A stretch of 64,000 nt of DNA from Sphingobacteriales bacterium 46-32 (GTDB taxonomy: Bacteria; Bacteroidota; Bacteroidia; Chitinophagales; Chitinophagaceae): contig MKTY01000020.1 of the NCBI GenBank assembly GCA_001898485.1, positions 1 to 64,000 of the forward strand, written 5' to 3'. Within the stretch, counting starts at the first letter, position 1, and every line of letters begins with the position of its first letter. Below are positions 1 through 64,000 of the stretch, one piece after another. The notes beneath the pieces were generated by a model that saw only the letters and a program-made list of their open reading frames with translations, made no database searches and had not been told where the DNA came from. The translations under genes were made by a program, and so were the position numbers.

Positions 1-460
1 GGACATTTGCATTGATAACTCTTTGGCTGATTGCCATAATAGTTTTGCGAAGAACAGGATAACCCACCCATAGAAGTACAAAAGTGGCAACAGCCAGACT
101 AAACCAGGCGCGATATTGCTCAGGGATGCCGAAAACATTCACGGGATCGATCAAAAGATCAATAATGGAAATGATCATCCCGATAATGCCACGCGTTTTA
201 ATAAGGTTGAAAATAGCATCATCGGTTTTATACTGTTGAACCTCATTGGCAGAAACATTATAACCTAATTTTTCAACCGCATTAGCAATCTGTTCCTGGT
301 TCATTCTATCTGTATCAGCTTCCACCAATACAATTCCATGAACAAGGTTTACCATTACGTTTTTTATAGCCGGGTGTCTTTTTAAAGCTGTCTCTACGCT
401 CATCGTACAGAACGAGCACATCAGACCTGACACTTTTAGCTGAACAGTTTTAGTGGCCAT
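1..460 (-). CDS. Heavy-metal P-type ATPase, N-terminal part (cut by window edge)
   Basis: The reading frame opens at an ATG whose complement ends at 460 and runs off the left edge, so only about 153 residues are visible. It starts with a heavy-metal-associated (HMA) domain whose metal motif M-C-S-F-C has Cys at about residues 15 and 18. A short linker and two hydrophobic segments follow, then a G-Y-P-V-L stretch that resembles the start of the P1B-ATPase membrane domain. Such pumps export Cu+ or other soft metals across the inner membrane using ATP. The catalytic DKTGT loop lies outside the window, so the metal is unknown. The thioredoxin-like and CsoR-like genes just upstream on the same strand support a metal-resistance operon. 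Confidence 0.82.
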   Translation of the reverse strand, partial: MATKTVQLKVSGLMCSFCTMSVETALKRHPAIKNVMVNLVHGIVLVEADTDRMNQEQIANAVEKLGYNVSANEVQQYKTDDAIFNLIKTRGIIGMIISIIDLLIDPVNVFGIPEQYRAWFSLAVATFVLLWVGYPVLRKTIMAISQRVINANV

Positions 461-494
461 AGTTGTATAAAGAATAAAAATGTTCTTAGAATAA

Positions 495-779
495 TTAAGC
501 TGCAATGGTTTTGCCGATTCCGGCATTGACCAACTCTATTTCAGAAATCCCCTTGTTTTGACAGCATTTGAGCAAAATGCCATTTACAGCAACGGCTGGA
601 AGGGATTTAATACCGTATTGTTTTGCTTTTTCGATACATTCCTTTGTATCGCAAAGTTTGGACAGATCATAAACAATGACCTCGCAGGATGAACAAGCCA
701 GTTTTTTAACCATTTCAACCGCAGGCTGGCATACGCTGCAACCGGCTGTAAACACCTCAATAACCCTTTTATTTTCCAT
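495..779 (-). CDS. Small Cys-rich thioredoxin-fold protein
   Basis: This 94-residue protein has a thioredoxin/glutaredoxin-like layout: a beta strand, a C-S-V-C motif at residues 14-17, and a Leu-Pro cis-proline region at about 60-61. It carries eight cysteines (14, 17, 29, 32, 43, 48, 72, 73), far more than a typical thioredoxin, including a C-S-S-C and a C-C pair. There is no signal peptide, so it should be cytosolic. It lies between the metal ATPase and the CsoR-like regulator, 34 bp from the former, so it is probably in the same transcript. A role in thiol or metal buffering is an inference; a plain glutaredoxin-like reductase is the alternative. Confidence 0.75.
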   Translation of the reverse strand: MENKRVIEVFTAGCSVCQPAVEMVKKLACSSCEVIVYDLSKLCDTKECIEKAKQYGIKSLPAVAVNGILLKCCQNKGISEIELVNAGIGKTIAA

Positions 780-831
780 GATTTATTTTTTATAAACCAA
801 AGATGGGAGGGGTCAATGGGTGTCCGCCAAA

Positions 832-1215
832 TTATTTCTGAGAATTTTCCGGATTTTCTTCGTTGTACTTTGCCAACCGGTCGCCTATTTCATTGATTTC
901 CTTCATTTTTTGGGTGAGTGCGTTATCTTCTATTAGCGGAAATTGTTGCTTTAAAAGTTCGATTTTTTCAGCATCGGGGCAGTTTCCCGGGCAGGCATTC
1001 ATTACCTTAACCAGCTTCAAGGCCAGGCTTTTACGGAAAACCTCATCCAAAAGAAGAAAATGTGCCTTTTGCAATGCCTGATCCGCGGCTTTGAACTGAA
1101 TGGAGATTTGATCAGGGTCTTTACCTTCGTCCAGCATTCGGGTAATTGCTTCAATTTGTCCCTTGATAAAGTTGAGACGTTTAATCAGATCACCGGTAAG
1201 ATCACCTGGAAGCAT
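832..1215 (-). CDS. CsoR/RcnR/FrmR-family (DUF156-like) repressor, non-canonical ligands
   Basis: The 127-residue helical protein has the family signature R-L-x-F-I-K-G-Q-I near residues 13-21 and the family's helix spacing. Aligned by eye with Mycobacterium CsoR, the three copper ligands (Cys36, His61, Cys65) fall on Pro34, Val59 and Ser63, so the usual site is absent. Two other cysteines (75 and 79) lie in a short C-P-G-N-C segment, followed by a polar tail. The family represses metal, formaldehyde or persulfide resistance genes. As the first gene of the minus-strand cluster it probably regulates the ATPase operon, but the inducer cannot be the standard CsoR site. Confidence 0.78.
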   Translation of the reverse strand: MLPGDLTGDLIKRLNFIKGQIEAITRMLDEGKDPDQISIQFKAADQALQKAHFLLLDEVFRKSLALKLVKVMNACPGNCPDAEKIELLKQQFPLIEDNALTQKMKEINEIGDRLAKYNEENPENSQK

Positions 1216-1478
1216 GATTATTTTTTTGCAAGGTAAATTCGAAAGGGCATTATTTCACCGTTAAAATTATGTTTCTTAATCATTTTTTCCGCAGGAGTCG
1301 CCTTATATTTAAGTCACAACGAAAACTCCGACGTCGATGTTTCAACGGTTTCTCAGTTGGTAAATTAACCAGATACTTCGAAACAAACACTTTTTGCGCC
1401 AGGCCGGAGGTTGCTTATTTTACTAAAGTTTTCAATTAGCATACCATTCCTCTTAGCTTCTTTTTTCGTTAACCATAG

Positions 1479-2198
1479 TTAGCTCATCAACTTATTTTTC
1501 ATTCTTTCCATGAAAGCATCCTTGTAGTTTGCACCAATCGGTATCCGTTTCGGAAGCTTTTTAAGTATGAGTTCGTTATTTTCCATAGAAGAAATTTGCT
1601 TCAATGCCACGATATACGATTTATGGACCCTCATAAACTGGCTGTTTGGCAATCGCTCCTCCAACTCCTTCATCGTTAGGTAAGCAAGTGTTTTTTGTTG
1701 TCCCCGGTGAAAGGCGACATAGTTGTTCATTCCTTCCACAAAATCTATGTCATCCAAATCAATTTTTAACATCTTTCCTCTCTGCCCAGCCTTTACGAAT
1801 ATATAATCATTTGGAATGGCTTCTGGATTTGAGCAGGGCTGATGCGCCACCGCATCGGTAACACGTTGCACCGCTTTAACAAACCGATTAAATTCAATTG
1901 GCTTCATTAAATAGTCAATGGCATCAAGCTCATAACTGGTAACTGCAAATTCAGAATATGCTGTGCAAAAGACCACATTCGTACTATCTCCTAAAATTTT
2001 CATTACTTCAATTCCGTTCATTTCATCCATCTGAATGTCCAGAAAAACGACATCGGGCTTTTCTTTCTTCACAATTTCAATTCCCAATAGCGGATTAGTT
2101 TCTGCGGCAATCAATTCCAGGTTAGGCAACCGATCAATATACTTTTTAAGCACATTAATCGCTGGCTGCTCATCATCAATTATTACGCACCTTATCAT
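1479..2198 (-). CDS. LytTR-type response regulator
   Basis: The 239-residue protein has an N-terminal receiver domain with an acidic pair at residues 8-9, phospho-acceptor Asp54 in F-L-D-I-Q-M, and Pro/Lys near the end of the domain. From about 135 to 235 it has a LytTR DNA-binding domain, including the F-V-K-A-G and R-V-H-K-S-Y motifs. It starts 3 bp after the stop of the sensor kinase gene, so the pair is co-transcribed and cognate. LytTR regulators often control extracellular products and peptide-responsive genes. The position downstream of a small peptide and its putative modifying enzyme suggests it could control that locus, which is an inference. Confidence 0.92.
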   Translation of the reverse strand: MIRCVIIDDEQPAINVLKKYIDRLPNLELIAAETNPLLGIEIVKKEKPDVVFLDIQMDEMNGIEVMKILGDSTNVVFCTAYSEFAVTSYELDAIDYLMKPIEFNRFVKAVQRVTDAVAHQPCSNPEAIPNDYIFVKAGQRGKMLKIDLDDIDFVEGMNNYVAFHRGQQKTLAYLTMKELEERLPNSQFMRVHKSYIVALKQISSMENNELILKKLPKRIPIGANYKDAFMERMKNKLMS

Positions 2199-2201
2199 AG
2201 G

Positions 2202-3293
2202 TTAAGTGTTTACAGTAAGTTCAAACGTATAAAACTCTTCTCCATCGTCAGCCTTCATTTCATATTTCCCTTTGAAAGCAACGTCCAGTCTTTTGGATAG
2301 GTTAGTGATGCCTATATTGTGGGAAGACAATTCAAAATTGTTTTTCTTCTTTTTATTCCGGCAGTAAAAATAAACTTGTCCAGGATGAAGCGACACCCTG
2401 ATCTTTAAAGGATGTTCCGGGTCTTTTAGGTCGCCATATTTGAAAGCATTCTCTACAACTGTGATCATGGACAGAGGCGGAATCATTTGGTCTTTTATGA
2501 CACCTTCTACTGCAAAATCAATCACCTTAGAATGTCCGAAACGGATATTATTTATTTCAATTAATAGTTGCAAGTTGTCCAATTCCTTTTGCACAAATAC
2601 CTTATCGCTTTCATATTCCACACTCTCCATTGAGTAACGCATGATCCGGGAAAGCTTTGAAATATTATCAGCTAACTCCTGAGAATATTCCATAGCCTGC
2701 GAAAATAGTACGTTTAGTGTATTGTGCAGGAAATGGGGATTAACCTGTGAACGTAAAAAAGCATATTCTAAAAGAAGTTTGTCTTTTTGTAATTCCAGTT
2801 CCTGTTGCTTTAATATTGAATTTTCTAATTCGTTTCGTAGCTTTTCTTCCTGAAGTCTCCTGAGTTCTCTTTCCTTTTTAAAAGATTGCACAACGTAGAA
2901 GTATAGCATTGCATAAGAGAAGTATTGAACATATCCCAGAACTGCCCCTTTCAAAAAATCTCTAAAATTATCTGAGGTGTATAATTTAATGCCGGCAAGA
3001 GGTAATAGAAGATAGATGTAGCAATAGCCGATAAGCCCCATTACAAAAAATACAATAAAGAAAGAAGCTATGCTCCATAAAACACCAATTCTTCTGTAAA
3101 GATTAAGGCAATAGATGCTTACATAAAATGTAAGACAAAATGGAAGAAGGAAAAGAATGGTGTTAATTATTTTGATATTGGGGTTAGCCAGATAATTAGC
3201 TATGTATATAAAGCTGCCGTACACAACCCATGCAGAGGCATGTACTAAAATTTGAAAGGGCGTTTTGTTCTCCCCTGGAAGAAGTGATGCCAT
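2202..3293 (-). CDS. LytS/YehU-type membrane sensor histidine kinase
   Basis: The 363-residue kinase begins with about four hydrophobic segments (roughly residues 15-35, 42-65, 70-100 and 115-137), then a coiled coil (138-180) and a His_kinase domain. The phospho-acceptor is in P-H-F-L-H-N, His187. The C-terminal ATPase domain shows V-E-N-A-F-K-Y-G as N box and an N-I-G-I-T-N-L G box. No periplasmic sensor domain is present, so the signal is probably sensed in or at the membrane. It is followed directly by the LytTR regulator and preceded, 44 bp away, by the acyltransferase gene. LytS-LytTR pairs are common in Bacteroidota, so its partnership with the peptide is plausible but unproven. Confidence 0.92.
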   Translation of the reverse strand: MASLLPGENKTPFQILVHASAWVVYGSFIYIANYLANPNIKIINTILFLLPFCLTFYVSIYCLNLYRRIGVLWSIASFFIVFFVMGLIGYCYIYLLLPLAGIKLYTSDNFRDFLKGAVLGYVQYFSYAMLYFYVVQSFKKERELRRLQEEKLRNELENSILKQQELELQKDKLLLEYAFLRSQVNPHFLHNTLNVLFSQAMEYSQELADNISKLSRIMRYSMESVEYESDKVFVQKELDNLQLLIEINNIRFGHSKVIDFAVEGVIKDQMIPPLSMITVVENAFKYGDLKDPEHPLKIRVSLHPGQVYFYCRNKKKKNNFELSSHNIGITNLSKRLDVAFKGKYEMKADDGEEFYTFELTVNT

Positions 3294-3337
3294 GTTTTTG
3301 CAGGTTTTGGTCAGATTGGAACAGCGAAAGCCGCAGT

Positions 3338-4474
3338 TTACAGGTACACTAAAACACCCTGTTCGTAAAGCTGATGGAACACGTTATTTTCAAAACATTC
3401 CCTTCTTACAGGATGCTCAATACATCCGGTCAACAGATCATACAGCTTGCCATCAACTTCGTAAAATGAATAAGTGTTTTTCTTCAATAAAAAAGGAATA
3501 TTATGCAATTTAAAAATACCAAATAGCTGCGAATTGAAGCTAATTTTTTCAGTGGGGATTAAAGAATGATTAGAATTGAATGACTGAATTTTGGAGTTTA
3601 CAATATTAGCAACTTTATGAATATATAGCCAGCCTTCCCATTGCTCTGGATATGATCTTATGATTGGAGCAATAAGGTCATAAATTCGCTGGGTGGTCTC
3701 AATGGCAAATTTCTCCCTATCTTTACTTTTATCGGGGTAAATAGGATCAAAGAACCGAAGCCGGATCTCATCCCAGGATTTGCGGTAAGAAGCGACTGTT
3801 AGAATTGGCACATTGGAGACATGGGCAAGAAATGAAATTCCTTTTCTGGCGAATATTTGCTGATGAAGGAAGTTAACACTGCAATTATTTTCGTTTTCTG
3901 TAGTGGTGGTCCCGGCGCCGCTATTTCCATCAATATATAACACAAGTGTTTTCCCCTGCTTTAGTTCCCGTAGCATTTGTACACCTGCTTTGGCATTTTC
4001 TGCATTAATTATTTTAAGATTATTTCCATCTACATTACCTGGAAGATCGTTAAACAATGAGGAAAACAATTCTCCCTCCTTTTCCGTAATGTCTTTTCCT
4101 ATTACTAAGGTGAATGGAATTTTGTATTTAGCAAGCAAAAGATTTATCACCCGATAAGAACCGGTGTGAAAGGTGCAGATAATGGTCGGCTTAGTTTTTA
4201 GTAGGCCAATAATTTCATCATCGAAATTTTCTACTTCAATGAAGTCAAGAATTTGATAGGAACTTTGTTCAAGAATGCTTAGTTTTTTATGCAGCAGAAT
4301 CTTTTTGTAAATATCCTTATGCGAGGAACAATGAATTTCTGGAATAAAGTTGGAAAGTGATGCACTTACCATGTTAAACTGGCCATTCAGAGGTTGATTA
4401 TCATCAAAACTAAACTTCGTTTCAAAATCATTTATAAGAGAGTTTCTGGATTCTATATATTCGGAGCGGTTCAT
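3338..4474 (-). CDS. LpxL-like acyltransferase with PqqD/RRE-like C-terminal domain
   Basis: Residues 90-290 of this 378-residue protein resemble lysophospholipid/lipid A acyltransferases: a strand then F-H-T-G-S-Y (His103), a Y-I-D-G-N segment near 180, and a terminal P-E-Q-W-E-G-W motif at 276-282. The family normally has His-x4-Asp/Glu; here the fifth position after His103 is Arg108, so the catalytic acid is missing or displaced. Residues 315-378 look unlike LpxL and more like a PqqD/RiPP-recognition winged helix: a beta hairpin with Y-S-F-Y-E-V-D-G at 335-342, then helices ending in L-Y-E-Q-G-V-L. No N-terminal membrane anchor is obvious. It lies 130 bp downstream of a 50-residue peptide gene. 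I infer acylation of that peptide; an ordinary membrane-lipid acyltransferase is the alternative. Confidence 0.65.
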   Translation of the reverse strand: MNRSEYIESRNSLINDFETKFSFDDNQPLNGQFNMVSASLSNFIPEIHCSSHKDIYKKILLHKKLSILEQSSYQILDFIEVENFDDEIIGLLKTKPTIICTFHTGSYRVINLLLAKYKIPFTLVIGKDITEKEGELFSSLFNDLPGNVDGNNLKIINAENAKAGVQMLRELKQGKTLVLYIDGNSGAGTTTTENENNCSVNFLHQQIFARKGISFLAHVSNVPILTVASYRKSWDEIRLRFFDPIYPDKSKDREKFAIETTQRIYDLIAPIIRSYPEQWEGWLYIHKVANIVNSKIQSFNSNHSLIPTEKISFNSQLFGIFKLHNIPFLLKKNTYSFYEVDGKLYDLLTGCIEHPVRRECFENNVFHQLYEQGVLVYL

Positions 4475-4552
4475 ATTGTACTTTTTTTGAAAAGGCTTAT
4501 TGTAGCCCGTTTTTTAATTCAGAAAGATTCCGGGGCGGTGAAAGCCACTAAT

Positions 4553-4580
4553 AAAAAAGGAATCCGGTTTACAGATTCCT
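4553..4580 (-). terminator. Intrinsic terminator between peptide and acyltransferase genes
   Basis: On the minus-strand RNA, AGGAATC and GATTCCT pair around a 9-nt loop and are followed by a run of U. The hairpin begins 24 bp after the stop codon of the 50-residue peptide gene and lies about 80 bp before the acyltransferase start. Such a leaky terminator is typical of loci where a small precursor is made in excess over its modifying enzyme. Confidence 0.65.
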
Positions 4581-4604
4581 GAAATGGTGCAAAGCGAAGA
4601 AGAC

Positions 4605-4757
4605 TTATCTTCCTGTACCTGGTGGCAGCGGCGGCTGCGTATCTATACAGCAGCTATCAGTAAAAAATGAAACTACACTTGCCCATACATTTTTAAATCT
4701 TGCTTCAAGTTCCTCGATGCTTAAAGGCTTTGAAAACACATTTTCAGTTGTCACCAT
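4605..4757 (-). CDS. Candidate RiPP precursor peptide (50 aa)
   Basis: The minus-strand ATG at 4755-4757 opens a 50-codon frame ending at TAA 4605-4607. The N-terminal half looks like a RiPP leader: a helix-forming stretch around P-L-S-I-E-E-L-E-A-R (residues 11-20), then an amphipathic segment with Trp25 and F-F at 31-32. The C-terminal half is a compact possible core: D-S-C-C at 34-37, then I-D-T-Q and a Pro-rich P-P-L-P-P-G-T-G-R tail (42-50). It has no signal peptide or double-Gly leader. It is followed by its own terminator and by an acyltransferase with an RRE-like tail, then by a LytS-LytTR pair. I do not recognise a named family; the precursor role is inferred. Confidence 0.62.
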   Translation of the reverse strand: MVTTENVFSKPLSIEELEARFKNVWASVVSFFTDSCCIDTQPPLPPGTGR

Positions 4758-4935
4758 GATGTTAGGTTTTAAGTTGGTTAATGGCCGCTTTCACGCAGCA
4801 CTGTTATTTACTACCCAAACATCACGTTAGTAAAGCCCGTGTAAAAACCCGTTACGTGAACTCTCGATTAGCTTATGTAAAATGGAGTATAGCCGCTGTA
4901 TTATATTTTTAGTTTTCTTATATTGCTTGCTAATA

Positions 4936-5421
4936 ATGAACCCTGATGTAAGATTTGATATTGACCGGAAAAAATTTCCCACTGCGATGTACAGCCGGGA
5001 GCTTCTTGGCCATTTGAAAAAATATGCTGAGCCTGCTGCTAAAGATTTTTTCGTAATCGAGGGAACTTTTGGTTGCATATTCCGGCAGGAATTACCGAAA
5101 GGCGGTGAATATTTAATCCATGTTCATGATTTTTTGCTTACACAGGAGTTACAGCTATTTCTTGAAGCAAAAGAACCTGTAGTGTTTGTGCTTATGACGA
5201 TGCAGGGAAGAATTACTATTGATGTACCCAGAGCAGGTTTACAGACTATTGAAGCAAATCAATACAATATTTTTCATTTCACCCCGTGCAAGACAGCAAT
5301 CAGTTGTTACAAAGGAAACTCCAGAATATTTTGCTTATGTATGACGCCTGATACTTTTAAAAGGCAGGCTACTGACCTGGCATTTTTTACAAGCTCTATG
5401 CAAAAGGCCAAGTTGAATTAA
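4936..5421 (+). CDS. Stand-alone AraC-type sensor domain without HTH
   Basis: The 161-residue protein (from ATG 4936; an upstream ATG at 4882 would add 18 hydrophobic residues) resembles the N-terminal sensing half of the AraC regulator at 14119-15114. Shared features are a beta-rich core with successive short strands, an A-N-x-Y-N-I-F motif (around 110-117), and a following C-L-x-M/L-P strand. The frame stops where the linker and the two-HTH domain should begin, with no trace of HTH coding before the next gene. It is therefore a naturally short sensor or an AraC gene truncated long ago. It is divergent from the peptide cassette. Bacteroidota use many such N-terminal domains to sense small ligands; the ligand here is unknown. 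Confidence 0.55.
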   Translation: MNPDVRFDIDRKKFPTAMYSRELLGHLKKYAEPAAKDFFVIEGTFGCIFRQELPKGGEYLIHVHDFLLTQELQLFLEAKEPVVFVLMTMQGRITIDVPRAGLQTIEANQYNIFHFTPCKTAISCYKGNSRIFCLCMTPDTFKRQATDLAFFTSSMQKAKLN

Positions 5422-5637
5422 GATTTTACATTCGTAAAGTTTGGCAGCGTCCTCATTACGACCATCCTGCTTTTCTCTTTCCCAGCTTTTGTTTCGTATT
5501 GATGGTTACTGGCTTTCAGCTATATACTAACGACCGCCTCGTAAAAGAAAGATTTTTGAGTCTTAACCTTAAACTTGTATCTTCCTCTTGAATTTTCATA
5601 GGATAAGGTTTAATGGTTAATGGTTTTTGATTAGGCG

Positions 5638-5665
5638 CAGTCTCTCTTTACGGGGAGACTGTTTT
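5638..5665 (+). terminator. Hairpin with T-run after the AraC-like sensor gene
   Basis: CAGTCTC (5638-5644) and GAGACTG (5655-5661) form a 7-bp stem with a 10-nt loop and are followed by TTTTAT. It lies about 215 bp after the AraC-like sensor gene and just before the promoter box of the receiver gene, separating the two transcripts. Confidence 0.5.
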
Positions 5666-5672
5666 ATATTTG
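5665..5672 (+). promoter_or_regulatory. Bacteroidota -7 box for the receiver gene
   Basis: TATATTTG is an exact match to the TAnnTTTG -7 consensus of Bacteroidota. It lies 19 bp before the ATG of the receiver-domain gene, which would give a very short leader. I see no clear TTTG -33 box at the expected distance. Confidence 0.45.
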
Positions 5673-5691
5673 CACCCAAACCTGGCTTCCT

Positions 5692-6090
5692 ATGATAAGA
5701 GTTCTTGCAATATGCAAAAGCAATATCTTTTTAAATGGTATAAAATCTACCTTATTATCTTCCGGTATTGAAATGGTCTCAATGTGCAATGATAGTTCCG
5801 AAGGCGTTACTTGCTATAAAAAGATAAAACCCCATATAGTTATCGCAGATGCCAATTGGACAAACAAAATTTACGCAATTCCCGGTACAAAGTTAATACA
5901 ACAACTTATTGCTTATGATCCTGCAGCTAAAATAATTATTGCCACAAACATTTATGAACCGGATGTGGTAGAAGAAATGAAACAATTAAAAATTAGAGGC
6001 TACTTTTATCGGAGCATGAATAATATACTGAGTGAAATCGTTAATTGCATAAGAGATGTCTATGAAGGGAAAGAGTGCTTTGCCGATTGA
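5692..6090 (+). CDS. Receiver-only protein with degenerate acidic pocket
   Basis: The 132-residue protein has a CheY-like fold similar to the receiver half of NarL-type regulators: alternating strands and helices, Asp53 in I-A-D-A-N-W as potential phospho-acceptor, and G-Y-F-Y-R-S where the conserved Lys is normally found. The N-terminal acidic pair is absent (I-C at residues 7-8) and the Lys is replaced by Arg, so it is probably a pseudo-receiver that signals by binding rather than by phosphorylation. There is no output domain. It is a single-gene transcript with its own promoter box, next to the peptide cassette and the AraC-like sensor. Partners are unknown. Confidence 0.7.
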   Translation: MIRVLAICKSNIFLNGIKSTLLSSGIEMVSMCNDSSEGVTCYKKIKPHIVIADANWTNKIYAIPGTKLIQQLIAYDPAAKIIIATNIYEPDVVEEMKQLKIRGYFYRSMNNILSEIVNCIRDVYEGKECFAD

Positions 6091-6115
6091 CCTTTCACGG
6101 CATTAAAATATTCGA

Positions 6116-6457
6116 TTAAACGTTTTCAATCCTACTGGTATTTTTGGTCTTATACTTCATCAGGCTGAAGATGAACTTTAGAATGATATTAATATCTACG
6201 TCCAACAGTTCTGCGAATCGTACAAGTTCATTATTTGTAAAATCTCCAGGATTGTTAACCTTGTTTCTGAATGTTACAAATCCCATCTTCAACTCTGCGG
6301 CTAAGCGGGATTCGACCATTACCGCAAAAATTTGTTCAAAGCTCTTAATTTTTCCTGCTTCAAAATCAGTTTTTATCGAATTGAGTTTATGCTGTCGTTT
6401 TCTTGCTTCTTCTTGTTTTTTATCTTTTTCTGATATTTCCCGCTTCTTTTTGGGCAT
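6116..6457 (-). CDS. Small XRE/HTH-like hypothetical protein
   Basis: I start this 113-residue protein at the ATG ending at 6457 (M-P-K-K-K-R) rather than at a TTG seven codons upstream. The first 30 residues are strongly basic and charged, suggesting a coiled or disordered region. The second half contains a helical pattern, with L-A-A-E-L-K-M-G-F-V-T-F-R-N-K-V followed by N-N-E-L-V-R-F-A-E-L-L-D-V-D, that resembles a Cro/XRE-type helix-turn-helix plus the following helix. It is convergent with the receiver gene. Function is unknown; a small DNA-binding regulator is the best guess. Confidence 0.5.
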   Translation of the reverse strand: MPKKKREISEKDKKQEEARKRQHKLNSIKTDFEAGKIKSFEQIFAVMVESRLAAELKMGFVTFRNKVNNPGDFTNNELVRFAELLDVDINIILKFIFSLMKYKTKNTSRIENV

Positions 6458-6734
6458 TTCGTCAATATTTAATGCCAAAAAGTAAAACGGTTAAACAGAA
6501 CTTGAATAACTTTTGATAATTTCTAATTAATTTACGTTATATTGATAATAAAATAGTTTATTTCAGAGTAAATTATTATAAATTTGGAGTAACAGTATCG
6601 AAATCATTGACCCAAAGTTATAAACTGGACTAATGATTTTATTTTGCGCTTCATCTTGATAAAAGTAGTAAGCGCTTAACAAGTCTTGCATCCCGAATCT
6701 GACAATTCACGAAACGCAAGAGTAAGTTAATGCG

Positions 6735-6857
6735 CTCAGCCCCATATTAAAGGGGTTGAGCCTACTTACGCATTTGTGTTTCGGCCTTCCGCAAGGAAGG
6801 TGGCTTTGTCAGAGCCAGGGATGCAAAGGGCGGGTAGGCTTAACCCCTATTTTTTTA
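6735..6857 (+). ncRNA. Structured RNA candidate with mutually exclusive stems and a T-run
   Basis: No convincing gene lies between 6479 and 7103. Here 6734-6743 can pair with 6752-6761 (10 bp with one G-U). The same right arm, as 6751-6765, can instead pair with 6834-6848 (15 bp with one G-U). Inside the larger loop are a hairpin with stem CCTTCC/GGAAGG and a GCAA tetraloop (6785-6800) and a second small hairpin at 6801-6817. A run of seven T follows closely after the long stem. The competing stems plus T-run resemble an attenuator or small RNA upstream of the redoxin-SusCD operon. I cannot assign it to a known RNA family. Orientation is inferred from the T-run. Confidence 0.42.
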
Positions 6858-6897
6858 CTCAGCCTTGCCGCTCAAGACTTGCAGTTAAATGGAGTTA

Positions 6898-6998
6898 GTG
6901 CTGCAAGAATGAAGAAAGTTACTATCATAAAATCTCTTTCTCATGTGTCACACAGCGGTGTATGCTTGCCGTATGCGCCGCTTTTTCCATTCCTGCAC
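6898..6998. repeat. Long inverted repeat enclosing a 12-bp hairpin
   Basis: Positions 6898-6918 and 6981-6998 are imperfect inverted copies. Within them 6954-6965 pairs with 6971-6982 over 12 positions (three as G-U) around a 5-nt loop. This immediately follows the structured element at 6735-6857 and lies about 105 bp before the redoxin gene. It may be part of the same leader RNA or an independent element; no protein-coding signal is seen. Confidence 0.4.
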
Positions 6999-7103
6999 TC
7001 TTACAAAATCCTTTATGCTTGCAAGCCAAAGAATCCAGTGTAAGGGTTAGTTAAGGCTCTGATATTTTTAAACTATTTCTTTTTCCATCTAAACTAAACT
7101 GCA

Positions 7104-8357
7104 ATGAAAAAAAGCCTTTTTTTCATAAAGGGTATTTTATGGCCCGTACTATATGCTTTTGCGCAGTCCCCACCGGAGAGCATTATGCCTCTCGCTGTCG
7201 GGGATTATGTACCAGATATAACTTTCAAAAACGTCACGAACTATAAATCATCTACAGCGAGATTATCTGACTTTAAAGGAAAATTAATCCTTCTTGATTT
7301 CTGGAGTAGCTGGTGCGGTTCCTGCCTTAGTCTGTTTCCTCACCTGGATTCATTACAACGAAAATTCAAAGACGAGTTGCAAATTATTCTCGTGAATACA
7401 AAAAGCCGAATATCAAAGGACGATGAAACGAAGATTACAAAAATTCTTGATCGTATAAGAAGCAGAACCGATAGCGAACTGAATATTCCTGTGGTGTATG
7501 ACTGTGAAAAGCTGGATGAATATTTTCCCTGCACAATCATTCCGCACGAAGTATGGATTGACAAGAACGGAAAGATAGCCGGTATTACGGATGCTGCCGA
7601 GGTAAATGCCGATAACATACAGGCATTGATAAACGGCAGAAAGGTGAAACTGAAACTCAAGAAAGACCTCCCTGACTTTGACCCTGCGAAGCCTTTATTT
7701 ATAAACGGCAACGGCGGCGACGGCAGTGAAATACTCTGCCGGTCTTTGGTAAGTTCAGCCATTGATGGAGTGAGCGGCGCAACCGGCATACGGCGAAGCG
7801 CAGATAAAGTAACCGGCTTCTACAGTATCAATCAATCGCTGTTGTCACTTACAAGAACGGCTTACAACAAAGAAATTCCCTATGAAAACAATCGGGTTTT
7901 TGTCAGCAATAAAGCGAAGTTCAATAAGGTTTACTGCTACGAATTGATTTTATACGATACAACCGTTGAGGCCATGTTCGGCTTTTTGAAAGACGATCTC
8001 AAAAGGTATTTCAATATATCGGTAAAAAAGGAAAAAAGAAAAATGCGTTGCCTTGTGCTGAAAGCAGCCCTCCCTGCAAAGAATACTGCTGCCGACAGGC
8101 TCCCTGATTTAGATATTGAAGAAGCCAGTTTGCGCAAACACATTTACAATTATCCTCCTTCTTTTGTGGCAAACCTGTTAAATGATTATAGCGCAATCCC
8201 GATCATAGATGAAACCAATTTTTCTAAAAATATCTCCATTGATCTTCCTTTCTCTTTGACTGATATAGCCGGATTGCAAGCTGCTTTTAAAAAAATTGGC
8301 TTTGAACTGAAAGAAGAGAATAGAGAACTGGAAGTGATTCTTATCAAGGACAATTAA
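7104..8357 (+). CDS. TlpA-like exported thioredoxin (redoxin) protein
   Basis: The 417-residue protein has an N-terminal signal sequence (about 1-20) and a redoxin domain (about 30-170). It has a W-C-G-S-C active site, Cys71 and Cys74, a preceding L-L-D-F-W strand and a G-K-I-A-G segment near 150. The remaining 240 residues have no motif I know; the end (about 375-417) resembles a small STN-like fold. Periplasmic thiol-disulfide proteins of this type often precede SusC/SusD genes in Bacteroidota. Its leader ends in AACTGCA just before ATG, as does that of the following SusC gene 53 bp downstream, suggesting a common transcript. Substrate unknown. Confidence 0.8.
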   Translation: MKKSLFFIKGILWPVLYAFAQSPPESIMPLAVGDYVPDITFKNVTNYKSSTARLSDFKGKLILLDFWSSWCGSCLSLFPHLDSLQRKFKDELQIILVNTKSRISKDDETKITKILDRIRSRTDSELNIPVVYDCEKLDEYFPCTIIPHEVWIDKNGKIAGITDAAEVNADNIQALINGRKVKLKLKKDLPDFDPAKPLFINGNGGDGSEILCRSLVSSAIDGVSGATGIRRSADKVTGFYSINQSLLSLTRTAYNKEIPYENNRVFVSNKAKFNKVYCYELILYDTTVEAMFGFLKDDLKRYFNISVKKEKRKMRCLVLKAALPAKNTAADRLPDLDIEEASLRKHIYNYPPSFVANLLNDYSAIPIIDETNFSKNISIDLPFSLTDIAGLQAAFKKIGFELKEENRELEVILIKDN

Positions 8358-8409
8358 AACACTCCCCAAATCTCTTTCACCATTTATTTACTTATAAAAC
8401 TTAACTGCA

Positions 8410-11400
8410 ATGAGAAAAACAAAATACTTCTTACTAATGATACTGCTGATTGCGTATCAGTTAAACCTGCAAGCTCAAAACGAAACAGTTGTTACCGGCA
8501 AAACAATAGATGCCGACACAAAGCAAGAAATAGCCGGTGTGACCATAAGCAGCAAGAGATTTGAGACGGTCAGTAATAGCGACGGCACGTTTAAAATCTC
8601 TGTACAAGCCGGTAATGATACACTCACACTCACACATACAGGTTACCAGCCAAATCGTATTCCTGTAGACAATAATCTTTCTTTCCTTGTCATTGAACTT
8701 AGCAAAAAAGAAAATGTGTTAGGCGAAGTAACAGTTAGTACAGGTCTCCAGCAAATACCGAGAGAAAGGGCTACCGGGTCATTCGATCTTATTGACAACA
8801 AGACACTAAACTTTCAGACAGGCAGTAACATACTTGATCGGTTGAATGGAATTGCCAGCGGAGTTTTGTTTGACAATACGAAGATAAAATCCGGCAATAA
8901 AAAATATGGTTTCTCTATCAGGGGATTAAGCACCATCAACGGCTTGCAGGACCCTTTAATTATCGTTGACAATTTTCCGTATGAAGGTGATATTAATAAT
9001 ATCAATCCCAACGATATTGAATCCATCAGCCTCCTTAAAGATGCTGCGGCAGCTTCGATATGGGGAACAAGGGCAGGCAATGGCGTGATAGTGATAACTA
9101 CAAAAAAGGGAAGGTTTAATCAGCCGTTAAAAATTGAATTAAATACAAACGTGATAGTTGTCGCAAAGCCTGATTTGTATTCACTGCCTCAGATTAGCTC
9201 AACCGATTATATAGATGTCGAGCAATTTTTATACAATAAAGGGGCATTCGGTTCATTAATCAATGATCCTTCACAAACTGCTTTATCACCCGCCCTGGAA
9301 ATTTTTATTAAACGTGCAGGCGGGCAAATATCTGCTGCTGATTCTGCATCTGCCATCAATGCAATTAAAAGTATTGATGCCCGTGCCGATTATCTGAAGT
9401 ATGTGTATCAGGCGGCAGTTACCCAGATTTATTCACTTAATGTTCGGGGAGGGAGTGGCAATATGACCTATTTCATTTCCGGCGGTTATGACAAAGGTAT
9501 TGGGCATCTAAATGAAAAATCTGACAGGGCTACTTTGCGTCTTGAAAACACCTACAAGCCACTGCAAAACCTGCAATTGTCTTTGAGCGTTATTTATACC
9601 AGCACAATTTCTAAAAGCGGAAAAACTGGATATAACGAGAGTGGAATAAAAATAGGGAACCGCTTTGTACCATATATCAGCTTAGCTGATAAAAATGGCA
9701 ATCAGCTGCCAGTGGCATCCAACTACAGGGATGGTTACACGGACACGGCAGGAAGCGGAAAGCTTCTTAATTGGAAGTATTACCCATTGGAAGATTACAA
9801 ACACAATACTACTAAAAGCAATGGGCAATCTTTTGTTGCGAGGTTTGGATTGCAGTATCAGCTTATAAAAGAACTCAGTGTGGATATAAAATATCAATAC
9901 GAAAGAGATCAACTGTCCTCACGCAACTTAGCCGATATTGAGAGTTATAGTACAAGGAACATGATTAACCTTTTCAGTCAGATAGATCAAAGCACAGGTC
10001 TTGTTTCATACGCCGTACCCTATGGGAGCATTTTGAACCGCTCCGGCAGCTTACTAAAGGCGCATAATGTGCGGGGGCAGCTAAATTTTACCAAAGTATT
10101 AAATGAACATAGCATTAACGCTATCGCAGGGACAGAACTCCGGGAAACCCGTAGTGAAACAGATGCTAATACTATTTATGGATATAGTGATGACCTGCTT
10201 ACCACAGCGACCGTAGATTTTTTGCATGAGCATCCAACATATATTAACGGGTCTTATGGTTTTATTCCTGATGGTATTGACTTATCGGAGAGGTATAACC
10301 GGTTTGTTTCATTATTTGCCAACGCTGCCTATACCTATAAAAATAAATATACGTTGTCAGGAAGTTTGAGAAGGGATGCGTCCAATCTTTTTGGTGTAAA
10401 CACTAATGATAAATGGAAACCTTTCTGGTCTGCCGGAATAGCATGGGATATTGTCAAAGAAGGCTTTTACAAATCTTCTCTTTTTCCCTATTTAAGATTA
10501 AGAGCGACTTACGGTGCAAGCGGAAATGTAGATCAGTCCAAATCAGCCGTAACTGTAATAACGTACATGGGTACGTTTTCTTATACAAATTTTCCTTATG
10601 CACGGGTAAGTCAGTTCTCCAACCCCGATCTAAGATGGGAAAAAGTTAATACCCTGAATTTTGGAATTGATTTTTCCTTAAAAAAGCAAATTGTTTCGGG
10701 GAGTATCGAATATTACCGGAAAAACGGAACAGATTTATTTGGGCCTTCTCCCATAGACTATACGGCTGGAACAATGAGCAATATCCTTACTCAGAATATT
10801 GCCAATATGAAATCAAATGGAGTGGAAATTTCGCTGCAATCTAAAAATATTGATCGGGCTATTAAATGGTTCACGACGCTGCTGTTCAGTTATAATCTGA
10901 GTAAGACGACAGCCTATTATGCAGCGGAAGGTCAGAAATTCAGGCCCGGCTATGGCCGAGATATTTCACCTATAGTTGGAAAGCCCCTTTACTCCATTCT
11001 CAGCTACAGGTGGGGAGGATTAGACCCTGCCACAGGAAATCCCAGGGGCTACTTAAATAAAGACCTAAGCACCAATTACCTCGCCATCTTCAATTCGATA
11101 ACAAGCCCTGATAGTCTGGTTTACAGCGGACCCGCAACTCCGAAATATTTTGGCTCCATTATTAATACGGTTAACTGGAAAGGGTTTTCAATAACGGCAT
11201 CCATATCCTATAAGCTCGGCTATTACTTTCGGAGATCATCTATTGACTACGGCAATCTCTTTTCTAATGGTATTGGTCATCCGGATTTTTCGAAAAGATG
11301 GAAGCAGCCGGGAGATGAACAGTTTACTAATATTCCTTCGATGTCATATCCTGCCAATTCAAGAAGAAATCAGTTTTATCTGCTTTCGGAAGCCACCGTT

Positions 11401-11619
11401 TCTAAAGGAGATCATGTGCGCCTCCAGTTTATAAATCTTGCTTACGATTTTGCAAGCGACAAAAAAGCAGGAAATTTCTTCACATCCCTACAGCTATATT
11501 TTAATGCCAGCAATCTGGGTCTTCTATGGAAAGCAAATAAGGAAGGGATTGACCCTGATTTTCCATCTTCCATTCCTTCTTCCAAAACGTATGCAGTTGG
11601 CATCAGAACTACTTTCTAA
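8410..11619 (+). CDS. SusC/RagA-family TonB-linked outer membrane protein
   Basis: The 1069-residue protein has a signal peptide (1-22), a carboxypeptidase-regulatory-like beta-sandwich domain (about 28-95), a TonB plug with the family motifs (S-I-R-G-L-S-T near 177, D-P-L-I-I-V-D-N, N-D-I-E-S-I-S-L-L-K-D-A-A-A near 205, G-V-I-V-I-T-T-K-K-G) and a long beta barrel ending in Phe. It imports an oligomeric ligand (glycan or peptide) through the outer membrane with the SusD lipoprotein encoded 18 bp downstream, powered by TonB-ExbBD. No glycoside hydrolase is linked, so a sugar substrate is not indicated; the redoxin neighbour hints at another type of cargo. Confidence 0.95.
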   Translation: MRKTKYFLLMILLIAYQLNLQAQNETVVTGKTIDADTKQEIAGVTISSKRFETVSNSDGTFKISVQAGNDTLTLTHTGYQPNRIPVDNNLSFLVIELSKKENVLGEVTVSTGLQQIPRERATGSFDLIDNKTLNFQTGSNILDRLNGIASGVLFDNTKIKSGNKKYGFSIRGLSTINGLQDPLIIVDNFPYEGDINNINPNDIESISLLKDAAAASIWGTRAGNGVIVITTKKGRFNQPLKIELNTNVIVVAKPDLYSLPQISSTDYIDVEQFLYNKGAFGSLINDPSQTALSPALEIFIKRAGGQISAADSASAINAIKSIDARADYLKYVYQAAVTQIYSLNVRGGSGNMTYFISGGYDKGIGHLNEKSDRATLRLENTYKPLQNLQLSLSVIYTSTISKSGKTGYNESGIKIGNRFVPYISLADKNGNQLPVASNYRDGYTDTAGSGKLLNWKYYPLEDYKHNTTKSNGQSFVARFGLQYQLIKELSVDIKYQYERDQLSSRNLADIESYSTRNMINLFSQIDQSTGLVSYAVPYGSILNRSGSLLKAHNVRGQLNFTKVLNEHSINAIAGTELRETRSETDANTIYGYSDDLLTTATVDFLHEHPTYINGSYGFIPDGIDLSERYNRFVSLFANAAYTYKNKYTLSGSLRRDASNLFGVNTNDKWKPFWSAGIAWDIVKEGFYKSSLFPYLRLRATYGASGNVDQSKSAVTVITYMGTFSYTNFPYARVSQFSNPDLRWEKVNTLNFGIDFSLKKQIVSGSIEYYRKNGTDLFGPSPIDYTAGTMSNILTQNIANMKSNGVEISLQSKNIDRAIKWFTTLLFSYNLSKTTAYYAAEGQKFRPGYGRDISPIVGKPLYSILSYRWGGLDPATGNPRGYLNKDLSTNYLAIFNSITSPDSLVYSGPATPKYFGSIINTVNWKGFSITASISYKLGYYFRRSSIDYGNLFSNGIGHPDFSKRWKQPGDEQFTNIPSMSYPANSRRNQFYLLSEATVSKGDHVRLQFINLAYDFASDKKAGNFFTSLQLYFNASNLGLLWKANKEGIDPDFPSSIPSSKTYAVGIRTTF

Positions 11620-11637
11620 AAAATAAAATTGTATAAA

Positions 11638-12999
11638 ATGAAACATACTTATAAAATATTGGTTTTTGTCATGTTGGTTCTTGTCTTCCTTATGCCCTCG
11701 TGTAAAAAGTATTTGGATAAGAAGCCGGATAAAGCGTTACAAGTTCCAAACTCACTTAGCGATTTACAGGCACTGTTGGATGATGGATATTTATTAAATG
11801 GGACAAATGGAGTATCTTTTGATGAGGCTTCGGCGGACGATTATTATGTTCCGGATGACTTATATAACGATCTCTCAGTTAATAATCGCAATGCTTACTT
11901 GTGGCGGAACACGGATTATACAAACTACCCTAATGACTGGGGTTACATATACAACGTGGTAAACATTGCCAATATAGTTTTGGACAATGTTCAAGAAATA
12001 GCAATAACGGCATTGAATAAAAATGAATGGAATAATATAAAAGGATCGGCATTGTTCCATAGGTCATTTGCATTCCTTCAGGGAGCGTCTATATTTTGTA
12101 AGGCTTATGACGATAATACCTCGGCACAAGACTATGGCTTAGTTTTAAGGCTCACTTCTGACATAACCTTGCCATCCGTTCGAGCGAGTGTAAAAGATAC
12201 CTACAACAGGATAATTGAAGATCTGAAGTCTGCCGTCCCTTTATTGCCTGATTTACCTGTGCATGTTTTACGTCCTTCTAAGAACTCAGCCTATGCGTTA
12301 CTGGCAAGGACTTATTTATCTATGCGTAAATACGATAGCTGCGCAAAATATGCTAACCTGTCTTTATTGATCAAAAGTGAATTAATAAACTATAATGCCG
12401 TTGACGTCACAGCCTTTGTGCCTTTTGAACGCTTCAACGCTGAGGTGCAATTTTACAATATAATCAACCAGCCCAATTACGCAAGCATTGATCCCTATTA
12501 TGCACGAGTAGATTCCTTGTTGTATAGCAGCTATGCCAGCGATGATTTAAGAAAGGAAGCGTTCTTCTATCAATCATTTCCTGGCTATACTTTTAAAGGC
12601 AGTTATAGCCCTTACCAACTCTTTACGGGCATTGCAACCGATGAAGTGTACCTGATGAGGGCAGAAAGTTATGCAAGGTTGGGTGATAAAGATGCAGCCC
12701 TCTCTGATCTGAATACTCTCCTTGTGAAAAGATGGAGGACAGGTACTTTTGTTCCTGTGGCCGCCTCAACTGCCAATGAAGCGTTAGGTATTATTTTAAT
12801 AGAACGAAGAAAGCAACTGCTTTTTAGAAACCTTCGCTGGATGGACATTAAAAGGCTAAATAAAGAGGGAGCCAATATAGTTCTTAAAAGAATAATAAGC
12901 GGAGAAACGTATCTGCTACAGCCCAATGACAATAAATATGCGCTTTCACTACCTGCTGATATTATTAATATGACAGGTATGCAACAGAATCCCTATTGA
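11638..12999 (+). CDS. SusD/RagB-family surface lipoprotein
   Basis: Translation from ATG 11638 gives 453 residues (a TTG three codons upstream is less likely). The signal peptide ends in a lipobox L-M-P-S-C with Cys22. TPR-like helices follow, and the typical SusD C-terminal segment with E-V-Y-L-M-R-A-E (about 345) and R-R-K-Q-L-L-F-R-N-L-R-W-M-D-I-K-R (about 395). SusD proteins cap the SusC barrel and bind the ligand. The protein is at the short end of the family, which often has 480-600 residues. A strong hairpin terminator follows 24 bp after the stop. Confidence 0.93.
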   Translation: MKHTYKILVFVMLVLVFLMPSCKKYLDKKPDKALQVPNSLSDLQALLDDGYLLNGTNGVSFDEASADDYYVPDDLYNDLSVNNRNAYLWRNTDYTNYPNDWGYIYNVVNIANIVLDNVQEIAITALNKNEWNNIKGSALFHRSFAFLQGASIFCKAYDDNTSAQDYGLVLRLTSDITLPSVRASVKDTYNRIIEDLKSAVPLLPDLPVHVLRPSKNSAYALLARTYLSMRKYDSCAKYANLSLLIKSELINYNAVDVTAFVPFERFNAEVQFYNIINQPNYASIDPYYARVDSLLYSSYASDDLRKEAFFYQSFPGYTFKGSYSPYQLFTGIATDEVYLMRAESYARLGDKDAALSDLNTLLVKRWRTGTFVPVAASTANEALGIILIERRKQLLFRNLRWMDIKRLNKEGANIVLKRIISGETYLLQPNDNKYALSLPADIINMTGMQQNPY

Positions 13000-13023
13000 T
13001 TATTGCCATAGTGCAAGGATATT

Positions 13024-13056
13024 AAAAGAGGCTGCCGAAACCCGGCAGCCTCTTTT
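13024..13056. terminator. Bidirectional terminator between SusD and DUF6520 genes
   Basis: A perfect 14-bp stem (13024-13037 with 13043-13056; GC-rich core GAGGCTGCCG) with a 5-nt loop has A- and T-runs at its ends. It separates the plus-strand SusD gene from the convergent minus-strand small protein gene and should work in both directions. Confidence 0.85.
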
Positions 13057-13068
13057 CGTGGTTTGTAC

Positions 13069-13407
13069 TTAATTTCTATTTGCGACACTGGCATTTGCAC
13101 CACTTACGGTAGGAAGCCCACTACCGTCCAAAGGAACAGAAGTCGGATGGCCGGAGGAATTTGTAGTGTTGATGATTTTACATCCTTTTACACTACCAGA
13201 CGGACAACTGAAAGCATTGTAATCATTTAATGTTGACAGTTGCTGCCATTTGTTCATATCATTTTCTTCTCCGGCAGCACCGGTAAATTTATAATAGTAG
13301 TCGGTGAAATTACCGGACTGTTTACTGTTTTGAGAAGGGGCTTTGGTAAAGGCAACTGCTGTAAAGGCAATTGCTACGGCAATAATGCCAAAAAAATATC
13401 TTTTCAT
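13069..13407 (-). CDS. DUF6520-like small exported protein
   Basis: I start this 112-residue protein at M-K-R-Y-F-F-G (ATG ending at 13407), because the upstream 20 codons lack secretory character. A signal peptide (about 1-22, ending in A-F-T-K-A) is followed by a Tyr-rich Y-Y-Y-K-F motif, one Cys pair in a C-P-S-G-S-V-K-G-C segment, and a Gly/Ser-rich tail. The layout matches the small DUF6520-type proteins often found beside MauE-like and AraC genes in Bacteroidota. Function is unknown; the two cysteines could form a disulfide made by the adjacent MauE/redoxin system. Confidence 0.65.
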   Translation of the reverse strand: MKRYFFGIIAVAIAFTAVAFTKAPSQNSKQSGNFTDYYYKFTGAAGEENDMNKWQQLSTLNDYNAFSCPSGSVKGCKIINTTNSSGHPTSVPLDGSGLPTVSGANASVANRN

Positions 13408-13510
13408 AAAAAATGTTTTGGTTATATAGTTATTGATTCTTCGTTTGATACCACTTAACGCTGTCAAATGGATCGGATTGTTTGGTGATAATTATGTTCC
13501 CTTTCGGGAA

Positions 13511-13951
13511 CTATGTAGGGGCTTCTCCTCTAATCCTCATTATGAAACGCCGTCTTGCCAATATGATTCCTGTGCCAGATAGTATAACAAAAAATAAATT
13601 AAATAAAACGTGCTGTGGCCAGGTAAGGTCTTTCAATACGCCTCCGCAGCTACAAGGTAGATTTGGTGTGAACAGAATCATGTAGATGAGGTACGCAGTA
13701 AGGATTATTAATAACAGCAATGAGGCATACAGTCCTTTGATGCGTAAGGCAGGAATAAAAAGCAATATTACAATCACGAGTTCCAAAAAAGGTAAAGCCC
13801 ATGCTATGAAACCTGCGAATGGTTTTAATAAAGGAGAGACAGACAATACTTCTTTAAAACTCCGATACTCAATAAACTTGCTGATTGCTGTGTAAAGCAG
13901 AAGGAGCAAGAGGATTGCACTGATAATATCTATAACGGCTGTTCTTTTCAT
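13511..13951 (-). CDS. MauE/DoxX-like four-helix membrane protein
   Basis: From ATG 13951 (the TTG two codons upstream is unlikely) the 146-residue protein has four hydrophobic helices (about 6-25, 45-67, 72-92, 112-132) and the P-C-S-C-G-G motif before the last helix that typifies methylamine-utilisation MauE relatives. These proteins pass electrons or support disulfide formation across the membrane. It is encoded between the DUF6520 protein and the AraC regulator, all on the minus strand, and may serve the redoxin or the Cys-containing DUF6520 protein. Confidence 0.82.
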   Translation of the reverse strand: MKRTAVIDIISAILLLLLLYTAISKFIEYRSFKEVLSVSPLLKPFAGFIAWALPFLELVIVILLFIPALRIKGLYASLLLLIILTAYLIYMILFTPNLPCSCGGVLKDLTWPQHVLFNLFFVILSGTGIILARRRFIMRIRGEAPT

Positions 13952-14118
13952 CGTCAAAAAACTTTTGGTCTGTTCGCTGATTAAAGATCAGCAACATTAT
14001 CAGGATGGAAATTGTCATTTTAGGGCATTTTTAGTTGTCAATTTAGGGAATGGTGATTATCGGAAGTAAAAGATTAAGACAATCCACTTATAACAATAGT
14101 AAAAGAGAAGTGGTCTTT

Positions 14119-15114
14119 TCATTTTTTCTTTTTGCTATGCTGACCACCAGGGGAAATACCATATTTCTTTTTAAATCTTCTTATAAAATTTGCTGTATCG
14201 GAAAACCCTATCACTTGGGTAACTTCAAATACTGGCAGCTTTTTATCATTTAATAATCGCCTCGCCCATTCTAATCTTTCATCGTTAATAAACTGCGGAA
14301 CAGTTTTGCCTGTAAGACTTTTGAACTGTTTTGTAAGTGTCTTTGGAGAAATATGGAAATCGGATGCGAGTTGATTTAAACCGCCGAGTTTTGCGTCTCC
14401 GAGATTGGACAAAATATATTCTCTCACTGCAAAAGATTTTTCCCTGGCGGATAAATATATTCTGGATGCCGGGCTTCCAAGTTTATATTGCTCGTTATAT
14501 AATGCCAATATTTCAAGAATGTATTGCCGCAAAGCAAAATCCAATGCAGCTCCTTTCTTATGCAGTCGCTCCATTCTTTTTAATATCCTCCAAACACTAT
14601 GAGGCAAAGGAAAACTCGTAAGCAATGTGCCGCTTTCAACTCTTTTGGATAAGCGAGTAACTATTTCCTGCATTTGTGAATGCTCGTCAGCCATCCCCTT
14701 CAGGAAATTCTTAGGCAAAACAATATAGAGCAATGTGTAATCTTCAATGCGCAGGCTCACTTTATGAGTTCCGGTTGGTAAATAAAAAATATTGTAAGTA
14801 TTTGCCAGCGTATTGACCTTGCCATGCCCTGAAAGATGGCCGACCAGGTTGCCTTTCAAAAATAATGCTATGCAAATTGATGGTTCATTTACAGCTATAT
14901 CTAAATACCCTTCCTTTTTGACCAAAAATGTCCAAAGCTCTATCCAATAATCATCTCCGCTAATAGATTGTATTATAAAATCGCCCAGGTCACATCTTGT
15001 GCGGTTACATTCAGCAAAGGAAATGCTGTATTTAAATTCAGCAGGACAGGTATGAGTGATCTGTAAATTCTTACATAGTTCCGGAGGGAAGTGAATTTTC
15101 AAGGGTGACAGCAT
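14119..15114 (-). CDS. AraC-family transcriptional regulator
   Basis: The 331-residue regulator has a beta-rich N-terminal sensing domain (about 1-150; motif A-N-T-Y-N-I-F-Y-L-P), a linker, and a C-terminal AraC DNA-binding domain (about 225-325). Its two HTH motifs are L-N-Q-L-A-S-D-F-H-I-S-P-K-T-L and the signature F-S-D-T-A-N-F-I-R-R-F-K-K-K-Y-G-I-S-P. The tail is basic. Upstream of its start are two 23-bp direct repeats 42 bp apart, a possible autoregulatory site. Likely targets are the adjacent MauE/DUF6520 genes or the SusCD operon. Confidence 0.9.
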   Translation of the reverse strand: MLSPLKIHFPPELCKNLQITHTCPAEFKYSISFAECNRTRCDLGDFIIQSISGDDYWIELWTFLVKKEGYLDIAVNEPSICIALFLKGNLVGHLSGHGKVNTLANTYNIFYLPTGTHKVSLRIEDYTLLYIVLPKNFLKGMADEHSQMQEIVTRLSKRVESGTLLTSFPLPHSVWRILKRMERLHKKGAALDFALRQYILEILALYNEQYKLGSPASRIYLSAREKSFAVREYILSNLGDAKLGGLNQLASDFHISPKTLTKQFKSLTGKTVPQFINDERLEWARRLLNDKKLPVFEVTQVIGFSDTANFIRRFKKKYGISPGGQHSKKKK

Positions 15115-15748
15115 AGAATTAAGGTTTCGACACTGATGCGATAAAGTTTTTTACCCGCTATCTAACCAATCCTTAAACTTTGTGGGTATTTGTGATGCTA
15201 CCTGTAACCAATCCCTAAACTTTATGGCCACTGAATAAATGGCAATTCAATTCAAAATTAAAAACGGCTGATCGTAAGAGAATATACTGATGAATCTTTA
15301 CACATCGGCTATCAGGCAGTTCACATAAAATTTGCTGTTACTGGATTTTTTGGTGCGATTCTTATACTCTATATCCCATAAATCAAAATCATTTCACGTC
15401 TCTAAAGTTTAGCCAACATATAATTACATAGGATTTACTGCTGTAAATCACTCTTCCGGTAATAGGTTGCCCGTTCTCCAACCAATTTCACATCGGCTAT
15501 ACGCCCTTTTGCATAAAAAATTTAGAATTTTCCAAGAATCTTGCAAGATTTACCCGGTTAAGAAGTAGCATGAATATGTGTCAGCAGCAGAACATTTACA
15601 AATACTACCCCCATTATTTCCTGTTACTGCTGATTTCTTTGGATGTTCTCCATAATCACGACATTATATTTTATGATTAGTAGAAGCGGTTCTATTGAAA
15701 CAGCTTTGTAATCCACCTATATAAAACTCTTAAACCAAACTATACCCT
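15115..15748. other. AT-rich non-coding region with short direct repeats
   Basis: No coding signal is seen in these 634 bp. A 23-bp sequence occurs at 15163-15185 and 15205-15227 with two mismatches, spaced 42 bp (four helical turns), within about 115 bp upstream of the AraC gene. A looser repeat built on CACATCGGCTAT occurs at 15301-15312 and 15489-15500, each followed after a short variable stretch by an ATAAAA segment. The first pair is a candidate AraC operator; the second has no obvious role. This region marks the left limit of the 15.7-34.7 kb gene island. Confidence 0.55.
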
Positions 15749-15970
15749 ATGAGTGCTTCTAAACTTCCAGATCGAACCAATTCAATTAAGCCTTACAGCA
15801 AAAAGGAATTAACGGTCATGTATAATGTAAGCAAAAAGACGATGACCAGATGGCTAAAGCCACATCTTCCGAAAATCGGCAAAAGAGAAGGTCGTTACTA
15901 CAACGTCAGACAAATTCAAATCATCTTTGATTTATTTGGCCTACCAGATTGCCTGGATAATGCAGCCTGA
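15749..15970 (+). CDS. Small HTH protein, copy 1
   Basis: This 73-residue protein shares a pattern with the protein at 16149: K-P-Y, then Y-N-V-S-K-K-T-M-T-R-W-L (a recognition-helix-like segment at about 29-40), G-K-R-E-G-R-Y-Y, and a closing F-G-L-P. The fold suggested is a small winged HTH of the MerR/excisionase type. It opens the long plus-strand island and probably regulates it. Two divergent copies in a row suggest an ancient duplication with distinct sites. There is no integrase nearby, so a true excisionase role is not supported. Confidence 0.65.
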   Translation: MSASKLPDRTNSIKPYSKKELTVMYNVSKKTMTRWLKPHLPKIGKREGRYYNVRQIQIIFDLFGLPDCLDNAA

Positions 15971-16036
15971 TTCTTATCCGTCTATAATTCACATGGTTTC
16001 ACGGAAAACACATTTTTCCTTTTGTGGGTATTCAAT

Positions 16037-16110
16037 GTCCAAATGATACCAAATGTGACCCAAACGAACCCAAAGTGGGACAGTGGGTCATTTGACCGAT
16101 AGTATGTTTG
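16037..16110 (+). promoter_or_regulatory. Operator-like repeats and promoter of the second HTH gene
   Basis: CCAAATG occurs at 16039-16045 and 16049-16055 (period 10). Two CCCA and two TGGG blocks then form nested inverted symmetry between about 16059 and 16087, and AAATGTGACCCA is mirrored by TGGGTCATTT. Directly downstream, TATGTTTG at 16103-16110 exactly matches the TAnnTTTG -7 consensus, 38 bp before the ATG at 16149. The arrangement looks like an operator overlapping the promoter of the island, perhaps bound by the HTH proteins beside it. Confidence 0.5.
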
Positions 16111-16148
16111 TACTCACAAGCGATAAGCAATAAAATTTTTCCGAACCT

Positions 16149-16412
16149 ATGGCAAAACATGAACCTAAAAAGTATTTCGATGAAAAAGGAAAACTTATCA
16201 TTAAGCCTTACCGGATCATTGACCTTGCGGCCATCTTCGATGTTAACCGGAAAACCATGCGCCGGTGGATGAATAATTTTCCCGGCGAGCTTGGCAAACG
16301 GGACGGCAAATATTTTTCCATCAACCAGGTTGAGTTTATGATCGCTCAATTCGGACTGCCCAGGAAGATAGAGATGACTATCACAGAAGGGCAACTAAAT
16401 AAAGCTGCCTGA
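16149..16412 (+). CDS. Small HTH protein, copy 2
   Basis: The 87-residue protein is a paralogue of the 73-residue protein upstream. It shares K-P-Y-R-I-I-D-L-A-A-I-F-D-V followed by K-T-M-R-R-W-M, G-K-R-D-G-K-Y-F and F-G-L-P. The N-terminus is longer and charged. The helix-turn-helix reading is based on pattern only. It is preceded by a strong-looking -7 box and an operator-like repeat cluster, and starts the near-continuous run of plus-strand genes to 34665, so it may control the island. Confidence 0.65.
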   Translation: MAKHEPKKYFDEKGKLIIKPYRIIDLAAIFDVNRKTMRRWMNNFPGELGKRDGKYFSINQVEFMIAQFGLPRKIEMTITEGQLNKAA

Positions 16413-16438
16413 TTTTAGAATCATCACAAACAGTAACT

Positions 16439-16627
16439 ATGAAAAGTACAGATAACACTTCCCAAAGCATTTTCCTGACTGGTTTTATACTGCTGGCAAA
16501 TCTTGACTTTACCGGGCTTCTGGAATACGGTCTGAAAGCTGCCATCGGCGGCGGTATCTGGCTCGCCTACAAATTGGTAGCAGATCAAATAGATCGCAGA
16601 AAAAGAAACAAGACCAGTCATGACTAA
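16439..16627 (+). CDS. Small membrane protein (62 aa)
   Basis: The protein has a short polar N-terminus, two hydrophobic stretches (about 10-22 and 30-46, the latter G-G-G-I-W-L-A-Y) and a basic tail (R-R-K-R-N-K). Its 3' end overlaps the next gene by 8 bp, which supports a real gene in an operon. It resembles small phage membrane or holin-like proteins in size and layout only; no family is recognised. Confidence 0.5.
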   Translation: MKSTDNTSQSIFLTGFILLANLDFTGLLEYGLKAAIGGGIWLAYKLVADQIDRRKRNKTSHD

Positions 16628-17096
16628 AAACATTCTGACCATTACACTCATCGGCGGCGGACTGATAGCTGGCTACAGCTATTATGTAAAGATGAGAAAG
16701 ACATCGGCAGAATTAGAGGTAGTCCCTGAAGCAAACATTCATGCAGTGAATTGGGACGGCATCATCATACGGCTTGATTTGTTATTGAAAAACCCTACAA
16801 AGGGGAGCTTCTCGATAAAGTTTCCCTTTGTTAAACTCACCTACAAAGGAACAACTGTAGGTAGTTCACAGGTGGTGAACCAGGATATTAAGATACCCGC
16901 TTATGGACAGGCAAAAATTGAAAAACTGTTGGTAAGCATTCCGATACTAAGCATTTTTTCTGTGTCCACTTCGATTCTTAAAGCGATACAGAACAAGGAG
17001 CAGGTAATGATTACGGCGACGATGAAGACAACAATTGATCTCGGAATGGTAACAGTTCCTTTTGAAGAAAATCATGAAGTGATACTCAAAAAATAA
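16620..17096 (+). CDS. Membrane-anchored LEA14/WHy-like protein
   Basis: The 158-residue protein has an N-terminal membrane anchor (about 5-22) followed by a single beta-sandwich-like domain. Its pattern (I-R-L-D-L-L-L-K-N-P-T near 50-60, then a strand run with I-P-A-Y-G) resembles the LEA14/WHy-type immunoglobulin-like fold. The stop overlaps the next start as TAATG, so translation is coupled with the transglutaminase-like protein. It likely faces the periplasm or a particle surface. Role unknown; similar anchored small beta domains recur in this island. Confidence 0.5.
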   Translation: MTKNILTITLIGGGLIAGYSYYVKMRKTSAELEVVPEANIHAVNWDGIIIRLDLLLKNPTKGSFSIKFPFVKLTYKGTTVGSSQVVNQDIKIPAYGQAKIEKLLVSIPILSIFSVSTSILKAIQNKEQVMITATMKTTIDLGMVTVPFEENHEVILKK

Positions 17097-18904
17097 TGGA
17101 AGCAAGAAAGAAGCGACATATCAGGCCGGGCAATGAATATGATCATTTGTTTCCATCGTCTCAAAACGATAATAAAACAATCAGGCGTAATGCGAATTTA
17201 GATCACACCCTTGATTTTATTCCGAAGGTAGTTCAGGAAACGATTGACCAGACAAAGCTGATAGCGCAAAGACTAAAAGGACGAACAAATTATGAAACAT
17301 GCAAAAATATCTGGCATTTTATATATGGTCATATCAACTATAAAAAAGATGAAGAAGGGTTTGAGCAAATACGCAGCCCGGCAAGAGCATGGCACGACAG
17401 AAAACAGGGGGTAGATTGTGATTGTTACTCGGTGTTTATCTCCAGCATCCTGACTAACCTGGGTATTCCTCATATCCTGCGGATCACCAAATATCACCGG
17501 GAATACTTTCAGCATATCTACCCCATAGTGCCAAATGATTCGAGGCATATTACGATTGATTGTGTAACTGACCAGTTTAATTACGAAGTACCCTTTAGAG
17601 AAAAAAAAGATTACCCTATGGATTTACAATATCTCAATGGCTTTGATGGCGACGGCCTGGCGGAGTTAGGCCGGATCATCGAGCGCAATATGCACGATAA
17701 TACGCTTGCGGGAAAGGCCAAGCGCAAAGCAAAGAAAGCCGCCAAAGCTGCGGCCAAAGCACAAGCGGCGAGTATGCCCGGCGCACCTGCGCCTAAGAAA
17801 AAGAAAGGCTTTTTCAAAAAAGTGCTGAACGTGGTGAACAAGATAAACCCGGCAACGGTGTTACTCCGAAATGGTGTGCTTGCCGCTATGAAACTGAATA
17901 TAAAAAACGTCGCCGCCAGGTTAAGGTGGAGCTATCTCACTGCCGAGCAAGCGGCGGCTAAAGGCATTGAAGCAGCCAAATATCAAAAGCTGCTCGCTAC
18001 CCGGCAGAAATTGGAAAACATCTTTTATGGTGCGGGAGGCAAGCCCGACAACCTTCGGAAGGCCATACTAAAAGGCAAAGGAAATAAGGATAAAGCCGTA
18101 AGCGGATTGGGAATGCTACCTATGGAAAGCTGGAGCGGGTACATGAATGAAAACACACCTCTCCAACAATTGCTTGGCCCAGAGATCTACTATTCCGAAA
18201 ATGTGGAAGGCATGGATGGCTTCAAGGGTTTTGGTGAACTTGGAGAACCGGTGACGCTTGCAAGTGTGGGTGCAGCAATGGGAGTAATAGCAGGAATTGT
18301 CGCTTCCTTAAAACAGATTGGAAACATTTTTAAAGGCAAGCAGCAGGGATCAGAAGATTTTGATGAAAGCCAAACCGATGCTCCTGAAAATAATGTGTCA
18401 GTGCCAGCAAACAGCGCAGCTATTCCTTCTGCAGCAACTAATCCCATTGTACCTACAAATATTTCGGCTGAAAATTTTAGTCCTTCATTACCTACTACTG
18501 AATCACCATCAATGTCAAATGATGCTTTGGTAAGAACTCCCAATAACGTCTCCACTGCATCAGCAAACAGAGAATTGATTACTGAAGATGAGTTTATTGA
18601 GGAAAAATCAGTTTCACCAGTTACTAATACTAACACTGCAAATACAAGCAGTAATAGCAGCGACAATACCGGTGGTGAAAAACAAAGTTTTTGGGATAAA
18701 AATAAAAAATGGATAAAGCCGGTAGCCATTGGCGTGGGCGGATTGACGGTGATTGCAATTGCTTACAACCTATCGAAAGGCTCAAAACATGAGAACAAGG
18801 CGTCACCAAAATCGCAAGGATTATCCGGTACGCCGCATAAACGAGGGAAAAAGAAAAAACATCACAACAAACATCAGCATCGAAAAGCAATAGCTCTCCT
18901 CTAA
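17096..18904 (+). CDS. Transglutaminase-like cysteine protein with C-terminal membrane segment
   Basis: Residues 50-175 of this 602-residue protein resemble the transglutaminase/cysteine protease fold: G-V-D-C-D-C-Y at 105-111 supplies a catalytic Cys (108 or 110), H140 lies in F-Q-H-I-Y-P, and D155 in I-T-I-D-C. A Lys/Ala-rich basic stretch (about 200-245) and a Gly-containing hydrophobic segment (about 380-400) follow. A long Ser/Thr/Asn/Pro-rich linker then leads to a transmembrane helix (about 542-562) and a His/Lys-rich tail. It may be a protease or cross-linking enzyme tethered to a membrane, for example processing or cross-linking structural proteins of the island. No exact family is recognised. 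Confidence 0.62.
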   Translation: MEARKKRHIRPGNEYDHLFPSSQNDNKTIRRNANLDHTLDFIPKVVQETIDQTKLIAQRLKGRTNYETCKNIWHFIYGHINYKKDEEGFEQIRSPARAWHDRKQGVDCDCYSVFISSILTNLGIPHILRITKYHREYFQHIYPIVPNDSRHITIDCVTDQFNYEVPFREKKDYPMDLQYLNGFDGDGLAELGRIIERNMHDNTLAGKAKRKAKKAAKAAAKAQAASMPGAPAPKKKKGFFKKVLNVVNKINPATVLLRNGVLAAMKLNIKNVAARLRWSYLTAEQAAAKGIEAAKYQKLLATRQKLENIFYGAGGKPDNLRKAILKGKGNKDKAVSGLGMLPMESWSGYMNENTPLQQLLGPEIYYSENVEGMDGFKGFGELGEPVTLASVGAAMGVIAGIVASLKQIGNIFKGKQQGSEDFDESQTDAPENNVSVPANSAAIPSAATNPIVPTNISAENFSPSLPTTESPSMSNDALVRTPNNVSTASANRELITEDEFIEEKSVSPVTNTNTANTSSNSSDNTGGEKQSFWDKNKKWIKPVAIGVGGLTVIAIAYNLSKGSKHENKASPKSQGLSGTPHKRGKKKKHHNKHQHRKAIALL

Positions 18905-18939
18905 CCCGAATCCATTAACTATTAAACCTTATTAATACT

Positions 18940-19533
18940 ATGTCAAAAAAGAAAAACCGATACCAGAAGAAAGCTAATAAGAAACACTTTCTTTCTGGTC
19001 TGAATGAAGGATTGCCAACAAAAGGCAATACTAAAAATACAGTGCTGGAAACCGGAAAAGATATTTTAATTGGCGTACTTGGTGGCGGCCTCATTGGTGC
19101 GGCTGTTGGAAAACCTTCCTTGCTGGTCGGTATCGCTACAACCGGTGTCGGACACTTTACCGGCAATAAGATCGTGCAGATTCTCGGCATCGGCATCATG
19201 GCAGCTAATGGCTTTCAGAAAGCAGGAACAGTAAGTGGCCTTGAAGGACTGGCCGGAGTAAAGGAAAGACTGCAAGCCTATAAAGAAAGCATGACCGAAA
19301 AGTTTTTCCTCGATAAAATATTAAAGAAAAAAGCGGCCGCCACTACAAGCGGTATTGGAGAGCTACAATACTTCACTTACAATGATCCGATGAACGGTCA
19401 CCTGGCTGCACTGGATGATATTGAACAACAGGTAGCCGAAAGTGCCCGACAGTTCCAGGGGCAATTAAGAGGTGAGGAAGAACTTTTGGGAGACGATTAT
19501 GAAGTAGGTGCGCTGGAAGACCGGTTGTACTGA
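18940..19533 (+). CDS. Gly-rich membrane protein of the island
   Basis: The 197-residue protein has a very basic N-terminus (about 1-20), two adjacent Gly-rich hydrophobic helices (about 42-62 and 66-90), and an acidic C-terminal third. The layout (basic face, glycine-zipper helices, acidic tail) is typical of small structural membrane proteins and is compatible with membrane remodelling or a virion membrane protein. It sits directly before the candidate capsid-like protein. I do not recognise a family. Confidence 0.45.
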   Translation: MSKKKNRYQKKANKKHFLSGLNEGLPTKGNTKNTVLETGKDILIGVLGGGLIGAAVGKPSLLVGIATTGVGHFTGNKIVQILGIGIMAANGFQKAGTVSGLEGLAGVKERLQAYKESMTEKFFLDKILKKKAAATTSGIGELQYFTYNDPMNGHLAALDDIEQQVAESARQFQGQLRGEEELLGDDYEVGALEDRLY

Positions 19534-19581
19534 TTCATAAAAAACTAAAACAAATTCATTAATCCATAAAACCCGAAAACT

Positions 19582-20301
19582 ATGTTAGGCTTACTCGATG
19601 GAATCGAAGAATACAATAATGCAGGTGCATTGATCGGCATCGAAGGTGTTGACGATGGCGAGCTGCTCGGCGCCTTAAAGCGAATGAACCCGATCAAAAG
19701 GCAGCGCACTGTAAACAAACTTTCCAATACCGGGTCTCCCAGCAGGGGATCAAGAGCGGAAATGGAAAAGTTTTTTGGCGAGCTGCCTGCTCATATCAAA
19801 GAAGGGTTGGCAAATTCATCCCTTCGCCTGGCGGATTCGACCATTTACTCGATCAAACCGGTTACCTCAAAAACTATCAAGCTGTTTGAAACGCAGGACG
19901 ACAAAGAGATTGGTCTGCGTAATATATCAAATGCCAAGTTGCCCAAAAATCAGGCATTCCTGGTAAGTGGTATCTATCTGCTAGCAGGAGTGTCTGCTGA
20001 TGGTACAAAAGACAAGATCATTGCTACCGAATTTAAAGGACTGGAAACTTTCAATGCCATCGCTAATGGTGAGTTCAACCTCAAGTCAAACAAAAAACAG
20101 ATCGTACCTGAGACATCGAACGCTGTATTTAAAACGGCAGCCTACCACCAGGTCCCGATTGGTTACTACAAGCTCGCCAATCCCCGGCTGATCGAAGATG
20201 ACATATTGATTGAAATGACCGTTGAACTCGGCTCAATGGATGGAGTGGCTGCCAATACTTACATCTTCGCCGGATTGCATGGTACAATCACAACTCCATA
20301 G
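19582..20301 (+). CDS. Candidate major structural (capsid-like) protein
   Basis: The 239-residue protein begins with a charged helical region (1-80) followed by about 160 residues of alternating beta strands ending in a Gly-rich strand (A-N-T-Y-I-F-A-G-L-H-G). It has no signal peptide or enzyme motif. The strand pattern, size and position among membrane, lysis and beta-rich proteins suggest a jelly-roll-like capsid protein, but this is inference: double jelly-roll capsids are often longer (about 250-400 residues). Other possibilities are a surface-layer or secreted structural protein. Confidence 0.4.
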   Translation: MLGLLDGIEEYNNAGALIGIEGVDDGELLGALKRMNPIKRQRTVNKLSNTGSPSRGSRAEMEKFFGELPAHIKEGLANSSLRLADSTIYSIKPVTSKTIKLFETQDDKEIGLRNISNAKLPKNQAFLVSGIYLLAGVSADGTKDKIIATEFKGLETFNAIANGEFNLKSNKKQIVPETSNAVFKTAAYHQVPIGYYKLANPRLIEDDILIEMTVELGSMDGVAANTYIFAGLHGTITTP

Positions 20302-20313
20302 TCACCCGAGTTA

Positions 20314-20853
20314 ATGTTTTTGATTAAATACAAGTGGGCTGCTCTTGCAGCAGCCCTCCTTGTTCCAACACTGGTACTGGCGGGTGTAAAAGGCTCGCAA
20401 AAAAGAGGCAGAGCATTAAAAAATCTAAAAGCATTTCTGCTAATGATACAGTATGCAGAGGGAACGATTGGAATGAATGCTTACCGGATGTTATACGGTG
20501 GCAGCTTGTTCAATGATTATTCAAGGCATCCTAATATAGCCATTACCAAATGGGGTGTTACAAGTACCGCAGCAGGGGCTTACCAGTTTTTGTATAGCAC
20601 ATGGGCAATAGTACAAAGGGAGTTGCGGTTGCCGGATTTTAGCCCGGTATCACAGGATAAGGCAGCAATAGAACTGATAAGAAAAAAAGAGGCATTAACA
20701 GATGTATTGGCAGGCAATATAGTGCAGGCGATTTATAAGTGCAGAAAAGTATGGGCTTCATTTCCGGGTGCAGGCTATGGCCAAAGCGAAAAGAGCTTGC
20801 AAAGTCTTTTGTTACTCTATATAAAAGCAGGAGGACAACTATTAACAGCTTAA
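20314..20853 (+). CDS. GH104-like lytic transglycosylase/lysozyme with N-terminal anchor
   Basis: The 179-residue protein has a hydrophobic N-terminus (about 3-25), resembling a signal-anchor-release endolysin, and a lambda-endolysin-like catalytic domain. Features are Q-Y-A-E-G-T with Glu49 as likely catalytic acid, S-T-A-A-G-A-Y-Q-F-L at 84-93, and D-F-S-P-V-S-Q-D-K-A-A-I at 109-120. Such enzymes cleave the MurNAc-GlcNAc bond of peptidoglycan. It lies 12 bp after the capsid-like gene and is the first of several wall enzymes in the island, pointing to lysis or local wall opening. Confidence 0.8.
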   Translation: MFLIKYKWAALAAALLVPTLVLAGVKGSQKRGRALKNLKAFLLMIQYAEGTIGMNAYRMLYGGSLFNDYSRHPNIAITKWGVTSTAAGAYQFLYSTWAIVQRELRLPDFSPVSQDKAAIELIRKKEALTDVLAGNIVQAIYKCRKVWASFPGAGYGQSEKSLQSLLLLYIKAGGQLLTA

Positions 20854-20863
20854 CTAAAAGCAG

Positions 20864-21250
20864 ATGGCATCAAAAAGAATTAAAAAAAGATTTGACATAG
20901 ATGTTACGGAACAAAATGGGATTCACTCCAAGACCTTTGAACTGGACAAAACTATTGTTAAGGTGCATGGTTTGCTATTTACGGGTGACCGAGACGATCT
21001 ATTATATTATCGTGGTTCTGGTAAGGTAGAGATTAACCGGCAAGAGATATTCCCGGAAAGCTATGAAACCAAGCTACTAATGACCGGGTTGAATGTATCT
21101 CCCAATGATCGGTATTATAATCTCGGAGGCATCGAGCCAGGCAATGGAAAGGTGAAGGTAGAATATAAGGACACGAATACGACGGTGATTGATTTTGTTG
21201 CGTACCGTGTTACTCTTTATCTCGACTGTGAAATCAATGAAGCGGCATGA
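20864..21250 (+). CDS. Beta-rich small structural protein (128 aa)
   Basis: Apart from a basic N-terminus (K-R-I-K-K-R), the sequence is a series of short strands and turns with many Asp/Gly/Asn loops, consistent with a beta-sandwich. The stop overlaps the next start by 4 bp. No catalytic motif or secretion signal is visible. Together with the next two genes it forms a run of three overlapping beta-rich proteins, which could be minor capsid, spike or base proteins. Not a recognised family. Confidence 0.45.
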   Translation: MASKRIKKRFDIDVTEQNGIHSKTFELDKTIVKVHGLLFTGDRDDLLYYRGSGKVEINRQEIFPESYETKLLMTGLNVSPNDRYYNLGGIEPGNGKVKVEYKDTNTTVIDFVAYRVTLYLDCEINEAA

Positions 21251-21741
21251 TGAAAGAAGAAGTCATATTGCAGGTGATCAAGATTGCCAGTATTGGAGAT
21301 AGAGTTCATTTCCACGTTCAACTACCGGGCGATGCACGAAGGATCATTGGTTTGGAATACGGTGTGCTTGGAAAAGAAGGTGTCCCCTATGATATAGGCA
21401 TGAGGGAAGTTGGAGAAACTGGACCTGATCCATTTATGATAGTTCAACCTAATAAGAGCATTGGCAGGCTTAGCCTACAAAGTCCTGGCTCCGAAAGTGT
21501 CTTTTTTGAGAATACGCTTTTGGACAATCGTAACCAGGTATTAAACGAGGGAATCAGCTCGATTTCGTTACAGCCTTTTGAATGGACGCATAGCCGTAAA
21601 AGAGAAGAAATTAGTTTTTCAGTTGATAACAACACCCGGTTTATTGAAGGATTTTTCCAGGACAGCTTTGGAGTGGATGAATATGAAAGTCTGCAATATA
21701 ATCTCCACTTGTATTTATGGATTGAAAAATGTAACACATGA
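21247..21741 (+). CDS. Beta-rich small structural protein (164 aa)
   Basis: The protein is predicted by eye to be almost entirely beta: repeated V-x-L/I alternation, S-I-S-L-Q-P, and a final L-H-L-Y-L-W-I strand. It overlaps both neighbours by 4 bp, so the three genes are translationally coupled and probably act in fixed stoichiometry. No signal peptide, metal site or enzyme motif is seen. A particle component is the best inference; the family is unknown. Confidence 0.45.
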   Translation: MMKEEVILQVIKIASIGDRVHFHVQLPGDARRIIGLEYGVLGKEGVPYDIGMREVGETGPDPFMIVQPNKSIGRLSLQSPGSESVFFENTLLDNRNQVLNEGISSISLQPFEWTHSRKREEISFSVDNNTRFIEGFFQDSFGVDEYESLQYNLHLYLWIEKCNT

Positions 21742-22070
21742 CTGAAGAACTGGCTTTGGAGTATATCTCAAAACGTGCTTGCGAGCTGGGCTATGGAAAC
21801 GATTATACTATCCGGGTGCGGCATTTTGTGTTGCAACCACAGGAATCAAGAAAGATAAATAGTCATGATCAGTTCTTTGTATTGCTCGAACCTTATTGTG
21901 AGATGAGGATTGAAAGTGCAACTGCTTTATTTGATATGAGCGAAAATCAGATTAATGAATTGCAATATGAACATAAAGGCGAAATCACGCTGACCAATCA
22001 ATCCATATTCGTCACTCATGCCCGGTTTATCCAGGTGATACCTAAATTCTGTAAAAAGCCATGCCCGTAA
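21738..22070 (+). CDS. Small hypothetical protein (110 aa) in the structural cluster
   Basis: The 110-residue protein has an N-terminal helix followed by strands, and ends in a Cys/Pro-containing K-F-C-K-K-P-C-P tail. It overlaps the upstream gene by 4 bp and the downstream gene by 10 bp. The beta-rich middle and tight coupling match its two upstream neighbours, so it is probably part of the same assembly. No recognised family and no catalytic motif. Confidence 0.42.
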   Translation: MTEELALEYISKRACELGYGNDYTIRVRHFVLQPQESRKINSHDQFFVLLEPYCEMRIESATALFDMSENQINELQYEHKGEITLTNQSIFVTHARFIQVIPKFCKKPCP

Positions 22071-22867
22071 CAAACGATAAATATGACCAACTGAAGATTG
22101 ATAAGCTCAAGCATTTCCTGCAAGAGATGGCGGGGAAGGGACAGCCACGGCCTTTTGAGATTTTCGTGGACAATCTAAAAGTTGTAACAAAAACAGAAGA
22201 CCCAAAGGAGTTTGATACTTATGAGTATTACATGAATGAGGACACTGAGAAGATCCGCATATTGATTTACAATTCCGCTGCTACGCCTCGCAACGATCAA
22301 TACTGCTTTTACGTGCAACAGAATAAGCCGGAAAAAACACTGAATGGCCTCGGTGATTTGGATGGTATCATTCAGGAAAAGCTAAATGCCCGTGATAAGG
22401 AATATGAGCTAAACCGGTTGAAGGAAGAACTTGCAGAGACAAAGCAGCAGCTCGAAGAATCGGAAGAATATGCCGAAGGATTAGAAAGACAACTGGAAGC
22501 AGCGAAAAGCAATAAATATAAATTAGGAAAGCTCGACCTGGTAGAGCTTGGTGGAGCGGTGTTGGAAAAGCTGGCAGTAAAGAATGCGGGAGCATTAGAA
22601 AAAATAGGTCTGGCCGGATTGGTAACGCCCGGCAATGCTAATGAAGCAACAACCATAGAAGAAACCAATGCCAGCTTTCAGAAGAAAACCGATGGCACAT
22701 CCGATTTGAAGCCAGAGCATCTTGAATACATTCCTGTATTGCAACAACTGGATGCCGTTTTTGAAAGACCGCAATTGGAAATGGTCATGAAAATAATTGG
22801 TCGGTTTTCTGAAGAACCGGCACACTTGCAAACCGTTGCTGAATTATTAAATATTCAAACTACATAA
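22061..22867 (+). CDS. Coiled-coil protein (268 aa)
   Basis: The N-terminal third is globular. Residues about 110-150 form a Glu/Lys/Leu-rich coiled coil (E-L-A-E-T-K-Q-Q-L-E-E-S-E-E), followed by a hydrophobic Gly/Ala/Leu segment (about 160-190) that is amphipathic rather than clearly transmembrane, and a helical C-terminus. It has no known motif. It may be a scaffold or internal structural protein of the island's putative particle; the 10-bp overlap with the upstream gene supports joint expression. Confidence 0.45.
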   Translation: MPVTNDKYDQLKIDKLKHFLQEMAGKGQPRPFEIFVDNLKVVTKTEDPKEFDTYEYYMNEDTEKIRILIYNSAATPRNDQYCFYVQQNKPEKTLNGLGDLDGIIQEKLNARDKEYELNRLKEELAETKQQLEESEEYAEGLERQLEAAKSNKYKLGKLDLVELGGAVLEKLAVKNAGALEKIGLAGLVTPGNANEATTIEETNASFQKKTDGTSDLKPEHLEYIPVLQQLDAVFERPQLEMVMKIIGRFSEEPAHLQTVAELLNIQTT

Positions 22868-22871
22868 CCCT

Positions 22872-23054
22872 ATGAATAAATACCAGTATGAAATCTCTAT
22901 CGAAGCAAAATCGGAAAGTGAAGCGGAAGCTAAAATGAAAGCCTTAACTGTACTGGCCTCCAGGCTTTCTGAAAAGGAGTTGACCAAGCTGGCGCATGTT
23001 ATCAAGCATGATCCTGTTAAGACGGCGCTTGCAAAAAAATACTTAGGTGTATAA
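22872..23054 (+). CDS. Small helical protein (60 aa)
   Basis: The 60-residue protein begins with a strand and then contains two charged helices (E-A-E-A-K-M-K-A-L and S-E-K-E-L-T-K-L-A). It starts 4 bp after the preceding stop, consistent with a genuine operon member. The composition resembles phage tail-assembly or scaffold accessory peptides, but nothing specific can be assigned. Confidence 0.4.
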   Translation: MNKYQYEISIEAKSESEAEAKMKALTVLASRLSEKELTKLAHVIKHDPVKTALAKKYLGV

Positions 23055-23078
23055 GCATTAGCAATTAAACCGTAGCCT

Positions 23079-23783
23079 ATGAACACAGAAACTTCCACTT
23101 ATGAGCAAGACCAGTTTACCCTCGAAGAAAAGATCAAATATGGCATCCTCGGTCTGATGGTGATTGGTGGAAGTTTCTTTATCGGCAGGGCCATTATACG
23201 AAAAGCAAGAGCAACAAGTGAAGAAAAGAAAACTTATGAGGAAGGGAATGCAGCTACCTATGCGAAGCAAATAAAGATGGCTTTTGAAAATGATATGTGG
23301 TGGGGATGGGGAACAGATGAAGAAGCATTGCGCAGGGCGATCCGGGCAATACCAAGCAAAGACGAGTTCAGGAAAGTGATCAACTCTTATCAAAAGCTAT
23401 ATGCCAGAAGCCTGATGGCAGATATGCAAAGCGACCTAACGACAAGCGAATACAATGAAATGCTCGCCATTATTGCTACAAAGCCGGAAAAGGGAACAAT
23501 GCCTGTACAAGTGCAGCTATCGCCTCATCAATACCAGTCATGGGCGAAAAGACTGAGGTCGGCTTTTGAAGTAAGTACGTGGGGCTTTCTTCCCTATGGT
23601 ACAGATGAAGATGCGATTAAAGCAGTTTTTATGGAAATGCCAACACAGGCAGCTTTTTTTGAAACTGCTAAGGCATATAATCAATTGTATGGTGATGATC
23701 TGTTGAGTGATCTAAAAGGCGAGTTGGAATATTGGGAATGGGGACAAATGATTTCTATTATCGAAAACAAACCGAAAGCATAA
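23079..23783 (+). CDS. Membrane-anchored protein with two annexin-like repeats
   Basis: The 234-residue protein has an N-terminal transmembrane helix (about 20-40) and two repeats that resemble annexin repeats. The first (about 62-133) contains G-W-G-T-D-E-E-A-L, like the annexin type II calcium loop G-x-G-T-D-E, and Y-Q-K-L-Y-A-R-S-L. The second (about 155-228) has Y-G-T-D-E-D-A-I and Y-N-Q-L-Y-G-D-D-L. Eukaryotic annexins have four such repeats and bind acidic membranes with calcium; bacterial annexin-like repeats are known but rare. A role in membrane binding or curvature during particle assembly is inferred. Confidence 0.65.
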   Translation: MNTETSTYEQDQFTLEEKIKYGILGLMVIGGSFFIGRAIIRKARATSEEKKTYEEGNAATYAKQIKMAFENDMWWGWGTDEEALRRAIRAIPSKDEFRKVINSYQKLYARSLMADMQSDLTTSEYNEMLAIIATKPEKGTMPVQVQLSPHQYQSWAKRLRSAFEVSTWGFLPYGTDEDAIKAVFMEMPTQAAFFETAKAYNQLYGDDLLSDLKGELEYWEWGQMISIIENKPKA

Positions 23784-23839
23784 TCCGATATTATGAAACG
23801 CAAGTTCCATCTGGCCAAAATAAAATAAATGATATTCAG

Positions 23840-24811
23840 ATGAAAGCAAAGACAAAAATTAAAGCACGCCGAAAGCCTTCAGGCAGCAAAAAGCAGCAAA
23901 AGAAGAAAATTATTATTGCTTCTATTGCTGTGGGTGCTGTAGGCATACTCGGTTATTTCGGATGGCAGTATCTGAAGAAAAGAAAAGATGCCAGAAAAGC
24001 CGCTGAACTGGATGAAGTGTTGAAGACGACCAGTGTTATTACAAACAATGATAACAATTATAATTCCAGCTATACTTTGCCTAAAACAACTGTAGCTCCA
24101 AAATCCAGTACCTCTTATTCAGCGGCACAGCCAGCCATTGATAAAAGTTCCTTCCCGCTCAAAAAAGGAAGCAAGGGAGATAATGTAAGGCTATTGCAGG
24201 AAGCCCTTATTGCCAAATATGGTAAATCCATTCTTCCAAAATATGGCGCTGATGGTGACTTTGGAACAGAAACAGCCAATGCCTTGAAGAAAGCTGGCCT
24301 TCCCGCTACCATCAATGAAAGCACTTTTAATGTGCTGACGCAAGCAACAAGGCCAGATAGTTCGGCAATCGGTAAAGACTTATATCACGCTGCATCAACA
24401 AAGAATTACAGCAAGGCAATGTCCTTACTGAAACAAATGCAAACAACAGAAGATTATTCCGCAGCCAATGAGGTCTTTAAGCAATACCGCCTGGGGTCTG
24501 TCCGGCAAACAATTGTAAATGGATTATTGAACACCTTCACAACCTCGTCACAAAAGGAAGCGATCAAATTTGAATTCTTGCGAATGGGTCTGCAATTCGA
24601 TGGCAGTAAATGGAGTCTTTCAGGTTTTGACGGCAGGCCGGTTGTAACTATAGAATCGACAACCGTGTGGATCAACGCCACCGATGGAGTAAAAGTTCCG
24701 GCAAGAATGGTGCTGGGCAATGAAGTAACAAGGCGGTTGGATTACACACTCTTTGAAAACAACGGCAAATACTTTTTGGTAAATACCAGGTCTGTTCAAT
24801 ACCTCAATTAA
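23840..24811 (+). CDS. Anchored protein with peptidoglycan-binding domain
   Basis: I start this at M-K-A-K-T-K-I-K (ATG 23840), which avoids overlap with the annexin-like gene, giving 323 residues. A basic N-terminus precedes a transmembrane helix (about 25-45). After a Ser/Thr-rich linker comes a PG_binding_1-like domain (about 110-180) with L-K-K-G-S-K-G-D-N-V-R-L-L-Q and Y-G-A-D-G-D-F-G-T-E-T. The C-terminal 140 residues are unassigned and contain a beta-rich end. It would link a membrane to the cell wall, fitting a wall-crossing or lysis role with the amidases downstream. Confidence 0.75.
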   Translation: MKAKTKIKARRKPSGSKKQQKKKIIIASIAVGAVGILGYFGWQYLKKRKDARKAAELDEVLKTTSVITNNDNNYNSSYTLPKTTVAPKSSTSYSAAQPAIDKSSFPLKKGSKGDNVRLLQEALIAKYGKSILPKYGADGDFGTETANALKKAGLPATINESTFNVLTQATRPDSSAIGKDLYHAASTKNYSKAMSLLKQMQTTEDYSAANEVFKQYRLGSVRQTIVNGLLNTFTTSSQKEAIKFEFLRMGLQFDGSKWSLSGFDGRPVVTIESTTVWINATDGVKVPARMVLGNEVTRRLDYTLFENNGKYFLVNTRSVQYLN

Positions 24812-24826
24812 ATAAATACCCGACTT

Positions 24827-25225
24827 ATGAAAAGATACATAAAGCAAATAGTGGTACACAGCACCGCTACCTTTGACCCAAAGATCAGCCAGCATTACGG
24901 TTTCTTTCACTATGTGGTGGAAAGAAACGGCGAGATCAAAAAGATACACCCCGAAAGCTCTGTTGTCAAACATCTTCCGGACGTTGATAACGAAGCCATC
25001 CACATTGCTTACACTGGTGGTCGTAACAAATCCGGCGCACTCGGCGATACCAGGACACCGGTGCAGGAAGAAGCACTGTTTAATAAGCTGGTGGCGTTAT
25101 CGGTAAAATATCCCGGTGCGGCTATCTGCGGACATAATGAACTGGATGCAACGGCCAATTGCCCTGGCTTTTCCGTAAAGGAGTGGCTCAGAAATTATGA
25201 GCCTGATCTTTTACTCTCGGCCTAA
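24827..25225 (+). CDS. N-acetylmuramoyl-L-alanine amidase (Amidase_2), copy 1
   Basis: The 132-residue enzyme resembles T7 lysozyme/PGRP amidases. V-V-H-S-T-A supplies the first zinc His (about residue 11), F-F-H-Y-V-V and I-H-P-E flank the core, I-C-G-H-N-E gives the second His (about 105) and A-N-C-P-G-F the third ligand region, where Cys (about 114) is zinc-binding in the family. It lacks a signal peptide, so release would need the holin-like protein or lysis. A paralogous amidase follows 32 bp downstream. Confidence 0.85.
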   Translation: MKRYIKQIVVHSTATFDPKISQHYGFFHYVVERNGEIKKIHPESSVVKHLPDVDNEAIHIAYTGGRNKSGALGDTRTPVQEEALFNKLVALSVKYPGAAICGHNELDATANCPGFSVKEWLRNYEPDLLLSA

Positions 25226-25257
25226 TCATCATCCATTTCATTTTTTTAATCTTACCT

Positions 25258-25728
25258 ATGAGAGCAATCAAATACATCGTGGTGCATTGCACCGCTACGC
25301 CTACAACAGCCACTATTGAGAGCATCAAGCGATATTGGAAAGAAGTATTGAAATGGAAAAATCCCGGCTATCATTATATCATCAAGCGCAACGGTGAAAT
25401 AGTATGTATTAATCCGGAAGAAAATATTTCCAACGGCGTTGGCGGTCATAACCGCTATTCCATTCATGTATCTTATATCGGTGGCGCAGACGCACATGGC
25501 AAACCCTTAGATAACAGAACGGATGAGCAAAAGCAAGCCTTGTTTGATAAGCTCGTAGAGCTTTCTAAAAAATATCCGGAGGCTACTATTCTCGGACATC
25601 GGGATTTTAGTCCTGACAAGAATGGCAATGGCATCATCGAATATTTTGAATGGATTAAAGGCTGCCCCTCTTTTGATGTGAGAGAGTGGTTGGATAGTTA
25701 TACACCTGCATTATCCAATGCTGCCTGA
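25258..25728 (+). CDS. N-acetylmuramoyl-L-alanine amidase (Amidase_2), copy 2
   Basis: The 156-residue enzyme has the same fold as the preceding one: V-V-H-C-T-A for the first zinc His, G-Y-H-Y-I-I, the I-H-V-S-Y-I-G-G strand, I-L-G-H-R-D-F for the second His, and a final K-G-C-P-S-F motif with the Cys ligand. It includes an extra loop (S-P-D-K-N-G-N-G near 120). Tandem amidases with partly different sequences may cut different stem peptides or act at different stages. It overlaps no neighbour; the next gene starts 2 bp after its stop. Confidence 0.87.
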   Translation: MRAIKYIVVHCTATPTTATIESIKRYWKEVLKWKNPGYHYIIKRNGEIVCINPEENISNGVGGHNRYSIHVSYIGGADAHGKPLDNRTDEQKQALFDKLVELSKKYPEATILGHRDFSPDKNGNGIIEYFEWIKGCPSFDVREWLDSYTPALSNAA

Positions 25729-25730
25729 AA

Positions 25731-26399
25731 ATGTTAGCCGCTATTGTTTCGGTCATTCGCTCAAAACTCTACGAGACATATTCCCGGCCATACGAATTAA
25801 ATATCGTGGGCATAAGGGCAAACAGTACGGCATCAAACCGTTTTGATGATGAAATCCATGTATTCTTTAAAAACAATGCCAATCAATGGATACATTACAT
25901 ATTTCCGGCGACCACTGATCCGGGGACCTACTGGCTAAAAAGCCCGATGCACCCACAGGGAACCGCTATACTGGTACAGGGGCAATACAAGCAGGCATAC
26001 CAGATCGGGCTGCACCGGGGTAAGTACTATGCCCTGGTACAACGAAGCCCCATAACTGTGATGAGAGACTATGATCGTAATGCCGTACTTGATTTTAACA
26101 ATGGCAGATTAGATGCCGGAATGTTTGGCCTGAATATTCACCGGGCTTCGGTAAATGGTACAACGAAGACAGTAGATAATTATTCCGCCGGTTGCCAGGT
26201 CTTTGCTAATATCAATGACTTTAACTTGTTCATGCAGCTCTGTGAAAAACATCGAACACTCTATGGCAACAGCTTTACTTATACGCTTATTGACAAAAGA
26301 GCAATTGCAAGACAACAAAAAAAGATATTAGCAATTGGCCTTACGAGTATTGGAATTGGAACGGGTCTTACGTTTATCACTTATAAATTCTTAACCTAA
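25731..26399 (+). CDS. YkuD/L,D-transpeptidase-like or related wall enzyme
   Basis: In this 222-residue protein the central part carries G-L-N-I-H-R-A-S (His about 136) and, 18 residues later, N-Y-S-A-G-C-Q-V-F (Cys about 155). This resembles the His...Ser-x-Gly-Cys catalytic pattern of L,D-transpeptidases and related phage wall enzymes. An I-L-V-Q-G-Q-Y strand precedes it. The C-terminal 25 residues form a transmembrane helix. It starts 2 bp after the amidase stop and its own stop overlaps the holin-like gene. The assignment rests on this motif only; a peptidoglycan cross-link-cleaving activity is the alternative. Confidence 0.55.
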   Translation: MLAAIVSVIRSKLYETYSRPYELNIVGIRANSTASNRFDDEIHVFFKNNANQWIHYIFPATTDPGTYWLKSPMHPQGTAILVQGQYKQAYQIGLHRGKYYALVQRSPITVMRDYDRNAVLDFNNGRLDAGMFGLNIHRASVNGTTKTVDNYSAGCQVFANINDFNLFMQLCEKHRTLYGNSFTYTLIDKRAIARQQKKILAIGLTSIGIGTGLTFITYKFLT

Positions 26400-26614
26400 T
26401 GAAATGTTTTTTCCAACAGCTATTCAAAGACAAGGACGGCAACTTCAGCTTGAGGGAACTGGTGATTGCGCTATTTATCGTTGTCATTATCATTAGCTGG
26501 ATAGCGCAGCAATTCTTTAGCCTCAATGTGCCTGAGTTTATGTTTTATTCTTTCGTGAGCCTGGTAGGTGCAGGCTGCTTTGGTTACTCTATCGAGCGAA
26601 AAACAAAAATCTAA
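26399..26614 (+). CDS. Holin-like small membrane protein (71 aa)
   Basis: The protein has a charged N-terminus and two hydrophobic helices (about 22-41 and 47-64) separated by a short polar turn, ending in a basic tail (E-R-K-T-K). Size, topology and position directly after the wall hydrolases match phage holins. The start overlaps the preceding stop by one base. No family-specific motif is visible, so the holin call is contextual. Confidence 0.5.
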   Translation: MKCFFQQLFKDKDGNFSLRELVIALFIVVIIISWIAQQFFSLNVPEFMFYSFVSLVGAGCFGYSIERKTKI

Positions 26615-26633
26615 CCCTTTTAAACCTTATTCT

Positions 26634-27323
26634 ATGATTTCTTTTAATCTTAAATCATCACTTGCTATTGGAGTTATTTGTTTTGTCTTAGGCTGCTGCA
26701 TCACATTTCTCTTATTCGGCGGTTGCAATGATGATGCTCTTAATGAGAACCTGGTGAAGCCTGAAGTATTGCAGCAGAAAGCAGACAGTATCGAAGCCTG
26801 TTATCAAATTAAGATCACGGAACTGACGAATAAAAACCAGCAATTGCAAACGGAGCTTTCTGCAACAAAAGTGCAGCTTAATGCTATCAAAGCAAAAACA
26901 AAGACAAAAGCAGCTACCATCAAAAAGATGATTGCACCGCAAGGCTATCCAGCCAAAGAGCTGCTTAAAAAAATTGATCCTGCTTCGGTTGTGATGGATA
27001 GCAGCTTATCACCTTGCGATTCACTCGTGCAGGAAGTAAGTGGATATATCCAGGACAATGAGCTTAAAGATAGCCTTTATGAATTGCAAATCGCCTTACA
27101 GGATAACATTATAGCGGGAAAGGATTCTATCATAGCCATTAAGACTTCACAGTATAATGAGCTGTCAACTGTCTTCGATCAATCAATAAAACAGCAGGAG
27201 ATACTTTTTTCTGAAAATAAGTCTCTCCGAAAGCAGGTAAAGCGTCAAAAGCGAAAAGGCAGATTGCTTGCACTTGGTACAGCCATCCTATCGGGACTTG
27301 CAACACATTATCTAACTCAATAA
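26634..27323 (+). CDS. Spanin-like anchored coiled-coil protein
   Basis: From M-I-S-F-N-L (ATG 26634, rather than an alternative start overlapping the holin-like gene) the 229-residue protein has an N-terminal transmembrane helix with an L-G-C-C segment (about 10-30). Long Gln/Lys/Glu-rich coiled coils follow (about 45-110 and 145-205), then a weakly hydrophobic end. This layout resembles Rz-type inner-membrane spanins, which span the periplasm and fuse membranes at lysis. No separate outer-membrane lipoprotein partner is obvious, so the function is tentative. Confidence 0.5.
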   Translation: MISFNLKSSLAIGVICFVLGCCITFLLFGGCNDDALNENLVKPEVLQQKADSIEACYQIKITELTNKNQQLQTELSATKVQLNAIKAKTKTKAATIKKMIAPQGYPAKELLKKIDPASVVMDSSLSPCDSLVQEVSGYIQDNELKDSLYELQIALQDNIIAGKDSIIAIKTSQYNELSTVFDQSIKQQEILFSENKSLRKQVKRQKRKGRLLALGTAILSGLATHYLTQ

Positions 27324-27328
27324 GCAGT

Positions 27329-27499
27329 ATGAAGGAAAAAACAATTGTATCAGCAAGCACATTGTTTGTGTCTCTTTTGACATATTGGTATGCAAGATCT
27401 GCGGGTAAGGATGCAGTACCCTATGTTATGTTCGGAGGCTTTATCGGTTCTATCATTGGCGAAAGCATTGCAGAAAGTTTAAACAAGCAAGAATCATGA
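27329..27499 (+). CDS. Small membrane protein (56 aa)
   Basis: ATG 27329 opens a 56-codon frame ending at TGA 27497-27499, which overlaps the next ATG (ATGA). The peptide has two hydrophobic segments separated by a short polar turn (S-A-G-K-D-A) and a charged end (L-N-K-Q-E-S). It starts 5 bp after the spanin-like gene. Small two-helix proteins of this sort recur in the island; this could be a second holin or antiholin or a structural membrane protein. Confidence 0.5.
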   Translation: MKEKTIVSASTLFVSLLTYWYARSAGKDAVPYVMFGGFIGSIIGESIAESLNKQES

Positions 27500-27768
27500 G
27501 CTACCAGATCAACGATACGGGAGCCAGCCTGCGCTTTACCAGTGGGGATGGCTTTTTCTTTGTAATGAAGCATCACATAAAAGCCATCCGGTATGTGAGA
27601 GATGATATGATAAAGGTTGATACGGGCTGTTGCTTTGACAGCTTGTTCATTCATGCAAGTCAGGTAACAATACCAGACAATACAGGAGCAAATAATCTGG
27701 CAGATATACTCAACGGCTGGACAACCCAATTTTTGCAGGGTTACCCGGAACCGGGTCCGAGTGATTAA
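27496..27768 (+). CDS. Small beta-rich protein, tandem copy 1
   Basis: The 90-residue protein begins M-S-Y-Q-I-N-D-T-G-A-S-L-R-F and contains M-K-H-H-I-K-A, an R-D-D-M-I-K-V-D-T-G-C-C-F stretch and an ending L-Q-G-Y-P-E-P-G-P. It is nearly identical in plan to the next protein. The beta-rich N-terminus and conserved Cys-Cys suggest a small structural protein, possibly a minor particle component. It overlaps the preceding gene by 4 bp. Not a recognised family. Confidence 0.6.
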   Translation: MSYQINDTGASLRFTSGDGFFFVMKHHIKAIRYVRDDMIKVDTGCCFDSLFIHASQVTIPDNTGANNLADILNGWTTQFLQGYPEPGPSD

Positions 27769-27826
27769 TGTGAAATGGTTACAGAAGAAATATAGAACTC
27801 TTTACAGAAAGTATAAACAGCAAAAC

Positions 27827-28099
27827 ATGAGTTACCAGATCACCGATACCGGAGCCAGTTTACGCTTTGCCAGTGGAGACGGATTTTTCTTTCTCATGAA
27901 GCACCATATAAAAGCCGTTCGGTTTGTACGGGACGATATGATAAAGATTGATACAGGTTGTTGCTTTGGTAGTGTGTTCATCCATGCTGCGCAGGTGGTA
28001 GTTCCCGTAAACACTGGTGCGGATAATTTGGCTCAAATACTAAATGGGTGGATTACAAACTTTTTGCAGGGTTATCCTGATCCCGGCCCGGTTGAATAA
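27827..28099 (+). CDS. Small beta-rich protein, tandem copy 2
   Basis: I start at M-S-Y-Q (ATG 27827), matching the start of copy 1, rather than at an upstream alternative start that overlaps copy 1; this gives 90 residues. The protein is about 75% identical to copy 1 with conserved M-K-H-H-I-K-A, I-D-T-G-C-C-F and Y-P-D-P-G-P. Most differences are conservative, indicating that both copies are maintained. The stop overlaps the start of the large helicase gene (TAATG). Confidence 0.6.
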   Translation: MSYQITDTGASLRFASGDGFFFLMKHHIKAVRFVRDDMIKIDTGCCFGSVFIHAAQVVVPVNTGADNLAQILNGWITNFLQGYPDPGPVE

Positions 28100-31000
28100 T
28101 GAAAAGTAGAACAGTCCATACCAATAGTTCCGATTTTTCGGGTAAGGCATTTGTGGAAGAAGTGCTGTCAGAACTCGTAGCCGGAAAAAAGCATAATAAA
28201 ATTTCTATTGAGAAATTGGCTGCTGCTTATGGTATCACCGATAAAACCGAGGTCAAAGAACTTACCGAACTCGCTATTGTTAACAGGGCAAGGGAGTTGG
28301 CCCATAGTCAAGGAACTATCAAGGACAGATTTGATAAGATTGTAGAGTTATATTATTCACAGGTTAATCTTTCGCACCGCACTTCGCAAAGTATCTTATT
28401 GCAGCAATATTCAACACCTGCGCCTATCGGATATTTGGCAGGTGTTTTTTGCGGTATTCATAAACCGTTTGTCAGAAGTCTTTATTTTGAACCCTCTGCC
28501 GGTAACGGCCTTCTTACTATTGCAGGTAACCCGTTCAATTTTATCGTCAACGAGATTGATCCCACACGAAACAGGAATTTGCAAACGCAGCAGTTTTCAA
28601 AAATTTTAAAAGAAGACGCAACCCGGCCCTTCAATGAGTTTTCAAAAGTCTTTGATGCAGTGCTGACCAATCCTCCATTTGGGATAAGCGAAAAGGAGAT
28701 TCTTTATGATACTTTCCGGATGAGGTCATTAGAGCATGTAATGGCACTGCGAGCATTGGATTGCATGAAAGATTCGGGCAAAGCGGCCATTATTATCGGT
28801 GGCCATACAAGATGGGACGATAAAGGAAGAATACAAGCGGGTAAGCAACGCATCTTCTTTAATTACTTGTATAGCCGGTACAACGTTGCTGCCGTTATCA
28901 ATATTGATGGCCACAAACTCTATTCAAGACAGGGGACCGCTTTTGATGTTCGCCTGATTTTAATTAATGGGCGAAAGCCAGTACCTATTGGCAATGCCCC
29001 GGTATATAATCCCGACACAGATGGGGAAGTAAAAACGTTTGATGACCTGTTTGAGCGGGTTATGGATGCAATGGAAACAAACTTTAATGAAACCGACACT
29101 ATGAAAATATTAGAGTTAGAAGCCGAAGCATTGGCGCTGGAGCTTGAATTATTAAAATCCCTTGATGGCTTGCCAGCGGTTCCGGGTAACATAAATAAAA
29201 CGATATATTGGCACTATACTTATTTCAAAAAGCAAAAGCCTGCCAGGCATAACCAGCTTTTCCTGTTAAAGAATGAATCTACCGGCGAATATGAAACCTT
29301 CGACCTCGATGCTGAGCGATTGGTATATATATTTTCGCTGCCACTGGTAAAGTTTGCCATCATTAACGGAAAAAAAGTACACGGTATTTCGATCACGCCA
29401 GAAAAGCTGGCTGCCATCAAAAAGCAGTTACAGGAAACCGGTTACCAGGTATTGGTTGAAGAAGATGCCAATTCGTTTAAGGGGTTGGAAAATGAATCCG
29501 ACCTCGGTGCACCTTATGAACCAGCATCCGAAGCCTGTACTGTTCTAAATACTCAAGTGCCGGACAGCATGGCTTTTGAAACTTTGGAAGCCGTCAAACT
29601 GGTAAAAAAAGAAGTCGGTGGCAACATGGATAATTTTGTACGTCACCGTTTGAAATATCCAAACAAAGACGCTCTTTGTAAAGTGCTTTCCGCTGAACAG
29701 ATTGATGCGGTAGCAATGGCGATCTATAACATTGAAGCAAGAAGCCAGGGAATGATTATCGGCGATCAGACTGGCATTGGTAAGGGTCGCATCGCAGCAT
29801 CCATGATTCGTTATGCAGTAATGCAGGGATTAAAGCCGGTGTTCCTGACCGAAAAGGCAAATCTTTTCTCTGATATATACCGTGACCTGTCTGCGATAGG
29901 TTCAGGTCACTTAAAGCCTTTTATTGTCAACAGCCGGGAAAGCAAGACGGATATTAAAGATGAAGACGGCGAAGTGATTTACCAGGCGCCGCCGCCCGGC
30001 GAGCAGCAAGATATTATTGCCTCCCGCCAGTTGCCTGCCGGGTATGATTTTGTGTTAGGCACTTATACGCAATTCAATTCTGCCGAAAAGAAACCGGAAA
30101 AGCCAAACTTTCTTCGTGCCATCGCACCCGACAATATTTTCATACTTGATGAAGCGCATAACTCCAGTGGCTCATCTAATACGGGCGAATTTATGCAAGG
30201 GGTAATCCGGGATACCAAAGGAGTTGTGTTTCTATCTGCCACTTTTGCCAAGCGACCGGATAATATGCCTATTTATGCTATGAAAACCTCTATATCTGAT
30301 TGCAACATGACAAGGGATGACTTGGTGGATGCCATCACCAAAGGCGGTGTTGCCATGCAAGAGGTTTTATCATCTCAACTTGTAGCGGAGGGGCAAATGA
30401 TGCGGCGGGAAAGAAGTTTTGAAGGTGTAGAGGTAAACTATATTTCCCTTGATGATAAAGCAGAGGAACATCAAGCAATCTCCGATAATATCACGAAAAT
30501 CCTGCGGGACATTATCGCTTTTCAGGGAACCTATGTCAATAATATGGTAGAGGATTTGGACAAAATCGCAGTAGCCGAGGGAAAGGAAGTGGAAATAAGA
30601 GAAGGCACTTCACAGGCAGGAGTGGATAACCTGCCTTATTTCTCCAAAGTCTTCCAGGTTATTAATCAAATGCTATTTTCTCTTAAAGCCGAAGCGGTGG
30701 CAGAAAGAACTATTGCCCGGTTAAAGGAAGGGAAGAAACCCGTGATCGCTTTTGCTTCCACAATGGGCAGCTTTATTGAGAGCATGGACAATGATCAGGG
30801 AATGCCGGTTGCAGATGGTGATACGATTAATACAGATTTTGCCGAAGTGTTACGAAGGGGTTTAAACGGAGTTATGCGCTACACGGTGAAGGATATTGAC
30901 GGAAACCCGGTGCATGAGCATTTCGCTATAAACGATCTGTCAGTCGAAGGTCAAAGAGAATACCAACGTATCATGGAGAGGATTAAGACAGTTACGACGG

Positions 31001-33153
31001 GTATCAGCATTTCACCCATAGATGTTATTATCAAAAAAATTAAAGAAGCAGGCTATAGTGTAGCCGAAGTGACAGGGCGCAAATATGAAGTGCAGGTAAA
31101 TCTAAAAACCGGTAAAGGAATTGTGCTGTCACGTAAGCGTATTAATACCAATGATGCTTTCCGGCAGTTCAATAATAACGAAGTGGACGTGTTGATGATA
31201 AATCAATCAGGCAGCACCGGCGCATCAGCCCACGCTATCCCTACTGCCAAAGTTCCTGCTAACCAGGTACAGCAAAGAGTAATGATCGTCCTGCAGGCGG
31301 AACTCGATATTTCTACCGAAGTACAAAAGCGAGGGCGAATTAATCGTACCGGGCAAATCCAAAGGCCTATTTATGATTATGTGACATCTGCGATACCTGC
31401 GGAAAAGCGATTAATGATGATGCTCCAAAAGAAATTAAAGTCTTTGGACGCCAATACCACTTCCAATCAAAAGCAATCCACCAAAATTTTAGACGTACCG
31501 GATTTTTTAAACAAATACGGCGATAAAATCGTGCGTGACTATCTAATGGAAAATAAAGATGTAAATGATCTGCTGGACGATCCGCTGCATCTCAAGGATT
31601 CAAAATCCGATGGTGGCAGCAGTGATGCTTTTGCTCTGGAAGATGCAGCGCACCGGGTATCTGGTAGAGTTGCGGTATTGTCAACGAAGATGCAGCAGGA
31701 ATTTTATAATGAAATATCAGAGCGTTATAATGACTTTGTTGAATACCTAAAGCAGATTGGTGAGTATGATCTGGAAGTAGAAGCGATGAACCTGGAAGCG
31801 GAAACTACTGCAAGCCGGGTGATAAAAATGGGCAAAGGAAGTGATAGTGCATTTGGTGATGATAGTATCCTTGAAACCGTAAAAGCGAATGTTCTGAAAA
31901 AACCTTTCAGCAGGAATGAGCTTGCTAATCTCTTGCAGGAGGCACTCAAAGGGAAAGACCCAAAAGAAGTTCAGGAGGAGACTTTAAAAGATTATAAAGT
32001 CGGCATAGAGGAACGGCTGGCGAAGGAAGTAAGCGAAGTACATGGCAAGTATGATCTTTTAAAAATGAGCATTCCTGCTGAAAAGAGGATACAAAAGATT
32101 CTGGAAACAGAAGGGCAGTCTGCGTGGCAACAGTTGATCGCTGAAAGGGAAAAAGAGCTGGACGAAGCAAGGGAGGCGCAACTTCAAAACCTGGAAAAGA
32201 CCTTCAATAATAGACGTGATTATCTTGTAAAGTCTATGAATTTCTTTTATCCTGGTCGCCTGTTAAGCTACCCGGTCGAAACCTATGAAGGAGGGAACGA
32301 GCTTGTTCCGGCAGTATTCCTGGGAATAGTTATTGATAAAAAGAAAAAGAATCCTTATGCGCCTTCAGCTATGAAGCTCCGGTTTGCCATTGCGAATAGC
32401 AGTAAATACCTCGCTATGCCTGCCTCGTACAATGAAGAGATCATGGCGATCATTGGTAGCAGCATGGACATAGAGCAGCCGGATATGGGGGGCCTGTTAT
32501 CGCAGTGGGAGCAATACACCAAACAAAATAATGTTGATCGCAAGACCCGGCATATTATCACCGGCAATCTCCTGCAAGCCTTTAGCGATTTTAAAGGCAA
32601 ACTGGTTAGCTATACTACGATCAATAAAGAGGTCAAAAAAGGAATCTTGTTACCAGAGAACTGGAATCCCGGTGAACAGGTGCAAGATAAAGTTGTAGTT
32701 CCCATTCTGAAAGCACTCCCGCTAATTAAATCCATTACGCAAAATGGCCATATAGTTACCAATAATGGCATTTCCTTTTTCCGGTCGGGAGAACATTATA
32801 GAATCATAGTCGCAGCTTCAAGAATAAAAGGAGGTGGCATTTACCTTGATAAGCAAATACTGGAGCTGGTTGAGAATAACAATTTTGAAAAGACTTCTGA
32901 TAAGATGGTAGCTATGTTACCAGAAAAGAGTATTGATAAGCTGGTAGAACTATTACAAATAAATCATAGCGCATCTGTCACTATACATTCATCACAAATG
33001 AAGGATATAGAAAAGGCGACTACAAGGTACAGTAACCGGAGGAAGATTGAACCACCTGATGAGGAAAAAGAGGAAGGTCAATCCGATAATGTGCGCATAC
33101 TTGAACTGGAAGCTGAGGCTCTTGCCCTGGAACTTGAATTATTAGCTGCTTAA
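28099..33153 (+). CDS. N6-methyltransferase plus strawberry-notch-like helicase (DarB-like)
   Basis: This 1684-residue protein has an N-terminal helical region, then an adenine methyltransferase domain (motif I F-E-P-S-A-G-N-G near 130-137, motif IV N-P-P-F at about 191-194). At about 554 begins a superfamily 2 helicase of strawberry-notch type (G-D-Q-T-G-I-G-K-G-R Walker A, L-D-E-A-H near 683, and S-G-S-T-G-A and Q-K-R-G-R-I-N-R-T-G motifs). A long coiled C-terminus follows. The architecture resembles P1 DarB and related phage/plasmid proteins that protect or process incoming DNA. A 16-residue motif (I-L-E-L-E-A-E-A-L-A...) occurs after the methyltransferase (about 337) and again at the very C-terminus with different codons. 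Confidence 0.88.
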   Translation: MKSRTVHTNSSDFSGKAFVEEVLSELVAGKKHNKISIEKLAAAYGITDKTEVKELTELAIVNRARELAHSQGTIKDRFDKIVELYYSQVNLSHRTSQSILLQQYSTPAPIGYLAGVFCGIHKPFVRSLYFEPSAGNGLLTIAGNPFNFIVNEIDPTRNRNLQTQQFSKILKEDATRPFNEFSKVFDAVLTNPPFGISEKEILYDTFRMRSLEHVMALRALDCMKDSGKAAIIIGGHTRWDDKGRIQAGKQRIFFNYLYSRYNVAAVINIDGHKLYSRQGTAFDVRLILINGRKPVPIGNAPVYNPDTDGEVKTFDDLFERVMDAMETNFNETDTMKILELEAEALALELELLKSLDGLPAVPGNINKTIYWHYTYFKKQKPARHNQLFLLKNESTGEYETFDLDAERLVYIFSLPLVKFAIINGKKVHGISITPEKLAAIKKQLQETGYQVLVEEDANSFKGLENESDLGAPYEPASEACTVLNTQVPDSMAFETLEAVKLVKKEVGGNMDNFVRHRLKYPNKDALCKVLSAEQIDAVAMAIYNIEARSQGMIIGDQTGIGKGRIAASMIRYAVMQGLKPVFLTEKANLFSDIYRDLSAIGSGHLKPFIVNSRESKTDIKDEDGEVIYQAPPPGEQQDIIASRQLPAGYDFVLGTYTQFNSAEKKPEKPNFLRAIAPDNIFILDEAHNSSGSSNTGEFMQGVIRDTKGVVFLSATFAKRPDNMPIYAMKTSISDCNMTRDDLVDAITKGGVAMQEVLSSQLVAEGQMMRRERSFEGVEVNYISLDDKAEEHQAISDNITKILRDIIAFQGTYVNNMVEDLDKIAVAEGKEVEIREGTSQAGVDNLPYFSKVFQVINQMLFSLKAEAVAERTIARLKEGKKPVIAFASTMGSFIESMDNDQGMPVADGDTINTDFAEVLRRGLNGVMRYTVKDIDGNPVHEHFAINDLSVEGQREYQRIMERIKTVTTGISISPIDVIIKKIKEAGYSVAEVTGRKYEVQVNLKTGKGIVLSRKRINTNDAFRQFNNNEVDVLMINQSGSTGASAHAIPTAKVPANQVQQRVMIVLQAELDISTEVQKRGRINRTGQIQRPIYDYVTSAIPAEKRLMMMLQKKLKSLDANTTSNQKQSTKILDVPDFLNKYGDKIVRDYLMENKDVNDLLDDPLHLKDSKSDGGSSDAFALEDAAHRVSGRVAVLSTKMQQEFYNEISERYNDFVEYLKQIGEYDLEVEAMNLEAETTASRVIKMGKGSDSAFGDDSILETVKANVLKKPFSRNELANLLQEALKGKDPKEVQEETLKDYKVGIEERLAKEVSEVHGKYDLLKMSIPAEKRIQKILETEGQSAWQQLIAEREKELDEAREAQLQNLEKTFNNRRDYLVKSMNFFYPGRLLSYPVETYEGGNELVPAVFLGIVIDKKKKNPYAPSAMKLRFAIANSSKYLAMPASYNEEIMAIIGSSMDIEQPDMGGLLSQWEQYTKQNNVDRKTRHIITGNLLQAFSDFKGKLVSYTTINKEVKKGILLPENWNPGEQVQDKVVVPILKALPLIKSITQNGHIVTNNGISFFRSGEHYRIIVAASRIKGGGIYLDKQILELVENNNFEKTSDKMVAMLPEKSIDKLVELLQINHSASVTIHSSQMKDIEKATTRYSNRRKIEPPDEEKEEGQSDNVRILELEAEALALELELLAA

Positions 33154-33165
33154 ACTTTTAATCCT

Positions 33166-34665
33166 ATGATAGCTACTAACAATTATTTTAAGGAAATAGA
33201 AAAGATTGATTTTTCTGAACTGCCCGAAGCATTCAGGAAAGGGCATGAGTTTTTAGAAAAAGCTACTGACAGAGGAAATAATTGGACTTCTTATCAGTCA
33301 AGCGATACAATTAAAAAAACAATTGACATTTATCTTGCCAAACTCAACGAATTTGTTAGCAACAATAAGAAGGCAGATAACAAGCAACGTAAGAAAATCC
33401 GTCAGCAACAGTCCAGCAGAGAAATCATACAAGAGGCATTAATAAAGCAAAGCATCGTTAATCCAGATGGTTCATCTAAAAAGAAAGCCAGGCAATCCGC
33501 ATCAAAAGAAAATGAAGTTCAGCCTACATTAGTAGAACGAATACCGGAAGAACTACGTTTTATCAAACGGTTTGTAAATCTCAATGGCAAATCCAAAACC
33601 AAAGAGGAACTATTGCGGTTTATTAATTCGCTCCAAAAGGCAATTCTGGAAAAAAGAATCCGGAAAACTTCACCTTATGCGGAACAAATAAAATCCATTC
33701 AGGACAAGTTGGTGGAGACTTATAACAACATGAAGGCTAAGATTACGATTCAACTAAAGCCTGGAACCTATGACGAGTTCAAAAAATTAACCGGTGAAGA
33801 AAAAGTAATGCCTTCTATCAATTTTATTAAGAGATATATTGGCATGAATGGTAAGACCGGCATGAAAGAAAAAGCAAAACAATTGCTTCAGCAAATCAAC
33901 AGGGCTATGGATAAGGGAAAGGTAGCTGATAACGATCCCTACATTACCGAAATACAGGAACTCAAAAAGAATCTGAAAGTATTTACAACTGATAAAGTTC
34001 AAAAAACTTTAGAGATTGAAAAAGCTGCCTTGAATGGGTTGGAGGGAATTTTAGGCTGTGCCTGTCAGCATCTGAATGGTTTTGATGGGAAACCCTCTAT
34101 CATGAATAGTATGGACTTTGCCAATATGGAGTTTGCAACAATAGGACTAAAAGGAAAATGGTATAAACTGATTGGCGATCCGTCTAGCAACTTTACAGCA
34201 ATGGTTTTTGGAAAGCCGAAGATGGGTAAGTCTTATTTGTGCATTGATTTTGCCGGTTACCTGGCACGTCATCATGGCAAAGTATTGTATGTGGCAAAGG
34301 AAGAGGGACTTGATTATACATTGCAACAGAAGTTGAATGACAAAGATGTGGCACACCCTAACTTGTTTGTAGCATCTATTCTTCCGGATAGTCTTGCTCA
34401 ATATGATTTTATTTTTTTGGACAGTGTAAATAAGTTAGGGTTAGCGCCGGAAGATCTGAACCGGTTGAAACACTTGAATCCAACCAAATCCTTCATCTTC
34501 ATTTTTCAATCCACAAAAGAAGGCAAGTTTAGAGGTGCTAATACTTTCCAGCATGACGTGGATGTGGTGATCGAAATACCGGAAAAAGGAAAAGCAATAC
34601 AGATGGGAAGGTTTAACCAAGGTGGAGAGATGGAGATTTTTGAATCTTATTCGCATGCTGCGTAA
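33166..34665 (+). CDS. RadA-like P-loop ATPase with tandem N-terminal repeats
   Basis: The N-terminal 300 residues of this 499-residue protein are basic and helical and contain two similar units (about 127-190 and 220-275), each with F-I-K-R-[FY] then N-G-K and a helix pair. The C-terminal 180 residues form a RecA/RadA-type ATPase: G-K-P-K-M-G-K-S Walker A (about 348-355), V-L-Y-V-A-K-E-E-G, I-F-L-D-S-V-N-K-L Walker B, and F-Q-S-T-K-E-G-K-F-R-G, H-D-V-D and R-F-N-Q-G-G motifs. It is the last gene of the island, 12 bp after the helicase. It could serve DNA replication, recombination or packaging; it is not of the FtsK/HerA packaging type seen in PRD1-like viruses. Confidence 0.75.
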   Translation: MIATNNYFKEIEKIDFSELPEAFRKGHEFLEKATDRGNNWTSYQSSDTIKKTIDIYLAKLNEFVSNNKKADNKQRKKIRQQQSSREIIQEALIKQSIVNPDGSSKKKARQSASKENEVQPTLVERIPEELRFIKRFVNLNGKSKTKEELLRFINSLQKAILEKRIRKTSPYAEQIKSIQDKLVETYNNMKAKITIQLKPGTYDEFKKLTGEEKVMPSINFIKRYIGMNGKTGMKEKAKQLLQQINRAMDKGKVADNDPYITEIQELKKNLKVFTTDKVQKTLEIEKAALNGLEGILGCACQHLNGFDGKPSIMNSMDFANMEFATIGLKGKWYKLIGDPSSNFTAMVFGKPKMGKSYLCIDFAGYLARHHGKVLYVAKEEGLDYTLQQKLNDKDVAHPNLFVASILPDSLAQYDFIFLDSVNKLGLAPEDLNRLKHLNPTKSFIFIFQSTKEGKFRGANTFQHDVDVVIEIPEKGKAIQMGRFNQGGEMEIFESYSHAA

Positions 34666-34906
34666 TATAGTAGCCAGTGAAGAATACAAGTCTTGGCCTG
34701 TAAACTGTAAAACATAGGAGAGATGCTTTATTTTCGGAATGATCGGTTCGGGGTATGGTAATGAAAAAGCAATTGACTTTCAAGGAGATATTGAAATTTT
34801 ATAACTCTTTTTCAAAATTATGTAAGGGTCTGCTTACAAACCTTTAGTAGCTTTGTAACATAGTTGACAGAAAAGGCTGGTTTTATTACTGATTTTTGTT
34901 TGACAC

Positions 34907-35293
34907 ATGATCAAAAAAATTGCCGTCATATTGCTTCTTTCCATTTATGCCCTCTCCTCCTTTGGAATTGGCATGAAGCAGTTTTATTGCTGTGGTAAAT
35001 TGAAGTCAACCGATATCAGCTTTATTGAACCAGACAGCAAGAAATGTGGGAATGGTGACGAAAGTGATGGCTGTTGTAAAACTAAATATCAAACATTTAA
35101 AGTAAAAGATTCTCACTTTGCCTCAGAGAGTACAATCAACCCAGCAAAGTTTTTTACGGATCTGCACTTGCTTACCCCAACAATCGAAACAGCAGCATTG
35201 GCTACTGAATCGGTAAGTATTGCCAACGCAATTCATGGCCCGCCACACAATAATGTACCGATTTACATCTTTAATTGCGTTTACCGGATTTGA
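34907..35293 (+). CDS. HYC_CC_PP-family protein
   Basis: The 128-residue protein has a signal peptide (about 1-22), then F-Y-C-C (26-29), a G-C-C pair at 55-57 and H-G-P-P (110-113). These match the motif series for which the Bacteroidota HYC_CC_PP family is named. It is exported. The family is found beside heavy-metal transport genes, and here it precedes an HMA protein and a TonB receptor with an HMA domain, so a role in periplasmic copper handling is likely but its biochemistry is unknown. A TAGCTTTG sequence at 34848-34855 could be its -7 box. Confidence 0.8.
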   Translation: MIKKIAVILLLSIYALSSFGIGMKQFYCCGKLKSTDISFIEPDSKKCGNGDESDGCCKTKYQTFKVKDSHFASESTINPAKFFTDLHLLTPTIETAALATESVSIANAIHGPPHNNVPIYIFNCVYRI

Positions 35294-35394
35294 TTTCATT
35301 TTCTTGCTCTTTATTCTGCAGGCATTCTGCCTGTTATATTGCTACATAGTATAGCAGTAAGGACTTATAATTATTAAATACAAAACTTATTACA

Positions 35395-35763
35395 ATGAAA
35401 ACGATAAAAATATTGTTTGCAAGCATATTTGCATTCTTAGCATTTCAATCAGCCAACGCTCAATCGGGTAAAGAAGCCATAAATAATCGGACAAAGACTG
35501 AAACAGTAAAAGTATATGGCGAATGTGGCATGTGTAAAAAAAGGATCGAAAAGGCCGCATCATCAGTAGAGGGAGTGCAGTCTGCAAGCTGGAATGAAGA
35601 CACAAAACAACTTACCATAAAATACGATCTGTTTAAGAAAGATGCAGTTGACGGTGTGCAAAAGAAAGTAGCTGCTGTTGGTCATGATACTGAAAAGTAT
35701 TCCGCAGATAACGCTACTTATCAAAAACTACCTGGTTGCTGCCATTATCAAAGGAAACAATAA
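35395..35763 (+). CDS. Exported HMA-domain metal-binding protein
   Basis: The 122-residue protein has a signal peptide (1-22) and one heavy-metal-associated domain (about 35-105) with G-E-C-G-M-C metal site (Cys44, Cys47). It ends in L-P-G-C-C-H-Y. Soluble HMA proteins bind Cu+ and deliver it to pumps or receptors. The C-terminal L-P-x-C-C-x-Y motif also follows the HMA domain of the TonB receptor downstream, suggesting shared ancestry or a common binding mode. A long hairpin separates it from the receptor gene. Confidence 0.88.
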   Translation: MKTIKILFASIFAFLAFQSANAQSGKEAINNRTKTETVKVYGECGMCKKRIEKAASSVEGVQSASWNEDTKQLTIKYDLFKKDAVDGVQKKVAAVGHDTEKYSADNATYQKLPGCCHYQRKQ

Positions 35764-35778
35764 TTAGCAATCATAATT

Positions 35779-35816
35779 TAATAGCATCAGGAAAAAAGAA
35801 CTTCCTGATGCTATTA
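35779..35816. terminator. 15-bp perfect stem-loop between HMA and receptor genes
   Basis: TAATAGCATCAGGAA (35779-35793) pairs exactly with 35802-35816 around an 8-nt loop, 13 bp after the HMA stop codon. There is no strong T-run, so it may act as a partial terminator, an mRNA 3'-end stabiliser, or an attenuator reducing receptor expression relative to the chaperone. Confidence 0.6.
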
Positions 35817-35833
35817 CTCTTAAACATTTCACT

Positions 35834-38464
35834 ATGAAATCGTATAAATATATAGTATTGCTATGCCTTTTCTTTTCCGGATTTTCAGCTTATTCGCAGA
35901 TCAACAAGCCTACATCGCCAGATACCAGCATAACATTCAAAGTGTTTGGAGCTTGCGATCAATGCAAGCATCGTATTGAAGAAGCAGTAAAAGGTAAAGG
36001 GGTTAAGTCAGCCAGTTGGGATGTGAATACAAAAGAGCTTTCACTTGTTTATAATCCTGCGCAAATGTCATTGGATAAAATTCAGAACAGGATTGTAGCT
36101 GTTGGGCATGATCTGGAAACAAAGAAGGCAAAAGATATAGTGTATAACGAATTACCGCAATGCTGCCGTTACCGGGAAATGGAAACAATGATGGAAAAAG
36201 TTAGGTCAGATACAACAATACCCGTACAGCCGGATTCCATAAGAGTTGATTCCTCTGCTATTGCTATCCCAGAAACTAAAATGGTCACTCACTCTGTCAA
36301 AGGTGTGGTTTTAGAAAGCAATAAGAAAGGTCTCTTTACGCCGTTGGTAGGAGCAAGTGTAGCTTGGCTGGGAACTAATACAGGCACTGTTACAGATAGC
36401 ACCGGAGTTTTTACAATTAAACACGATGGTACAGCCAGCCGTCTCGTTATCAGCTATACAGGATATAATTCGGATACACTCACCGTTACTGACATGAAAG
36501 AATTAAAAATAATTCTTGCTACCAATAAGCAATTGGGTGAGGTGGTGGTTACTTCGAAACAACGTTCCACTTATCTTTCTGCGGTAAGTCTTATTCGCAC
36601 CCAAATAATGACAGATAAGGAACTATACAAAGCCGCCTGTTGCAACCTTAGCGAGAGTTTTGAAACCAATCCATCCGTAGACGTATCTTACAATGATGCG
36701 GTGACAGGGTCAAAACAAATCCAGCTATTGGGATTGAGCGGTAACTATACGCAATTGACCGTAGAGAACCTTCCCGGTCCGAGAGGAATTGCTACACCAC
36801 TCGGGTTAAACTCTGTGGCAGGCCCCTGGGTGGAATCCATACAACTCACTAAAGGCATTGGCTCTGTTGCCAATGGGTATGAGAGCATAGCAGGACAAAT
36901 AAATGTAGAGCTGAAAAAGCCGGAAAACAGTGAGCAACTCTACGCAAATGTTTACGTCAATGATTTTGGAAAAACAGATGTGAATCTTAACATCGCCAAA
37001 AAAATCAGAAAGAAGTGGGCCGTAGGTTTACTGTTGCATGATGATTTCTTGACCAACAAGCGATTGGATGTGAATAAAGATGGTTTCCGGGATCTGCCGA
37101 CAGGTAATCAATTCAGTATGGTAAACAGATGGAAGTATGATGATGGCAAAGGATTCTTAACCCAATTCGGAGTTAAAGTATTAAATGATAAAAGAACCGG
37201 GGGTGAATCAGCTTATGATCCTGCTGATGATAAATATACCATCAATCATTACGGTTTGGGCATTAACACAAAAAGATATGAGGCTTTTGCAAAAATTGGT
37301 TATGTGTTTCCGGAAAAAAAGTATAAAAGCATCGGCCTGCAGTTATCTGCCATTGACCATAAGCAAAACTCGTACTTCGGCCTGACAAGATACGATGCGA
37401 AGCAACAGAATTTTTATAGCAACCTGATTTACCAGTCTATTATTGGCAATACAGCACATAAGTTTAGAACAGGATTAAGTTTTTTATACGATAAGTATGA
37501 TGAAGACTTTAAAACCACAACTTATAAGCGTAAAGAAATTGTTCCGGGCGCATTCTTTGAATACACTTACACTCCTTCTGAAAAAGTAAGCGTGGTCGCA
37601 GGTATCCGGGGTGATCATAATAGCCTGTTTGGTTTCTTTGCTACACCCAGGGTTCATTTTCGGTATGAGCCAGTGAAAGGAACTACCATTCGATTTAGTG
37701 CCGGTCGTGGGCAACGCACCGCCAATATTTTTGCAGAGAATACAAGTGTATTTGTAAGTTCCAGGCAAGTGAGTATAATTACCAACGAAACAGGAAAGGC
37801 CTATGGATTAAATGCAGAAGTTGCCTGGAATAAGGGCATAAGTGTTGATCAGAAATTTAAACTATTCGAAAGGAATGCTCTTCTTAGTGTTGATTTTTTC
37901 AGAAACGATTTCAATAATCAGGTAGTCGTTGACCTGGAAAATCCCAGGGAAGTGAGATTTTACAATTTACAGGGAAAATCTTACTCTAATAGCTTTCAGG
38001 GGGAATTGAATTTTGAACCTGTGCAAAAATTGGACGTCAGGCTTGCTTATCGTTATTTCGACGTGAAAACAACCTATAACGGCAAACTGCTTCAACGTCC
38101 TTTAATCGCCAATAATCGGGCTTTCGGAAACCTGGCCTACGCCACAAACGGATGGAAGTTCGATTATACTATTAACTTCAATGGGAAGAAAAGAATACCG
38201 AATACAGAAACTAATCCAGCACAATACAGGCGGGAAGATTATTCGCCTTCATTTATTTTAATGAATGCCCAGATCAGTAAGACTGTTGGGAAGAAACACC
38301 CGATGGATTTTTATATTGGTGGAGAGAATCTCACGAACTATTATCAGAAAAATGTGATCATAGCCACCGATCAGCCATTCAGTCCCTATTTTGATGCTTC
38401 ATTGGTTTGGGGGCCGGTTACAGGAAGGATGTTTTATGCAGGGTGGAGGTATAAAATTAAATAG
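35834..38464 (+). CDS. TonB-dependent receptor with N-terminal HMA domain (copper)
   Basis: The 876-residue protein has a signal peptide (1-22), an HMA domain (about 33-100, G-A-C-D-Q-C with Cys41 and Cys44) ending in L-P-Q-C-C-R-Y, and a carboxypeptidase-regulatory-like domain (about 152-230). A TonB plug (L-S-E-S-F-E-T-N-P-S-V-D near 275) and a beta barrel finishing with W-R-Y-K-I-K follow. The fusion places a metal-binding domain on the periplasmic side of an outer-membrane receptor, implying copper uptake or sensing linked to the metal-binding chaperone encoded just upstream. Similar copper receptors (OprC/NosA-type) lack this fused domain. Confidence 0.85.
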   Translation: MKSYKYIVLLCLFFSGFSAYSQINKPTSPDTSITFKVFGACDQCKHRIEEAVKGKGVKSASWDVNTKELSLVYNPAQMSLDKIQNRIVAVGHDLETKKAKDIVYNELPQCCRYREMETMMEKVRSDTTIPVQPDSIRVDSSAIAIPETKMVTHSVKGVVLESNKKGLFTPLVGASVAWLGTNTGTVTDSTGVFTIKHDGTASRLVISYTGYNSDTLTVTDMKELKIILATNKQLGEVVVTSKQRSTYLSAVSLIRTQIMTDKELYKAACCNLSESFETNPSVDVSYNDAVTGSKQIQLLGLSGNYTQLTVENLPGPRGIATPLGLNSVAGPWVESIQLTKGIGSVANGYESIAGQINVELKKPENSEQLYANVYVNDFGKTDVNLNIAKKIRKKWAVGLLLHDDFLTNKRLDVNKDGFRDLPTGNQFSMVNRWKYDDGKGFLTQFGVKVLNDKRTGGESAYDPADDKYTINHYGLGINTKRYEAFAKIGYVFPEKKYKSIGLQLSAIDHKQNSYFGLTRYDAKQQNFYSNLIYQSIIGNTAHKFRTGLSFLYDKYDEDFKTTTYKRKEIVPGAFFEYTYTPSEKVSVVAGIRGDHNSLFGFFATPRVHFRYEPVKGTTIRFSAGRGQRTANIFAENTSVFVSSRQVSIITNETGKAYGLNAEVAWNKGISVDQKFKLFERNALLSVDFFRNDFNNQVVVDLENPREVRFYNLQGKSYSNSFQGELNFEPVQKLDVRLAYRYFDVKTTYNGKLLQRPLIANNRAFGNLAYATNGWKFDYTINFNGKKRIPNTETNPAQYRREDYSPSFILMNAQISKTVGKKHPMDFYIGGENLTNYYQKNVIIATDQPFSPYFDASLVWGPVTGRMFYAGWRYKIK

Positions 38465-38505
38465 CTAAAAACCTCGAACTTTTTATGACCCATTAATGTC
38501 AGGAA

Positions 38506-38576
38506 TTGTCCGGTAATGTACCCAATTCCCTTAAATCTTGCAGAACTTGGTTCGAGTCTTCGTACCTTGGGGCTAC
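38506..38576 (+). repeat. Left copy of island-flanking direct repeat (attL-like)
   Basis: Aligned with 53836-53907, it shares blocks such as TTGTC, AATGT, AATTCCCT, AAATC, TGCA, GGTTCGA and GGGCTAC in the same order and orientation, about 70% identity overall by eye. The GGTTCGA block resembles a tRNA T-loop, as expected for integration sites derived from tRNA 3' ends, although no complete tRNA is present. Both copies are followed by an intrinsic terminator. Confidence 0.55.
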
Positions 38577-38608
38577 TAGCTAATTTCGAAAAATTAAGTG
38601 ATTGATTT

Positions 38609-38635
38609 AAAGCTCTCTTCGGAGGGCTTTTTTGT
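38609..38635 (+). terminator. TTCG-tetraloop terminator
   Basis: AAGCTCTC pairs with GAGGGCTT (one G-U) across a TTCG loop, followed by TTTTTG. It is well placed to end the copper operon transcript or the transcript once associated with the att-like repeat. Confidence 0.75.
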
Positions 38636-38945
38636 TTTATGGGTGAATTTTGAGCAATTTGTTTACGGTTTTGTTTTCGGCTTTTGATTTTAGCAATACA
38701 ACGATCTTGATGTCAATATTTATATTCAAAAAGTTCGATTCCTAAAGCGGCTACATCTCCAAGACCTGATAACAAAAAAAATAGCCTAATGAGTGGAAGA
38801 TACTTTTGAATGGCACTTTTTTCTTACCGTGTTGTATGAAAATTTCCTAAACCTTTTTCGGCAATGTTTAAAGCAGCAAACTGAAACTGCTTTCCTACCT
38901 GAATAAAATCATAAATTTATATGTTAACCGCAATAGCATTCTGCA

Positions 38946-39821
38946 ATGGAAGACTTTAGAAATATTAGCAATCACGATAGAATACAATTGGAAATCGTTT
39001 CTGCCTGTCGGGATCTTGGCATTGAAGCAGTCCAAGAGCATTGCGGGAAGGGCTGGAGAGCAGATGTTTTTGTTCCAAATAATGACAAACCAATTGCATT
39101 TGAGATTCAATTAAGTCCTCAAACGCTGAAGAGAACTCTTGAAAGACAATCAAAATACATCAGAGATGGAATTATCGGTTGCTGGTTTTTCGAAAATCCT
39201 GTCTCAAAACTAAATGAAGAGAGACCGGATTTACCGCTATTCTATGTGGAGGATACAACAGGTTCAAATCTCCAGGTAAATCTTGGCGATCGCAGAAAGG
39301 TTGATCTGCATACTTTCCTTAAATATTTTATTTCAAATAGTATTCAATTCAAACCATTCGCAATCACTAAAAAAAAACAAATAGTCAATCTTGTGTTTTA
39401 TGAAATGGAGTGCTGGAAATGCCATGCATTGAATCACTTGTTTTATGTTGATGGCCCTTTCCATTCAGCATGCAATGCGAAGATAAAACCAGAAGAAGCA
39501 CTTTGGGAATCAAACAGCATTGAGTACAGGCCCGAAATAATAGAACTTGCCCAACAATTTATTGAAAGTAGAAAAGACCTCAACTTGAAACTCGGAGAAA
39601 TTAAAAAGCGATACAGTAAAACAGTTGAAAGTTCTTACACATCTTTCGGATGCTATAATTGCGACAGCATTTTTGGAGACTGGTTTGTTATGGAAGCTAA
39701 AATTGATTTAATGTATGGTCCGAATGAACTGACTCATAAGCAAGAAATTGAATTAAAAGATAGTTTCAAATTGCCAATCCCTCATTGGTGCTTTCCTGAC
39801 AGCAACCAATATTGCGGCTAG
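38946..39821 (+). CDS. CoiA-like PD-(D/E)xK nuclease-domain protein
   Basis: The 291-residue protein resembles competence protein CoiA in its N-terminal half. G-W-R-A-D-V (Asp40) and A-F-E-I-Q-L-S (Glu53, Gln55) form a restriction-endonuclease-like active site, followed by the R-x4-Y-I-R-D-G helix typical of CoiA-like domains. The C-terminal half carries C-W-K-C and C-Y-N-C pairs that could bind zinc, plus scattered other cysteines. There are no competence genes nearby; its position as first gene inside the att-like repeat fits a defence or mobile-element nuclease. Target unknown. Confidence 0.68.
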   Translation: MEDFRNISNHDRIQLEIVSACRDLGIEAVQEHCGKGWRADVFVPNNDKPIAFEIQLSPQTLKRTLERQSKYIRDGIIGCWFFENPVSKLNEERPDLPLFYVEDTTGSNLQVNLGDRRKVDLHTFLKYFISNSIQFKPFAITKKKQIVNLVFYEMECWKCHALNHLFYVDGPFHSACNAKIKPEEALWESNSIEYRPEIIELAQQFIESRKDLNLKLGEIKKRYSKTVESSYTSFGCYNCDSIFGDWFVMEAKIDLMYGPNELTHKQEIELKDSFKLPIPHWCFPDSNQYCG

Positions 39822-40690
39822 AACTAAATTCCAATTAAATACAGAAGATATACGCTTGTTTAGAAATCAAAATCGGGGATGTACTCCTGAATCATTCCCC
39901 CCAAAAAAAAGAAAATCAAAATAGTGGAGCTTTGCTCTTTTAGCAGAAACAGATTTAAGAATCTTTTCATTCTTAACTATGAAGGAGTGCAATATTTATC
40001 TTTCAGATTCGGGCAAATAACAGATTAAATCTTCACCGATCATTCCGTTATTAACATCAGTTGCGTCAAAAGAAAATTGAAATACAGGTAATTCGGAGTA
40101 TTCAAAACAGGATTTAAACAATCAGAGGGGAACGGGTTATGCTCGACTACGATCTGGCAGAACTTTACGAGGTGGGTAGCAGAGTGCTAAACCAAGCTGC
40201 TAAACGGAATTCAAAGCGATTTTTCCGGAATATTTTATGTTTCAACTTACTGATTACGAATAGGCCACTATGACGCTTTTACAGAACAAGGTATAGCAAT
40301 GCTTAGTGATATTCTCAATGGCGACCGAGCCATCCAAATGAACACCGCTATCATGCGAGCCTTTGTGGAAATCAGGGAAATCCTTTTTACAGGAAAATAA
40401 CTTAAAGGATCAGCTAAAACAAATCAAAGATCGTTTAGGGGAAATGATGTCCAACTCAACCAAATTTATGATGCCTTGGAAAATTTGTTAGATGAAAAGC
40501 AGCCGAAAGAAAGTGGGAAGACCGGAGAGAATTGGATTTAATAACGCAACCGACCGGTAATAGACCGATTTTGAGTAGCCTAAAATTCCAAACTGGGTCA
40601 TACCATTATCTTATAGTTTTCAAAATATTAAAAAGAATTTCAATATTGTTGTATATTGTCAAATACAAACCTTAGCCAACTGCATCGACC
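39822..40690. other. Mostly non-coding stretch with an ORF6N gene remnant
   Basis: Apart from the broken ORF6N-like gene at 40118-40541 I see no coding signal in this 869-bp stretch. The sequence between 39840 and 40115 shows no conserved frame. The 40560-40690 part is AT-rich and presumably holds the promoter for the following DUF4297 gene; no clear promoter box was identified. Confidence 0.5.
40118..40541 (+). pseudogene. Degraded ORF6N-domain protein gene
   Basis: The frame [18 protein letters not shown] matches the start of ORF6N/KilA-N-type proteins. After about 45 codons a frameshift and a deletion interrupt the domain, and later, in another frame, F-T-E-Q-G-I-A-M-L and [10 protein letters not shown], typical of the second half, can be read. 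A stop precedes the start region. Such proteins are DNA-binding antirepressors common in prophages and mobile islands; here the gene is dead and testifies to past mobile-element activity. Confidence 0.75.
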
Positions 40691-41776
40691 GTGGATTTTA
40701 TCGCCAAACAACCAAGAGAACGGGCTGGATCAACTGCTTCATCCAGATTCGATTATCAGAAAGATATTTCCATCTGCATGCTTCTGGAATATCATGAAAA
40801 AGGAAATGACTACCTTTTTGTATTTGACTACCATGATGACCTTGTCGTACTCGACTCCGAAGTATCACCCACTAAATACAACTTCTTTCAAATAAAGGCG
40901 AAGGAAACGGGTTACTGGCAGTTAAATGCGCTTGTAAAGCCCAAGAAAGGCAAAGCAGATGCTGTCCTTCCATCTATACTGGGAAAGATGCATGATCACC
41001 TTCAAAATTTTCCAACGGCAACAGAGTCCCTGACATTTTTATCTAACACAAAACTTTCAGTAAAATTAAAAGGACTTAAAACACCGAAACAATATGAGCA
41101 AGTGAACCTTGGTAAATTGGGGAATGACACCTGTAGAATCGTTCAAACTGCGTTGGAAAAAGAACTTGCTCCGGGCAAACTCCTCGCCAACTTTTTCAAT
41201 ATTACTTTCTTCGCTTCCCATGCGCTGAGTGTGAATGATAGCAGCACCCACACGAAAGGAAAACTCAGCGAATTTCTTAATAAGCGAACCCAAGGAAAAA
41301 AGTACAATGTTGAATCGGTATATAAGAATATCCTGGATGAAGTGAAGAGAAAGTCAAATGACAGTTCCGTTATCTCGGACTTCGCCCAGCTTAAAGAAAG
41401 AAAAGGAATTGGCAGATCAACGCTGGAAGAAGTACTCTTATTGATCGGTGCAAGGAAAGATTACGAGCAGATTTGGCAGACAGTTCATAGCGATCTTAAA
41501 GCGGAGGGTGTCGGAGCCTCCGACATTTTTCAATTCAAAGATTTATGGAACAAACTTGAAATAGACAGAATGGATCCAACGAATCGGACATTACAACAAG
41601 CGATTAAGGAGACAAGGCAATCAATTGATAATTTGAAGTCAACGGGGCAGTTCTCCGGTCAAAAGGTAATGGACCTGCTCGCCATGGTTGTTGCACAGAT
41701 TAGTGGTAAAGATTATTTGACCAAACTTACGCACCCTTACGTTCAAACCATTATTCTGGCCCATCTATATGAGTAA
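40691..41776 (+). CDS. DUF4297/Cap4-like nuclease (Lamassu LmuA-like)
   Basis: A GTG start at 40691 is the only option before an upstream stop. In this 361-residue protein, residues 8-80 match the DUF4297 (Cap4) nuclease: P-R-E-R-A-G-S, S-R-F-D-Y-Q, D-Y-H-D-D (Asp49/50) and F-F-Q-I-K (Gln67, Lys69), a PD-(D/E)xK variant cutting dsDNA. The rest is helical and unassigned. It is followed 44 bp later by a Rad50/SMC-like ATPase with zinc hook, the gene pairing of Lamassu/DdmABC-type anti-phage and anti-plasmid systems. The third Lamassu component (LmuC) is not seen. Confidence 0.72.
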   Translation: MDFIAKQPRERAGSTASSRFDYQKDISICMLLEYHEKGNDYLFVFDYHDDLVVLDSEVSPTKYNFFQIKAKETGYWQLNALVKPKKGKADAVLPSILGKMHDHLQNFPTATESLTFLSNTKLSVKLKGLKTPKQYEQVNLGKLGNDTCRIVQTALEKELAPGKLLANFFNITFFASHALSVNDSSTHTKGKLSEFLNKRTQGKKYNVESVYKNILDEVKRKSNDSSVISDFAQLKERKGIGRSTLEEVLLLIGARKDYEQIWQTVHSDLKAEGVGASDIFQFKDLWNKLEIDRMDPTNRTLQQAIKETRQSIDNLKSTGQFSGQKVMDLLAMVVAQISGKDYLTKLTHPYVQTIILAHLYE

Positions 41777-41820
41777 AGGAAAATTCAAAAAACTAATCAG
41801 GAACCTCAGAACAAAGTTTC

Positions 41821-43530
41821 ATGAAAAGATTCATCTTCAACGAACTGCTGATTTGCTCAATGATGGAAAGAAAGGCAAAAAAGGTGACCTTCGATCCGGT
41901 AAGAACACTGATATTCGGAAAGAATGATACGGGCAAATCATCGCTGCTAAAAAGTCTTTTCATGACGTTTGGTGCAGCACCTGCTAAGATCAACAGCAAG
42001 TGGAAACAACTAAATCCTATTTCTCTTGTACGGTTCTCAGTGGACGGTGATGAATATGCCATTTTAAAGCATGGGAAAAGCTATGCTATTTTTGATGGTA
42101 GCGAAGACTTGATCAAAACATTCGACAGTGTAACCAATGGGCTTGCTCCCTTTCTGGCTGACCTGGCAAATTTCAAATTAAAACTACCCGATAAACAAGG
42201 CAAGAATATCATCCCGCCTCCAGCTTTCATGTTTCTTCCATTTTATGTTGATCAAGATTCAAGTTGGGCAGCGAACTGGAACGCTTTTTCCGGGATGCAG
42301 CAATTCAAAGCTCCGCGTTTACCAGTCATACAATACCATACGGGTATTCGGGGGAATGAGTACTATGACGCCAAAGGGGAACTCGCCCAGTTTAAGGATA
42401 AGTTAGAGAAACTCCGGGAAGAAAAGAAAATAACAGACAGCATACTCGCCAACATAAAAGACAAGTTTACATCTGGAGACTTTAACCTGGATGTGGAAGA
42501 ATTCAAAGAAGAAATCCGGCAGTTATTGGTAGAATGCCAGGTACTCAAAAACCGGGAAGAACAATTAAAAGAAAAACTGATTGATTTAAATAACAACAAG
42601 ATCGTTGTTGAAAGCCAGATCGAGATCACTCAATTAGCCCAGAAAGAAGCGAAATCGGATTATTCGTTTGCATCAACTAAATTAGATCACTTGGTAGAAT
42701 GTCCAACGTGTGGGGCGGAATATGAGAACTCGTTTGCAGAGCGTTTCGAGATTGCGCAGGATTCTGATCGCTGTGCAGAACTACTCGAAGATTTGTTCAA
42801 CGAATTGAAAGAGATTGAAACGAAAGTTGAAAAGGAAAATGGTTCTCTTACAAAAACGATGGCGGAAATTGAAAAGATTGAGTTGATCCTCCAGAAAAAA
42901 AAGGGGGATGTTATCTTGCGAGATCTCATAGAAAACGCTGGCCGAACCGAGGTCAAACGCATTTTCGATCAAAAGATTAGCGAGCTTACTAAAGAAATAA
43001 CTGAAAACACGTTAAAGCAGGGAGAACTGGAAACGAAGATCAAGAGCCTAGAGGATAAAAAAAGGACCCAAACAATTCTCAGTTTTTATAGAAAAGAAAT
43101 TGCCAGGAATTTGCATACGCTCCAGGTAGAGTCCGTAGCTGAAAAAGATTATAAGAATATATACAGCAAGATAAGCGATACCGGCAGCTCGTTGCCGAGA
43201 GCGTTAACCGCCTACTATTTTGCCATCTTCGAAACGATACTTAAATACTCCTCCGCCGTTTACTGTCCGTTAGTGATTGATTCCCCGAATCAACAGGCGT
43301 TGGACTATCAGAATATCGACAAGGTATTGTCCTTCATTAATAATAATCAGCCGAAAGACACCCAATTAATTCTGGGACTCGAGGAACTGTATGATGTTGA
43401 TTTTAATTGTCCGGTTATTGAGCTAAAGGAAAAGTACCATTTACTCCAACAAACAGCATACGACGATGTACGGGCGGAACTAGACCCTTATATCAAACAG
43501 CTGTTTCAAAGCTCCAATCTGTTATTCTAA
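41821..43530 (+). CDS. Rad50/SMC-like ATPase with zinc hook (Lamassu LmuB-like)
   Basis: The 569-residue protein has Walker A G-K-N-D-T-G-K-S (33-40), two coiled-coil arms (about 180-280 and 310-400) meeting at a C-P-T-C zinc hook (Cys293, Cys296), and a C-terminal half with a C-P-L-V-I-D-S-P Walker B (about 481-488). Its arms are short for a Rad50. In Lamassu systems the SMC-like subunit senses DNA ends or structures and releases the Cap4 nuclease. Directly downstream of a DUF4297 nuclease, this strongly suggests a Lamassu-like two-gene module. Confidence 0.8.
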   Translation: MKRFIFNELLICSMMERKAKKVTFDPVRTLIFGKNDTGKSSLLKSLFMTFGAAPAKINSKWKQLNPISLVRFSVDGDEYAILKHGKSYAIFDGSEDLIKTFDSVTNGLAPFLADLANFKLKLPDKQGKNIIPPPAFMFLPFYVDQDSSWAANWNAFSGMQQFKAPRLPVIQYHTGIRGNEYYDAKGELAQFKDKLEKLREEKKITDSILANIKDKFTSGDFNLDVEEFKEEIRQLLVECQVLKNREEQLKEKLIDLNNNKIVVESQIEITQLAQKEAKSDYSFASTKLDHLVECPTCGAEYENSFAERFEIAQDSDRCAELLEDLFNELKEIETKVEKENGSLTKTMAEIEKIELILQKKKGDVILRDLIENAGRTEVKRIFDQKISELTKEITENTLKQGELETKIKSLEDKKRTQTILSFYRKEIARNLHTLQVESVAEKDYKNIYSKISDTGSSLPRALTAYYFAIFETILKYSSAVYCPLVIDSPNQQALDYQNIDKVLSFINNNQPKDTQLILGLEELYDVDFNCPVIELKEKYHLLQQTAYDDVRAELDPYIKQLFQSSNLLF

Positions 43531-43683
43531 CTAAAATAACCAATTTGTCCTAAAAATAAAGCCCGCTTTCTCCGTTTAAATAATAAATCCTAATTGATAT
43601 ACTACTCACAGATGATATTCGACGACAAGAAAAGCAATACGCTAACGTTTAAAACTTCGGAAGCTGGAAGCAGTCAGGTAATA

Positions 43684-43701
43684 AAAGAGATGCGTCTCTT
43701 T
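43684..43701. terminator. Short palindromic hairpin between convergent defence genes
   Basis: AAAGAGA and TCTCTTT pair around a TGCG loop, within the 205-bp gap between the SMC-like gene (plus) and the HerA gene (minus). It may terminate one or both transcripts; the stem is AT-rich and short, so the call is weak. The gap also holds a 33-codon ORF from 43612 that I do not consider a gene. Confidence 0.35.
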
Positions 43702-43735
43702 CAAATTGTATAGAAAAAAGACTTAGCACATCGCT

Positions 43736-45484
43736 TTATTCTTTACTGATTTTTTTGATAAGACTATCAAACGCAACATCCATCCAATCTTTCTTCCATT
43801 CGCTCCTGAATGCGATATCATTGGAATCGGGCTTGTGTTCTTCCAGGTCCATTATTCTGATAATACTTGGCATCGCAACACTATCACCGATTAGCAGAGC
43901 CTCTTGCTTTTCTAGAATGGGAAGAGTATCAGTGATAGCCAGCACGCTATCAGGTAACAATCGTTTCACATATCCCTGGTCCGTTGGATTGGTCAAACGC
44001 ATCGCTACAAAATTGTTACACTGAGAGAATATTGTTTCAGATATTTCAGATGGTCGTTGGCTGACGATCATCAGGGACAATCCATACTTTCTACCTTCCT
44101 TGGCAATACGTTCGATCGATTTCTTTACTGAGCTATAGCGGGAGGACTGGTTTTGGGGGATATAATTGTGCGCTTCTTCTAAAACCATTAAAAAAGGGAC
44201 CTCGCGTGCGTCGGCTTTGATTGTCTTATAATAAAAGCAAAAATCAAAAATTAATCTACTAATAAGCGATACAACGATACTCAAAACTTCGAACGGGATA
44301 CCACTGAGGTCAATAACGGTAATATTAGCCTTTTTTTCATCTGCATACCCGGTAAACTGTTTCACAATAGATGCCAAGTCGGCTGTCTGATATTCACTTC
44401 CATCTTGTTTTCTAGGTTTAAGAAGAAAGTTTAACCGGTCATCATTTAACTTTGTTTCCAATCTTAGTACAAACCTGTCAAATTCACCAGCGTAAGGACC
44501 AGCATTAATCTTGCCAGTTGCCTTCTCCTCGAATTCAATTTTTTCAAATAGTTGATATTCGTCTGCGACATCAGCAATCTTTGACTTTATTTTCAGCTCG
44601 CCGGTCTTTGCATCCTTCGTTGAAAGGTTATGATTTGAAATATACCGGCAAACTTCCTCCAGGCTAAAATATACCGGCGTATCGTAATTTGCACCTTTGA
44701 TAGTGGGATTGTACTTTTTCTTGTTCAGGATGACGGCTTTTTTGAACTGGGATACCTGATTATGAGAATTGGATTCATTGCTTTCAATAAAAAGCTCCTC
44801 CAGTTCTTCGGAATTCATCAGCCAGTACGGCAATACAAGGTTCTGAATGGAAATATATTTGCAGGCAGGAAAAGCTTTTTTGTATTCACCGTGCAAATCA
44901 AACAGAATGATGTGAGTGTTGTTCAATTTAGTAGCCTTAACCTGCTCATCGTTAGGTTTCATCGCCTCTTGCAGGATCCTCGCAACTGAACCCGATTTTC
45001 CTGATCCGGTTGAGCCAAGTACTGCTATATGCTTACTAAAGAACTTGTCGCCATCCACAGGCACTTTGATAGAATGGTGCTGTGCTAGGGTAGCAAACAC
45101 GAATTCCTTCTCTGGCGCAATTTGCCCATATATACTTTGAATAATTGATTCATCGGCGATTTCTACGTCACTTGGCGGAATCGCAAGTCGCTGCCCGCCC
45201 CTTTTAAATTTGCCGCTTTCGTCAACAAAGCCTATCGGTTGAGCGTCCAAAACAAAAGTGGGCATCAAAGTTTCAGCCTCACCGTCTTTGGAATTAAGCT
45301 CCTTGATTTTAAAACTTTGCACAATAGCAATAATACAGGCTTTAGAATCATCCGATATCTTTAAATAACTCCCTATGGTAAAATCTTTCGTCTGATCCTT
45401 GAATTTTTCAAAATCGAGAACTTCGATTTGAATCAGGTTCGGGGAAACATTGACGATACGAAAGATGTCCAACTTTTGACTCAT
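43736..45484 (-). CDS. HerA-type ATPase/helicase of a DUF4297-HerA system
   Basis: The 582-residue protein has an N-terminal HAS-barrel-like beta domain (about 1-110) and a HerA/FtsK ATPase domain: G-S-T-G-S-G-K-S Walker A (157-164), L-M-V-L-E-E-A-H-N Walker B (about 430), and R-L-T-N-P-T-D and S-Q-R-P-S motifs. HerA proteins form hexameric rings on DNA. It lies 10 bp downstream of a DUF4297 protein gene on the same strand. Such DUF4297-HerA pairs are known to assemble into large nuclease complexes that stop phage growth. The gene order and overlapping roles fit that system well. Confidence 0.88.
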   Translation of the reverse strand: MSQKLDIFRIVNVSPNLIQIEVLDFEKFKDQTKDFTIGSYLKISDDSKACIIAIVQSFKIKELNSKDGEAETLMPTFVLDAQPIGFVDESGKFKRGGQRLAIPPSDVEIADESIIQSIYGQIAPEKEFVFATLAQHHSIKVPVDGDKFFSKHIAVLGSTGSGKSGSVARILQEAMKPNDEQVKATKLNNTHIILFDLHGEYKKAFPACKYISIQNLVLPYWLMNSEELEELFIESNESNSHNQVSQFKKAVILNKKKYNPTIKGANYDTPVYFSLEEVCRYISNHNLSTKDAKTGELKIKSKIADVADEYQLFEKIEFEEKATGKINAGPYAGEFDRFVLRLETKLNDDRLNFLLKPRKQDGSEYQTADLASIVKQFTGYADEKKANITVIDLSGIPFEVLSIVVSLISRLIFDFCFYYKTIKADAREVPFLMVLEEAHNYIPQNQSSRYSSVKKSIERIAKEGRKYGLSLMIVSQRPSEISETIFSQCNNFVAMRLTNPTDQGYVKRLLPDSVLAITDTLPILEKQEALLIGDSVAMPSIIRIMDLEEHKPDSNDIAFRSEWKKDWMDVAFDSLIKKISKE

Positions 45485-45494
45485 AAGCTAAAGT

Positions 45495-46721
45495 TTACAG
45501 GATGCTGTGAATATCATTTAATTTGGTTAGGTATTTTGCTTCCACCAGCTGATTTCGATTAAAATGTGGGTAATCAAAATTATCTTCTGAAATAGCGAGC
45601 ACCGAGAAGGATTTAGTAAATGCTTTGTGATGTGAGTCAAAGGTACTCTTCGAAATAATTCGGATCACGAATGAAGATTTTGTAATTTTTCCCGCGCCGG
45701 TATTTTGACGGTTAATCACTGGGTCACTACAAAAGCTGTCGCTGGAAAATTGTATGCTTTCATATCCGTCGTTATAATGAACATGCCTAGTAATCAGGTT
45801 CTTTTTTAAATTCTGCATTTCGGCTACATCCAAATCAACTACCATTGTCAAAGGACGAGCAGTGTATTTTACCGATCCCAATCTAAAATATTTAGTTACC
45901 ATTTCTTCGACAAATGTCGGCAGCGGCATTGCGGTAGTATTGAAATCAATACATTTTCCCAAGAACAGTAGCTTCTCTTTTCCCGGACTGAATAAGTTGG
46001 TTTCTTTAAGGCCCTTCCGTAGCAAATCGAGATATTTTTGATCAGATTGATATCTCTTATACCAAGAATAAAAAAGTATCCTCCCGCAGTCGACTTGCTT
46101 AAGAAAATCTTTCTTTGAAACAATCCGGTCGGCGAGCTTTCTCTTTATAGCTAGGTCGAATACTGTGCGGACTGCGTTATTGTAGTGATAGTTTTCTGCT
46201 TCGAACGAAGTCGATTTGAAATGCGTTTTTAGCAAATTGATGCAGTCTCCTCGGTGGTCTTCGAAATCTTTACCAGTTATCAGCCTAAATTTTGTAAGAA
46301 ATGCAGAGAGTGTAGCATCATCTATGTTATTATCAACGTGATATTCCTTTTTCACCTTCTTTTCCTTATAGGTAAGGATAGTTTTCAGTTCCTCAATATC
46401 GAATTGTTTAATACTCCCGGCGGCTTCATTTTTAAAGTAGCCATAAAGCGTGTATTGAGAAACTGTAGACGATGAAGGATTTCGGTGGTGATCCAACATT
46501 AGAATAATTGGATCCTTTATACTAGAATTGGTAAGGGCTTGGGACGAGTAATATTTACATTGAACTGACTCCCTCCCGTTAATAGAATCGATATCTACAT
46601 CTTCGATTCCTTCTACTGTAATGGTGTCATTGTCCTTTTTCAATGACAATATTTCTTCAATAGTTTTGTTAAACTGGTAGAAGTACCCTTTCAGGGTTGC
46701 GTCTGCCGAGCGAATATCCAT
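45495..46721 (-). CDS. DUF4297-type nuclease partner of HerA
   Basis: The 408-residue protein begins with the DUF4297 pattern: G-Y-F-Y-Q, T-V-E-G-I-E-D-V-D (Glu40, Asp41) and V-Q-C-K-Y-Y (Gln54, Lys56), forming the PD-(D/E)xK active site. The C-terminal two-thirds are unassigned and probably mediate assembly. It is the first gene of the minus-strand pair with HerA. Degradation of DNA after HerA activation, causing abortive infection, is the known mode of such systems. It is only distantly similar to the DUF4297 protein at 40691, so the two nucleases serve separate modules. Confidence 0.82.
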   Translation of the reverse strand: MDIRSADATLKGYFYQFNKTIEEILSLKKDNDTITVEGIEDVDIDSINGRESVQCKYYSSQALTNSSIKDPIILMLDHHRNPSSSTVSQYTLYGYFKNEAAGSIKQFDIEELKTILTYKEKKVKKEYHVDNNIDDATLSAFLTKFRLITGKDFEDHRGDCINLLKTHFKSTSFEAENYHYNNAVRTVFDLAIKRKLADRIVSKKDFLKQVDCGRILFYSWYKRYQSDQKYLDLLRKGLKETNLFSPGKEKLLFLGKCIDFNTTAMPLPTFVEEMVTKYFRLGSVKYTARPLTMVVDLDVAEMQNLKKNLITRHVHYNDGYESIQFSSDSFCSDPVINRQNTGAGKITKSSFVIRIISKSTFDSHHKAFTKSFSVLAISEDNFDYPHFNRNQLVEAKYLTKLNDIHSIL

Positions 46722-47074
46722 AAGTTAAGGTTGTTGTTGTTACAACTCGATACAAATCAACGAATGTGAATATATAATAATTTGAGGAATTTTCAAACCT
46801 ATTAAAAATTCAGAATGATTTAGCTGCAAATAATACAACAGCAAACGGTGATAATATTCGGATAGGAAAAATTTTAAGTACCCTATAACTTTTCTTTTCA
46901 TGATCCATAAATTAATTATGGAATCCTCCCCGGTTCAGGACTGAACTGGCGTAAGGAGGACGCGGAATAAATGTAGGCATCGTGGCAAAGTCCGGTGTTT
47001 ATGCCGAACTCCTTATAAGCCTGTTGCAGACATGAGCCGAACTTCGTGGAGAAAAATGAATAAGTAATCAAACA
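46722..47074. other. Intergenic region upstream of the DUF4297-HerA operon
   Basis: About 350 bp without a gene. The part next to 46722 is AT-rich and must hold the promoter of the DUF4297-HerA operon. The part from 46920 to 47040 is more GC-rich and looks like decayed sequence without an open frame. I see no repeat or stable hairpin worth naming. Confidence 0.4.
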
Positions 47075-47413
47075 CTATAAAAAAGAAGCTATATCCATCT
47101 TAACCTGCCAGTAAGCCTTCTCAACTGCTTGTTCATACTCCGTTGCCCTAATCCTGGCCGCCCCTTTTTTACGCATTTTATCTTGGGCAGCTTTAATAAA
47201 CCAAACCTCCTTACCAATTGTGTGCGTCAATGCCGAAAAAGCATGTAAGTAATGGGTTTTCGTTCCAGGATCAGTCTCCTGATCATGTTGTTCCCGCAGC
47301 AAATTTTCTATGCTCTCACATATACGTTTAAAGCTGTAATAACAACCATCCTGGGTTCGCAGGGGATGTAGACTGGCAAACAAAGTTGCCACTGTTTCTT
47401 TTGAATTTTCCAT
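47075..47413 (-). CDS. Hypothetical helical protein (112 aa)
   Basis: A 112-residue, mainly helical protein with charged helices (E-N-L-L-R-E-Q-H-D and R-A-T-E-Y-E-Q-A-V-E-K-A-Y-W) and one K-R-I-C-E-S-I segment. It has no membrane segment, signal peptide or recognised motif. It is isolated on the minus strand, divergent from the Mrr/AbiV operon, within the defence island. It could be a regulator or small accessory factor. I do not recognise it. Confidence 0.5.
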   Translation of the reverse strand: MENSKETVATLFASLHPLRTQDGCYYSFKRICESIENLLREQHDQETDPGTKTHYLHAFSALTHTIGKEVWFIKAAQDKMRKKGAARIRATEYEQAVEKAYWQVKMDIASFL

Positions 47414-47578
47414 CAGTATGTATGGCTTTTGTTGCAGCCATCAATACCATAATAATTCATTCCCAGCAGATTAAAAAATAATATCATCCTGGTTACAAAG
47501 AAAATCGACAATATTACTAATTTCAAAAATCCCGTTTCCCGTCGTACTGGGATATATAAAGTAGAACGAGTAAAAGTT

Positions 47579-48481
47579 ATGTCTAAATCACCTTATCCTG
47601 ATTGGAAGAAATTCGAACAGTTCGTTGCCGAAATAGAACAGGCTCTCCGGAATATGCCCGGAGTAACGGTGACACATGACGCAAAGCAACCGGCCTGCTA
47701 TGGAGTAGAGCGGCAAATTGACGTGCTCATCAAATACGATACAGGCGTGTTTTCAAAAACCATTGCCGTTGAATGTAAAAATATTGCCTCGAAGGTTTCT
47801 ATTGAAGTGGTAGACGCCTTTGCGTCCAAATTGAAGTCAATAGGTGCGGATGAAGGAATTATCGTTGCCGCCAATGGATTTCAAACAGGCGCATTGAAAG
47901 CAGCTGTCCATTACGGTATTAAAACCTTTCAGTTGTCTGAGGCAACCGCCATCATGGAATACCTTCAGTCTTATCCCTTATTCCCTTTCGAAATCAAACA
48001 AGAGGTACTGGAGATACATGCGGGATTTAACTATGTCTCACCCGTTAATGATCTATTTCAAACAAAAAGCGAACTTTGGTTTGAAGGATTAAATGCGGCA
48101 CTTACCATTGACGAACTTCTTCGCCTGTGTTTGCATCAACGACAACCAGAACTGTCCCGCGCTATGTTCCAAAGTGTACTCGATCCAGGCAAGTCCCAAT
48201 TGTTAGTTGGCACTAACGAAATCGTTCTGCATTTTCCATCACCCATGTTATTTTACTGCGATAATCAACAAACAGAAGTATCCGGATTCAGGGCACTCAT
48301 AAAAACAACGCTTATTACAGGACCTGCAACCCTGGAACGAGTATCCGTCTACCAGGATTCACAGCAAACGGAACCGACGACTATCATTTATGAAATGACC
48401 ATGGAACAGGGGAATTTAGATTTCATATGTGCAAACTGGACAGTCCAAAATAATTCCTCCACAATCATCCTTTTCAAATGA
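47579..48481 (+). CDS. Mrr-like PD-(D/E)xK restriction endonuclease
   Basis: Residues 8-115 of this 300-residue protein match Mrr-cat-type nucleases: an F-E-Q-F-V helix, R-Q-I-D-V-L (Asp48), I-A-V-E-C-K (Glu65, Lys67), and a following helix-strand unit G-I-I-V-A-A-N-G-F. The C-terminal 170 residues, with mixed strands, are unassigned. Mrr-like enzymes cut modified or foreign DNA. The stop overlaps the AbiV gene start (ATGA), and a second small nuclease-like gene follows, so it belongs to a three-gene operon. A sensor role for the C-terminus is inferred. Confidence 0.78.
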   Translation: MSKSPYPDWKKFEQFVAEIEQALRNMPGVTVTHDAKQPACYGVERQIDVLIKYDTGVFSKTIAVECKNIASKVSIEVVDAFASKLKSIGADEGIIVAANGFQTGALKAAVHYGIKTFQLSEATAIMEYLQSYPLFPFEIKQEVLEIHAGFNYVSPVNDLFQTKSELWFEGLNAALTIDELLRLCLHQRQPELSRAMFQSVLDPGKSQLLVGTNEIVLHFPSPMLFYCDNQQTEVSGFRALIKTTLITGPATLERVSVYQDSQQTEPTTIIYEMTMEQGNLDFICANWTVQNNSSTIILFK

Positions 48482-49257
48482 GTAAGACATTTACGACATT
48501 ATCCCAAAGCGAATGCCGCCAGGTCTTTCAGTCAATACTAAATGATTCGGAGGAACTTTGGGAGTCGGGCAAAATATTAGCCGACAACAAACGCTTTGGA
48601 CACGCCATTCCTTTTCTCATTAACAGCATCGAAGAACAAATAAAAGCATTGATCCTTTTTTTAGACGGCGAAGGGTTCTCATTTCGACAGACCAAAGGAG
48701 TTGACACTTTCTTCCGCAACCATGAGATCCGTCATGCACTTGCCTATCTTATGTTTGTGATGAATCTCTTCGGGGGCGAAGTGCTTAAGTTCCTTCAACA
48801 AGTGCGTGACAATCCAGAAAAACTATTGCAACTACGGAATGAAATTATTTCTACGGAAGATTATATCGAAAAAAAGCTAAAATTCTATCTATTTCGAAAG
48901 GCAATTTATCTAAAGCAGGAATATCAATGGTTTTCAAAACTTGACCTATTCCGGCAAGATGGTTTCTACAGCAAATACGACGGAACGCTAAAACTACCCA
49001 TGCAAATCGGCGCGAATGAATTTGATCAACATATACAACGGCTTCAAAAAACGAAGCAAACGATCGCAGGACTTATTGAAGCATTCCAGACAACTGACCC
49101 CGGTATGAAAAACCACATTGCTGAACTACGGAAAGATTGCATCCGAAAAAAATATTATGAAAAAATATCGGCCGTTTTAACAAAACTCAGACAGGACAGA
49201 GGAAGTGCATTCGAACATTTTGCTACCAATCTAAACAAAACTATAAAGGGAGAATAA
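48478..49257 (+). CDS. AbiV-family abortive infection protein
   Basis: The 259-residue helical protein has the AbiV pattern: E-L-W-E-S-G-K-I-L-A-D, then F-G-H-A-I-P-F-L-I-N-S-I-E-E-Q-I-K-A (about 35-60) and H-E-I-R-H-A-L. This Ala/His-rich helical bundle resembles AbiV and other HEPN-like proteins. It overlaps the upstream nuclease gene by 4 bp and is followed 4 bp later by another nuclease gene. AbiV of Lactococcus blocks phage translation; in this operon it may be a toxin or a sensor. The HEPN R-x4-6-H motif is not clear-cut. Confidence 0.68.
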   Translation: MSKTFTTLSQSECRQVFQSILNDSEELWESGKILADNKRFGHAIPFLINSIEEQIKALILFLDGEGFSFRQTKGVDTFFRNHEIRHALAYLMFVMNLFGGEVLKFLQQVRDNPEKLLQLRNEIISTEDYIEKKLKFYLFRKAIYLKQEYQWFSKLDLFRQDGFYSKYDGTLKLPMQIGANEFDQHIQRLQKTKQTIAGLIEAFQTTDPGMKNHIAELRKDCIRKKYYEKISAVLTKLRQDRGSAFEHFATNLNKTIKGE

Positions 49258-49261
49258 TTGT

Positions 49262-49840
49262 ATGGCAGTAAAAGAATATCAACAGGAACTCAAAGAGCTC
49301 CTAAAAAACCACTTTTCAAATGAAGATGTAAAAACAGAATGGCGAACAAAAATGAAAAAAGGTCTTTATTCGCCAAGGGTGGATGTAGCGATAGGCCCTT
49401 TTGCCGTCGACGAAGGAGTACGTTATACTCTAGAACATTCTGACATGTTCAATCGGCATTTGTCACTATTCCACCGTTTGGTGGAACAGCACCTGATTAA
49501 TCTCAACATTATAACTGAAGATACCAGTAATGAGCAAAAACAATTTTTAATGGAAAAGAAAATGCAAGAAATTCAATGGACGAATTTAAACGGCAGATGC
49601 TTCCTTGCCATAGAAGTTGAAAATAAAATCAGCCGAAAACATTTGATGGGCGGAGCTGTAAACGCAGCAGTGCTTGGCAAAATCGGAATCGCAGTTGGAT
49701 TCACTAAAGATAAGCATAAGGCTTTTTTAAATTTATACCGCTATTTTCAATTTCTAAAAGATGTAGAGAAGCCGACATTCAAAACAGACAATCTTCTTAT
49801 TATTTCAGCTTCCCAACTTGTTGACATCCTGGATAACTAG
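49262..49840 (+). CDS. Small PD-(D/E)xK nuclease-like protein
   Basis: The 192-residue protein has an active-site-like pattern: S-P-R-V-D-V (Asp41), then, after a long helical insertion, F-L-A-I-E-V-E-N-K (Glu118, Glu120, Lys122) and a G-G-A-V-N-A-A-V-L-G helix followed by I-G-I-A-V-G. This is consistent with a restriction-endonuclease fold. It is the third gene in the Mrr-AbiV operon, 4 bp after AbiV. The insertion between Asp and Glu is unusual. A DNA-end or effector nuclease is likely; the family is not known to me. Confidence 0.58.
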   Translation: MAVKEYQQELKELLKNHFSNEDVKTEWRTKMKKGLYSPRVDVAIGPFAVDEGVRYTLEHSDMFNRHLSLFHRLVEQHLINLNIITEDTSNEQKQFLMEKKMQEIQWTNLNGRCFLAIEVENKISRKHLMGGAVNAAVLGKIGIAVGFTKDKHKAFLNLYRYFQFLKDVEKPTFKTDNLLIISASQLVDILDN

Positions 49841-50585
49841 TATGAATTTTTATTCTTCTACTTTATTTTCCTTCCATCCGCTCCAGCTTTATCGCTCCAG
49901 GTAGTTGCTCCAATAGTTGCGCTGTGCGGTAGATATGATCTTTCTCCACGGTATCAGAGTGAGTTATTTAAAATACTTTGGGTTTTAATAGAAGCGAAAA
50001 AGATTGATCAGATATTCTTTACAACACATAGCTCTTATTTTGACCACCGAGCTGATTTCAGTATTTATGAAGTTTCTATTAGTGGTTCAGGCGTGTCTAA
50101 AGTGACTAAACCTCAGAAGAACATTTTCTTCAAGAAATTAGACGCTTAAAGAAAATGATTACTCATGATACAGTTTTCAATCGAAGATTTAGACGTCATC
50201 ATAGAATCTTTAAAGTACTCTATATTAAAAATCGAGAACTACCCTATTTATCTACTATTACAATCCACCACGTCTTACGCTAATTGTAACAATTTATGTG
50301 AAAGAGCTTTAAAGATTAATCAGTTAGACCGTGTCCAGGCAGGTAAATATAGCAATACATTCAATAACGCTAATATATTTAGTATTCGAAGGAGATTTAT
50401 GCCAACCAGCGGGCTACAAACCGTGAAAATCCCCTTTTTTATTTGGAAATAATTACCTTACTTGTAGTCACACATTTGGCCTTTCGCTTATTAATTCTTA
50501 CCCTACTTGCAGTTTATCGAACTATGGTACATGCCATTGAGAGACTTTTTCTAAGACACTAATTGATTTTACTTTAATTAATTGC
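49841..50585. other. Decayed region with ATPase gene remnant
   Basis: These 745 bp contain the 3' end of a broken AAA-ATPase gene (49889-50149) and a weak 95-codon frame (50165-50452) that begins plausibly (M-I-Q-F-S-I-E-D-L-D) but ends in a low-quality sequence. The rest, to 50585, is AT-rich and presumably includes the promoter of the gene at 50586. This looks like a deletion scar between defence modules. Confidence 0.5.
49889..50149 (+). pseudogene. 3' remnant of an AAA-type ATPase gene
   Basis: One frame reads to a stop at 50147-50149 with L-S-P-R-Y-Q-S-E-L-F-K-I-L and Q-I-F-F-T-T-H-S-S-Y-F, the latter typical of the C-terminal Walker B/H-loop region of AAA_15/21-type ATPases in defence systems. 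The upstream half with Walker A is missing and no start codon is present. It is therefore the end of a deleted ATPase gene. Confidence 0.65.
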
Positions 50586-51308
50586 ATGGCTTCTATACAA
50601 TACGATCCGGAAGGGATGATCTATTCTAAACTTGGCTCTGATAAATCCAAGTACCCAGTTATGGTTGAACCTTCAACAAAACTTCGTCCATTGTCAGTTG
50701 AATTTGATTTAAAAGTCATATTTCGGCCGAAGGAAGTTTGGGCGAACTTTAGAAGTGACAAGTATTTTATTGCCATTAGAAACGCCTCTATTCTGGTAAC
50801 AGCAGAGAAAGGAAGATGCCTTGATTTCACTAAGCAAGCCTATTATGAAGTAGATTATAGCATCGAAACATCTAAGTCTAAACAATCTGAAGAAAAAGAT
50901 AATGTTGATGCAAATTTTACTTACAGCCCCGTATCTGTTAATGTTGGAGAAGGTTTTTCATCTAGTGAAATAGAAGAACGAAAAACAATTGGAAGACTAA
51001 AAAAAAATGAGAAGCAGTTATCTGTTAAATCAGTAAGTGGTGAAGTTGAATGGCATTATGCCTTGCCAAATATTGATAGTGTGGCATCTGACCTCTTAGA
51101 TGAGGTTTTGGATTTAAAGGTAGAATTTGAATGGAATCAGGCGCCAATGCAAGGACTTATTCAACTCAGGCCTGGGAAAATTGAGTTTTTTGATTCTGAA
51201 AGAAAAAGGTATCCCAAATTTAAAAATGTGGGATATTTTATTGTTCTTTTTCACAAACATCTTCTGATGAATAACATGAATATCAATATAAACTACGAAG
51301 TATACTGA
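50586..51308 (+). CDS. Unknown protein coupled to the extended EF-G gene
   Basis: A 240-residue protein with alternating strands and charged loops, Lys/Glu-rich around 95-150, and no signal peptide, membrane helix or recognised motif. Its stop overlaps the EF-G start (TGATG), so the two are translationally coupled and probably interact. Its AT-rich composition matches the first ~250 bp of the EF-G gene but not the EF-G core. It may be a partner, inhibitor or effector of the modified EF-G. I do not recognise a family. Confidence 0.6.
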
Positions 51309-53695
51309 TGGATAAAATTAAAATAGATTCAGATGTAATGGATATTCTAAATAAAATTGCAAATGCTAAAAATCAGCAAGATGTGGAGGCCATATTGGAA
51401 TCTTTGGATAGCAGATTAGCGGCAGAATACAGGAGAGCGCTAAGCAATGACGATGATTTTTCGGAAACAGAAGATGATTTATATGTCGATATTAATACTT
51501 ATCCAGAATTTGAGAAAAGATTTTCTATTCAAGAAAATCAAGCTGTAAAATTTGATTTAACACTACAGAGAAACTTTGGTATTGCCGCTCACATTGATGC
51601 GGGTAAGACCACGACAACGGAGCGTATCCTCCGCTATACGGGTATGATCCGCCAGATTGGTGAGGTGCATGATGGCGCCGCTACCACCGACTGGATGGAG
51701 CAGGAAAAAGAAAGAGGCATCTCCATTACTTCTGCAGCGGTAAGCTGCCAGTGGAATTTCCCAACCTTGTTGGGTAAAGCGACTGGTGACACAAAGAAAT
51801 ATTCTTTCAACATTATCGATACTCCGGGTCACGTGGACTTTACCGTAGAGGTAGAGCGTTCCATGCGCGTACTCGACGGCCTGATCGTGTTGTTTTCCGC
51901 CGTTGATGGTGTTGAACCACAATCAGAAACTGTATGGCGCCAGGCTAACCGCTACGGCATTCCGCGTATCGGTTTCGTAAATAAAATGGACCGTGCAGGT
52001 GCCGACTTCCTTAACGTTGTTAAACAAGTAAAGGACATGCTCGGCTCCAAAGCCGTTTCTCTTCAATTGCCGATCGGTGCAGAAGATGACTTCAAAGGTG
52101 TGGTTGACCTGATCCGTATGAAAGGAGTTATCTGGCATATGGAAACAGAAGGCATGACCTTCGATGAGATCGACATTCCTGCCGATATGTTGGAAGAAGC
52201 AAAAGAATGGAGAGCAAATCTTATTGAATCTATTGTTGAATACGACAATAAGCTGATGGATAAATTCTTCGATGATCCCAACAGCATCACGGAAGAAGAA
52301 GTGCATGAAGCGATCCGAAAAGCAACGATTGATCTGAGCATCGTTCCGATTATATGCGGTTCTTCTTTCAAGAACAAAGGTATACAACCACTGTTAGATG
52401 CAGTATGCCGTTACCTGCCTTCACCAGTTGATATCCCAGATACCATTGGTACGAATCCTGATACTGGTGAAGAGATCACTCGCAAGGCTGATCCGAAAGA
52501 GCCATTCTCTGCATTGGCCTTTAAGATCATGACCGATCCGTTTGTAGGTCGTCTGGCCTTCTTCCGCGCTTATTCCGGTCACCTGGATGCAGGTTCTTAT
52601 GTACTGAACGTACGCAGTGGCAAAAAAGAGCGTATCAGCCGTATCATGAAAATGTTTGCAAACAAACAGAACCCGATCGACTTCATCGAAGCTGGTGACA
52701 TCGGAGCGGCTGTTGGTTTCAAGGAAATCAAAACCGGTGATACCCTTTGCGACGAGAACCATCCGATCGTACTGGAAAACATGTTCATCCCCGAGCCCGT
52801 AATCGCTATCGAGGTTGGAGCCAAAACCCAGTCCGACGTTGACAAAATGGGTATGGCTATCGCTAAACTGGTAGAAGAAGACCCTACACTGCGTATAAAT
52901 ACAGATGAAGATACCGGTCAGACCATCCTCCGTGGTATGGGTGAGCTGCACCTCGAGATCATCATCGACCGTATGCGCCGCGAATTTAAAGTAGAAGTAA
53001 ACCAGGGTGCTCCCCAGGTTGTATATAGAGAAGCCTTCAACACAACCGTTAAACACCGTGAAACGCTGAAAAAGCAAACCAGTGGTCATGGTAAATTCGC
53101 CGACATCGTGTTCGACCTCGGACCGGTTGACGAGGAATGGCAAAAAGAAAACCCTGATAAGAACTTCCAGTTTGTGAACGATATCGTGGGTGGTGCAATC
53201 CCCCGCGAATTTGTATTTGCTATTCAGAAAGGTTTTGAGAGGGCTATGACAACAGGTGTGTTGGCCAACTATCCGGTTGATAACATGAAAATACGTGTAT
53301 TCGACGGTAGCTTCCACCAGATTGGCTCTGACTTTATGACATTTGAGCTTTGTGCAAAGCAGGGTTTCCGTGAAGCAGCACGTAAAGCAAAACCGGTACT
53401 GCTTGAACCGATCATGAAAGTAGAAGTGATCATGCCTGCACAATACTTGGGTGATGTGACAGGCGACCTTAACCGTCGTCGTGGTATGCTGGAAGGTATT
53501 GATACACGTGGTGACGCCCAGGTGATCAAAGCCAAAGTACCGCTGAGCGAAATGTTTGGTTATGTGACCCAGTTGCGCTCGCTTTCATCCGGCCGTGCAT
53601 TGTCAAATATGGAGTTCTCACACTATGCTCCCACCCCTTCGAATATCACTCATGAGATAATTTTTAAAACTTTGGGTATAGTAAGAACAAACTAA
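51308..53695 (+). CDS. EF-G paralogue with extra N-terminal domain
   Basis: Residues 87-795 of this 795-residue protein are a full elongation factor [11 protein letters not shown]1 motif (94-102), D-T-P-G-H-V-D-F switch II, N-K-M-D-R-A-G, and all later domains up to M-E-F-S-H-Y-A-P. The GTPase residues look intact. EF-G in this phylum is usually about 700 residues and starts near position 85 here; the first 85 residues are an added acidic, partly helical domain. The final 15 residues also differ from usual. There are no ribosomal-protein genes nearby, so it is not the housekeeping str-operon copy. Placed at the end of a defence island, it may be a decoy, a resistant factor or a phage-sensing translation factor. 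Confidence 0.88.
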
Positions 53696-53835
53696 TGGTA
53701 GTCTAGCTACCTCGTGCTGGATTATTGTGGCATTAAAGTATGGATATTTCAATGCGGAGTTTTAGACTCCGTCTCCGAGAATAAACAGGCCAACAGGAAT
53801 TCCTCGAACCTAGATTGTCCCGTTTGGGTTAAGTG

Positions 53836-53907
53836 TTGTCGCGGAATGTCGCTAATTCCCTCAAATCCTGCAAAAAAATGGTTCGATTTTTCAACCCTTA
53901 GGGCTAC
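53836..53907 (+). repeat. Right copy of island-flanking direct repeat (attR-like)
   Basis: The 72-bp sequence aligns with 38506-38576 over its whole length, in the same orientation and with the same order of conserved blocks, ending in GGGCTAC. The separation of the copies is about 15.3 kb and includes all defence genes. Divergence between the copies implies either an old insertion or hybrid sites formed by different partner sequences. Confidence 0.55.
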
Positions 53908-53941
53908 ATAAAAAGCATTTTAAATATAACCAACAAGCTGA

Positions 53942-53975
53942 AAAGCCTTACAAAGTCATTGACTGGTAAGGCTTT
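53942..53975 (+). terminator. Terminator after the right repeat
   Basis: AAAGCCTTAC (53942-53951) pairs with GTAAGGCTTT (53966-53975) around a 14-nt loop. It lies about 35 bp after the att-like repeat, as the TTCG terminator does after the left copy. Confidence 0.6.
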
Positions 53976-54019
53976 CTGCGTTCAAATACTTTTTTAATCC
54001 CGGGGAAGGATTAAGAATT

Positions 54020-54646
54020 TCACATCTTATATAATAAAAACTTTTCCTTTAGATCAATCAGATTCTGAACCCCCAATTTTTCTGATGCCCGCCGGCGATA
54101 GGTGCTGACAGTGGTAACATCGAGCGACATTTTTTCCGCTACTTCTTTGTTGCCCATTCCCATCACGATGTATTCAACCACTTCCAGTTCCCTGTCTGAA
54201 AGTGCGTCAATCGGATTTTGTAATGCGGATGATTTGGCTGGTTGTAATAAGGATGCTTTTAAATCCTGGCTTAAGTAAATTTCACCTTGCAATACAGTCT
54301 GGATCGCTTTTTCCAATTCACCAAGCGAAGTTCGTTTGCATACAAAGCCCTTCGCTCCTTTTTGAATCAGCCGTTTTCCATAAATACTTTCCGAATTGGT
54401 AGTATAAACCAGGATATTGGTATAAGGGTATAGCTGTATAATATAGTCGACGGTTGAAAGTGTACTGCCATCGGCGAGGAACATGTCGAGAATCAACGAA
54501 TTTACCTGGCGGGTAGATAACAATTGCATTACTTCTGTAGAGCTGGAAGCTTCAATGCAATCATATTTTTTGGAGAAGCCCTCTATCATGAGGCGGATCC
54601 CGCTGCGCACGATCTCGTGATCGTCGGCAATTAAAATACATTCCAT
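54020..54646 (-). CDS. NarL/FixJ-type response regulator
   Basis: The 208-residue protein has a receiver domain (acidic pair Asp8/Asp9, phospho-acceptor Asp54 in L-I-L-D-M, Thr/Thr near 83, Lys near 105) and a LuxR-type HTH (about 145-205; L-S-D-R-E-L-E-V-V-E-Y and T-V-S-T-Y-R-R-R-A). It lies 149 bp downstream of the large sensor kinase gene on the same strand and is its likely partner. Two 18-bp direct repeats spaced 20 bp lie just upstream of its start (54681-54718). Confidence 0.92.
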   Translation of the reverse strand: MECILIADDHEIVRSGIRLMIEGFSKKYDCIEASSSTEVMQLLSTRQVNSLILDMFLADGSTLSTVDYIIQLYPYTNILVYTTNSESIYGKRLIQKGAKGFVCKRTSLGELEKAIQTVLQGEIYLSQDLKASLLQPAKSSALQNPIDALSDRELEVVEYIVMGMGNKEVAEKMSLDVTTVSTYRRRASEKLGVQNLIDLKEKFLLYKM

Positions 54647-54680
54647 AAATAGTATATTCTTTAGGATGCAAGGATTACCA

Positions 54681-54718
54681 ACGGCCGAAACAGGCTACTT
54701 ACGGCCGAAGACGGCTAC
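54681..54718 (-). promoter_or_regulatory. Tandem 18-bp repeat upstream of the response regulator
   Basis: ACGGCCGAAACAGGCTAC (54681-54698) and ACGGCCGAAGACGGCTAC (54701-54718) differ at few positions and have a 20-bp period, i.e. two helical turns. They lie 35-72 bp upstream of the NarL-type regulator start codon. A binding site for that regulator (autoregulation) is likely, though unproven. Confidence 0.45.
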
Positions 54719-54795
54719 AAGATATATAATAAACCGGGAATTTGGAGAACGATCCTGTATGTGCGATGGCGCCGCTAAAAAGCTAAAACTATCAT

Positions 54796-57700
54796 TCAGG
54801 TTTTTTGCCGATCACTGGTTCCAGACAGGGGAAACCAAATAGATACCTGGGTTCCGCGCCCCGGTTCGCTTTCTACTTTCATAGTTCCCTGAATAATCCT
54901 CAGCAGGTCTTTTATAATGCGGAAACCAAACTGAAATTTTTTGGATTCACCAATTGAATATTCGGAAATAAGAGAGTCCTGTGTATTCAACAACTTAACC
55001 AGTTGAGGAGTCATTCCTTTGCCGGTGTCACTAACGGTAAGCAGATAGCCGCTATCTTTTGCCTGACCAGCGATCCGGATGCTCCCGCTATCCGTATGCT
55101 TCATCGCATTCATGGCAAGATTATATACAATAACCGCGATTGCTTCTTTGTACTGCACCATGTCAGTATTGTCCGGAATATCGTTGTGAAGCTCGACTCC
55201 CTTTCCGGCTGCCAGGGTTGTTATAATCTCAACGGAACCGGCAACGAGTGGGCGTAATTCAAATCGCTCCGGCTGCATCTGACCCTTTTCATGGTGAAAG
55301 CGGATCCAGTTGAGCATATTTACCGTCAACGATTCAAGCTCCTGCAATACCGTTACCAGCGTGTCTGCCAGTTTGTAATTGGGATCGTTATCCGCAAAGG
55401 CATTCCTGATCTTTTTCCCAACAAGCGACATAAACGTAAGTGGTGTAATTATGTCGTGGCTGATAATAGCAATCAATCTCGACTTGATCTTATTGTCTTC
55501 CTCCTGTTGCAGCAACTGGTTTTCCAATTGCCTGCTTTGATCGGCAATACTCTTTGTTTGTTCATCTACCTTTAGCTGTAATTCTTTTTTTCTGGCTGCA
55601 ATGCTTGCTGTTCTCCATCGCACCAGGCCCCATATCATTAAAATGAGTGCTGCAATGCACAGCGTATAAAACCAGGCCGAACGGTACCAGGGCTTCAGTA
55701 CATTGAATTCGATCATCGTTGTCTGAAACTGATCCGCCTCAAAGCCATTCCGCACACGGAGATATAACTTGTAACTACCCGGAGGCAGTTGCCCGAATTG
55801 CAATACATTATTCCTGACGATATCCTGCGAATTCCAGGCGTCATGGTAAGGTTCAAGTTTATAAGAGAAGTAAATGTTTTCCGTATTGGTGTAATGAGGC
55901 AATGAAAGTGTAAATCGCAAATCCTTAATAAATGGTGATAAATTCTTTATTGCACCGCTATCCGGTTGATACCGCATAGTATCGGCGATCACTTCATCTA
56001 CAAATATTCGGTTGGATGGCGGCCGTGAATGCGGCGCAAGCGGGTCAAACACCACCACACCATTCATGGAGGGAAATGAAAACAGGCCACTGCTCATCTT
56101 TAATCCGCAGGGCTGGCATCCACCGTTCAGCTCTGTGTTGAATATCCCGTCTTCCTTTCCGAAATAATGATAATAGATTTCCGGTAAATCGTGTTCGTAG
56201 GCAGCTACCAACGCAGTGAAACTTGTTTTAAATAAGCCATGATTGGTACTGATCCAGCAATATCCTTTTTCATCCGGTATGAAGCAATGGGTAAAGGAAA
56301 GATGTTGCTGCTTATCCAGCGGCATTTTTTTGATCACTCCGTTCTTATACATGTAAAAGCCCTGTCCATAGGTTCCTATAAAAAAATAGTCTTTGTACTT
56401 AAGGAACGACCTTACTTTCGTAGTCAGCCCCGGAATATGGACAGTATCGAGTGTAGCATTCTCCGTATTGAATAATACCAGTTTTTCACTTGCAATCGCT
56501 ATTATGCCGGGCGTCCATTCGATAGCGTCCGTTGGGTCCAGGTCGTTCTTAAGAGCCCCTCGGGGCAATTGATACAGTAGCCTGAATCCGTCATCGGTTA
56601 TTTCACCAATACTATAATTAGAGATCGCAAATAGCCTGTTATTGGTTTCCGCATACACCGCCCTGATCGAATTGTCGCGCAGCGCCGTCACTGTTTTTCG
56701 TTGCTGACCGGGATAAACATGTAAGAGGGTATCATTCAACGAATACCAGTAGTCGCCGGTTTTAGCCAGAAAGATATTATTGCGCGGAAAATCCAACGGC
56801 GCAGGTAGCAATTCGCCTTTGCTGGAAAAGGCCGTTCCACAGGCAGTAACAACAACCCCTGGAACTAATTCCGCCTGTGCATATTCCACTTTTGCCGCAT
56901 TACTACCGGGGTTGCCGAGAACAGTCTTTATAAACGGGTTTCGCGCCACGTATAAACCGTTCACTTCGCTCGACATAAATATAAGCCCTTCTTCTTCCCA
57001 CACCTGCATACAGGTTATATAAGAACCGCGCGGATAACACTCCATGCAAAACGGCTCCGTAACAAGGCCTTTACCTTCGCGCCTGACCTTCCATATATCA
57101 GTTCCGTTAACCAGTAAGGGCTCTTTCATTCCCGGTTTCCACATAATACCTGGAACTTCTTTTTCACCGGCTACTAAAGCCGGCATTCCCGATATGGACA
57201 CTGGTACTAATTTTCTTGATGCCCGGTCATATTCCCATATCTCATAACCGGTTTTCTCAAAATATACATGATCGTCAACTTTGAAAAGCCGTTTGAATCC
57301 GGGAAACCTTAATAATGTATCAAGTTGCTCATCATAATGATAAGCGTCCTCCGCATAAATAAATGAAAAGCTGTTGAAATCATCCACTTTATCATGAAAA
57401 GCGATCCATTCAGGCAATAGCGAATCCGCCTGATGGCGGACCCGGTCGACGATACGGGTGGCAGCAATATTTCCAGACGCTATATCCCGTATACCTGCAG
57501 GCGCAATAAAAAAAGTATCAGTGGTTACAAACTCCGGTTTGTTATTCCGGATGCGGAATACGGAAAAGTTAGCGTCTTCACAATATATAATACCCTGCCT
57601 GTTTTGCGTCATCAGCGTAATACGCGAAGCCACTGCCCCTCCTTTCACCAATCCGAAATTGGTAAAGTTTCTTCCATCGAATCTCACGAGGCCACCTTGC

Positions 57701-57912
57701 GTACCGATCCAGAGAAAGCCATTGGTTTTATCCAGTTGAATGCCTGTAACACCGATGGCGGGCAAACCATTTTCATTGGTATAATGCCGGATGTTGTAGG
57801 ATGTTTGGCTGAATAAAAAACTGAGTGGAAATAATAATAAGATAAAACAAAAGAAGATCCGCAGACCATGCACAGTGATGTCCCTTATGATACGGATAGC
57901 AATAATTCTCAT
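54796..57912 (-). CDS. Two-component sensor with periplasmic beta-propeller and kinase
   Basis: The 1038-residue protein has an N-terminal hydrophobic signal (about 15-38) and a long periplasmic region of ligand-binding propeller repeats (Reg_prop type; W-I-G-T-Q-G-G-L-V-R-F near 75). A Y_Y_Y domain (about 680-760) and a transmembrane helix (about 768-790) follow, then a HisKA domain with phospho-acceptor I-S-H-D (about 820) and a HATPase (N-A-M-K-H N box, D-T-G-K-G-M G1 box). Unlike hybrid two-component proteins of this phylum it lacks a fused receiver and HTH; the separate NarL-type gene fills that role. The ligand is unknown. Confidence 0.9.
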   Translation of the reverse strand: MRIIAIRIIRDITVHGLRIFFCFILLLFPLSFLFSQTSYNIRHYTNENGLPAIGVTGIQLDKTNGFLWIGTQGGLVRFDGRNFTNFGLVKGGAVASRITLMTQNRQGIIYCEDANFSVFRIRNNKPEFVTTDTFFIAPAGIRDIASGNIAATRIVDRVRHQADSLLPEWIAFHDKVDDFNSFSFIYAEDAYHYDEQLDTLLRFPGFKRLFKVDDHVYFEKTGYEIWEYDRASRKLVPVSISGMPALVAGEKEVPGIMWKPGMKEPLLVNGTDIWKVRREGKGLVTEPFCMECYPRGSYITCMQVWEEEGLIFMSSEVNGLYVARNPFIKTVLGNPGSNAAKVEYAQAELVPGVVVTACGTAFSSKGELLPAPLDFPRNNIFLAKTGDYWYSLNDTLLHVYPGQQRKTVTALRDNSIRAVYAETNNRLFAISNYSIGEITDDGFRLLYQLPRGALKNDLDPTDAIEWTPGIIAIASEKLVLFNTENATLDTVHIPGLTTKVRSFLKYKDYFFIGTYGQGFYMYKNGVIKKMPLDKQQHLSFTHCFIPDEKGYCWISTNHGLFKTSFTALVAAYEHDLPEIYYHYFGKEDGIFNTELNGGCQPCGLKMSSGLFSFPSMNGVVVFDPLAPHSRPPSNRIFVDEVIADTMRYQPDSGAIKNLSPFIKDLRFTLSLPHYTNTENIYFSYKLEPYHDAWNSQDIVRNNVLQFGQLPPGSYKLYLRVRNGFEADQFQTTMIEFNVLKPWYRSAWFYTLCIAALILMIWGLVRWRTASIAARKKELQLKVDEQTKSIADQSRQLENQLLQQEEDNKIKSRLIAIISHDIITPLTFMSLVGKKIRNAFADNDPNYKLADTLVTVLQELESLTVNMLNWIRFHHEKGQMQPERFELRPLVAGSVEIITTLAAGKGVELHNDIPDNTDMVQYKEAIAVIVYNLAMNAMKHTDSGSIRIAGQAKDSGYLLTVSDTGKGMTPQLVKLLNTQDSLISEYSIGESKKFQFGFRIIKDLLRIIQGTMKVESEPGRGTQVSIWFPLSGTSDRQKT

Positions 57913-58021
57913 AGTTTACCGGCTGTTCCGGTTATGGATAAAAAAATCATGGGAGGACGGTAGCACACAAATATAGTTTGAAATGATATTAATAGCGCAA
58001 CGGATAAGGGATTAAAAATGC

Positions 58022-58423
58022 CTACCGGACATCTCTGAAACCTTCCGATATATAAATATTTCCCTTAAATATGGTATTGATGGCTTCTTTCAGTCTTCTT
58101 TCAGATTCTGATTTGAGCAACAGACCCTGTGCGCCTGCGGCCAGATAATGCAGCGCATGTGTCGTAACGATACGACCGGAAAACATGAGTATCCGGATGC
58201 CTGGTTGCTTCTGTCTGATCATATCCAGTATTTCCCGGCTGTCGGCCCCGGTAAGATCAATATCAAGAATGAGCAGATCGAATTTCGACTGGTCAAGACA
58301 TACTACCATTTCATCTACGTCTCCTGCTGTAGTAACCTGCGTTCCGGGAAACTGTTCCTGTAATATATGTGTAGTACCATAGCGTACAATTGCGAGGCCA
58401 TCTGCCACTAGAACATGCGTCAT
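58022..58423 (-). CDS. Receiver-only response regulator
   Basis: I start this at M-T-H-V-L-V-A-D (ATG ending at 58423), since the 23 codons upstream overlap the terminator hairpin of the repeat-protein gene; this gives 133 residues. It is a NarL-like receiver with Asp8 (only one N-terminal acidic residue visible), phospho-acceptor Asp54 in L-I-L-D-I-D-L, Ser at about 80 and Lys at about 104. The frame ends without the HTH seen in the related 54020 regulator. It may compete for phosphate from the adjacent kinase or act by protein contact. Confidence 0.78.
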   Translation of the reverse strand: MTHVLVADGLAIVRYGTTHILQEQFPGTQVTTAGDVDEMVVCLDQSKFDLLILDIDLTGADSREILDMIRQKQPGIRILMFSGRIVTTHALHYLAAGAQGLLLKSESERRLKEAINTIFKGNIYISEGFRDVR

Positions 58424-58454
58424 AAAAAGAAGGTATAGGCAATAATTTTTGAAA

Positions 58455-58480
58455 GCTGTCCCGCCAGTTGGCAGGACAGC
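58455..58480 (-). terminator. Terminator of the T9SS repeat-protein gene
   Basis: GCTGTCC and GGACAGC pair at the ends of an almost perfect inverted repeat with an inner GCCA/TGGC stem, about 24 bp after the stop of the 1435-residue protein gene in the direction of its transcription. TTTC follows. It separates this gene from the receiver-only gene downstream. Confidence 0.75.
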
Positions 58481-58503
58481 ATTTCTATCCATCTATCCGT
58501 GCC

Positions 58504-61500
58504 TTAACGCTTTACAATCTTAAAGCTAGTTACGTTATTGCCATTGATCACCCGGAGCATGTAAACAGCCCTGGGCAATGACCCAAGCTCAATGTTACGT
58601 ACAGTACCCGATCCGGTGACGCCAGGGCGCATTAGCTGGCCTGAAACATTGTACAGTTCAAGTCTCGCGCCTTCATATCCCTGTGGAAGAATCACCTGGA
58701 CCGTATTATCGGTTACTGTTGGGTAAACTTTCAGGTTATTTAACTGGCACGACGCGCGCACTGCTACCACTGTGCTATAAGAAGAGGCTCCATCGATATC
58801 GACCATTTTCAATCGGTAGAATATTTTTTTGTTGTCGTTAACAGGATCGGAATAAGTATAGTTCGATTGCCTGTATGGAATCTGTGCAATCGCGGCGAAA
58901 TTGCGTCCATCATTGCTACGCTCAATTACAAAATGACTGAAATTAACAGCATTGTCCGTTTCCCAGTCAATCTTCGCTTCGCAATTCCGGATTACTGCAG
59001 CAAAACTGGTTAATGTAACAGGAAGTGTGGAATGAAGGGTTACAGTTATCGTATCGCGTACTACGCAACCATCGGGGAAACCCACTGATATATGATAACT
59101 GCCAACGCTATTCACAACAAGACTATCCGCTGTGCTGCCATCGTTCCAGGTATATGAAGAAGAAGGTGACCCAAAGAATCCATCGGTACGTAATACGATC
59201 GGAAAGTCGCTTGTATTTACGACAGTATCACTTCCGAGACCATAAATTGGTGCAGCACCATTATAAGGCAATATATTCCAGTTGATGTTGTTGCCGAGAT
59301 CGGTGCTATGCTCCCTGGCAGTAAAAGGGACTGTACCGGCGCCAGTAATCCGTTGCACGCGTACATAATCGAATTCGGCGGTGCCGTTGGTTTTGGTAAT
59401 CGTTGCGTTGGTGCTGTTAGTGCTTCGTATTTCTGTAAGCCTGCAAGGGGTGCCGCTGCCAAACCATTCATTCCTGATGGTATTGTTGGAACCACCATTA
59501 AAAACATAACTGTTGCCTGGGAAGAACACCAGGGTATCCATTACGTTGTTTGTACCATATATACCTCCGCTGCCTTTGTATTCCACATAAGTAAGTGTAT
59601 TGCTATTTCCATTAATTCCTACTGTTGAAGTGGTGGCAGGGTTTGTAAATACGAGCCTGTTGATGGTAGAAAAATTCATGGCCACATCTGTATTGATAGT
59701 GCCGGTTACCAATACGGTATCGTACTGCATTCCCTCAGCTTTAAAGTCGCCGGTTGTAATGCTGGAATTAGCAGCATTCAACGTATGATTGGCCGCAGGG
59801 CCCTGGAAGCGCCAGCCAAAGGGCGCAATAATCGTAGAATTGCTGATATCGATGGAAAATACATTAGCGGTTCCACCCGAATTGTCGACCTGAAGAATAG
59901 TAAGCCTCCGTCCTGAAGCATTCAACGCCCCCCTGATTAAACCAATAGTAGTTTGACCATTGCTGTAATCGTTCAATATAGTAAGACTGCTCCCCGGTTT
60001 GTCGATATTAAAATCGAAGTTGCCCAATACATTCCCTTTCAAAAACACGGGGGCAGGACCTTTAGCTGTTACCAGGGTATTAAATGTAGCCGTAGGGTTA
60101 AGAATGATACTGTCGCCCCAGATCTCCATGTTCCAGGTACCGGTTTTGCTCCAAATAGGAGAATTGGGAGCACCTGTCCAGTCTATATTGTGGCAATAAG
60201 CATTCCCACTTGCTATCGAAACAGTTTTACTAACCGTGGTAAATCCACTTGCTGCGTCAAAAAACACATTATCATTCACCGTAGGGATACAGGCGCCGGG
60301 CGCTCCTCCGCTGGTAGTGCTCCAATGATTGGGGTCGTTCCAGTCGCCTGAGCCACCAATCCAATAGCGGTCGCTACCAGCAGCGGAAGAAATGGCCCAT
60401 CCCGAATTTCCGCCGGCATCTGCGCCATTGAATGCAATGGGAGTAATCGAACCGGTCGCGTTCATGTTTTGCATATAAACGTTATCGATCAATACAACGG
60501 CAGAATTGCCAAACGCTAAAGTTCCGGTAAGGTTACCTCTCATCTCGATCAACCCTGTACAGGCCGCTGATTGTGCTTTCAGGTATTTATTGATGGTGCT
60601 GCTTCCTGAAAAAGAATAGTTGCGTGAGCCTGCCAGTATAAGGGTATCGATGATATTTCCTGCTCCAACAAAATAACCCGCTCCTTTGAATTCCAGTTTA
60701 CGGATCGTGTTGAGGGCATCAATACGCGCTACACTGGTTGGCGATGTGGAGGTAAAAGTCAGTTCCCCGAAACCGGTACCATTAATATCAAAAACATTGA
60801 CAGCTCCTGCGTATGTCAGGTCGACCTTTGGATAAGTATGAACAGGCGCTCCCGACTGCCAGTTGGTAATAAAGTTCTGGTTTGAAAGGATATACGAGCC
60901 GGTAGCCACCAGGAATTTATTCAAACCTGTATATTGCCAGCGAGTGGTGGTGCTGATAATTGCATTACTGATATCCAGTGTACGTGTGACCTGGCCCACA
61001 CTCACAAAACTCAAAATTGAAATCGTACGTCCTGCCAGGCTGAGTCCACCACTGGTCAGTGTTATACTTCCATTAGTTGGACTGTTCCAGTCATCTACTA
61101 TCGTGGCAACGCCACTGCCGGTTTTACGTCCGCCCAGCTGAAGTGTGCCGGCTGTGCTGCCATTGATGGTCACCGTTGTGTTGGCAGACCCACTCAATTC
61201 AATAGTGGCGTTCATCGTTACAGTAGGCTGCAACACTACAGACCCATACGCGCTAAACATGGAAGAAGAAGATTCGTTGAATATAACATTACCCACTCCG
61301 GCCATCCAGTTCATATTCCTGCAAAACGAACTGCTGCTGGTAGTCACTGTACCGGATGCAAGACCGCTGTTGACATCGAAAATAACATCATCATTCATAA
61401 ACGGTACGCAGGCACCGCCGGCACCGCCGCTGCTTGTGCTCCAATGAGTACGATCATTCCAATCGCCACTGCCGCCTACCCAATAAAGCGTAACGCCAGC

Positions 61501-62811
61501 GGTAGTAGCCGGGGGAATAATAGTAAAACCAACATTGTTATCGCCATCAATTCCATCGACGGTGATGGGGGTCACAGGGCCATACGCCTTTACACCGGTA
61601 AGAATTACATTGCTGAGATCCACCACTGCGCCCGGGGCAAAATTCAAGGAACCGGTTGTCGAGTCGCCATTAATGTCAGTAAAAGCTTCGCAGGGTGCCC
61701 CATCTACGTACAGATATTTATTGATATTAAAAGTGCCCCTGAATGAACTGAGATGATTTGCAGCCAGCAACATGCTGTCTACGGTATTGGTATAATTGCC
61801 GTTTACCTGGAAACTACCCTGGCAGGTGATCTTATTTACTGTGTTATTCGTTCCGCTGATAAAAGCAGGCATACTAAAAAAAACTTTGTTTACTGTGTTA
61901 TTGCCGGCAAAGCCCCCCGCGCCGGCAAAAACCAGCGAATCAGTAACTGTATTCCCATTTCCCAACCTGGCCTGTGAGTTTACATTAGCCAACGTAAAAT
62001 AAAGTGATGACAGGATGGTATTGTTGATACCGATTTGATTATTGAGACCACCGCCACCACCGATTACTCTATTATACGTACCGCCGTCGGTAAATAAATA
62101 ACTTAATGCGGTGACGGTAGATCCTGAAGCATTGATAGTCTTGTTAAGACCGGTTACCCGGAACTGAAAATTGTAGGTCAGGTTCGCATTGGTCATTTCG
62201 AGTGTCCGTACATTATCATTCTGACTGTAAAACATATGACCGGAAAGTCTTTTTCCGGCCATATTGAAGACACCTCTGGTAACAGTGGTAGAATTGGTAC
62301 CCAGCGAATTGGTCAATGTGGTTTGCACAAGGCTATCCACCACTGTAAGGCTCCCTCCCGCTTTGTCGATCACCATACCAAATTCGCCCAACACATTGCC
62401 ATTACTGGTGATCGTATTCGCCGTGGCTCCTTTGAACGCAAATATCACCGAGTAGGTAGTAGTTGGACTTAATGAAAGATCACCCCAAACCTCGATAGTA
62501 AATGCAGAATTGGCTGTAATGAAGCGAGGGCTGTTCGGAACAGTATTGCTCCACGTCATGTTGTTGCAAAATCCGTTTGCATCTACGGTAATGGTGCGCG
62601 TAGCAATGGTTGTACCAAAGCCGCTGTTGGCATCAAAAAAAACATTATCACCCGGCGAAGGGATAATGCTGGGAATTGGTCCAAGGCTACTGCCCAACCT
62701 CCAGTGATTGAGATCGCTCCAGCTGCCGCCACCGCCTACCCAATAATAATCGGCAGCCTGCAGCCTGGCAATAAACAAAAGCGTAAACAAATAGAGTAGA
62801 CATTTTTTCAT
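58504..62811 (-). CDS. Large T9SS-exported repeat/adhesin-like protein
   Basis: The 1435-residue protein has a signal peptide (1-20) and three long similar modules starting near residues 22, 441 and 813. Each module opens with Y-W-V/I-G-G-x-G-x-W and a T/N-H-W segment, followed by F-D-A/V-x-S-G and many N/T/S-rich short strands, suggesting right-handed beta-helix or stacked beta-sheet. A fibronectin-like region (H-F-V-I-E-R-S-N-D-G near 1285) and a type IX secretion C-terminal domain (about 1360-1435, with V-Y-P and L-Y-N-V-S-G-Q and final Y-M-L-R-V) follow. It is likely a surface or secreted adhesin. Confidence 0.85.
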   Translation of the reverse strand: MKKCLLYLFTLLFIARLQAADYYWVGGGGSWSDLNHWRLGSSLGPIPSIIPSPGDNVFFDANSGFGTTIATRTITVDANGFCNNMTWSNTVPNSPRFITANSAFTIEVWGDLSLSPTTTYSVIFAFKGATANTITSNGNVLGEFGMVIDKAGGSLTVVDSLVQTTLTNSLGTNSTTVTRGVFNMAGKRLSGHMFYSQNDNVRTLEMTNANLTYNFQFRVTGLNKTINASGSTVTALSYLFTDGGTYNRVIGGGGGLNNQIGINNTILSSLYFTLANVNSQARLGNGNTVTDSLVFAGAGGFAGNNTVNKVFFSMPAFISGTNNTVNKITCQGSFQVNGNYTNTVDSMLLAANHLSSFRGTFNINKYLYVDGAPCEAFTDINGDSTTGSLNFAPGAVVDLSNVILTGVKAYGPVTPITVDGIDGDNNVGFTIIPPATTAGVTLYWVGGSGDWNDRTHWSTSSGGAGGACVPFMNDDVIFDVNSGLASGTVTTSSSSFCRNMNWMAGVGNVIFNESSSSMFSAYGSVVLQPTVTMNATIELSGSANTTVTINGSTAGTLQLGGRKTGSGVATIVDDWNSPTNGSITLTSGGLSLAGRTISILSFVSVGQVTRTLDISNAIISTTTRWQYTGLNKFLVATGSYILSNQNFITNWQSGAPVHTYPKVDLTYAGAVNVFDINGTGFGELTFTSTSPTSVARIDALNTIRKLEFKGAGYFVGAGNIIDTLILAGSRNYSFSGSSTINKYLKAQSAACTGLIEMRGNLTGTLAFGNSAVVLIDNVYMQNMNATGSITPIAFNGADAGGNSGWAISSAAGSDRYWIGGSGDWNDPNHWSTTSGGAPGACIPTVNDNVFFDAASGFTTVSKTVSIASGNAYCHNIDWTGAPNSPIWSKTGTWNMEIWGDSIILNPTATFNTLVTAKGPAPVFLKGNVLGNFDFNIDKPGSSLTILNDYSNGQTTIGLIRGALNASGRRLTILQVDNSGGTANVFSIDISNSTIIAPFGWRFQGPAANHTLNAANSSITTGDFKAEGMQYDTVLVTGTINTDVAMNFSTINRLVFTNPATTSTVGINGNSNTLTYVEYKGSGGIYGTNNVMDTLVFFPGNSYVFNGGSNNTIRNEWFGSGTPCRLTEIRSTNSTNATITKTNGTAEFDYVRVQRITGAGTVPFTAREHSTDLGNNINWNILPYNGAAPIYGLGSDTVVNTSDFPIVLRTDGFFGSPSSSYTWNDGSTADSLVVNSVGSYHISVGFPDGCVVRDTITVTLHSTLPVTLTSFAAVIRNCEAKIDWETDNAVNFSHFVIERSNDGRNFAAIAQIPYRQSNYTYSDPVNDNKKIFYRLKMVDIDGASSYSTVVAVRASCQLNNLKVYPTVTDNTVQVILPQGYEGARLELYNVSGQLMRPGVTGSGTVRNIELGSLPRAVYMLRVINGNNVTSFKIVKR

Positions 62812-63448
62812 AAGTAAAGATTTTTAATAACGATTATTATTTATGATACCGGCCAAAGAGATGGGTCACTCATAAAGCAACAGCCTGCATTCCCGTGCAT
62901 AGATCGGGCAAGGCGGAGGCGAATGCGCGTACACACCGCATCAGCTAAGTCAATTGAAGGAAAATAAGAGTGGGTGGAGCTAAAACAATAAGAGAACTTT
63001 CAGAGCACTCCCGTATTTTATTGATGTAAACTTGGTATAAACATTGGATTTATTTTTTTCATGATATGGATTGGCTCAATCGCGGCAACGTATCGTTACC
63101 GGTTTTGATGAAGTAAAACTAGGTGGGTGTGACAAAAGAGGCTGTACAGAATGGAGATTGATTTGTACATTTTTTAGTACATGATTACACTTAACGATTC
63201 CGGGCTTTGGGGAGGCTTAAAACCTGTTTACAAAAAACATATCGGATCAGTGCACCGCTATGCCCGATGTATGAAAGGAACAGCTCCTTGTTTTCATCGG
63301 CCGCTTGCGGTCACCCCAGACAGGCCTCAGTTCAAATCCTGATCAAATGAAATGGCATTACAAAACAATTCCTTCTTGCGGGTCACTTTTGAAATGTTCC
63401 GGTTGTCTACGCTTCGGAGGGGGCTAAGTGTCGGGATCCATTGCGCCT
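62812..63448. other. Intergenic region between the repeat protein and DUF3307-like genes
   Basis: No gene is visible in these roughly 640 bp. The part near 62812 should contain the promoter of the repeat-protein gene. Some of the rest (around 63210-63440) is GC-richer and looks like decayed coding or mobile sequence but gives no recognisable protein in any frame. A small palindrome (TGTACATTTTTTAGTACA) lies near 63164-63182. Confidence 0.4.
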
Positions 63449-64000
63449 TCAGGAGAGCCTCAGCACAATTAATCCGGCAATAATTGCGAGGCTGAAGCTG
63501 ATCATGGTGCCGATCAGCAAATACTCGGTCTTTTGTTCCGTTCTATTGGATTCGTTGAAACGGATAATGCCCTTTGCAGCAATGATGAGTCCGATGGCTT
63601 CAAATTGGTGTTCCAACACCAGCACCAGGATAATAACCCTTTCAATAATTCCGATCCACTGCCCGGCTTTATCGAGCGCACCGGTTTTGTCTACTGCCCG
63701 GCTCCAGCGATTCGTGAGCTGTCCTACCAAAATGCCGCATGGATAGCTAACAAAGACGAAAGCCGTAATCTTGATTAGCAGCGAACCGTCTTCTGTGAAC
63801 TCCTGCCAGTTAGTTTGTAGCCTGCTCCAGTCGTAGAAGGTGAACCACCAGCATCCGAGGATGACCAGCAAATGAAGCAATTGGTCGACAAGAAAAAATA
63901 TGGTTGTGTCCGGACGATAGGATTTCCAAATGTCAATGAGTGTATGTGTAATCAGAATAATAATGGCCACGAGCCAGTATTCCCAGCCAATGAAAAGCCA
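63449..64000 (-). CDS. DUF3307-like membrane protein, C-terminal part (cut by window edge)
   Basis: The frame is open to the right edge and ends at 63449, giving at least 183 residues. An apparent GTG start at 63970 is probably internal, because codons upstream continue the hydrophobic sequence (W-E-Y-W-L-V). It has an H-T-L-I-D-I-W-K segment, then V-D-Q-L-L-H-L-L-V, and about four further membrane helices, resembling DUF3307-type integral membrane proteins, which often occur beside phage or SatD-like genes. Function unknown. Confidence 0.62.
   Translation of the reverse strand, partial: WLFIGWEYWLVAIIILITHTLIDIWKSYRPDTTIFFLVDQLLHLLVILGCWWFTFYDWSRLQTNWQEFTEDGSLLIKITAFVFVSYPCGILVGQLTNRWSRAVDKTGALDKAGQWIGIIERVIILVLVLEHQFEAIGLIIAAKGIIRFNESNRTEQKTEYLLIGTMISFSLAIIAGLIVLRLS

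Follow-up and report, generated by a model that had tools for sequence, protein, structure and literature searches.

Four open reading frames occur on the minus strand of the window, i.e. the whole 64,000-nucleotide stretch of Sphingobacteriales bacterium 46-32 DNA analysed here, at 4605-4757, 3338-4474, 2202-3293 and 1479-2198, with spacings of 130, 44 and 3 bp. A sequence-only reading of this DNA had reported four genes on one strand with exactly these gaps, and the coordinates confirm the locus as it was described; the interpretation that accompanied it, taken as a whole, is partly supported. The genes and associated features are as follows.

4844-4882, minus strand: predicted LytTR double box, TTTACATAA (4873-4881), 12 bp, TTCACGTAA (4852-4860), found as a de novo motif
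4816-4823, minus strand: putative -7 element GATGTTTG, at fixed spacing from the repeat
4605-4757, minus strand: precursor peptide, 50 aa (open reading frame, leader motif, coding selection, alignments and profile)
4695-4721, minus strand: codons of the leader motif SIEELEARF, part of the precursor
4647-4652, minus strand: Cys-Cys codons of the core CCIDTQPPLPPGTGR, part of the precursor
4553-4580, minus strand: putative intrinsic terminator or attenuator, hairpin AGGAATCTG-TAAAC-CGGATTCCT followed by TTTTTATTA, between the peptide and enzyme genes
3338-4474, minus strand: predicted LpxM/PatA-fold acyltransferase with a RiPP recognition element (RRE), 378 aa (Pfam, model, fold matches, invariant residues)
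4166-4168, minus strand: codon of H103 of the enzyme; position 108 is Arg
3341-3550, minus strand: predicted C-terminal RRE domain, residues 309-378 (predicted fold and structure matches)
2202-3293, minus strand: LytS-type histidine kinase with a hydrophobic N-terminal part, 363 aa (Pfam His_kinase, 2e-17)
1479-2198, minus strand: response regulator with receiver and LytTR DNA-binding domains, 239 aa (Pfam Response_reg, 8e-19; LytTR, 2e-22; gene order)

A paralogous four-gene set is present elsewhere in the same genome (39-55% identity). When the neighbourhoods of related named loci (L022-L036) were compared, the proposed gene order recurred, with the kinase following the acyltransferase in 14 of 15 and the LytTR regulator present in 13; locus L024 stops at a contig end and no regulator was found at L030. 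The second copy and the order kept among relatives indicate that the four-gene set is real. The conserved unit comprises these four genes, and the flanks change from locus to locus. Neither a leader protease nor an exporter is encoded within the cassette, and no immunity gene or ABC exporter was recognised in the conserved unit.

The precursor peptide

The 50-residue peptide is strongly supported as a RiPP precursor with a helical leader and a short Cys-containing core. Alignments, profile, selection and position all describe a short precursor with a conserved leader and a variable core beside its maturase. The motif xSIEELExRF is shared by the leaders of the cassette peptides, the core Cys is nearly always present, and purifying selection on the orthologues was evident in every pair examined (pN < pS in 9 of 9). 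Conservation in related genomes, on which the proposed signalling cassette depended, was thus found, and a small peptide also accompanies the enzyme in its relatives. A search of 298 order-level genomes with the peptide as the only query returned three peptides from two genomes, all of them adjoining this enzyme. No Pfam or NCBIfam family matched the peptide at E<=1. No lipobox-like signal peptide was seen by eye in 4605-4757.

The Ser-Cys-Cys end noted previously holds for the window peptide; among 16 cassette peptides, a set that contains this one, 7 have CC and the remainder a single Cys. L017 and L034, whose peptides lie upstream of an M50 gene, are outside this set of 16, and their peptides lack the core Cys, as does that of the cyanobacterial locus L070. 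Enzyme relatives that lie beside other RiPP-type genes have precursors with a similar leader motif, ELExRLE, and the peptides of L060, L064 and L068 have their C-termini five residues past a Cys. For the motif search and the peptide profile, the peptide starts of L025 and L031 were placed at ATG, and L023 was left out as its peptide is identical to that of L022.

The acyltransferase fold and its C-terminal domain

The product of the second gene had been read as an LpxL-like acyltransferase with a PqqD/RRE-like tail. Its Pfam match to Lip_A_acyltrans was marginally above the cut-off (E 4e-5), and when the enzyme alignment was searched against the sequences of solved structures, PatA alone was returned (E 0.38-0.40). 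The predicted model (pLDDT 90.7) matched both LpxM and PatA with Z 21, including 5kn7 over 247 residues (Z 21.2, rmsd 3.5), so the fold part of the description stands. The active site departs from it. HX4(D/E), which we take to be the catalytic motif of LpxL/LpxM, keeps its histidine, but the acid is replaced by Arg108, which is invariant in seven close homologues and present in at least 90% of 43. All 43 homologues retain H103, G105, D182 and G183. The title of structure 5knk calls E127 catalytic. The protein is thus a fold relative of LpxL/LpxM rather than a member, and with Arg at position 108 its catalysis would differ from that of LpxM or be absent. No strongly hydrophobic helix was found in the enzyme (highest 19-residue mean 1.18). 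The enzyme may acylate the peptide, as the earlier reading proposed.

The alignment of 43 enzymes (A4) comprised 39 of 49 named loci together with the window, its paralogue, L017 and L019; L023, L044, L045, L048, L049, L051, L056, L058, L059 and L065 were left out as near-identical or fragmentary. L019 (genome G006) is a distant relative (25-27%) and served as an outgroup row in A4 and in the tail alignment (A5) only. A candidate homologue in G031 (E 1e-4, residues 28-117) was dropped, the reading frame appearing by eye to encode a glycosyltransferase.

The last 70 residues of the enzyme are predicted to adopt an RRE fold, with the three strands and three helices of leader-binding RREs. Pfam PqqD gave no match in the 43 full-length or 38 tail sequences, nor did PF05402 at the locus in its own genome, and fold comparison was therefore used. 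With the isolated domain (model pLDDT 91.7), the Foldseek list was headed by TbiB1 with its leader, followed by a sactipeptide maturase, ThcOx, McbB, SuiB and others. TbiB1 aligned with the tail over 66-69 residues (Z 6.6-6.7, rmsd 2.5-2.7) and PqqD with Z 5.7; the best matches were mostly RREs, every one of them with Z under 8. The winged helix expected in the enzyme C-terminus is accordingly present in the model, and the tail can be called an RRE by predicted fold but not PqqD-like by Pfam. It is short or missing in L060, L064, L068 and L069 (under 55 residues), which together with L070 were omitted from A5 (38 of 43 sequences).

Relatives of the enzyme also occur in other gene settings. Amongst 49 relatives, an M50 protease of the daptide/epipeptide kind adjoins the enzyme in 12, an arginase-family (peptide-arginase-like) protein in five and an ATP-grasp protein of the grasp-with-spasm kind in two, and at L063 genes for a beta-ketoacyl synthase and an ACP lie alongside it. 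Five of six genomes searched gave no match to the M50 protease of L017, a Filimonas-type locus, and this protease is absent from the present genome.

Regulatory elements, kinase and regulator

Upstream of the peptide gene, a 9-12-9 bp direct repeat was recovered de novo in 15 of 15 cassettes, with a motif total of 474 in the Gibbs-type search compared with 292-298 in six mononucleotide shuffles. LytTR sites follow the same 9-12-9 bp direct-repeat rule as set out in PMC6193735. A T-run follows the repeats near the -33 position of the peptide promoter, and TTTG lies exactly 32 nt past the proximal repeat in 14 of 15 cassettes. We presume GATGTTTG at 4816-4823 to be a Bacteroidota-type -7 element. 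The double box is the sole match within the window (0.01 expected), and k-mer counts upstream of the peptides barely exceed those of shuffles. A genome-wide pattern search allowing 3 mismatches gave 1 true match against 5 in the reversed control, so it is the position and conservation of the box, rather than its sequence alone, that lend it credence. On these grounds 4844-4882 is a well-supported predicted binding site, on which the cassette regulator presumably acts, and the fixed distance of the LytTR repeat from the promoter makes autoinduction of the peptide gene likely.

The terminator attributed to the peptide gene was also located, as a terminator-like hairpin at 4553-4580. By raw count, 15 of 16 cassettes have a hairpin with a T-run between peptide and enzyme genes, the hairpin of L025 being weak.

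With 26 matches, LytS-type kinases are no rarity in this genome, so adjacency by itself is little proof. The hydrophobic N-terminal part of the cassette kinase, with which it may detect the peptide product, finds good matches in cassette kinases only: the paralogous cassette kinase is 54% identical over the full length, compared with 40% over 153-360 for the best other kinase.

Comparison with known systems

The parallel drawn earlier with agr-type loci of Bacillota holds in part. Both have a peptide, a modifying enzyme, a membrane kinase and a LytTR regulator in one operon, and in both the peptide promoter is preceded by direct repeats of the LytTR type. AgrB of agr is a membrane protease, whereas here the second gene encodes a soluble-looking LpxM/PatA-fold protein with an RRE, and the cassette has no protease; in addition, the host is a Gram-negative member of Bacteroidota, the peptide gene comes first and a terminator follows it. 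The cassette is therefore not a member of the agr family, although it may work like one.

Selidamides, lipolanthines and goadvionins resemble the proposed product in that a dedicated acyltransferase acylates a RiPP precursor, and the arginase-family neighbours in five of 49 relatives are a further likeness. Selidamide enzymes, however, are of the GNAT type and act on Orn/Lys (PMC9505594), a different family from the LpxM/PatA fold seen here with a Cys in the core and no arginase in the window cassette. DAG-RiPPs (ChrH/DybH-type clusters) are likewise lipidated RiPPs of Bacteroidota, but depend on Lgt, LspA and Lnt of the lipoprotein pathway and on a lipobox (PMC12636315), and no lipobox signal peptide is apparent by eye here. 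The late acyltransferases of lipid A, LpxL/LpxM, and mycobacterial PatA share the enzyme fold without the added RRE, and differ further in the hydrophobic helix and HX4 acid that this enzyme lacks. Proteases related to daptide MpaP and LiaK-type RiPP metalloproteases adjoin the enzyme in relatives but are missing from the window cassette. The claim that no LpxL-type acyltransferase acting on a RiPP had been described agrees with searches of an open-licence library of papers, which turned up neither such an enzyme nor this cassette; the list of 1,158 RRE-associated Pfam domains (PMC12710340) lies outside that scope.

Proposed function and alternatives

It is reasonably probable that the four genes work together as an autoregulated cassette for signalling, whose signal is probably a lipidated RiPP. 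The enzyme, acting in the cytosol, would bind the leader through its own RRE and attach a fatty acyl chain to the core, the conserved Cys being the likeliest site and a nearby Ser/Thr a possible one, while the attenuating terminator would keep precursor mRNA in excess of enzyme mRNA. Once cleaved from its leader, the mature lipopeptide would leave the cytoplasm through functions encoded outside the cassette and be sensed in or at the membrane by the hydrophobic N-terminus of the kinase, and the regulator would then occupy the double box at 4844-4882 and raise peptide transcription. A fuller proposal, to which we give somewhat less than even credence, is that of a new class of lipidated-RiPP pheromones, in which a leader-guided LpxM/PatA-fold enzyme with an atypical active site modifies a Cys/Thr core by S- or O-acylation, LytS-LytTR autoinduction is set off by the resulting lipopeptide, and sister lineages pair the same enzyme with arginase, M50 protease or graspetide enzymes. 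Since these lineages share the enzyme, the family would be a widespread RiPP lipidation module.

Both RiPP machinery and lipidation are characteristic of antimicrobials, and the clustering of relatives with arginase, M50 protease and graspetide enzymes would also suit a lipopeptide bacteriocin or toxin against competitors, the two-component system being a production switch only, as in nisin-type autoinduction. Such a role seems unlikely given a conserved unit without recognised immunity gene or ABC exporter amid variable flanks, and a kinase that accompanies every Chitinophagaceae-type locus not cut by a contig end. The lack of exporter and leader protease would be accommodated if the acylated peptide were anchored by its chain in the producer membrane and signalled the supply of acyl-ACP or the state of the membrane to the kinase through its hydrophobic N-terminus, with no intercellular signal. 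This is distinctly improbable, as conserved leaders joined to variable cores are found more often among secreted products and the arginase and protease neighbours in relatives would be left unexplained.

Peptides ending five residues after Cys, as at L060, L064 and L068, resemble AgrD cores, and this together with Arg in place of the HX4(D/E) acid would fit an acyltransferase fold turned to another peptide reaction (e.g. the closing of a thioester or thiolactone at the Cys, as agr does) or to non-catalytic leader binding; the residues invariant in 43 of 43 enzymes and the beta-ketoacyl synthase and ACP genes at L063 make this very doubtful. That the genes are unrelated neighbours, with an acyltransferase for lipids, a small ORF that is spurious and a two-component system of the ordinary kind, would agree with the marginal Pfam match, but is scarcely credible against the conserved order of the genes, the coding signature and leader motif of the peptide, the RRE, the terminator and the LytTR box.

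Significance

Textbook accounts of peptide quorum sensing by way of membrane kinases deal mainly with Gram-positive bacteria. If the lipidated-signal reading is true, Bacteroidota would gain a self-contained equivalent with a fatty-acylated ribosomal peptide as its signal, which would provide this large phylum with a language of peptides, and RiPP chemistry would gain a new lipidation enzyme, part of an unrecognised acyltransferase module that extends through Bacteroidota and has a single example in cyanobacteria. With four genes, a 50-residue substrate and a defined promoter box, the unit is small enough for direct tests in E. coli, and should experiments confirm the proposal, it would represent a new kind of lipid-tagged bacterial peptide.

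Organization and distribution of the cassette

The four genes, together with the terminator and the candidate regulator-binding site near the peptide gene, are all located on the minus strand.

Features of the cassette
4873-4881 and 4852-4860, minus strand: repeats of a candidate LytTR box (de novo motif; one mismatch)
4605-4757, minus strand: 50-residue peptide (ORF; no Pfam family)
4553-4580, minus strand: hairpin and T-run, terminator, 3' of the peptide gene
3338-4474, minus strand: acyltransferase (ORF; Pfam lipid A acyltransferase, barely above cut-off)
2202-3293, minus strand: LytS-type kinase (ORF; Pfam)
1479-2198, minus strand: LytTR response regulator (ORF; Pfam)

Counted from the peptide gene, the intergenic gaps are 130, 44 and 3 bp. 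A second cassette was found on contig C12 of the same genome (identity 39% for the peptide, 46% for the acyltransferase, 53% for the kinase and 55% for the regulator). Five of the seven other family genomes laid out (L014-L018) encode the acyltransferase followed by kinase and regulator, with unrelated flanks; among these seven, L019 holds a distant acyltransferase homologue without kinase or regulator, and L020 was dropped as its match was the wrong ORF. Scanning a named-genome collection gave 49 loci; in the first 15 (L022-L036, 37-60% identity) the kinase follows in 14 and the LytTR regulator in 13, L024 reaching a contig end and L030 having a kinase with no LytTR regulator found. Given the second set in the same genome and the order kept in relatives, the four genes are, as judged from sequence, one unit. 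Its enzyme is patchily distributed: at E <= 1e-10 it is matched in 18 of the 394 genomes at family level and in 6 of the 395 at phylum level, and some of these matches are distant.

The window kinase matches that of the paralogous cassette over its full length (54%), while the best other kinase among 26 genome matches shows 40% identity over residues 153-360. Divergent from both own-genome cassettes are receiver-like proteins without an output domain (5692-6090 and L004:8540-8935, both plus strand; 39% identical), which could act as a phosphate sink for the kinase.

Each cassette marks the left edge of a mostly collinear stretch of ~33 kb that the two contigs have in common (1479-34665 and, on the second contig, G000:C12:15133-48600; loci L004, L021 and L120; 30-91% protein identity) and that may be a duplicated integrative element. 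It encodes a receiver-only protein, a TlpA-like protein, SusC/SusD and an AraC-type regulator and, as read by eye, a further gene run, with amidase-like proteins and an ATPase among its products. Within ~9 kb of the window cassette lies a SusC/SusD cluster that also encodes a MauE-like protein (7104-15114), joined in the window by TlpA, DUF6520-like and AraC genes; it recurs partly around the paralogous cassette and at <= 6 kb in L027, L028, L060 and L068, and a functional link to the cassette is possible.

The precursor peptide

In each of the nine peptide orthologue pairs examined the synonymous rate exceeded the non-synonymous one, and a peptide-only query of 298 order-level genomes retrieved three peptides in two genomes, each adjoining this enzyme. 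The peptide is thus, on sequence grounds, encoded by a genuine gene. It looks like a RiPP precursor: the 16 cassette peptides share a conserved N-terminal half (roughly IFxxxxSIxxLExRF) and have a variable C-terminal half, which keeps a cysteine in 16 of 16 and CC in seven, including that of the window. When a profile built from 15 of them was run against 3,682 small ORFs from more distant loci, 16 of the 17 best rows (six being identical copies in L042) were leader-motif peptides, at weak E values of 0.03 to 0.66. These carry motifs such as ELExRLE, e.g. SIVELEERLEMAAAERCSNRCNG (L039), and most are followed downstream by M50, arginase and acyltransferase genes. In Pedobacter sp. PAMC26386, six identical tandem precursor-like peptides (DILELEARLETVQIGDAASGSIRCDSESALEN) precede an M50 gene (L042:9353-10631, minus strand).

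At most Runella, Larkinella and Spirosoma loci examined, 4-15 nt separate the enzyme from the end of an upstream peptide of another type (MKKxFxIK..., containing C or CC); this peptide overlaps the presumed enzyme start in L046 and was not found in L048. Peptides without cysteine occur in L017, L034 and the cyanobacterial L070. In L060, L064 and L068 (Olivibacter, Parapedobacter) the peptides end in Cys plus five residues (CDFVVP, CGFTPL, CDVVFP), recalling AgrD-like cores of agr systems; there the enzyme tail is shortened and a kinase and LytTR regulator lie downstream.

Regulatory sites

When the 200 nt preceding each of 15 peptide genes were searched de novo, one motif was recovered in all 15, TTTnACATA-12 bp-TTTnACGTAA; its total score was 474, and six mononucleotide shuffles scored 292-298. 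The same 9-12-9 bp direct-repeat layout is found in the site of the LytTR regulator HdrR, ACCTCTTAG-12 bp-ACCACTTAA, which lies immediately upstream of the -35 (PMC6193735). The presumed Bacteroidota -7 element has its TTTG exactly 32 nt past the proximal repeat at 14 of the 15 genes, L031 having TTTA. With <= 3 mismatches the box is the sole match in the window (0.01 expected) and matches once in the genome, compared with five matches for the reversed control pattern. A divergent ORF (4882-5421, plus strand), by eye like the N-terminal half of AraC-type regulators, has a listed start touching the LytTR box (4844-4882). Because a terminator separates the peptide gene from the enzyme gene (15 of 16 cassettes, the exception being L032), the precursor is probably made in excess.

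The acyltransferase

The model predicted from a 43-row alignment (mean pLDDT 90.7) superimposes on Acinetobacter LpxM over residues 27-334 (Z 21.2, rmsd 3.5, 247 residues) and on PatA over residues 31-293 (Z 21.1, rmsd 3.0, 234 residues), followed by PlsC (Z 9.3). H103, G105, D182, G183, G212, W279, E280 and W282 are invariant in all 43 rows, and the acid of the HX4(D/E) motif is replaced by Arg108. Mean hydropathy over 19 residues peaks at 1.18, and therefore a membrane helix is not expected.

Residues 309-378 align with RiPP recognition elements (RREs), namely TbiB1 with leader (Z 6.8, rmsd 2.7, 69 residues), ThcOx (6.6) and MccB (6.0). Predicted in isolation (pLDDT 91.7), this domain has TbiB1 with leader as its top Foldseek match; the 20 matches after it include a sactipeptide maturase, ThcOx, McbB, SuiB and a lasso B1 protein, at E >= 0.047. 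A second comparison placed LanB-type, TbiB1, ThcOx, MccB and PqqD (5.7) domains at Z 5 to 7, a range also containing winged-helix domains of JmjC oxygenases, and carbamoyltransferases. Since no PqqD sequence profile matches the tail, its assignment as a putative RRE draws on predicted fold plus context. RRE-Finder is reported to retrieve 1,158 Pfam domains with RREs (PMC12710340).

Neighbouring genes and possible function

Within 4.5 kb of the enzyme at the 49 loci, raw counts without a chance baseline gave M50 proteases of the daptide/epipeptide kind at 12, arginase-family proteins at five and ATP-grasp proteins of the grasp-with-spasm kind at two, one also with SPASM. Daptide leaders are described as removed by RRE-dependent intramembrane proteases (PMC10036551). 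The arginase-bearing relatives share the arginase-plus-acyltransferase logic of selidamides, in which a GNAT enzyme acylates ornithine (PMC9505594). Of the evidence at hand, these contexts speak most strongly for a role of the enzyme in peptide modification. That the modification would be acylation is best suggested by L063, in which genes for a beta-ketoacyl synthase (E 1e-77) and an acyl carrier protein (E 4e-12) come after that of the enzyme, with, as read by eye, a dehydratase and an ABC transporter beyond them.

Histidine kinase and LytTR pairs lie downstream of the enzyme at 17 of the 49 loci, or 18 if L068 is counted by its Pfam LytTR match; a membrane LytTR protein and a LuxR-type regulator lie upstream at 17, and the LytTR proteins of L038 and L039 are arranged differently. 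In the 17 loci with the upstream membrane protein (L043-L062; Runella, Larkinella, Spirosoma), it has a hydrophobic N-terminus, ends in a LytTR domain and sits beside a LuxR-type response regulator, resembling the LRS-like arrangement described for Bacteroides (PMC6193735).

The cassette contains no leader protease or exporter, and a query with the L017 M50 protease gave no match at E <= 0.001 in five of six genomes, the window's among them. Its product may have a bacteriocin-like role, or the cassette may be a cell-autonomous membrane monitor. RiPPs are already known, as are their lipidated forms and peptide signalling through LytTR regulators; searches of an open-licence library, which leaves out most subscription journals, found neither an enzyme of this type described for RiPPs nor an account of the cassette. 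In the signalling reading, the precursor, RRE-acyltransferase, sensor-regulator pair and LytTR box indicated by sequence and predicted fold would serve a peptide that is acylated at a particular site, exported and sensed.

Follow-up and report, generated by a model that had tools for sequence, protein, structure and literature searches.

The question raised by this locus is what kind of machinery is encoded by 24 co-oriented open reading frames on the plus strand at 15749-34665 of the window (the whole 64,000-nucleotide stretch of DNA that was analysed), among which membrane-anchored proteins, wall-acting enzymes and a capsid-like protein are found together. An earlier note, made from the sequence alone, had read them as possibly a tailless virus lineage, a satellite, or a domesticated particle or wall-opening machine, and the first of these readings draws support from the predicted capsid fold, the lysis genes and the mobility of related elements. 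We consider it likely that the stretch is the late module, for particle building and lysis, of a DNA virus of the Bacteroidota that is temperate and tailless and has a single-jelly-roll capsid; it probably represents a family of bacterial viruses, tailless and perhaps membrane-containing, that has not been described before.

The general description given in the earlier note, of about 24 plus-strand and often overlapping genes, was accurate, with eight neighbouring gene pairs overlapping by 1-10 bp, while its count of at least nine membrane-anchored proteins lies at the upper end of the eight to nine indicated by a hydrophobic-segment scan. Profile scans against Pfam and PHROGs covered 20 of the module proteins. 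As the note had anticipated, none of these was identified as a portal, a tail protein or the large subunit of a terminase, nor was any match to an HK97 capsid found, a content that does not fit the Caudoviricetes. Matches to PHROG tail and small terminase families, all with E>0.003, were dismissed as weak and not credible. Two domains had been overlooked: a two-repeat annexin (23079-23783) and a transglutaminase-like N-terminus (17096-18904). The lack of an integrase that the note reported is true of the window copy, whereas relatives do carry recombinases.

At the left edge, the two HTH regulators that had been claimed correspond to HTH1 (15749-15970), a DUF4248-like DNA-binding protein with a weak Pfam match (DUF4248, 1.1e-3) that occupies the same place in relatives, and HTH2 (16149-16412), a small protein with weak HTH matches whose position is also kept. 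The plasmid pPP10, described below, has an annotated DUF4248 gene as well, and in many relatives (G005, G066, G072, G266b and G302, where G numbers denote genomes) HTH2 is preceded by a conserved protein of 180-195 aa, with no recognised family, that is absent from the window copy. There follow mem62 (16439-16627), a conserved small membrane protein with one hydrophobic segment, and a probably membrane-anchored protein with an LEA_2/VirB8-like fold (16620-17096; LEA_2 at 9.1e-5, under the gathering score). TGase602 (17096-18904) joins the transglutaminase-like N-terminus (weak DUF553 match, 0.016), by its sequence a candidate protease or cross-linker, to a basic, glycine-rich, TM-containing C-terminus, and g197 (18940-19533), glycine-rich and carrying GLEGL motifs, is a candidate membrane-associated protein judged by conserved order and motif count. 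Next lie CAP239 (19582-20301), the predicted major capsid protein, a GH104-type endolysin with an N-terminal anchor (20314-20853; PHROG_90, 6.4e-43) and b128 (20864-21250), a second predicted jelly-roll protein. The beta-rich b164 (21247-21741) evolves faster and varies more in length than any other protein of the set (22-49% identity to homologues of 65-314 aa, and 401 aa at the same place on pPP10) and is a candidate receptor-binding or vertex protein. It is followed by three proteins kept in relatives: b110 (21738-22070), a small, beta-rich structural candidate of conserved order; cc268 (22061-22867), with coiled-coil-type matches and likewise conserved in order; and the small s60 (22872-23054), which is 47-93% identical at the same place.

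The annexin (23079-23783) is predicted to be membrane-anchored (TM 22-40) and matches the Pfam annexin family at 1.3e-8 and PDB annexins to 3e-14. It overlaps the reading frame of PGB359 (23732-24811), a membrane-anchored protein, the real start of which probably lies downstream of 23732; its peptidoglycan-binding role, proposed earlier, is weakly supported by a match to PHROG_1493 at 2.1e-9. The lysis set that had been claimed was recovered with the GH104 enzyme, two Amidase_2 proteins (24827-25225, Pfam 9.6e-8; 25258-25728, Pfam 2.7e-16 and PHROG_822 1.1e-48) and a protein with a C-terminal TM segment (25731-26399; PHROG_3000, 3.5e-37, and an endolysin PHROG, 2.1e-12), for which the label L,D-transpeptidase-like is that of the earlier reader. 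Adjoining these are a holin-like small membrane protein (26399-26614), assigned from one strong hydrophobic segment and its place within the lysis set, and a spanin-like protein (26568-27323) in which a hydrophobic segment (32-50) precedes a coiled coil detected by coiled-coil matches. The small tandem paralogues d90 (27496-27768) and d112 (27761-28099), taken from the ORF list and conserved in order, lead to the two large genes of the right end, which had also been correctly named: an adenine methyltransferase joined to a strawberry-notch SNF2-type helicase (28099-33153; Helicase_C_4 9e-24, AAA_34 3e-21), resembling the DarB dyad, and a RadA/KaiC-like ATPase with a helical N-terminal part (33166-34665; PHROG_6891 ATPase 3.5e-22, AAA_24 1.2e-4).

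A GLEGL/GLDGI-type motif is five to six times commoner than in residue shuffles in TGase602, g197 and CAP239, and also in cc268 and PGB359, statistics that are overstated since the homologues are not independent; most other module proteins lack the enrichment. In CAP239 the motifs fall mostly within the disordered N-terminus, and they could be sites of maturation cleavage or scaffold binding.

The viral reading depends most heavily on CAP239, the most conserved protein of the set, for which no family in Pfam, PHROG or NCBIfam was found. An AlphaFold model built from 17 homologues is of medium confidence (mean pLDDT 74.7) with jelly-roll blocks mostly at 80-93; the N-terminal 56 residues are mostly disordered and a single jelly roll extends from about residue 80 to 239, rather than the two domains per chain of PM2, FLiP and PRD1. 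Because a sequence-profile search against solved structures gave no match, the fold assignment is one of structure comparison. In Foldseek against the PDB, vertical jelly-roll capsid proteins lead, with EhV-201 (6.4e-6) and SPV1 VP4 (1.1e-4) accompanied by PBCV-1, SGIV, PRD1 and HCIV-1 among the top matches. The best VIA alignment is also to SPV1 VP4 (6oj0_A; 146 residues, 3.4 A) with a Z score of 9.3, which is modestly above the 7-8 stated to be typical for models without a clear match, and the runners-up are viral capsids at Z 6-8 interspersed with the cellular jelly-roll protein PHM at about 7. For b128 the jelly roll is modelled with high confidence (pLDDT 93) and VIA scores are 8.9 for PHM, 8.3 for HHIV-2 and 8.0 for an SPV1 chain; jelly rolls thus occur among cellular as well as viral matches of both proteins. 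We predict that CAP239, identified only as capsid-like in the earlier note, is a single vertical jelly-roll major capsid protein, and b128 is a candidate penton or second capsid protein. Between the window copy and a second copy in this genome (on contig C12, denoted G000:C12), CAP239 shows 92% amino-acid identity with dN 0.065 and dS 2.85, a dN/dS of about 0.02 that signifies strong purifying selection. At one locus (L025, 10006-11375, in G072) a single element carries two tandem CAP239 paralogues, which are 68% and 52% identical to the protein of the window.

Relatives of CAP239 are patchily distributed, being present in 16 of 296 genomes of the same family and three of 395 genomes of a phylum sample. 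A scan of GTDB genomes yielded 178 confirmed relatives, often with two or more copies per genome, and the best 80 of these, which were examined, are nearly all titled Bacteroidota. Since this gene set recurs with its order unchanged in more than 80 loci, essentially all of those inspected, the gene order is far beyond chance, and the genes are intact in nearly all copies. A distant clade (G171, G266a, G027 and G198) shares the transglutaminase-like protein (the counterpart of TGase602), the capsid, the methylase-helicase and the ATPase at 25-60% identity. In relatives, a repressor of the XRE-ImmA type (HTH_3 and Peptidase_M78) lies at the left edge of the module. Named cultured carriers include Flaviaesturariibacter aridisoli, Puia dinghuensis, Longitalea luteola and Persicobacter psychrovividus. 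The earlier impression that the set matches no known phage is borne out by the absence of CAP239 from 50,697 phage records. Among the 2.9 million contigs of IMG/VR, CAP239 matched two, both resembling proviruses inside host sequence; b128 matched the same two contigs and the distant capsids matched none of the viral contigs. No description of the gene set was found in the literature searched, from which subscription journals and preprints were largely excluded.

The module is mobile, judging from its relatives. A large serine recombinase gene lies just downstream of the RadA-like gene in G005, G066 and G072, and upstream in divergent orientation in G171, G266a and G302, while a tyrosine integrase is encoded at the right end in G085 and in the C12 copy. 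These recombinase-linked relatives are found at the 3' ends of at least eight tRNA or tmRNA genes, including tmRNA (G171) and the tRNA genes for Val (G266a), Ser-GCT and Leu-CAA (both G302), Leu-GAG (the C12 copy), Arg-CCG (G005 and G027), Ser-TGA (G066) and Phe (G198). The first G302 element lies between two exact 22-bp copies of the tRNA-Ser 3' end that are separated by 42.3 kb, and a further copy follows 0.3 kb beyond. In the same way, exact 22-bp copies of the tRNA-Leu(GAG) 3' end flank the C12 copy at C12:109 and C12:60336, a distance of 60.2 kb, beside the tyrosine integrase; temperate integrating elements are therefore represented among the relatives by recombinase and att repeats together. 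No long direct repeats were seen around G005, G066, G198 and G027 in the stretches fetched. The tmRNA gene of the sister species G266 carries no element, in contrast to that of G171, and this supports, but does not prove, an insertion in the latter, where the far flank gives a short, weak match at about 60 kb and no clean excision boundary.

Movement between species is also evident from three loci (L087, L088 and L092) whose sequences agree at 94-95% of positions across about 14 kb (15.9 kb when a less similar left part is counted), with unrelated flanks beyond. Identity between the corresponding hosts in the fusA region is only 76-81%, which implies recent transfer. The strict vertical conservation that the earlier note set against a viral origin is thus contradicted by att repeats, varied tRNA sites and near-identity across species. 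The extent proposed there needs revision: the 24-gene stretch is real, but its 19 kb amount to the conserved late part of an element that is longer, measuring 42-60 kb where both ends are defined.

For the window copy itself the left end is out of view, as the contig starts at base 1 of the window. No recombinase was recognised among the window ORFs, the window contains no tRNA gene, and a search for tRNA-end patterns detected no att site. To the left of the module lie a two-component pair and genes for a thioredoxin-like protein, SusC, SusD and AraC, collinear with the left of the C12 copy. The thioredoxin-like/SusC/SusD/AraC block (7104-15114) precedes the module in three elements, those of the window, C12 and G085, and may be either cargo or a hitch-hiking host block. 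To the right are metal-related genes and defence genes, Lamassu LmuA/LmuB (40691-43530; E to 4e-204) and a HerA and DUF4297 pair (43736-46721), which are probably cargo of the same island. The fusA homology of relatives begins exactly at 51554, where the GC content also rises, and from this we infer that the foreign stretch probably spans about 1-51.5 kb. The EF-G gene at this point (51308-53695) has about 82 initial codons with no counterpart in relatives and is possibly a fusion at the island edge.

In the C12 copy the methylase-helicase is replaced by an AAA_5 ATPase, a DUF7192-like protein and other genes, an exchange of modules that occupies about 41760-46620 of the C12 record, with d112 on one side and the RadA-like gene on the other, and the methylase-helicase is therefore accessory and not essential to the family. 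No packaging ATPase of the FtsK-HerA type was recognised in the 20 module proteins, the only P-loops being those of the SNF2-type and RadA-type proteins, and the integrated elements that were inspected contained no recognisable replication gene. A packaging role was weighed for the HerA protein at 43736-45484 and rejected, as it pairs with DUF4297 in defence and lies outside the conserved set.

A related module is also found in plasmid form. The complete, circular, 53,207-bp plasmid pPP10 (NZ_AP025302) of Persicobacter psychrovividus shares the module order with the window, having a TGase C-terminus, g197-like, capsid and b128-like proteins, a coiled-coil protein, annexin, methylase, helicase, ATPase and amidase. 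It differs in its capsid, of about 33% identity, in its Rep3 initiators and ParAB, in structural genes annotated only as hypothetical, and in the splitting of methylase from helicase and of the RadA-like gene in two; it is typed as non-mobilizable. A parallel exists in the tailless single-jelly-roll virus SNJ1, which is the previously described plasmid pHH205, and temperate members of the Helvetiavirae are known as plasmids (PMC12642351).

Among known viruses, the Portogloboviridae (SPV1) resemble the module in the single vertical jelly roll of the major capsid protein VP4, a likeness to CAP239 of fold only, seen in a medium-confidence model and with no sequence similarity shown. SPV1 likewise has a second jelly-roll protein and no recognised FtsK-HerA packaging ATPase, and it possesses an inner lipid layer (PMC8459092, PMC8812541). 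Virions of the family are icosahedral, with an inner membrane and a coiled nucleoprotein. It differs in its hyperthermophilic archaeal host (Sulfolobales), its 20-kb circular genome and a presumably non-lytic cycle, whereas the named loci examined here are from Bacteroidota, the integrated elements with both ends defined measure 42-60 kb, and a large lysis set, annexin and methylase-helicase are present together with integration at tRNA genes. The Helvetiavirae, comprising Simuloviridae (SNJ1), Sphaerolipoviridae (SH1, HCIV-1, HHIV-2) and Matsushitaviridae (P23-77), are also tailless with single jelly-roll capsids, and their capsids match CAP239 and b128 structurally at Z 6-8, but they have small genomes and encode an FtsK-HerA-type packaging ATPase of the kind not recognised in the module. 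The group of FLiP and Cellulophaga phi48:2 shares taillessness and Bacteroidota hosts, and FLiP contains lipid and lacks a packaging ATPase (PMC5894146); they differ in having a double jelly roll per chain, as opposed to one in CAP239, and ssDNA rolling-circle replication. The protein at 28099-33153 is comparable to P1 DarB and to polyvalent methylase-helicases in linking an adenine methylase to an SNF2-type (here strawberry-notch) ATPase, and DarB of P1 is a component of the virion head that acts in cis to protect DNA (PMC5512222). The dyad is a shared accessory and not a marker of a virus family, and it also occurs, at 35% identity, in the Bacteroides phage BS-TP4, for which a portal is annotated.

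Several other explanations have to be weighed. The module may be virus-derived and particle-making without being autonomous, as a helper-dependent satellite or as a particle akin to a gene transfer agent, carrying DNA of the host or of the element. The failure to recognise a packaging ATPase or replication gene, the big non-viral cargo of metal efflux and restriction systems and the near absence from IMG/VR would all suit such an origin, but the structural and lysis set is complete and under purifying selection, relatives have their own integrase and att sites, pPP10 is a replicon in its own right and no helper signature was seen, so that we judge it unlikely. A capsid-free island or conjugative element, in which the jelly-roll proteins, together with the wall enzymes, make up a transfer machine across the envelope, appears quite improbable: TraG (TIGR03783), the conjugation ATPase of the Bacteroidota, was not found in G302 and, in the present genome, occurs only on contigs C9 and C18 and not on C12 or the window contig C20, pPP10 is typed as non-mobilizable and the best CAP239 matches are capsids. 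Consistent with such a machine are the numerous membrane-anchored and wall-acting proteins, the weak VirB8-like match at 16620-17096 and the occurrence of methylase-helicase and RadA domains in Bacteroidetes plasmids and conjugative elements (PMC5512222).

Intact genes in nearly all copies and the low dN/dS of CAP239 make it very improbable that these are decayed provirus remnants that spread long ago and were retained for their cargo, despite the window copy having no visible integrase and the C12 copy no methylase-helicase. Least credible is a vertically inherited chromosomal envelope system of the Bacteroidota; it would explain why the genes are found in host chromosomes and not in virus collections, but the patchy distribution, several copies per genome and differing tRNA sites oppose it, and att repeats and cross-species near-identity contradict it. 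Several findings weigh against the tailless-virus reading itself, which we nevertheless prefer: no virion, excised circle or free genome was seen, the two IMG/VR contigs, the only ones matched, being provirus-like; neither an FtsK-HerA packaging ATPase in the module nor a replication gene in the integrated elements inspected was recognised; the CAP239 model is of medium confidence, has no sequence-level match to a solved structure and shares its fold with cellular proteins such as PHM; and the window copy shows no recombinase.

As a tailless temperate virus, the element would be held in lysogeny by its repressor (of the XRE-ImmA, or HTH_3 and M78, type in relatives), and derepression would be followed by excision or by replication as a circle or plasmid. 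CAP239 would then form hexameric capsomers and b128 possibly pentameric ones, in a shell built over an internal membrane to which the annexin and further anchored proteins would give its shape; a membrane in the particle is perhaps to be expected from the annexin, the large number of TM proteins and the family to which the fold belongs. For the loading of DNA, the RadA-like ATPase is the sole conserved candidate in the module. This ATPase and the methylase-helicase, whose domains are elsewhere known from proteins that enter along with DNA (PMC5512222), may travel with the DNA against restriction or aid loading. Holin, spanin, amidases and the GH104 enzyme would breach the wall of the host on release and that of the recipient on entry, where the DarB-like dyad would protect incoming DNA from restriction before re-integration at a tRNA gene delivers metal, restriction and defence genes.

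To our knowledge, the tailless bacterial viruses with a single jelly roll that have been described come mainly from Thermus, and capsids like those of portogloboviruses have been found in archaea only. Relative to the known viruses of this kind, the Bacteroidota host, the lack of a visible FtsK-HerA enzyme, the annexin, tRNA integration and large cargo would be new. The broadest proposal, to which we give an even chance, is of a phylum-wide family of temperate, tailless single-jelly-roll viruses, the first bacterial fold relatives of portogloboviruses, lacking the usual packaging ATPase, with annexin in the virion membrane, persisting as tRNA proviruses or plasmids and carrying a cargo of 15-30 kb, with metal, restriction and defence genes, from one species to another. 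The presence of carriers among named cultured strains leaves the question open to direct test. If such a bacterial lineage proves common, it would bear on the origin of vertical jelly-roll capsids and their packaging; it would also account for a class of large Bacteroidota cargo islands, provide a biological setting for some bacterial annexins, and constitute a virus group that phage databases have almost wholly missed.
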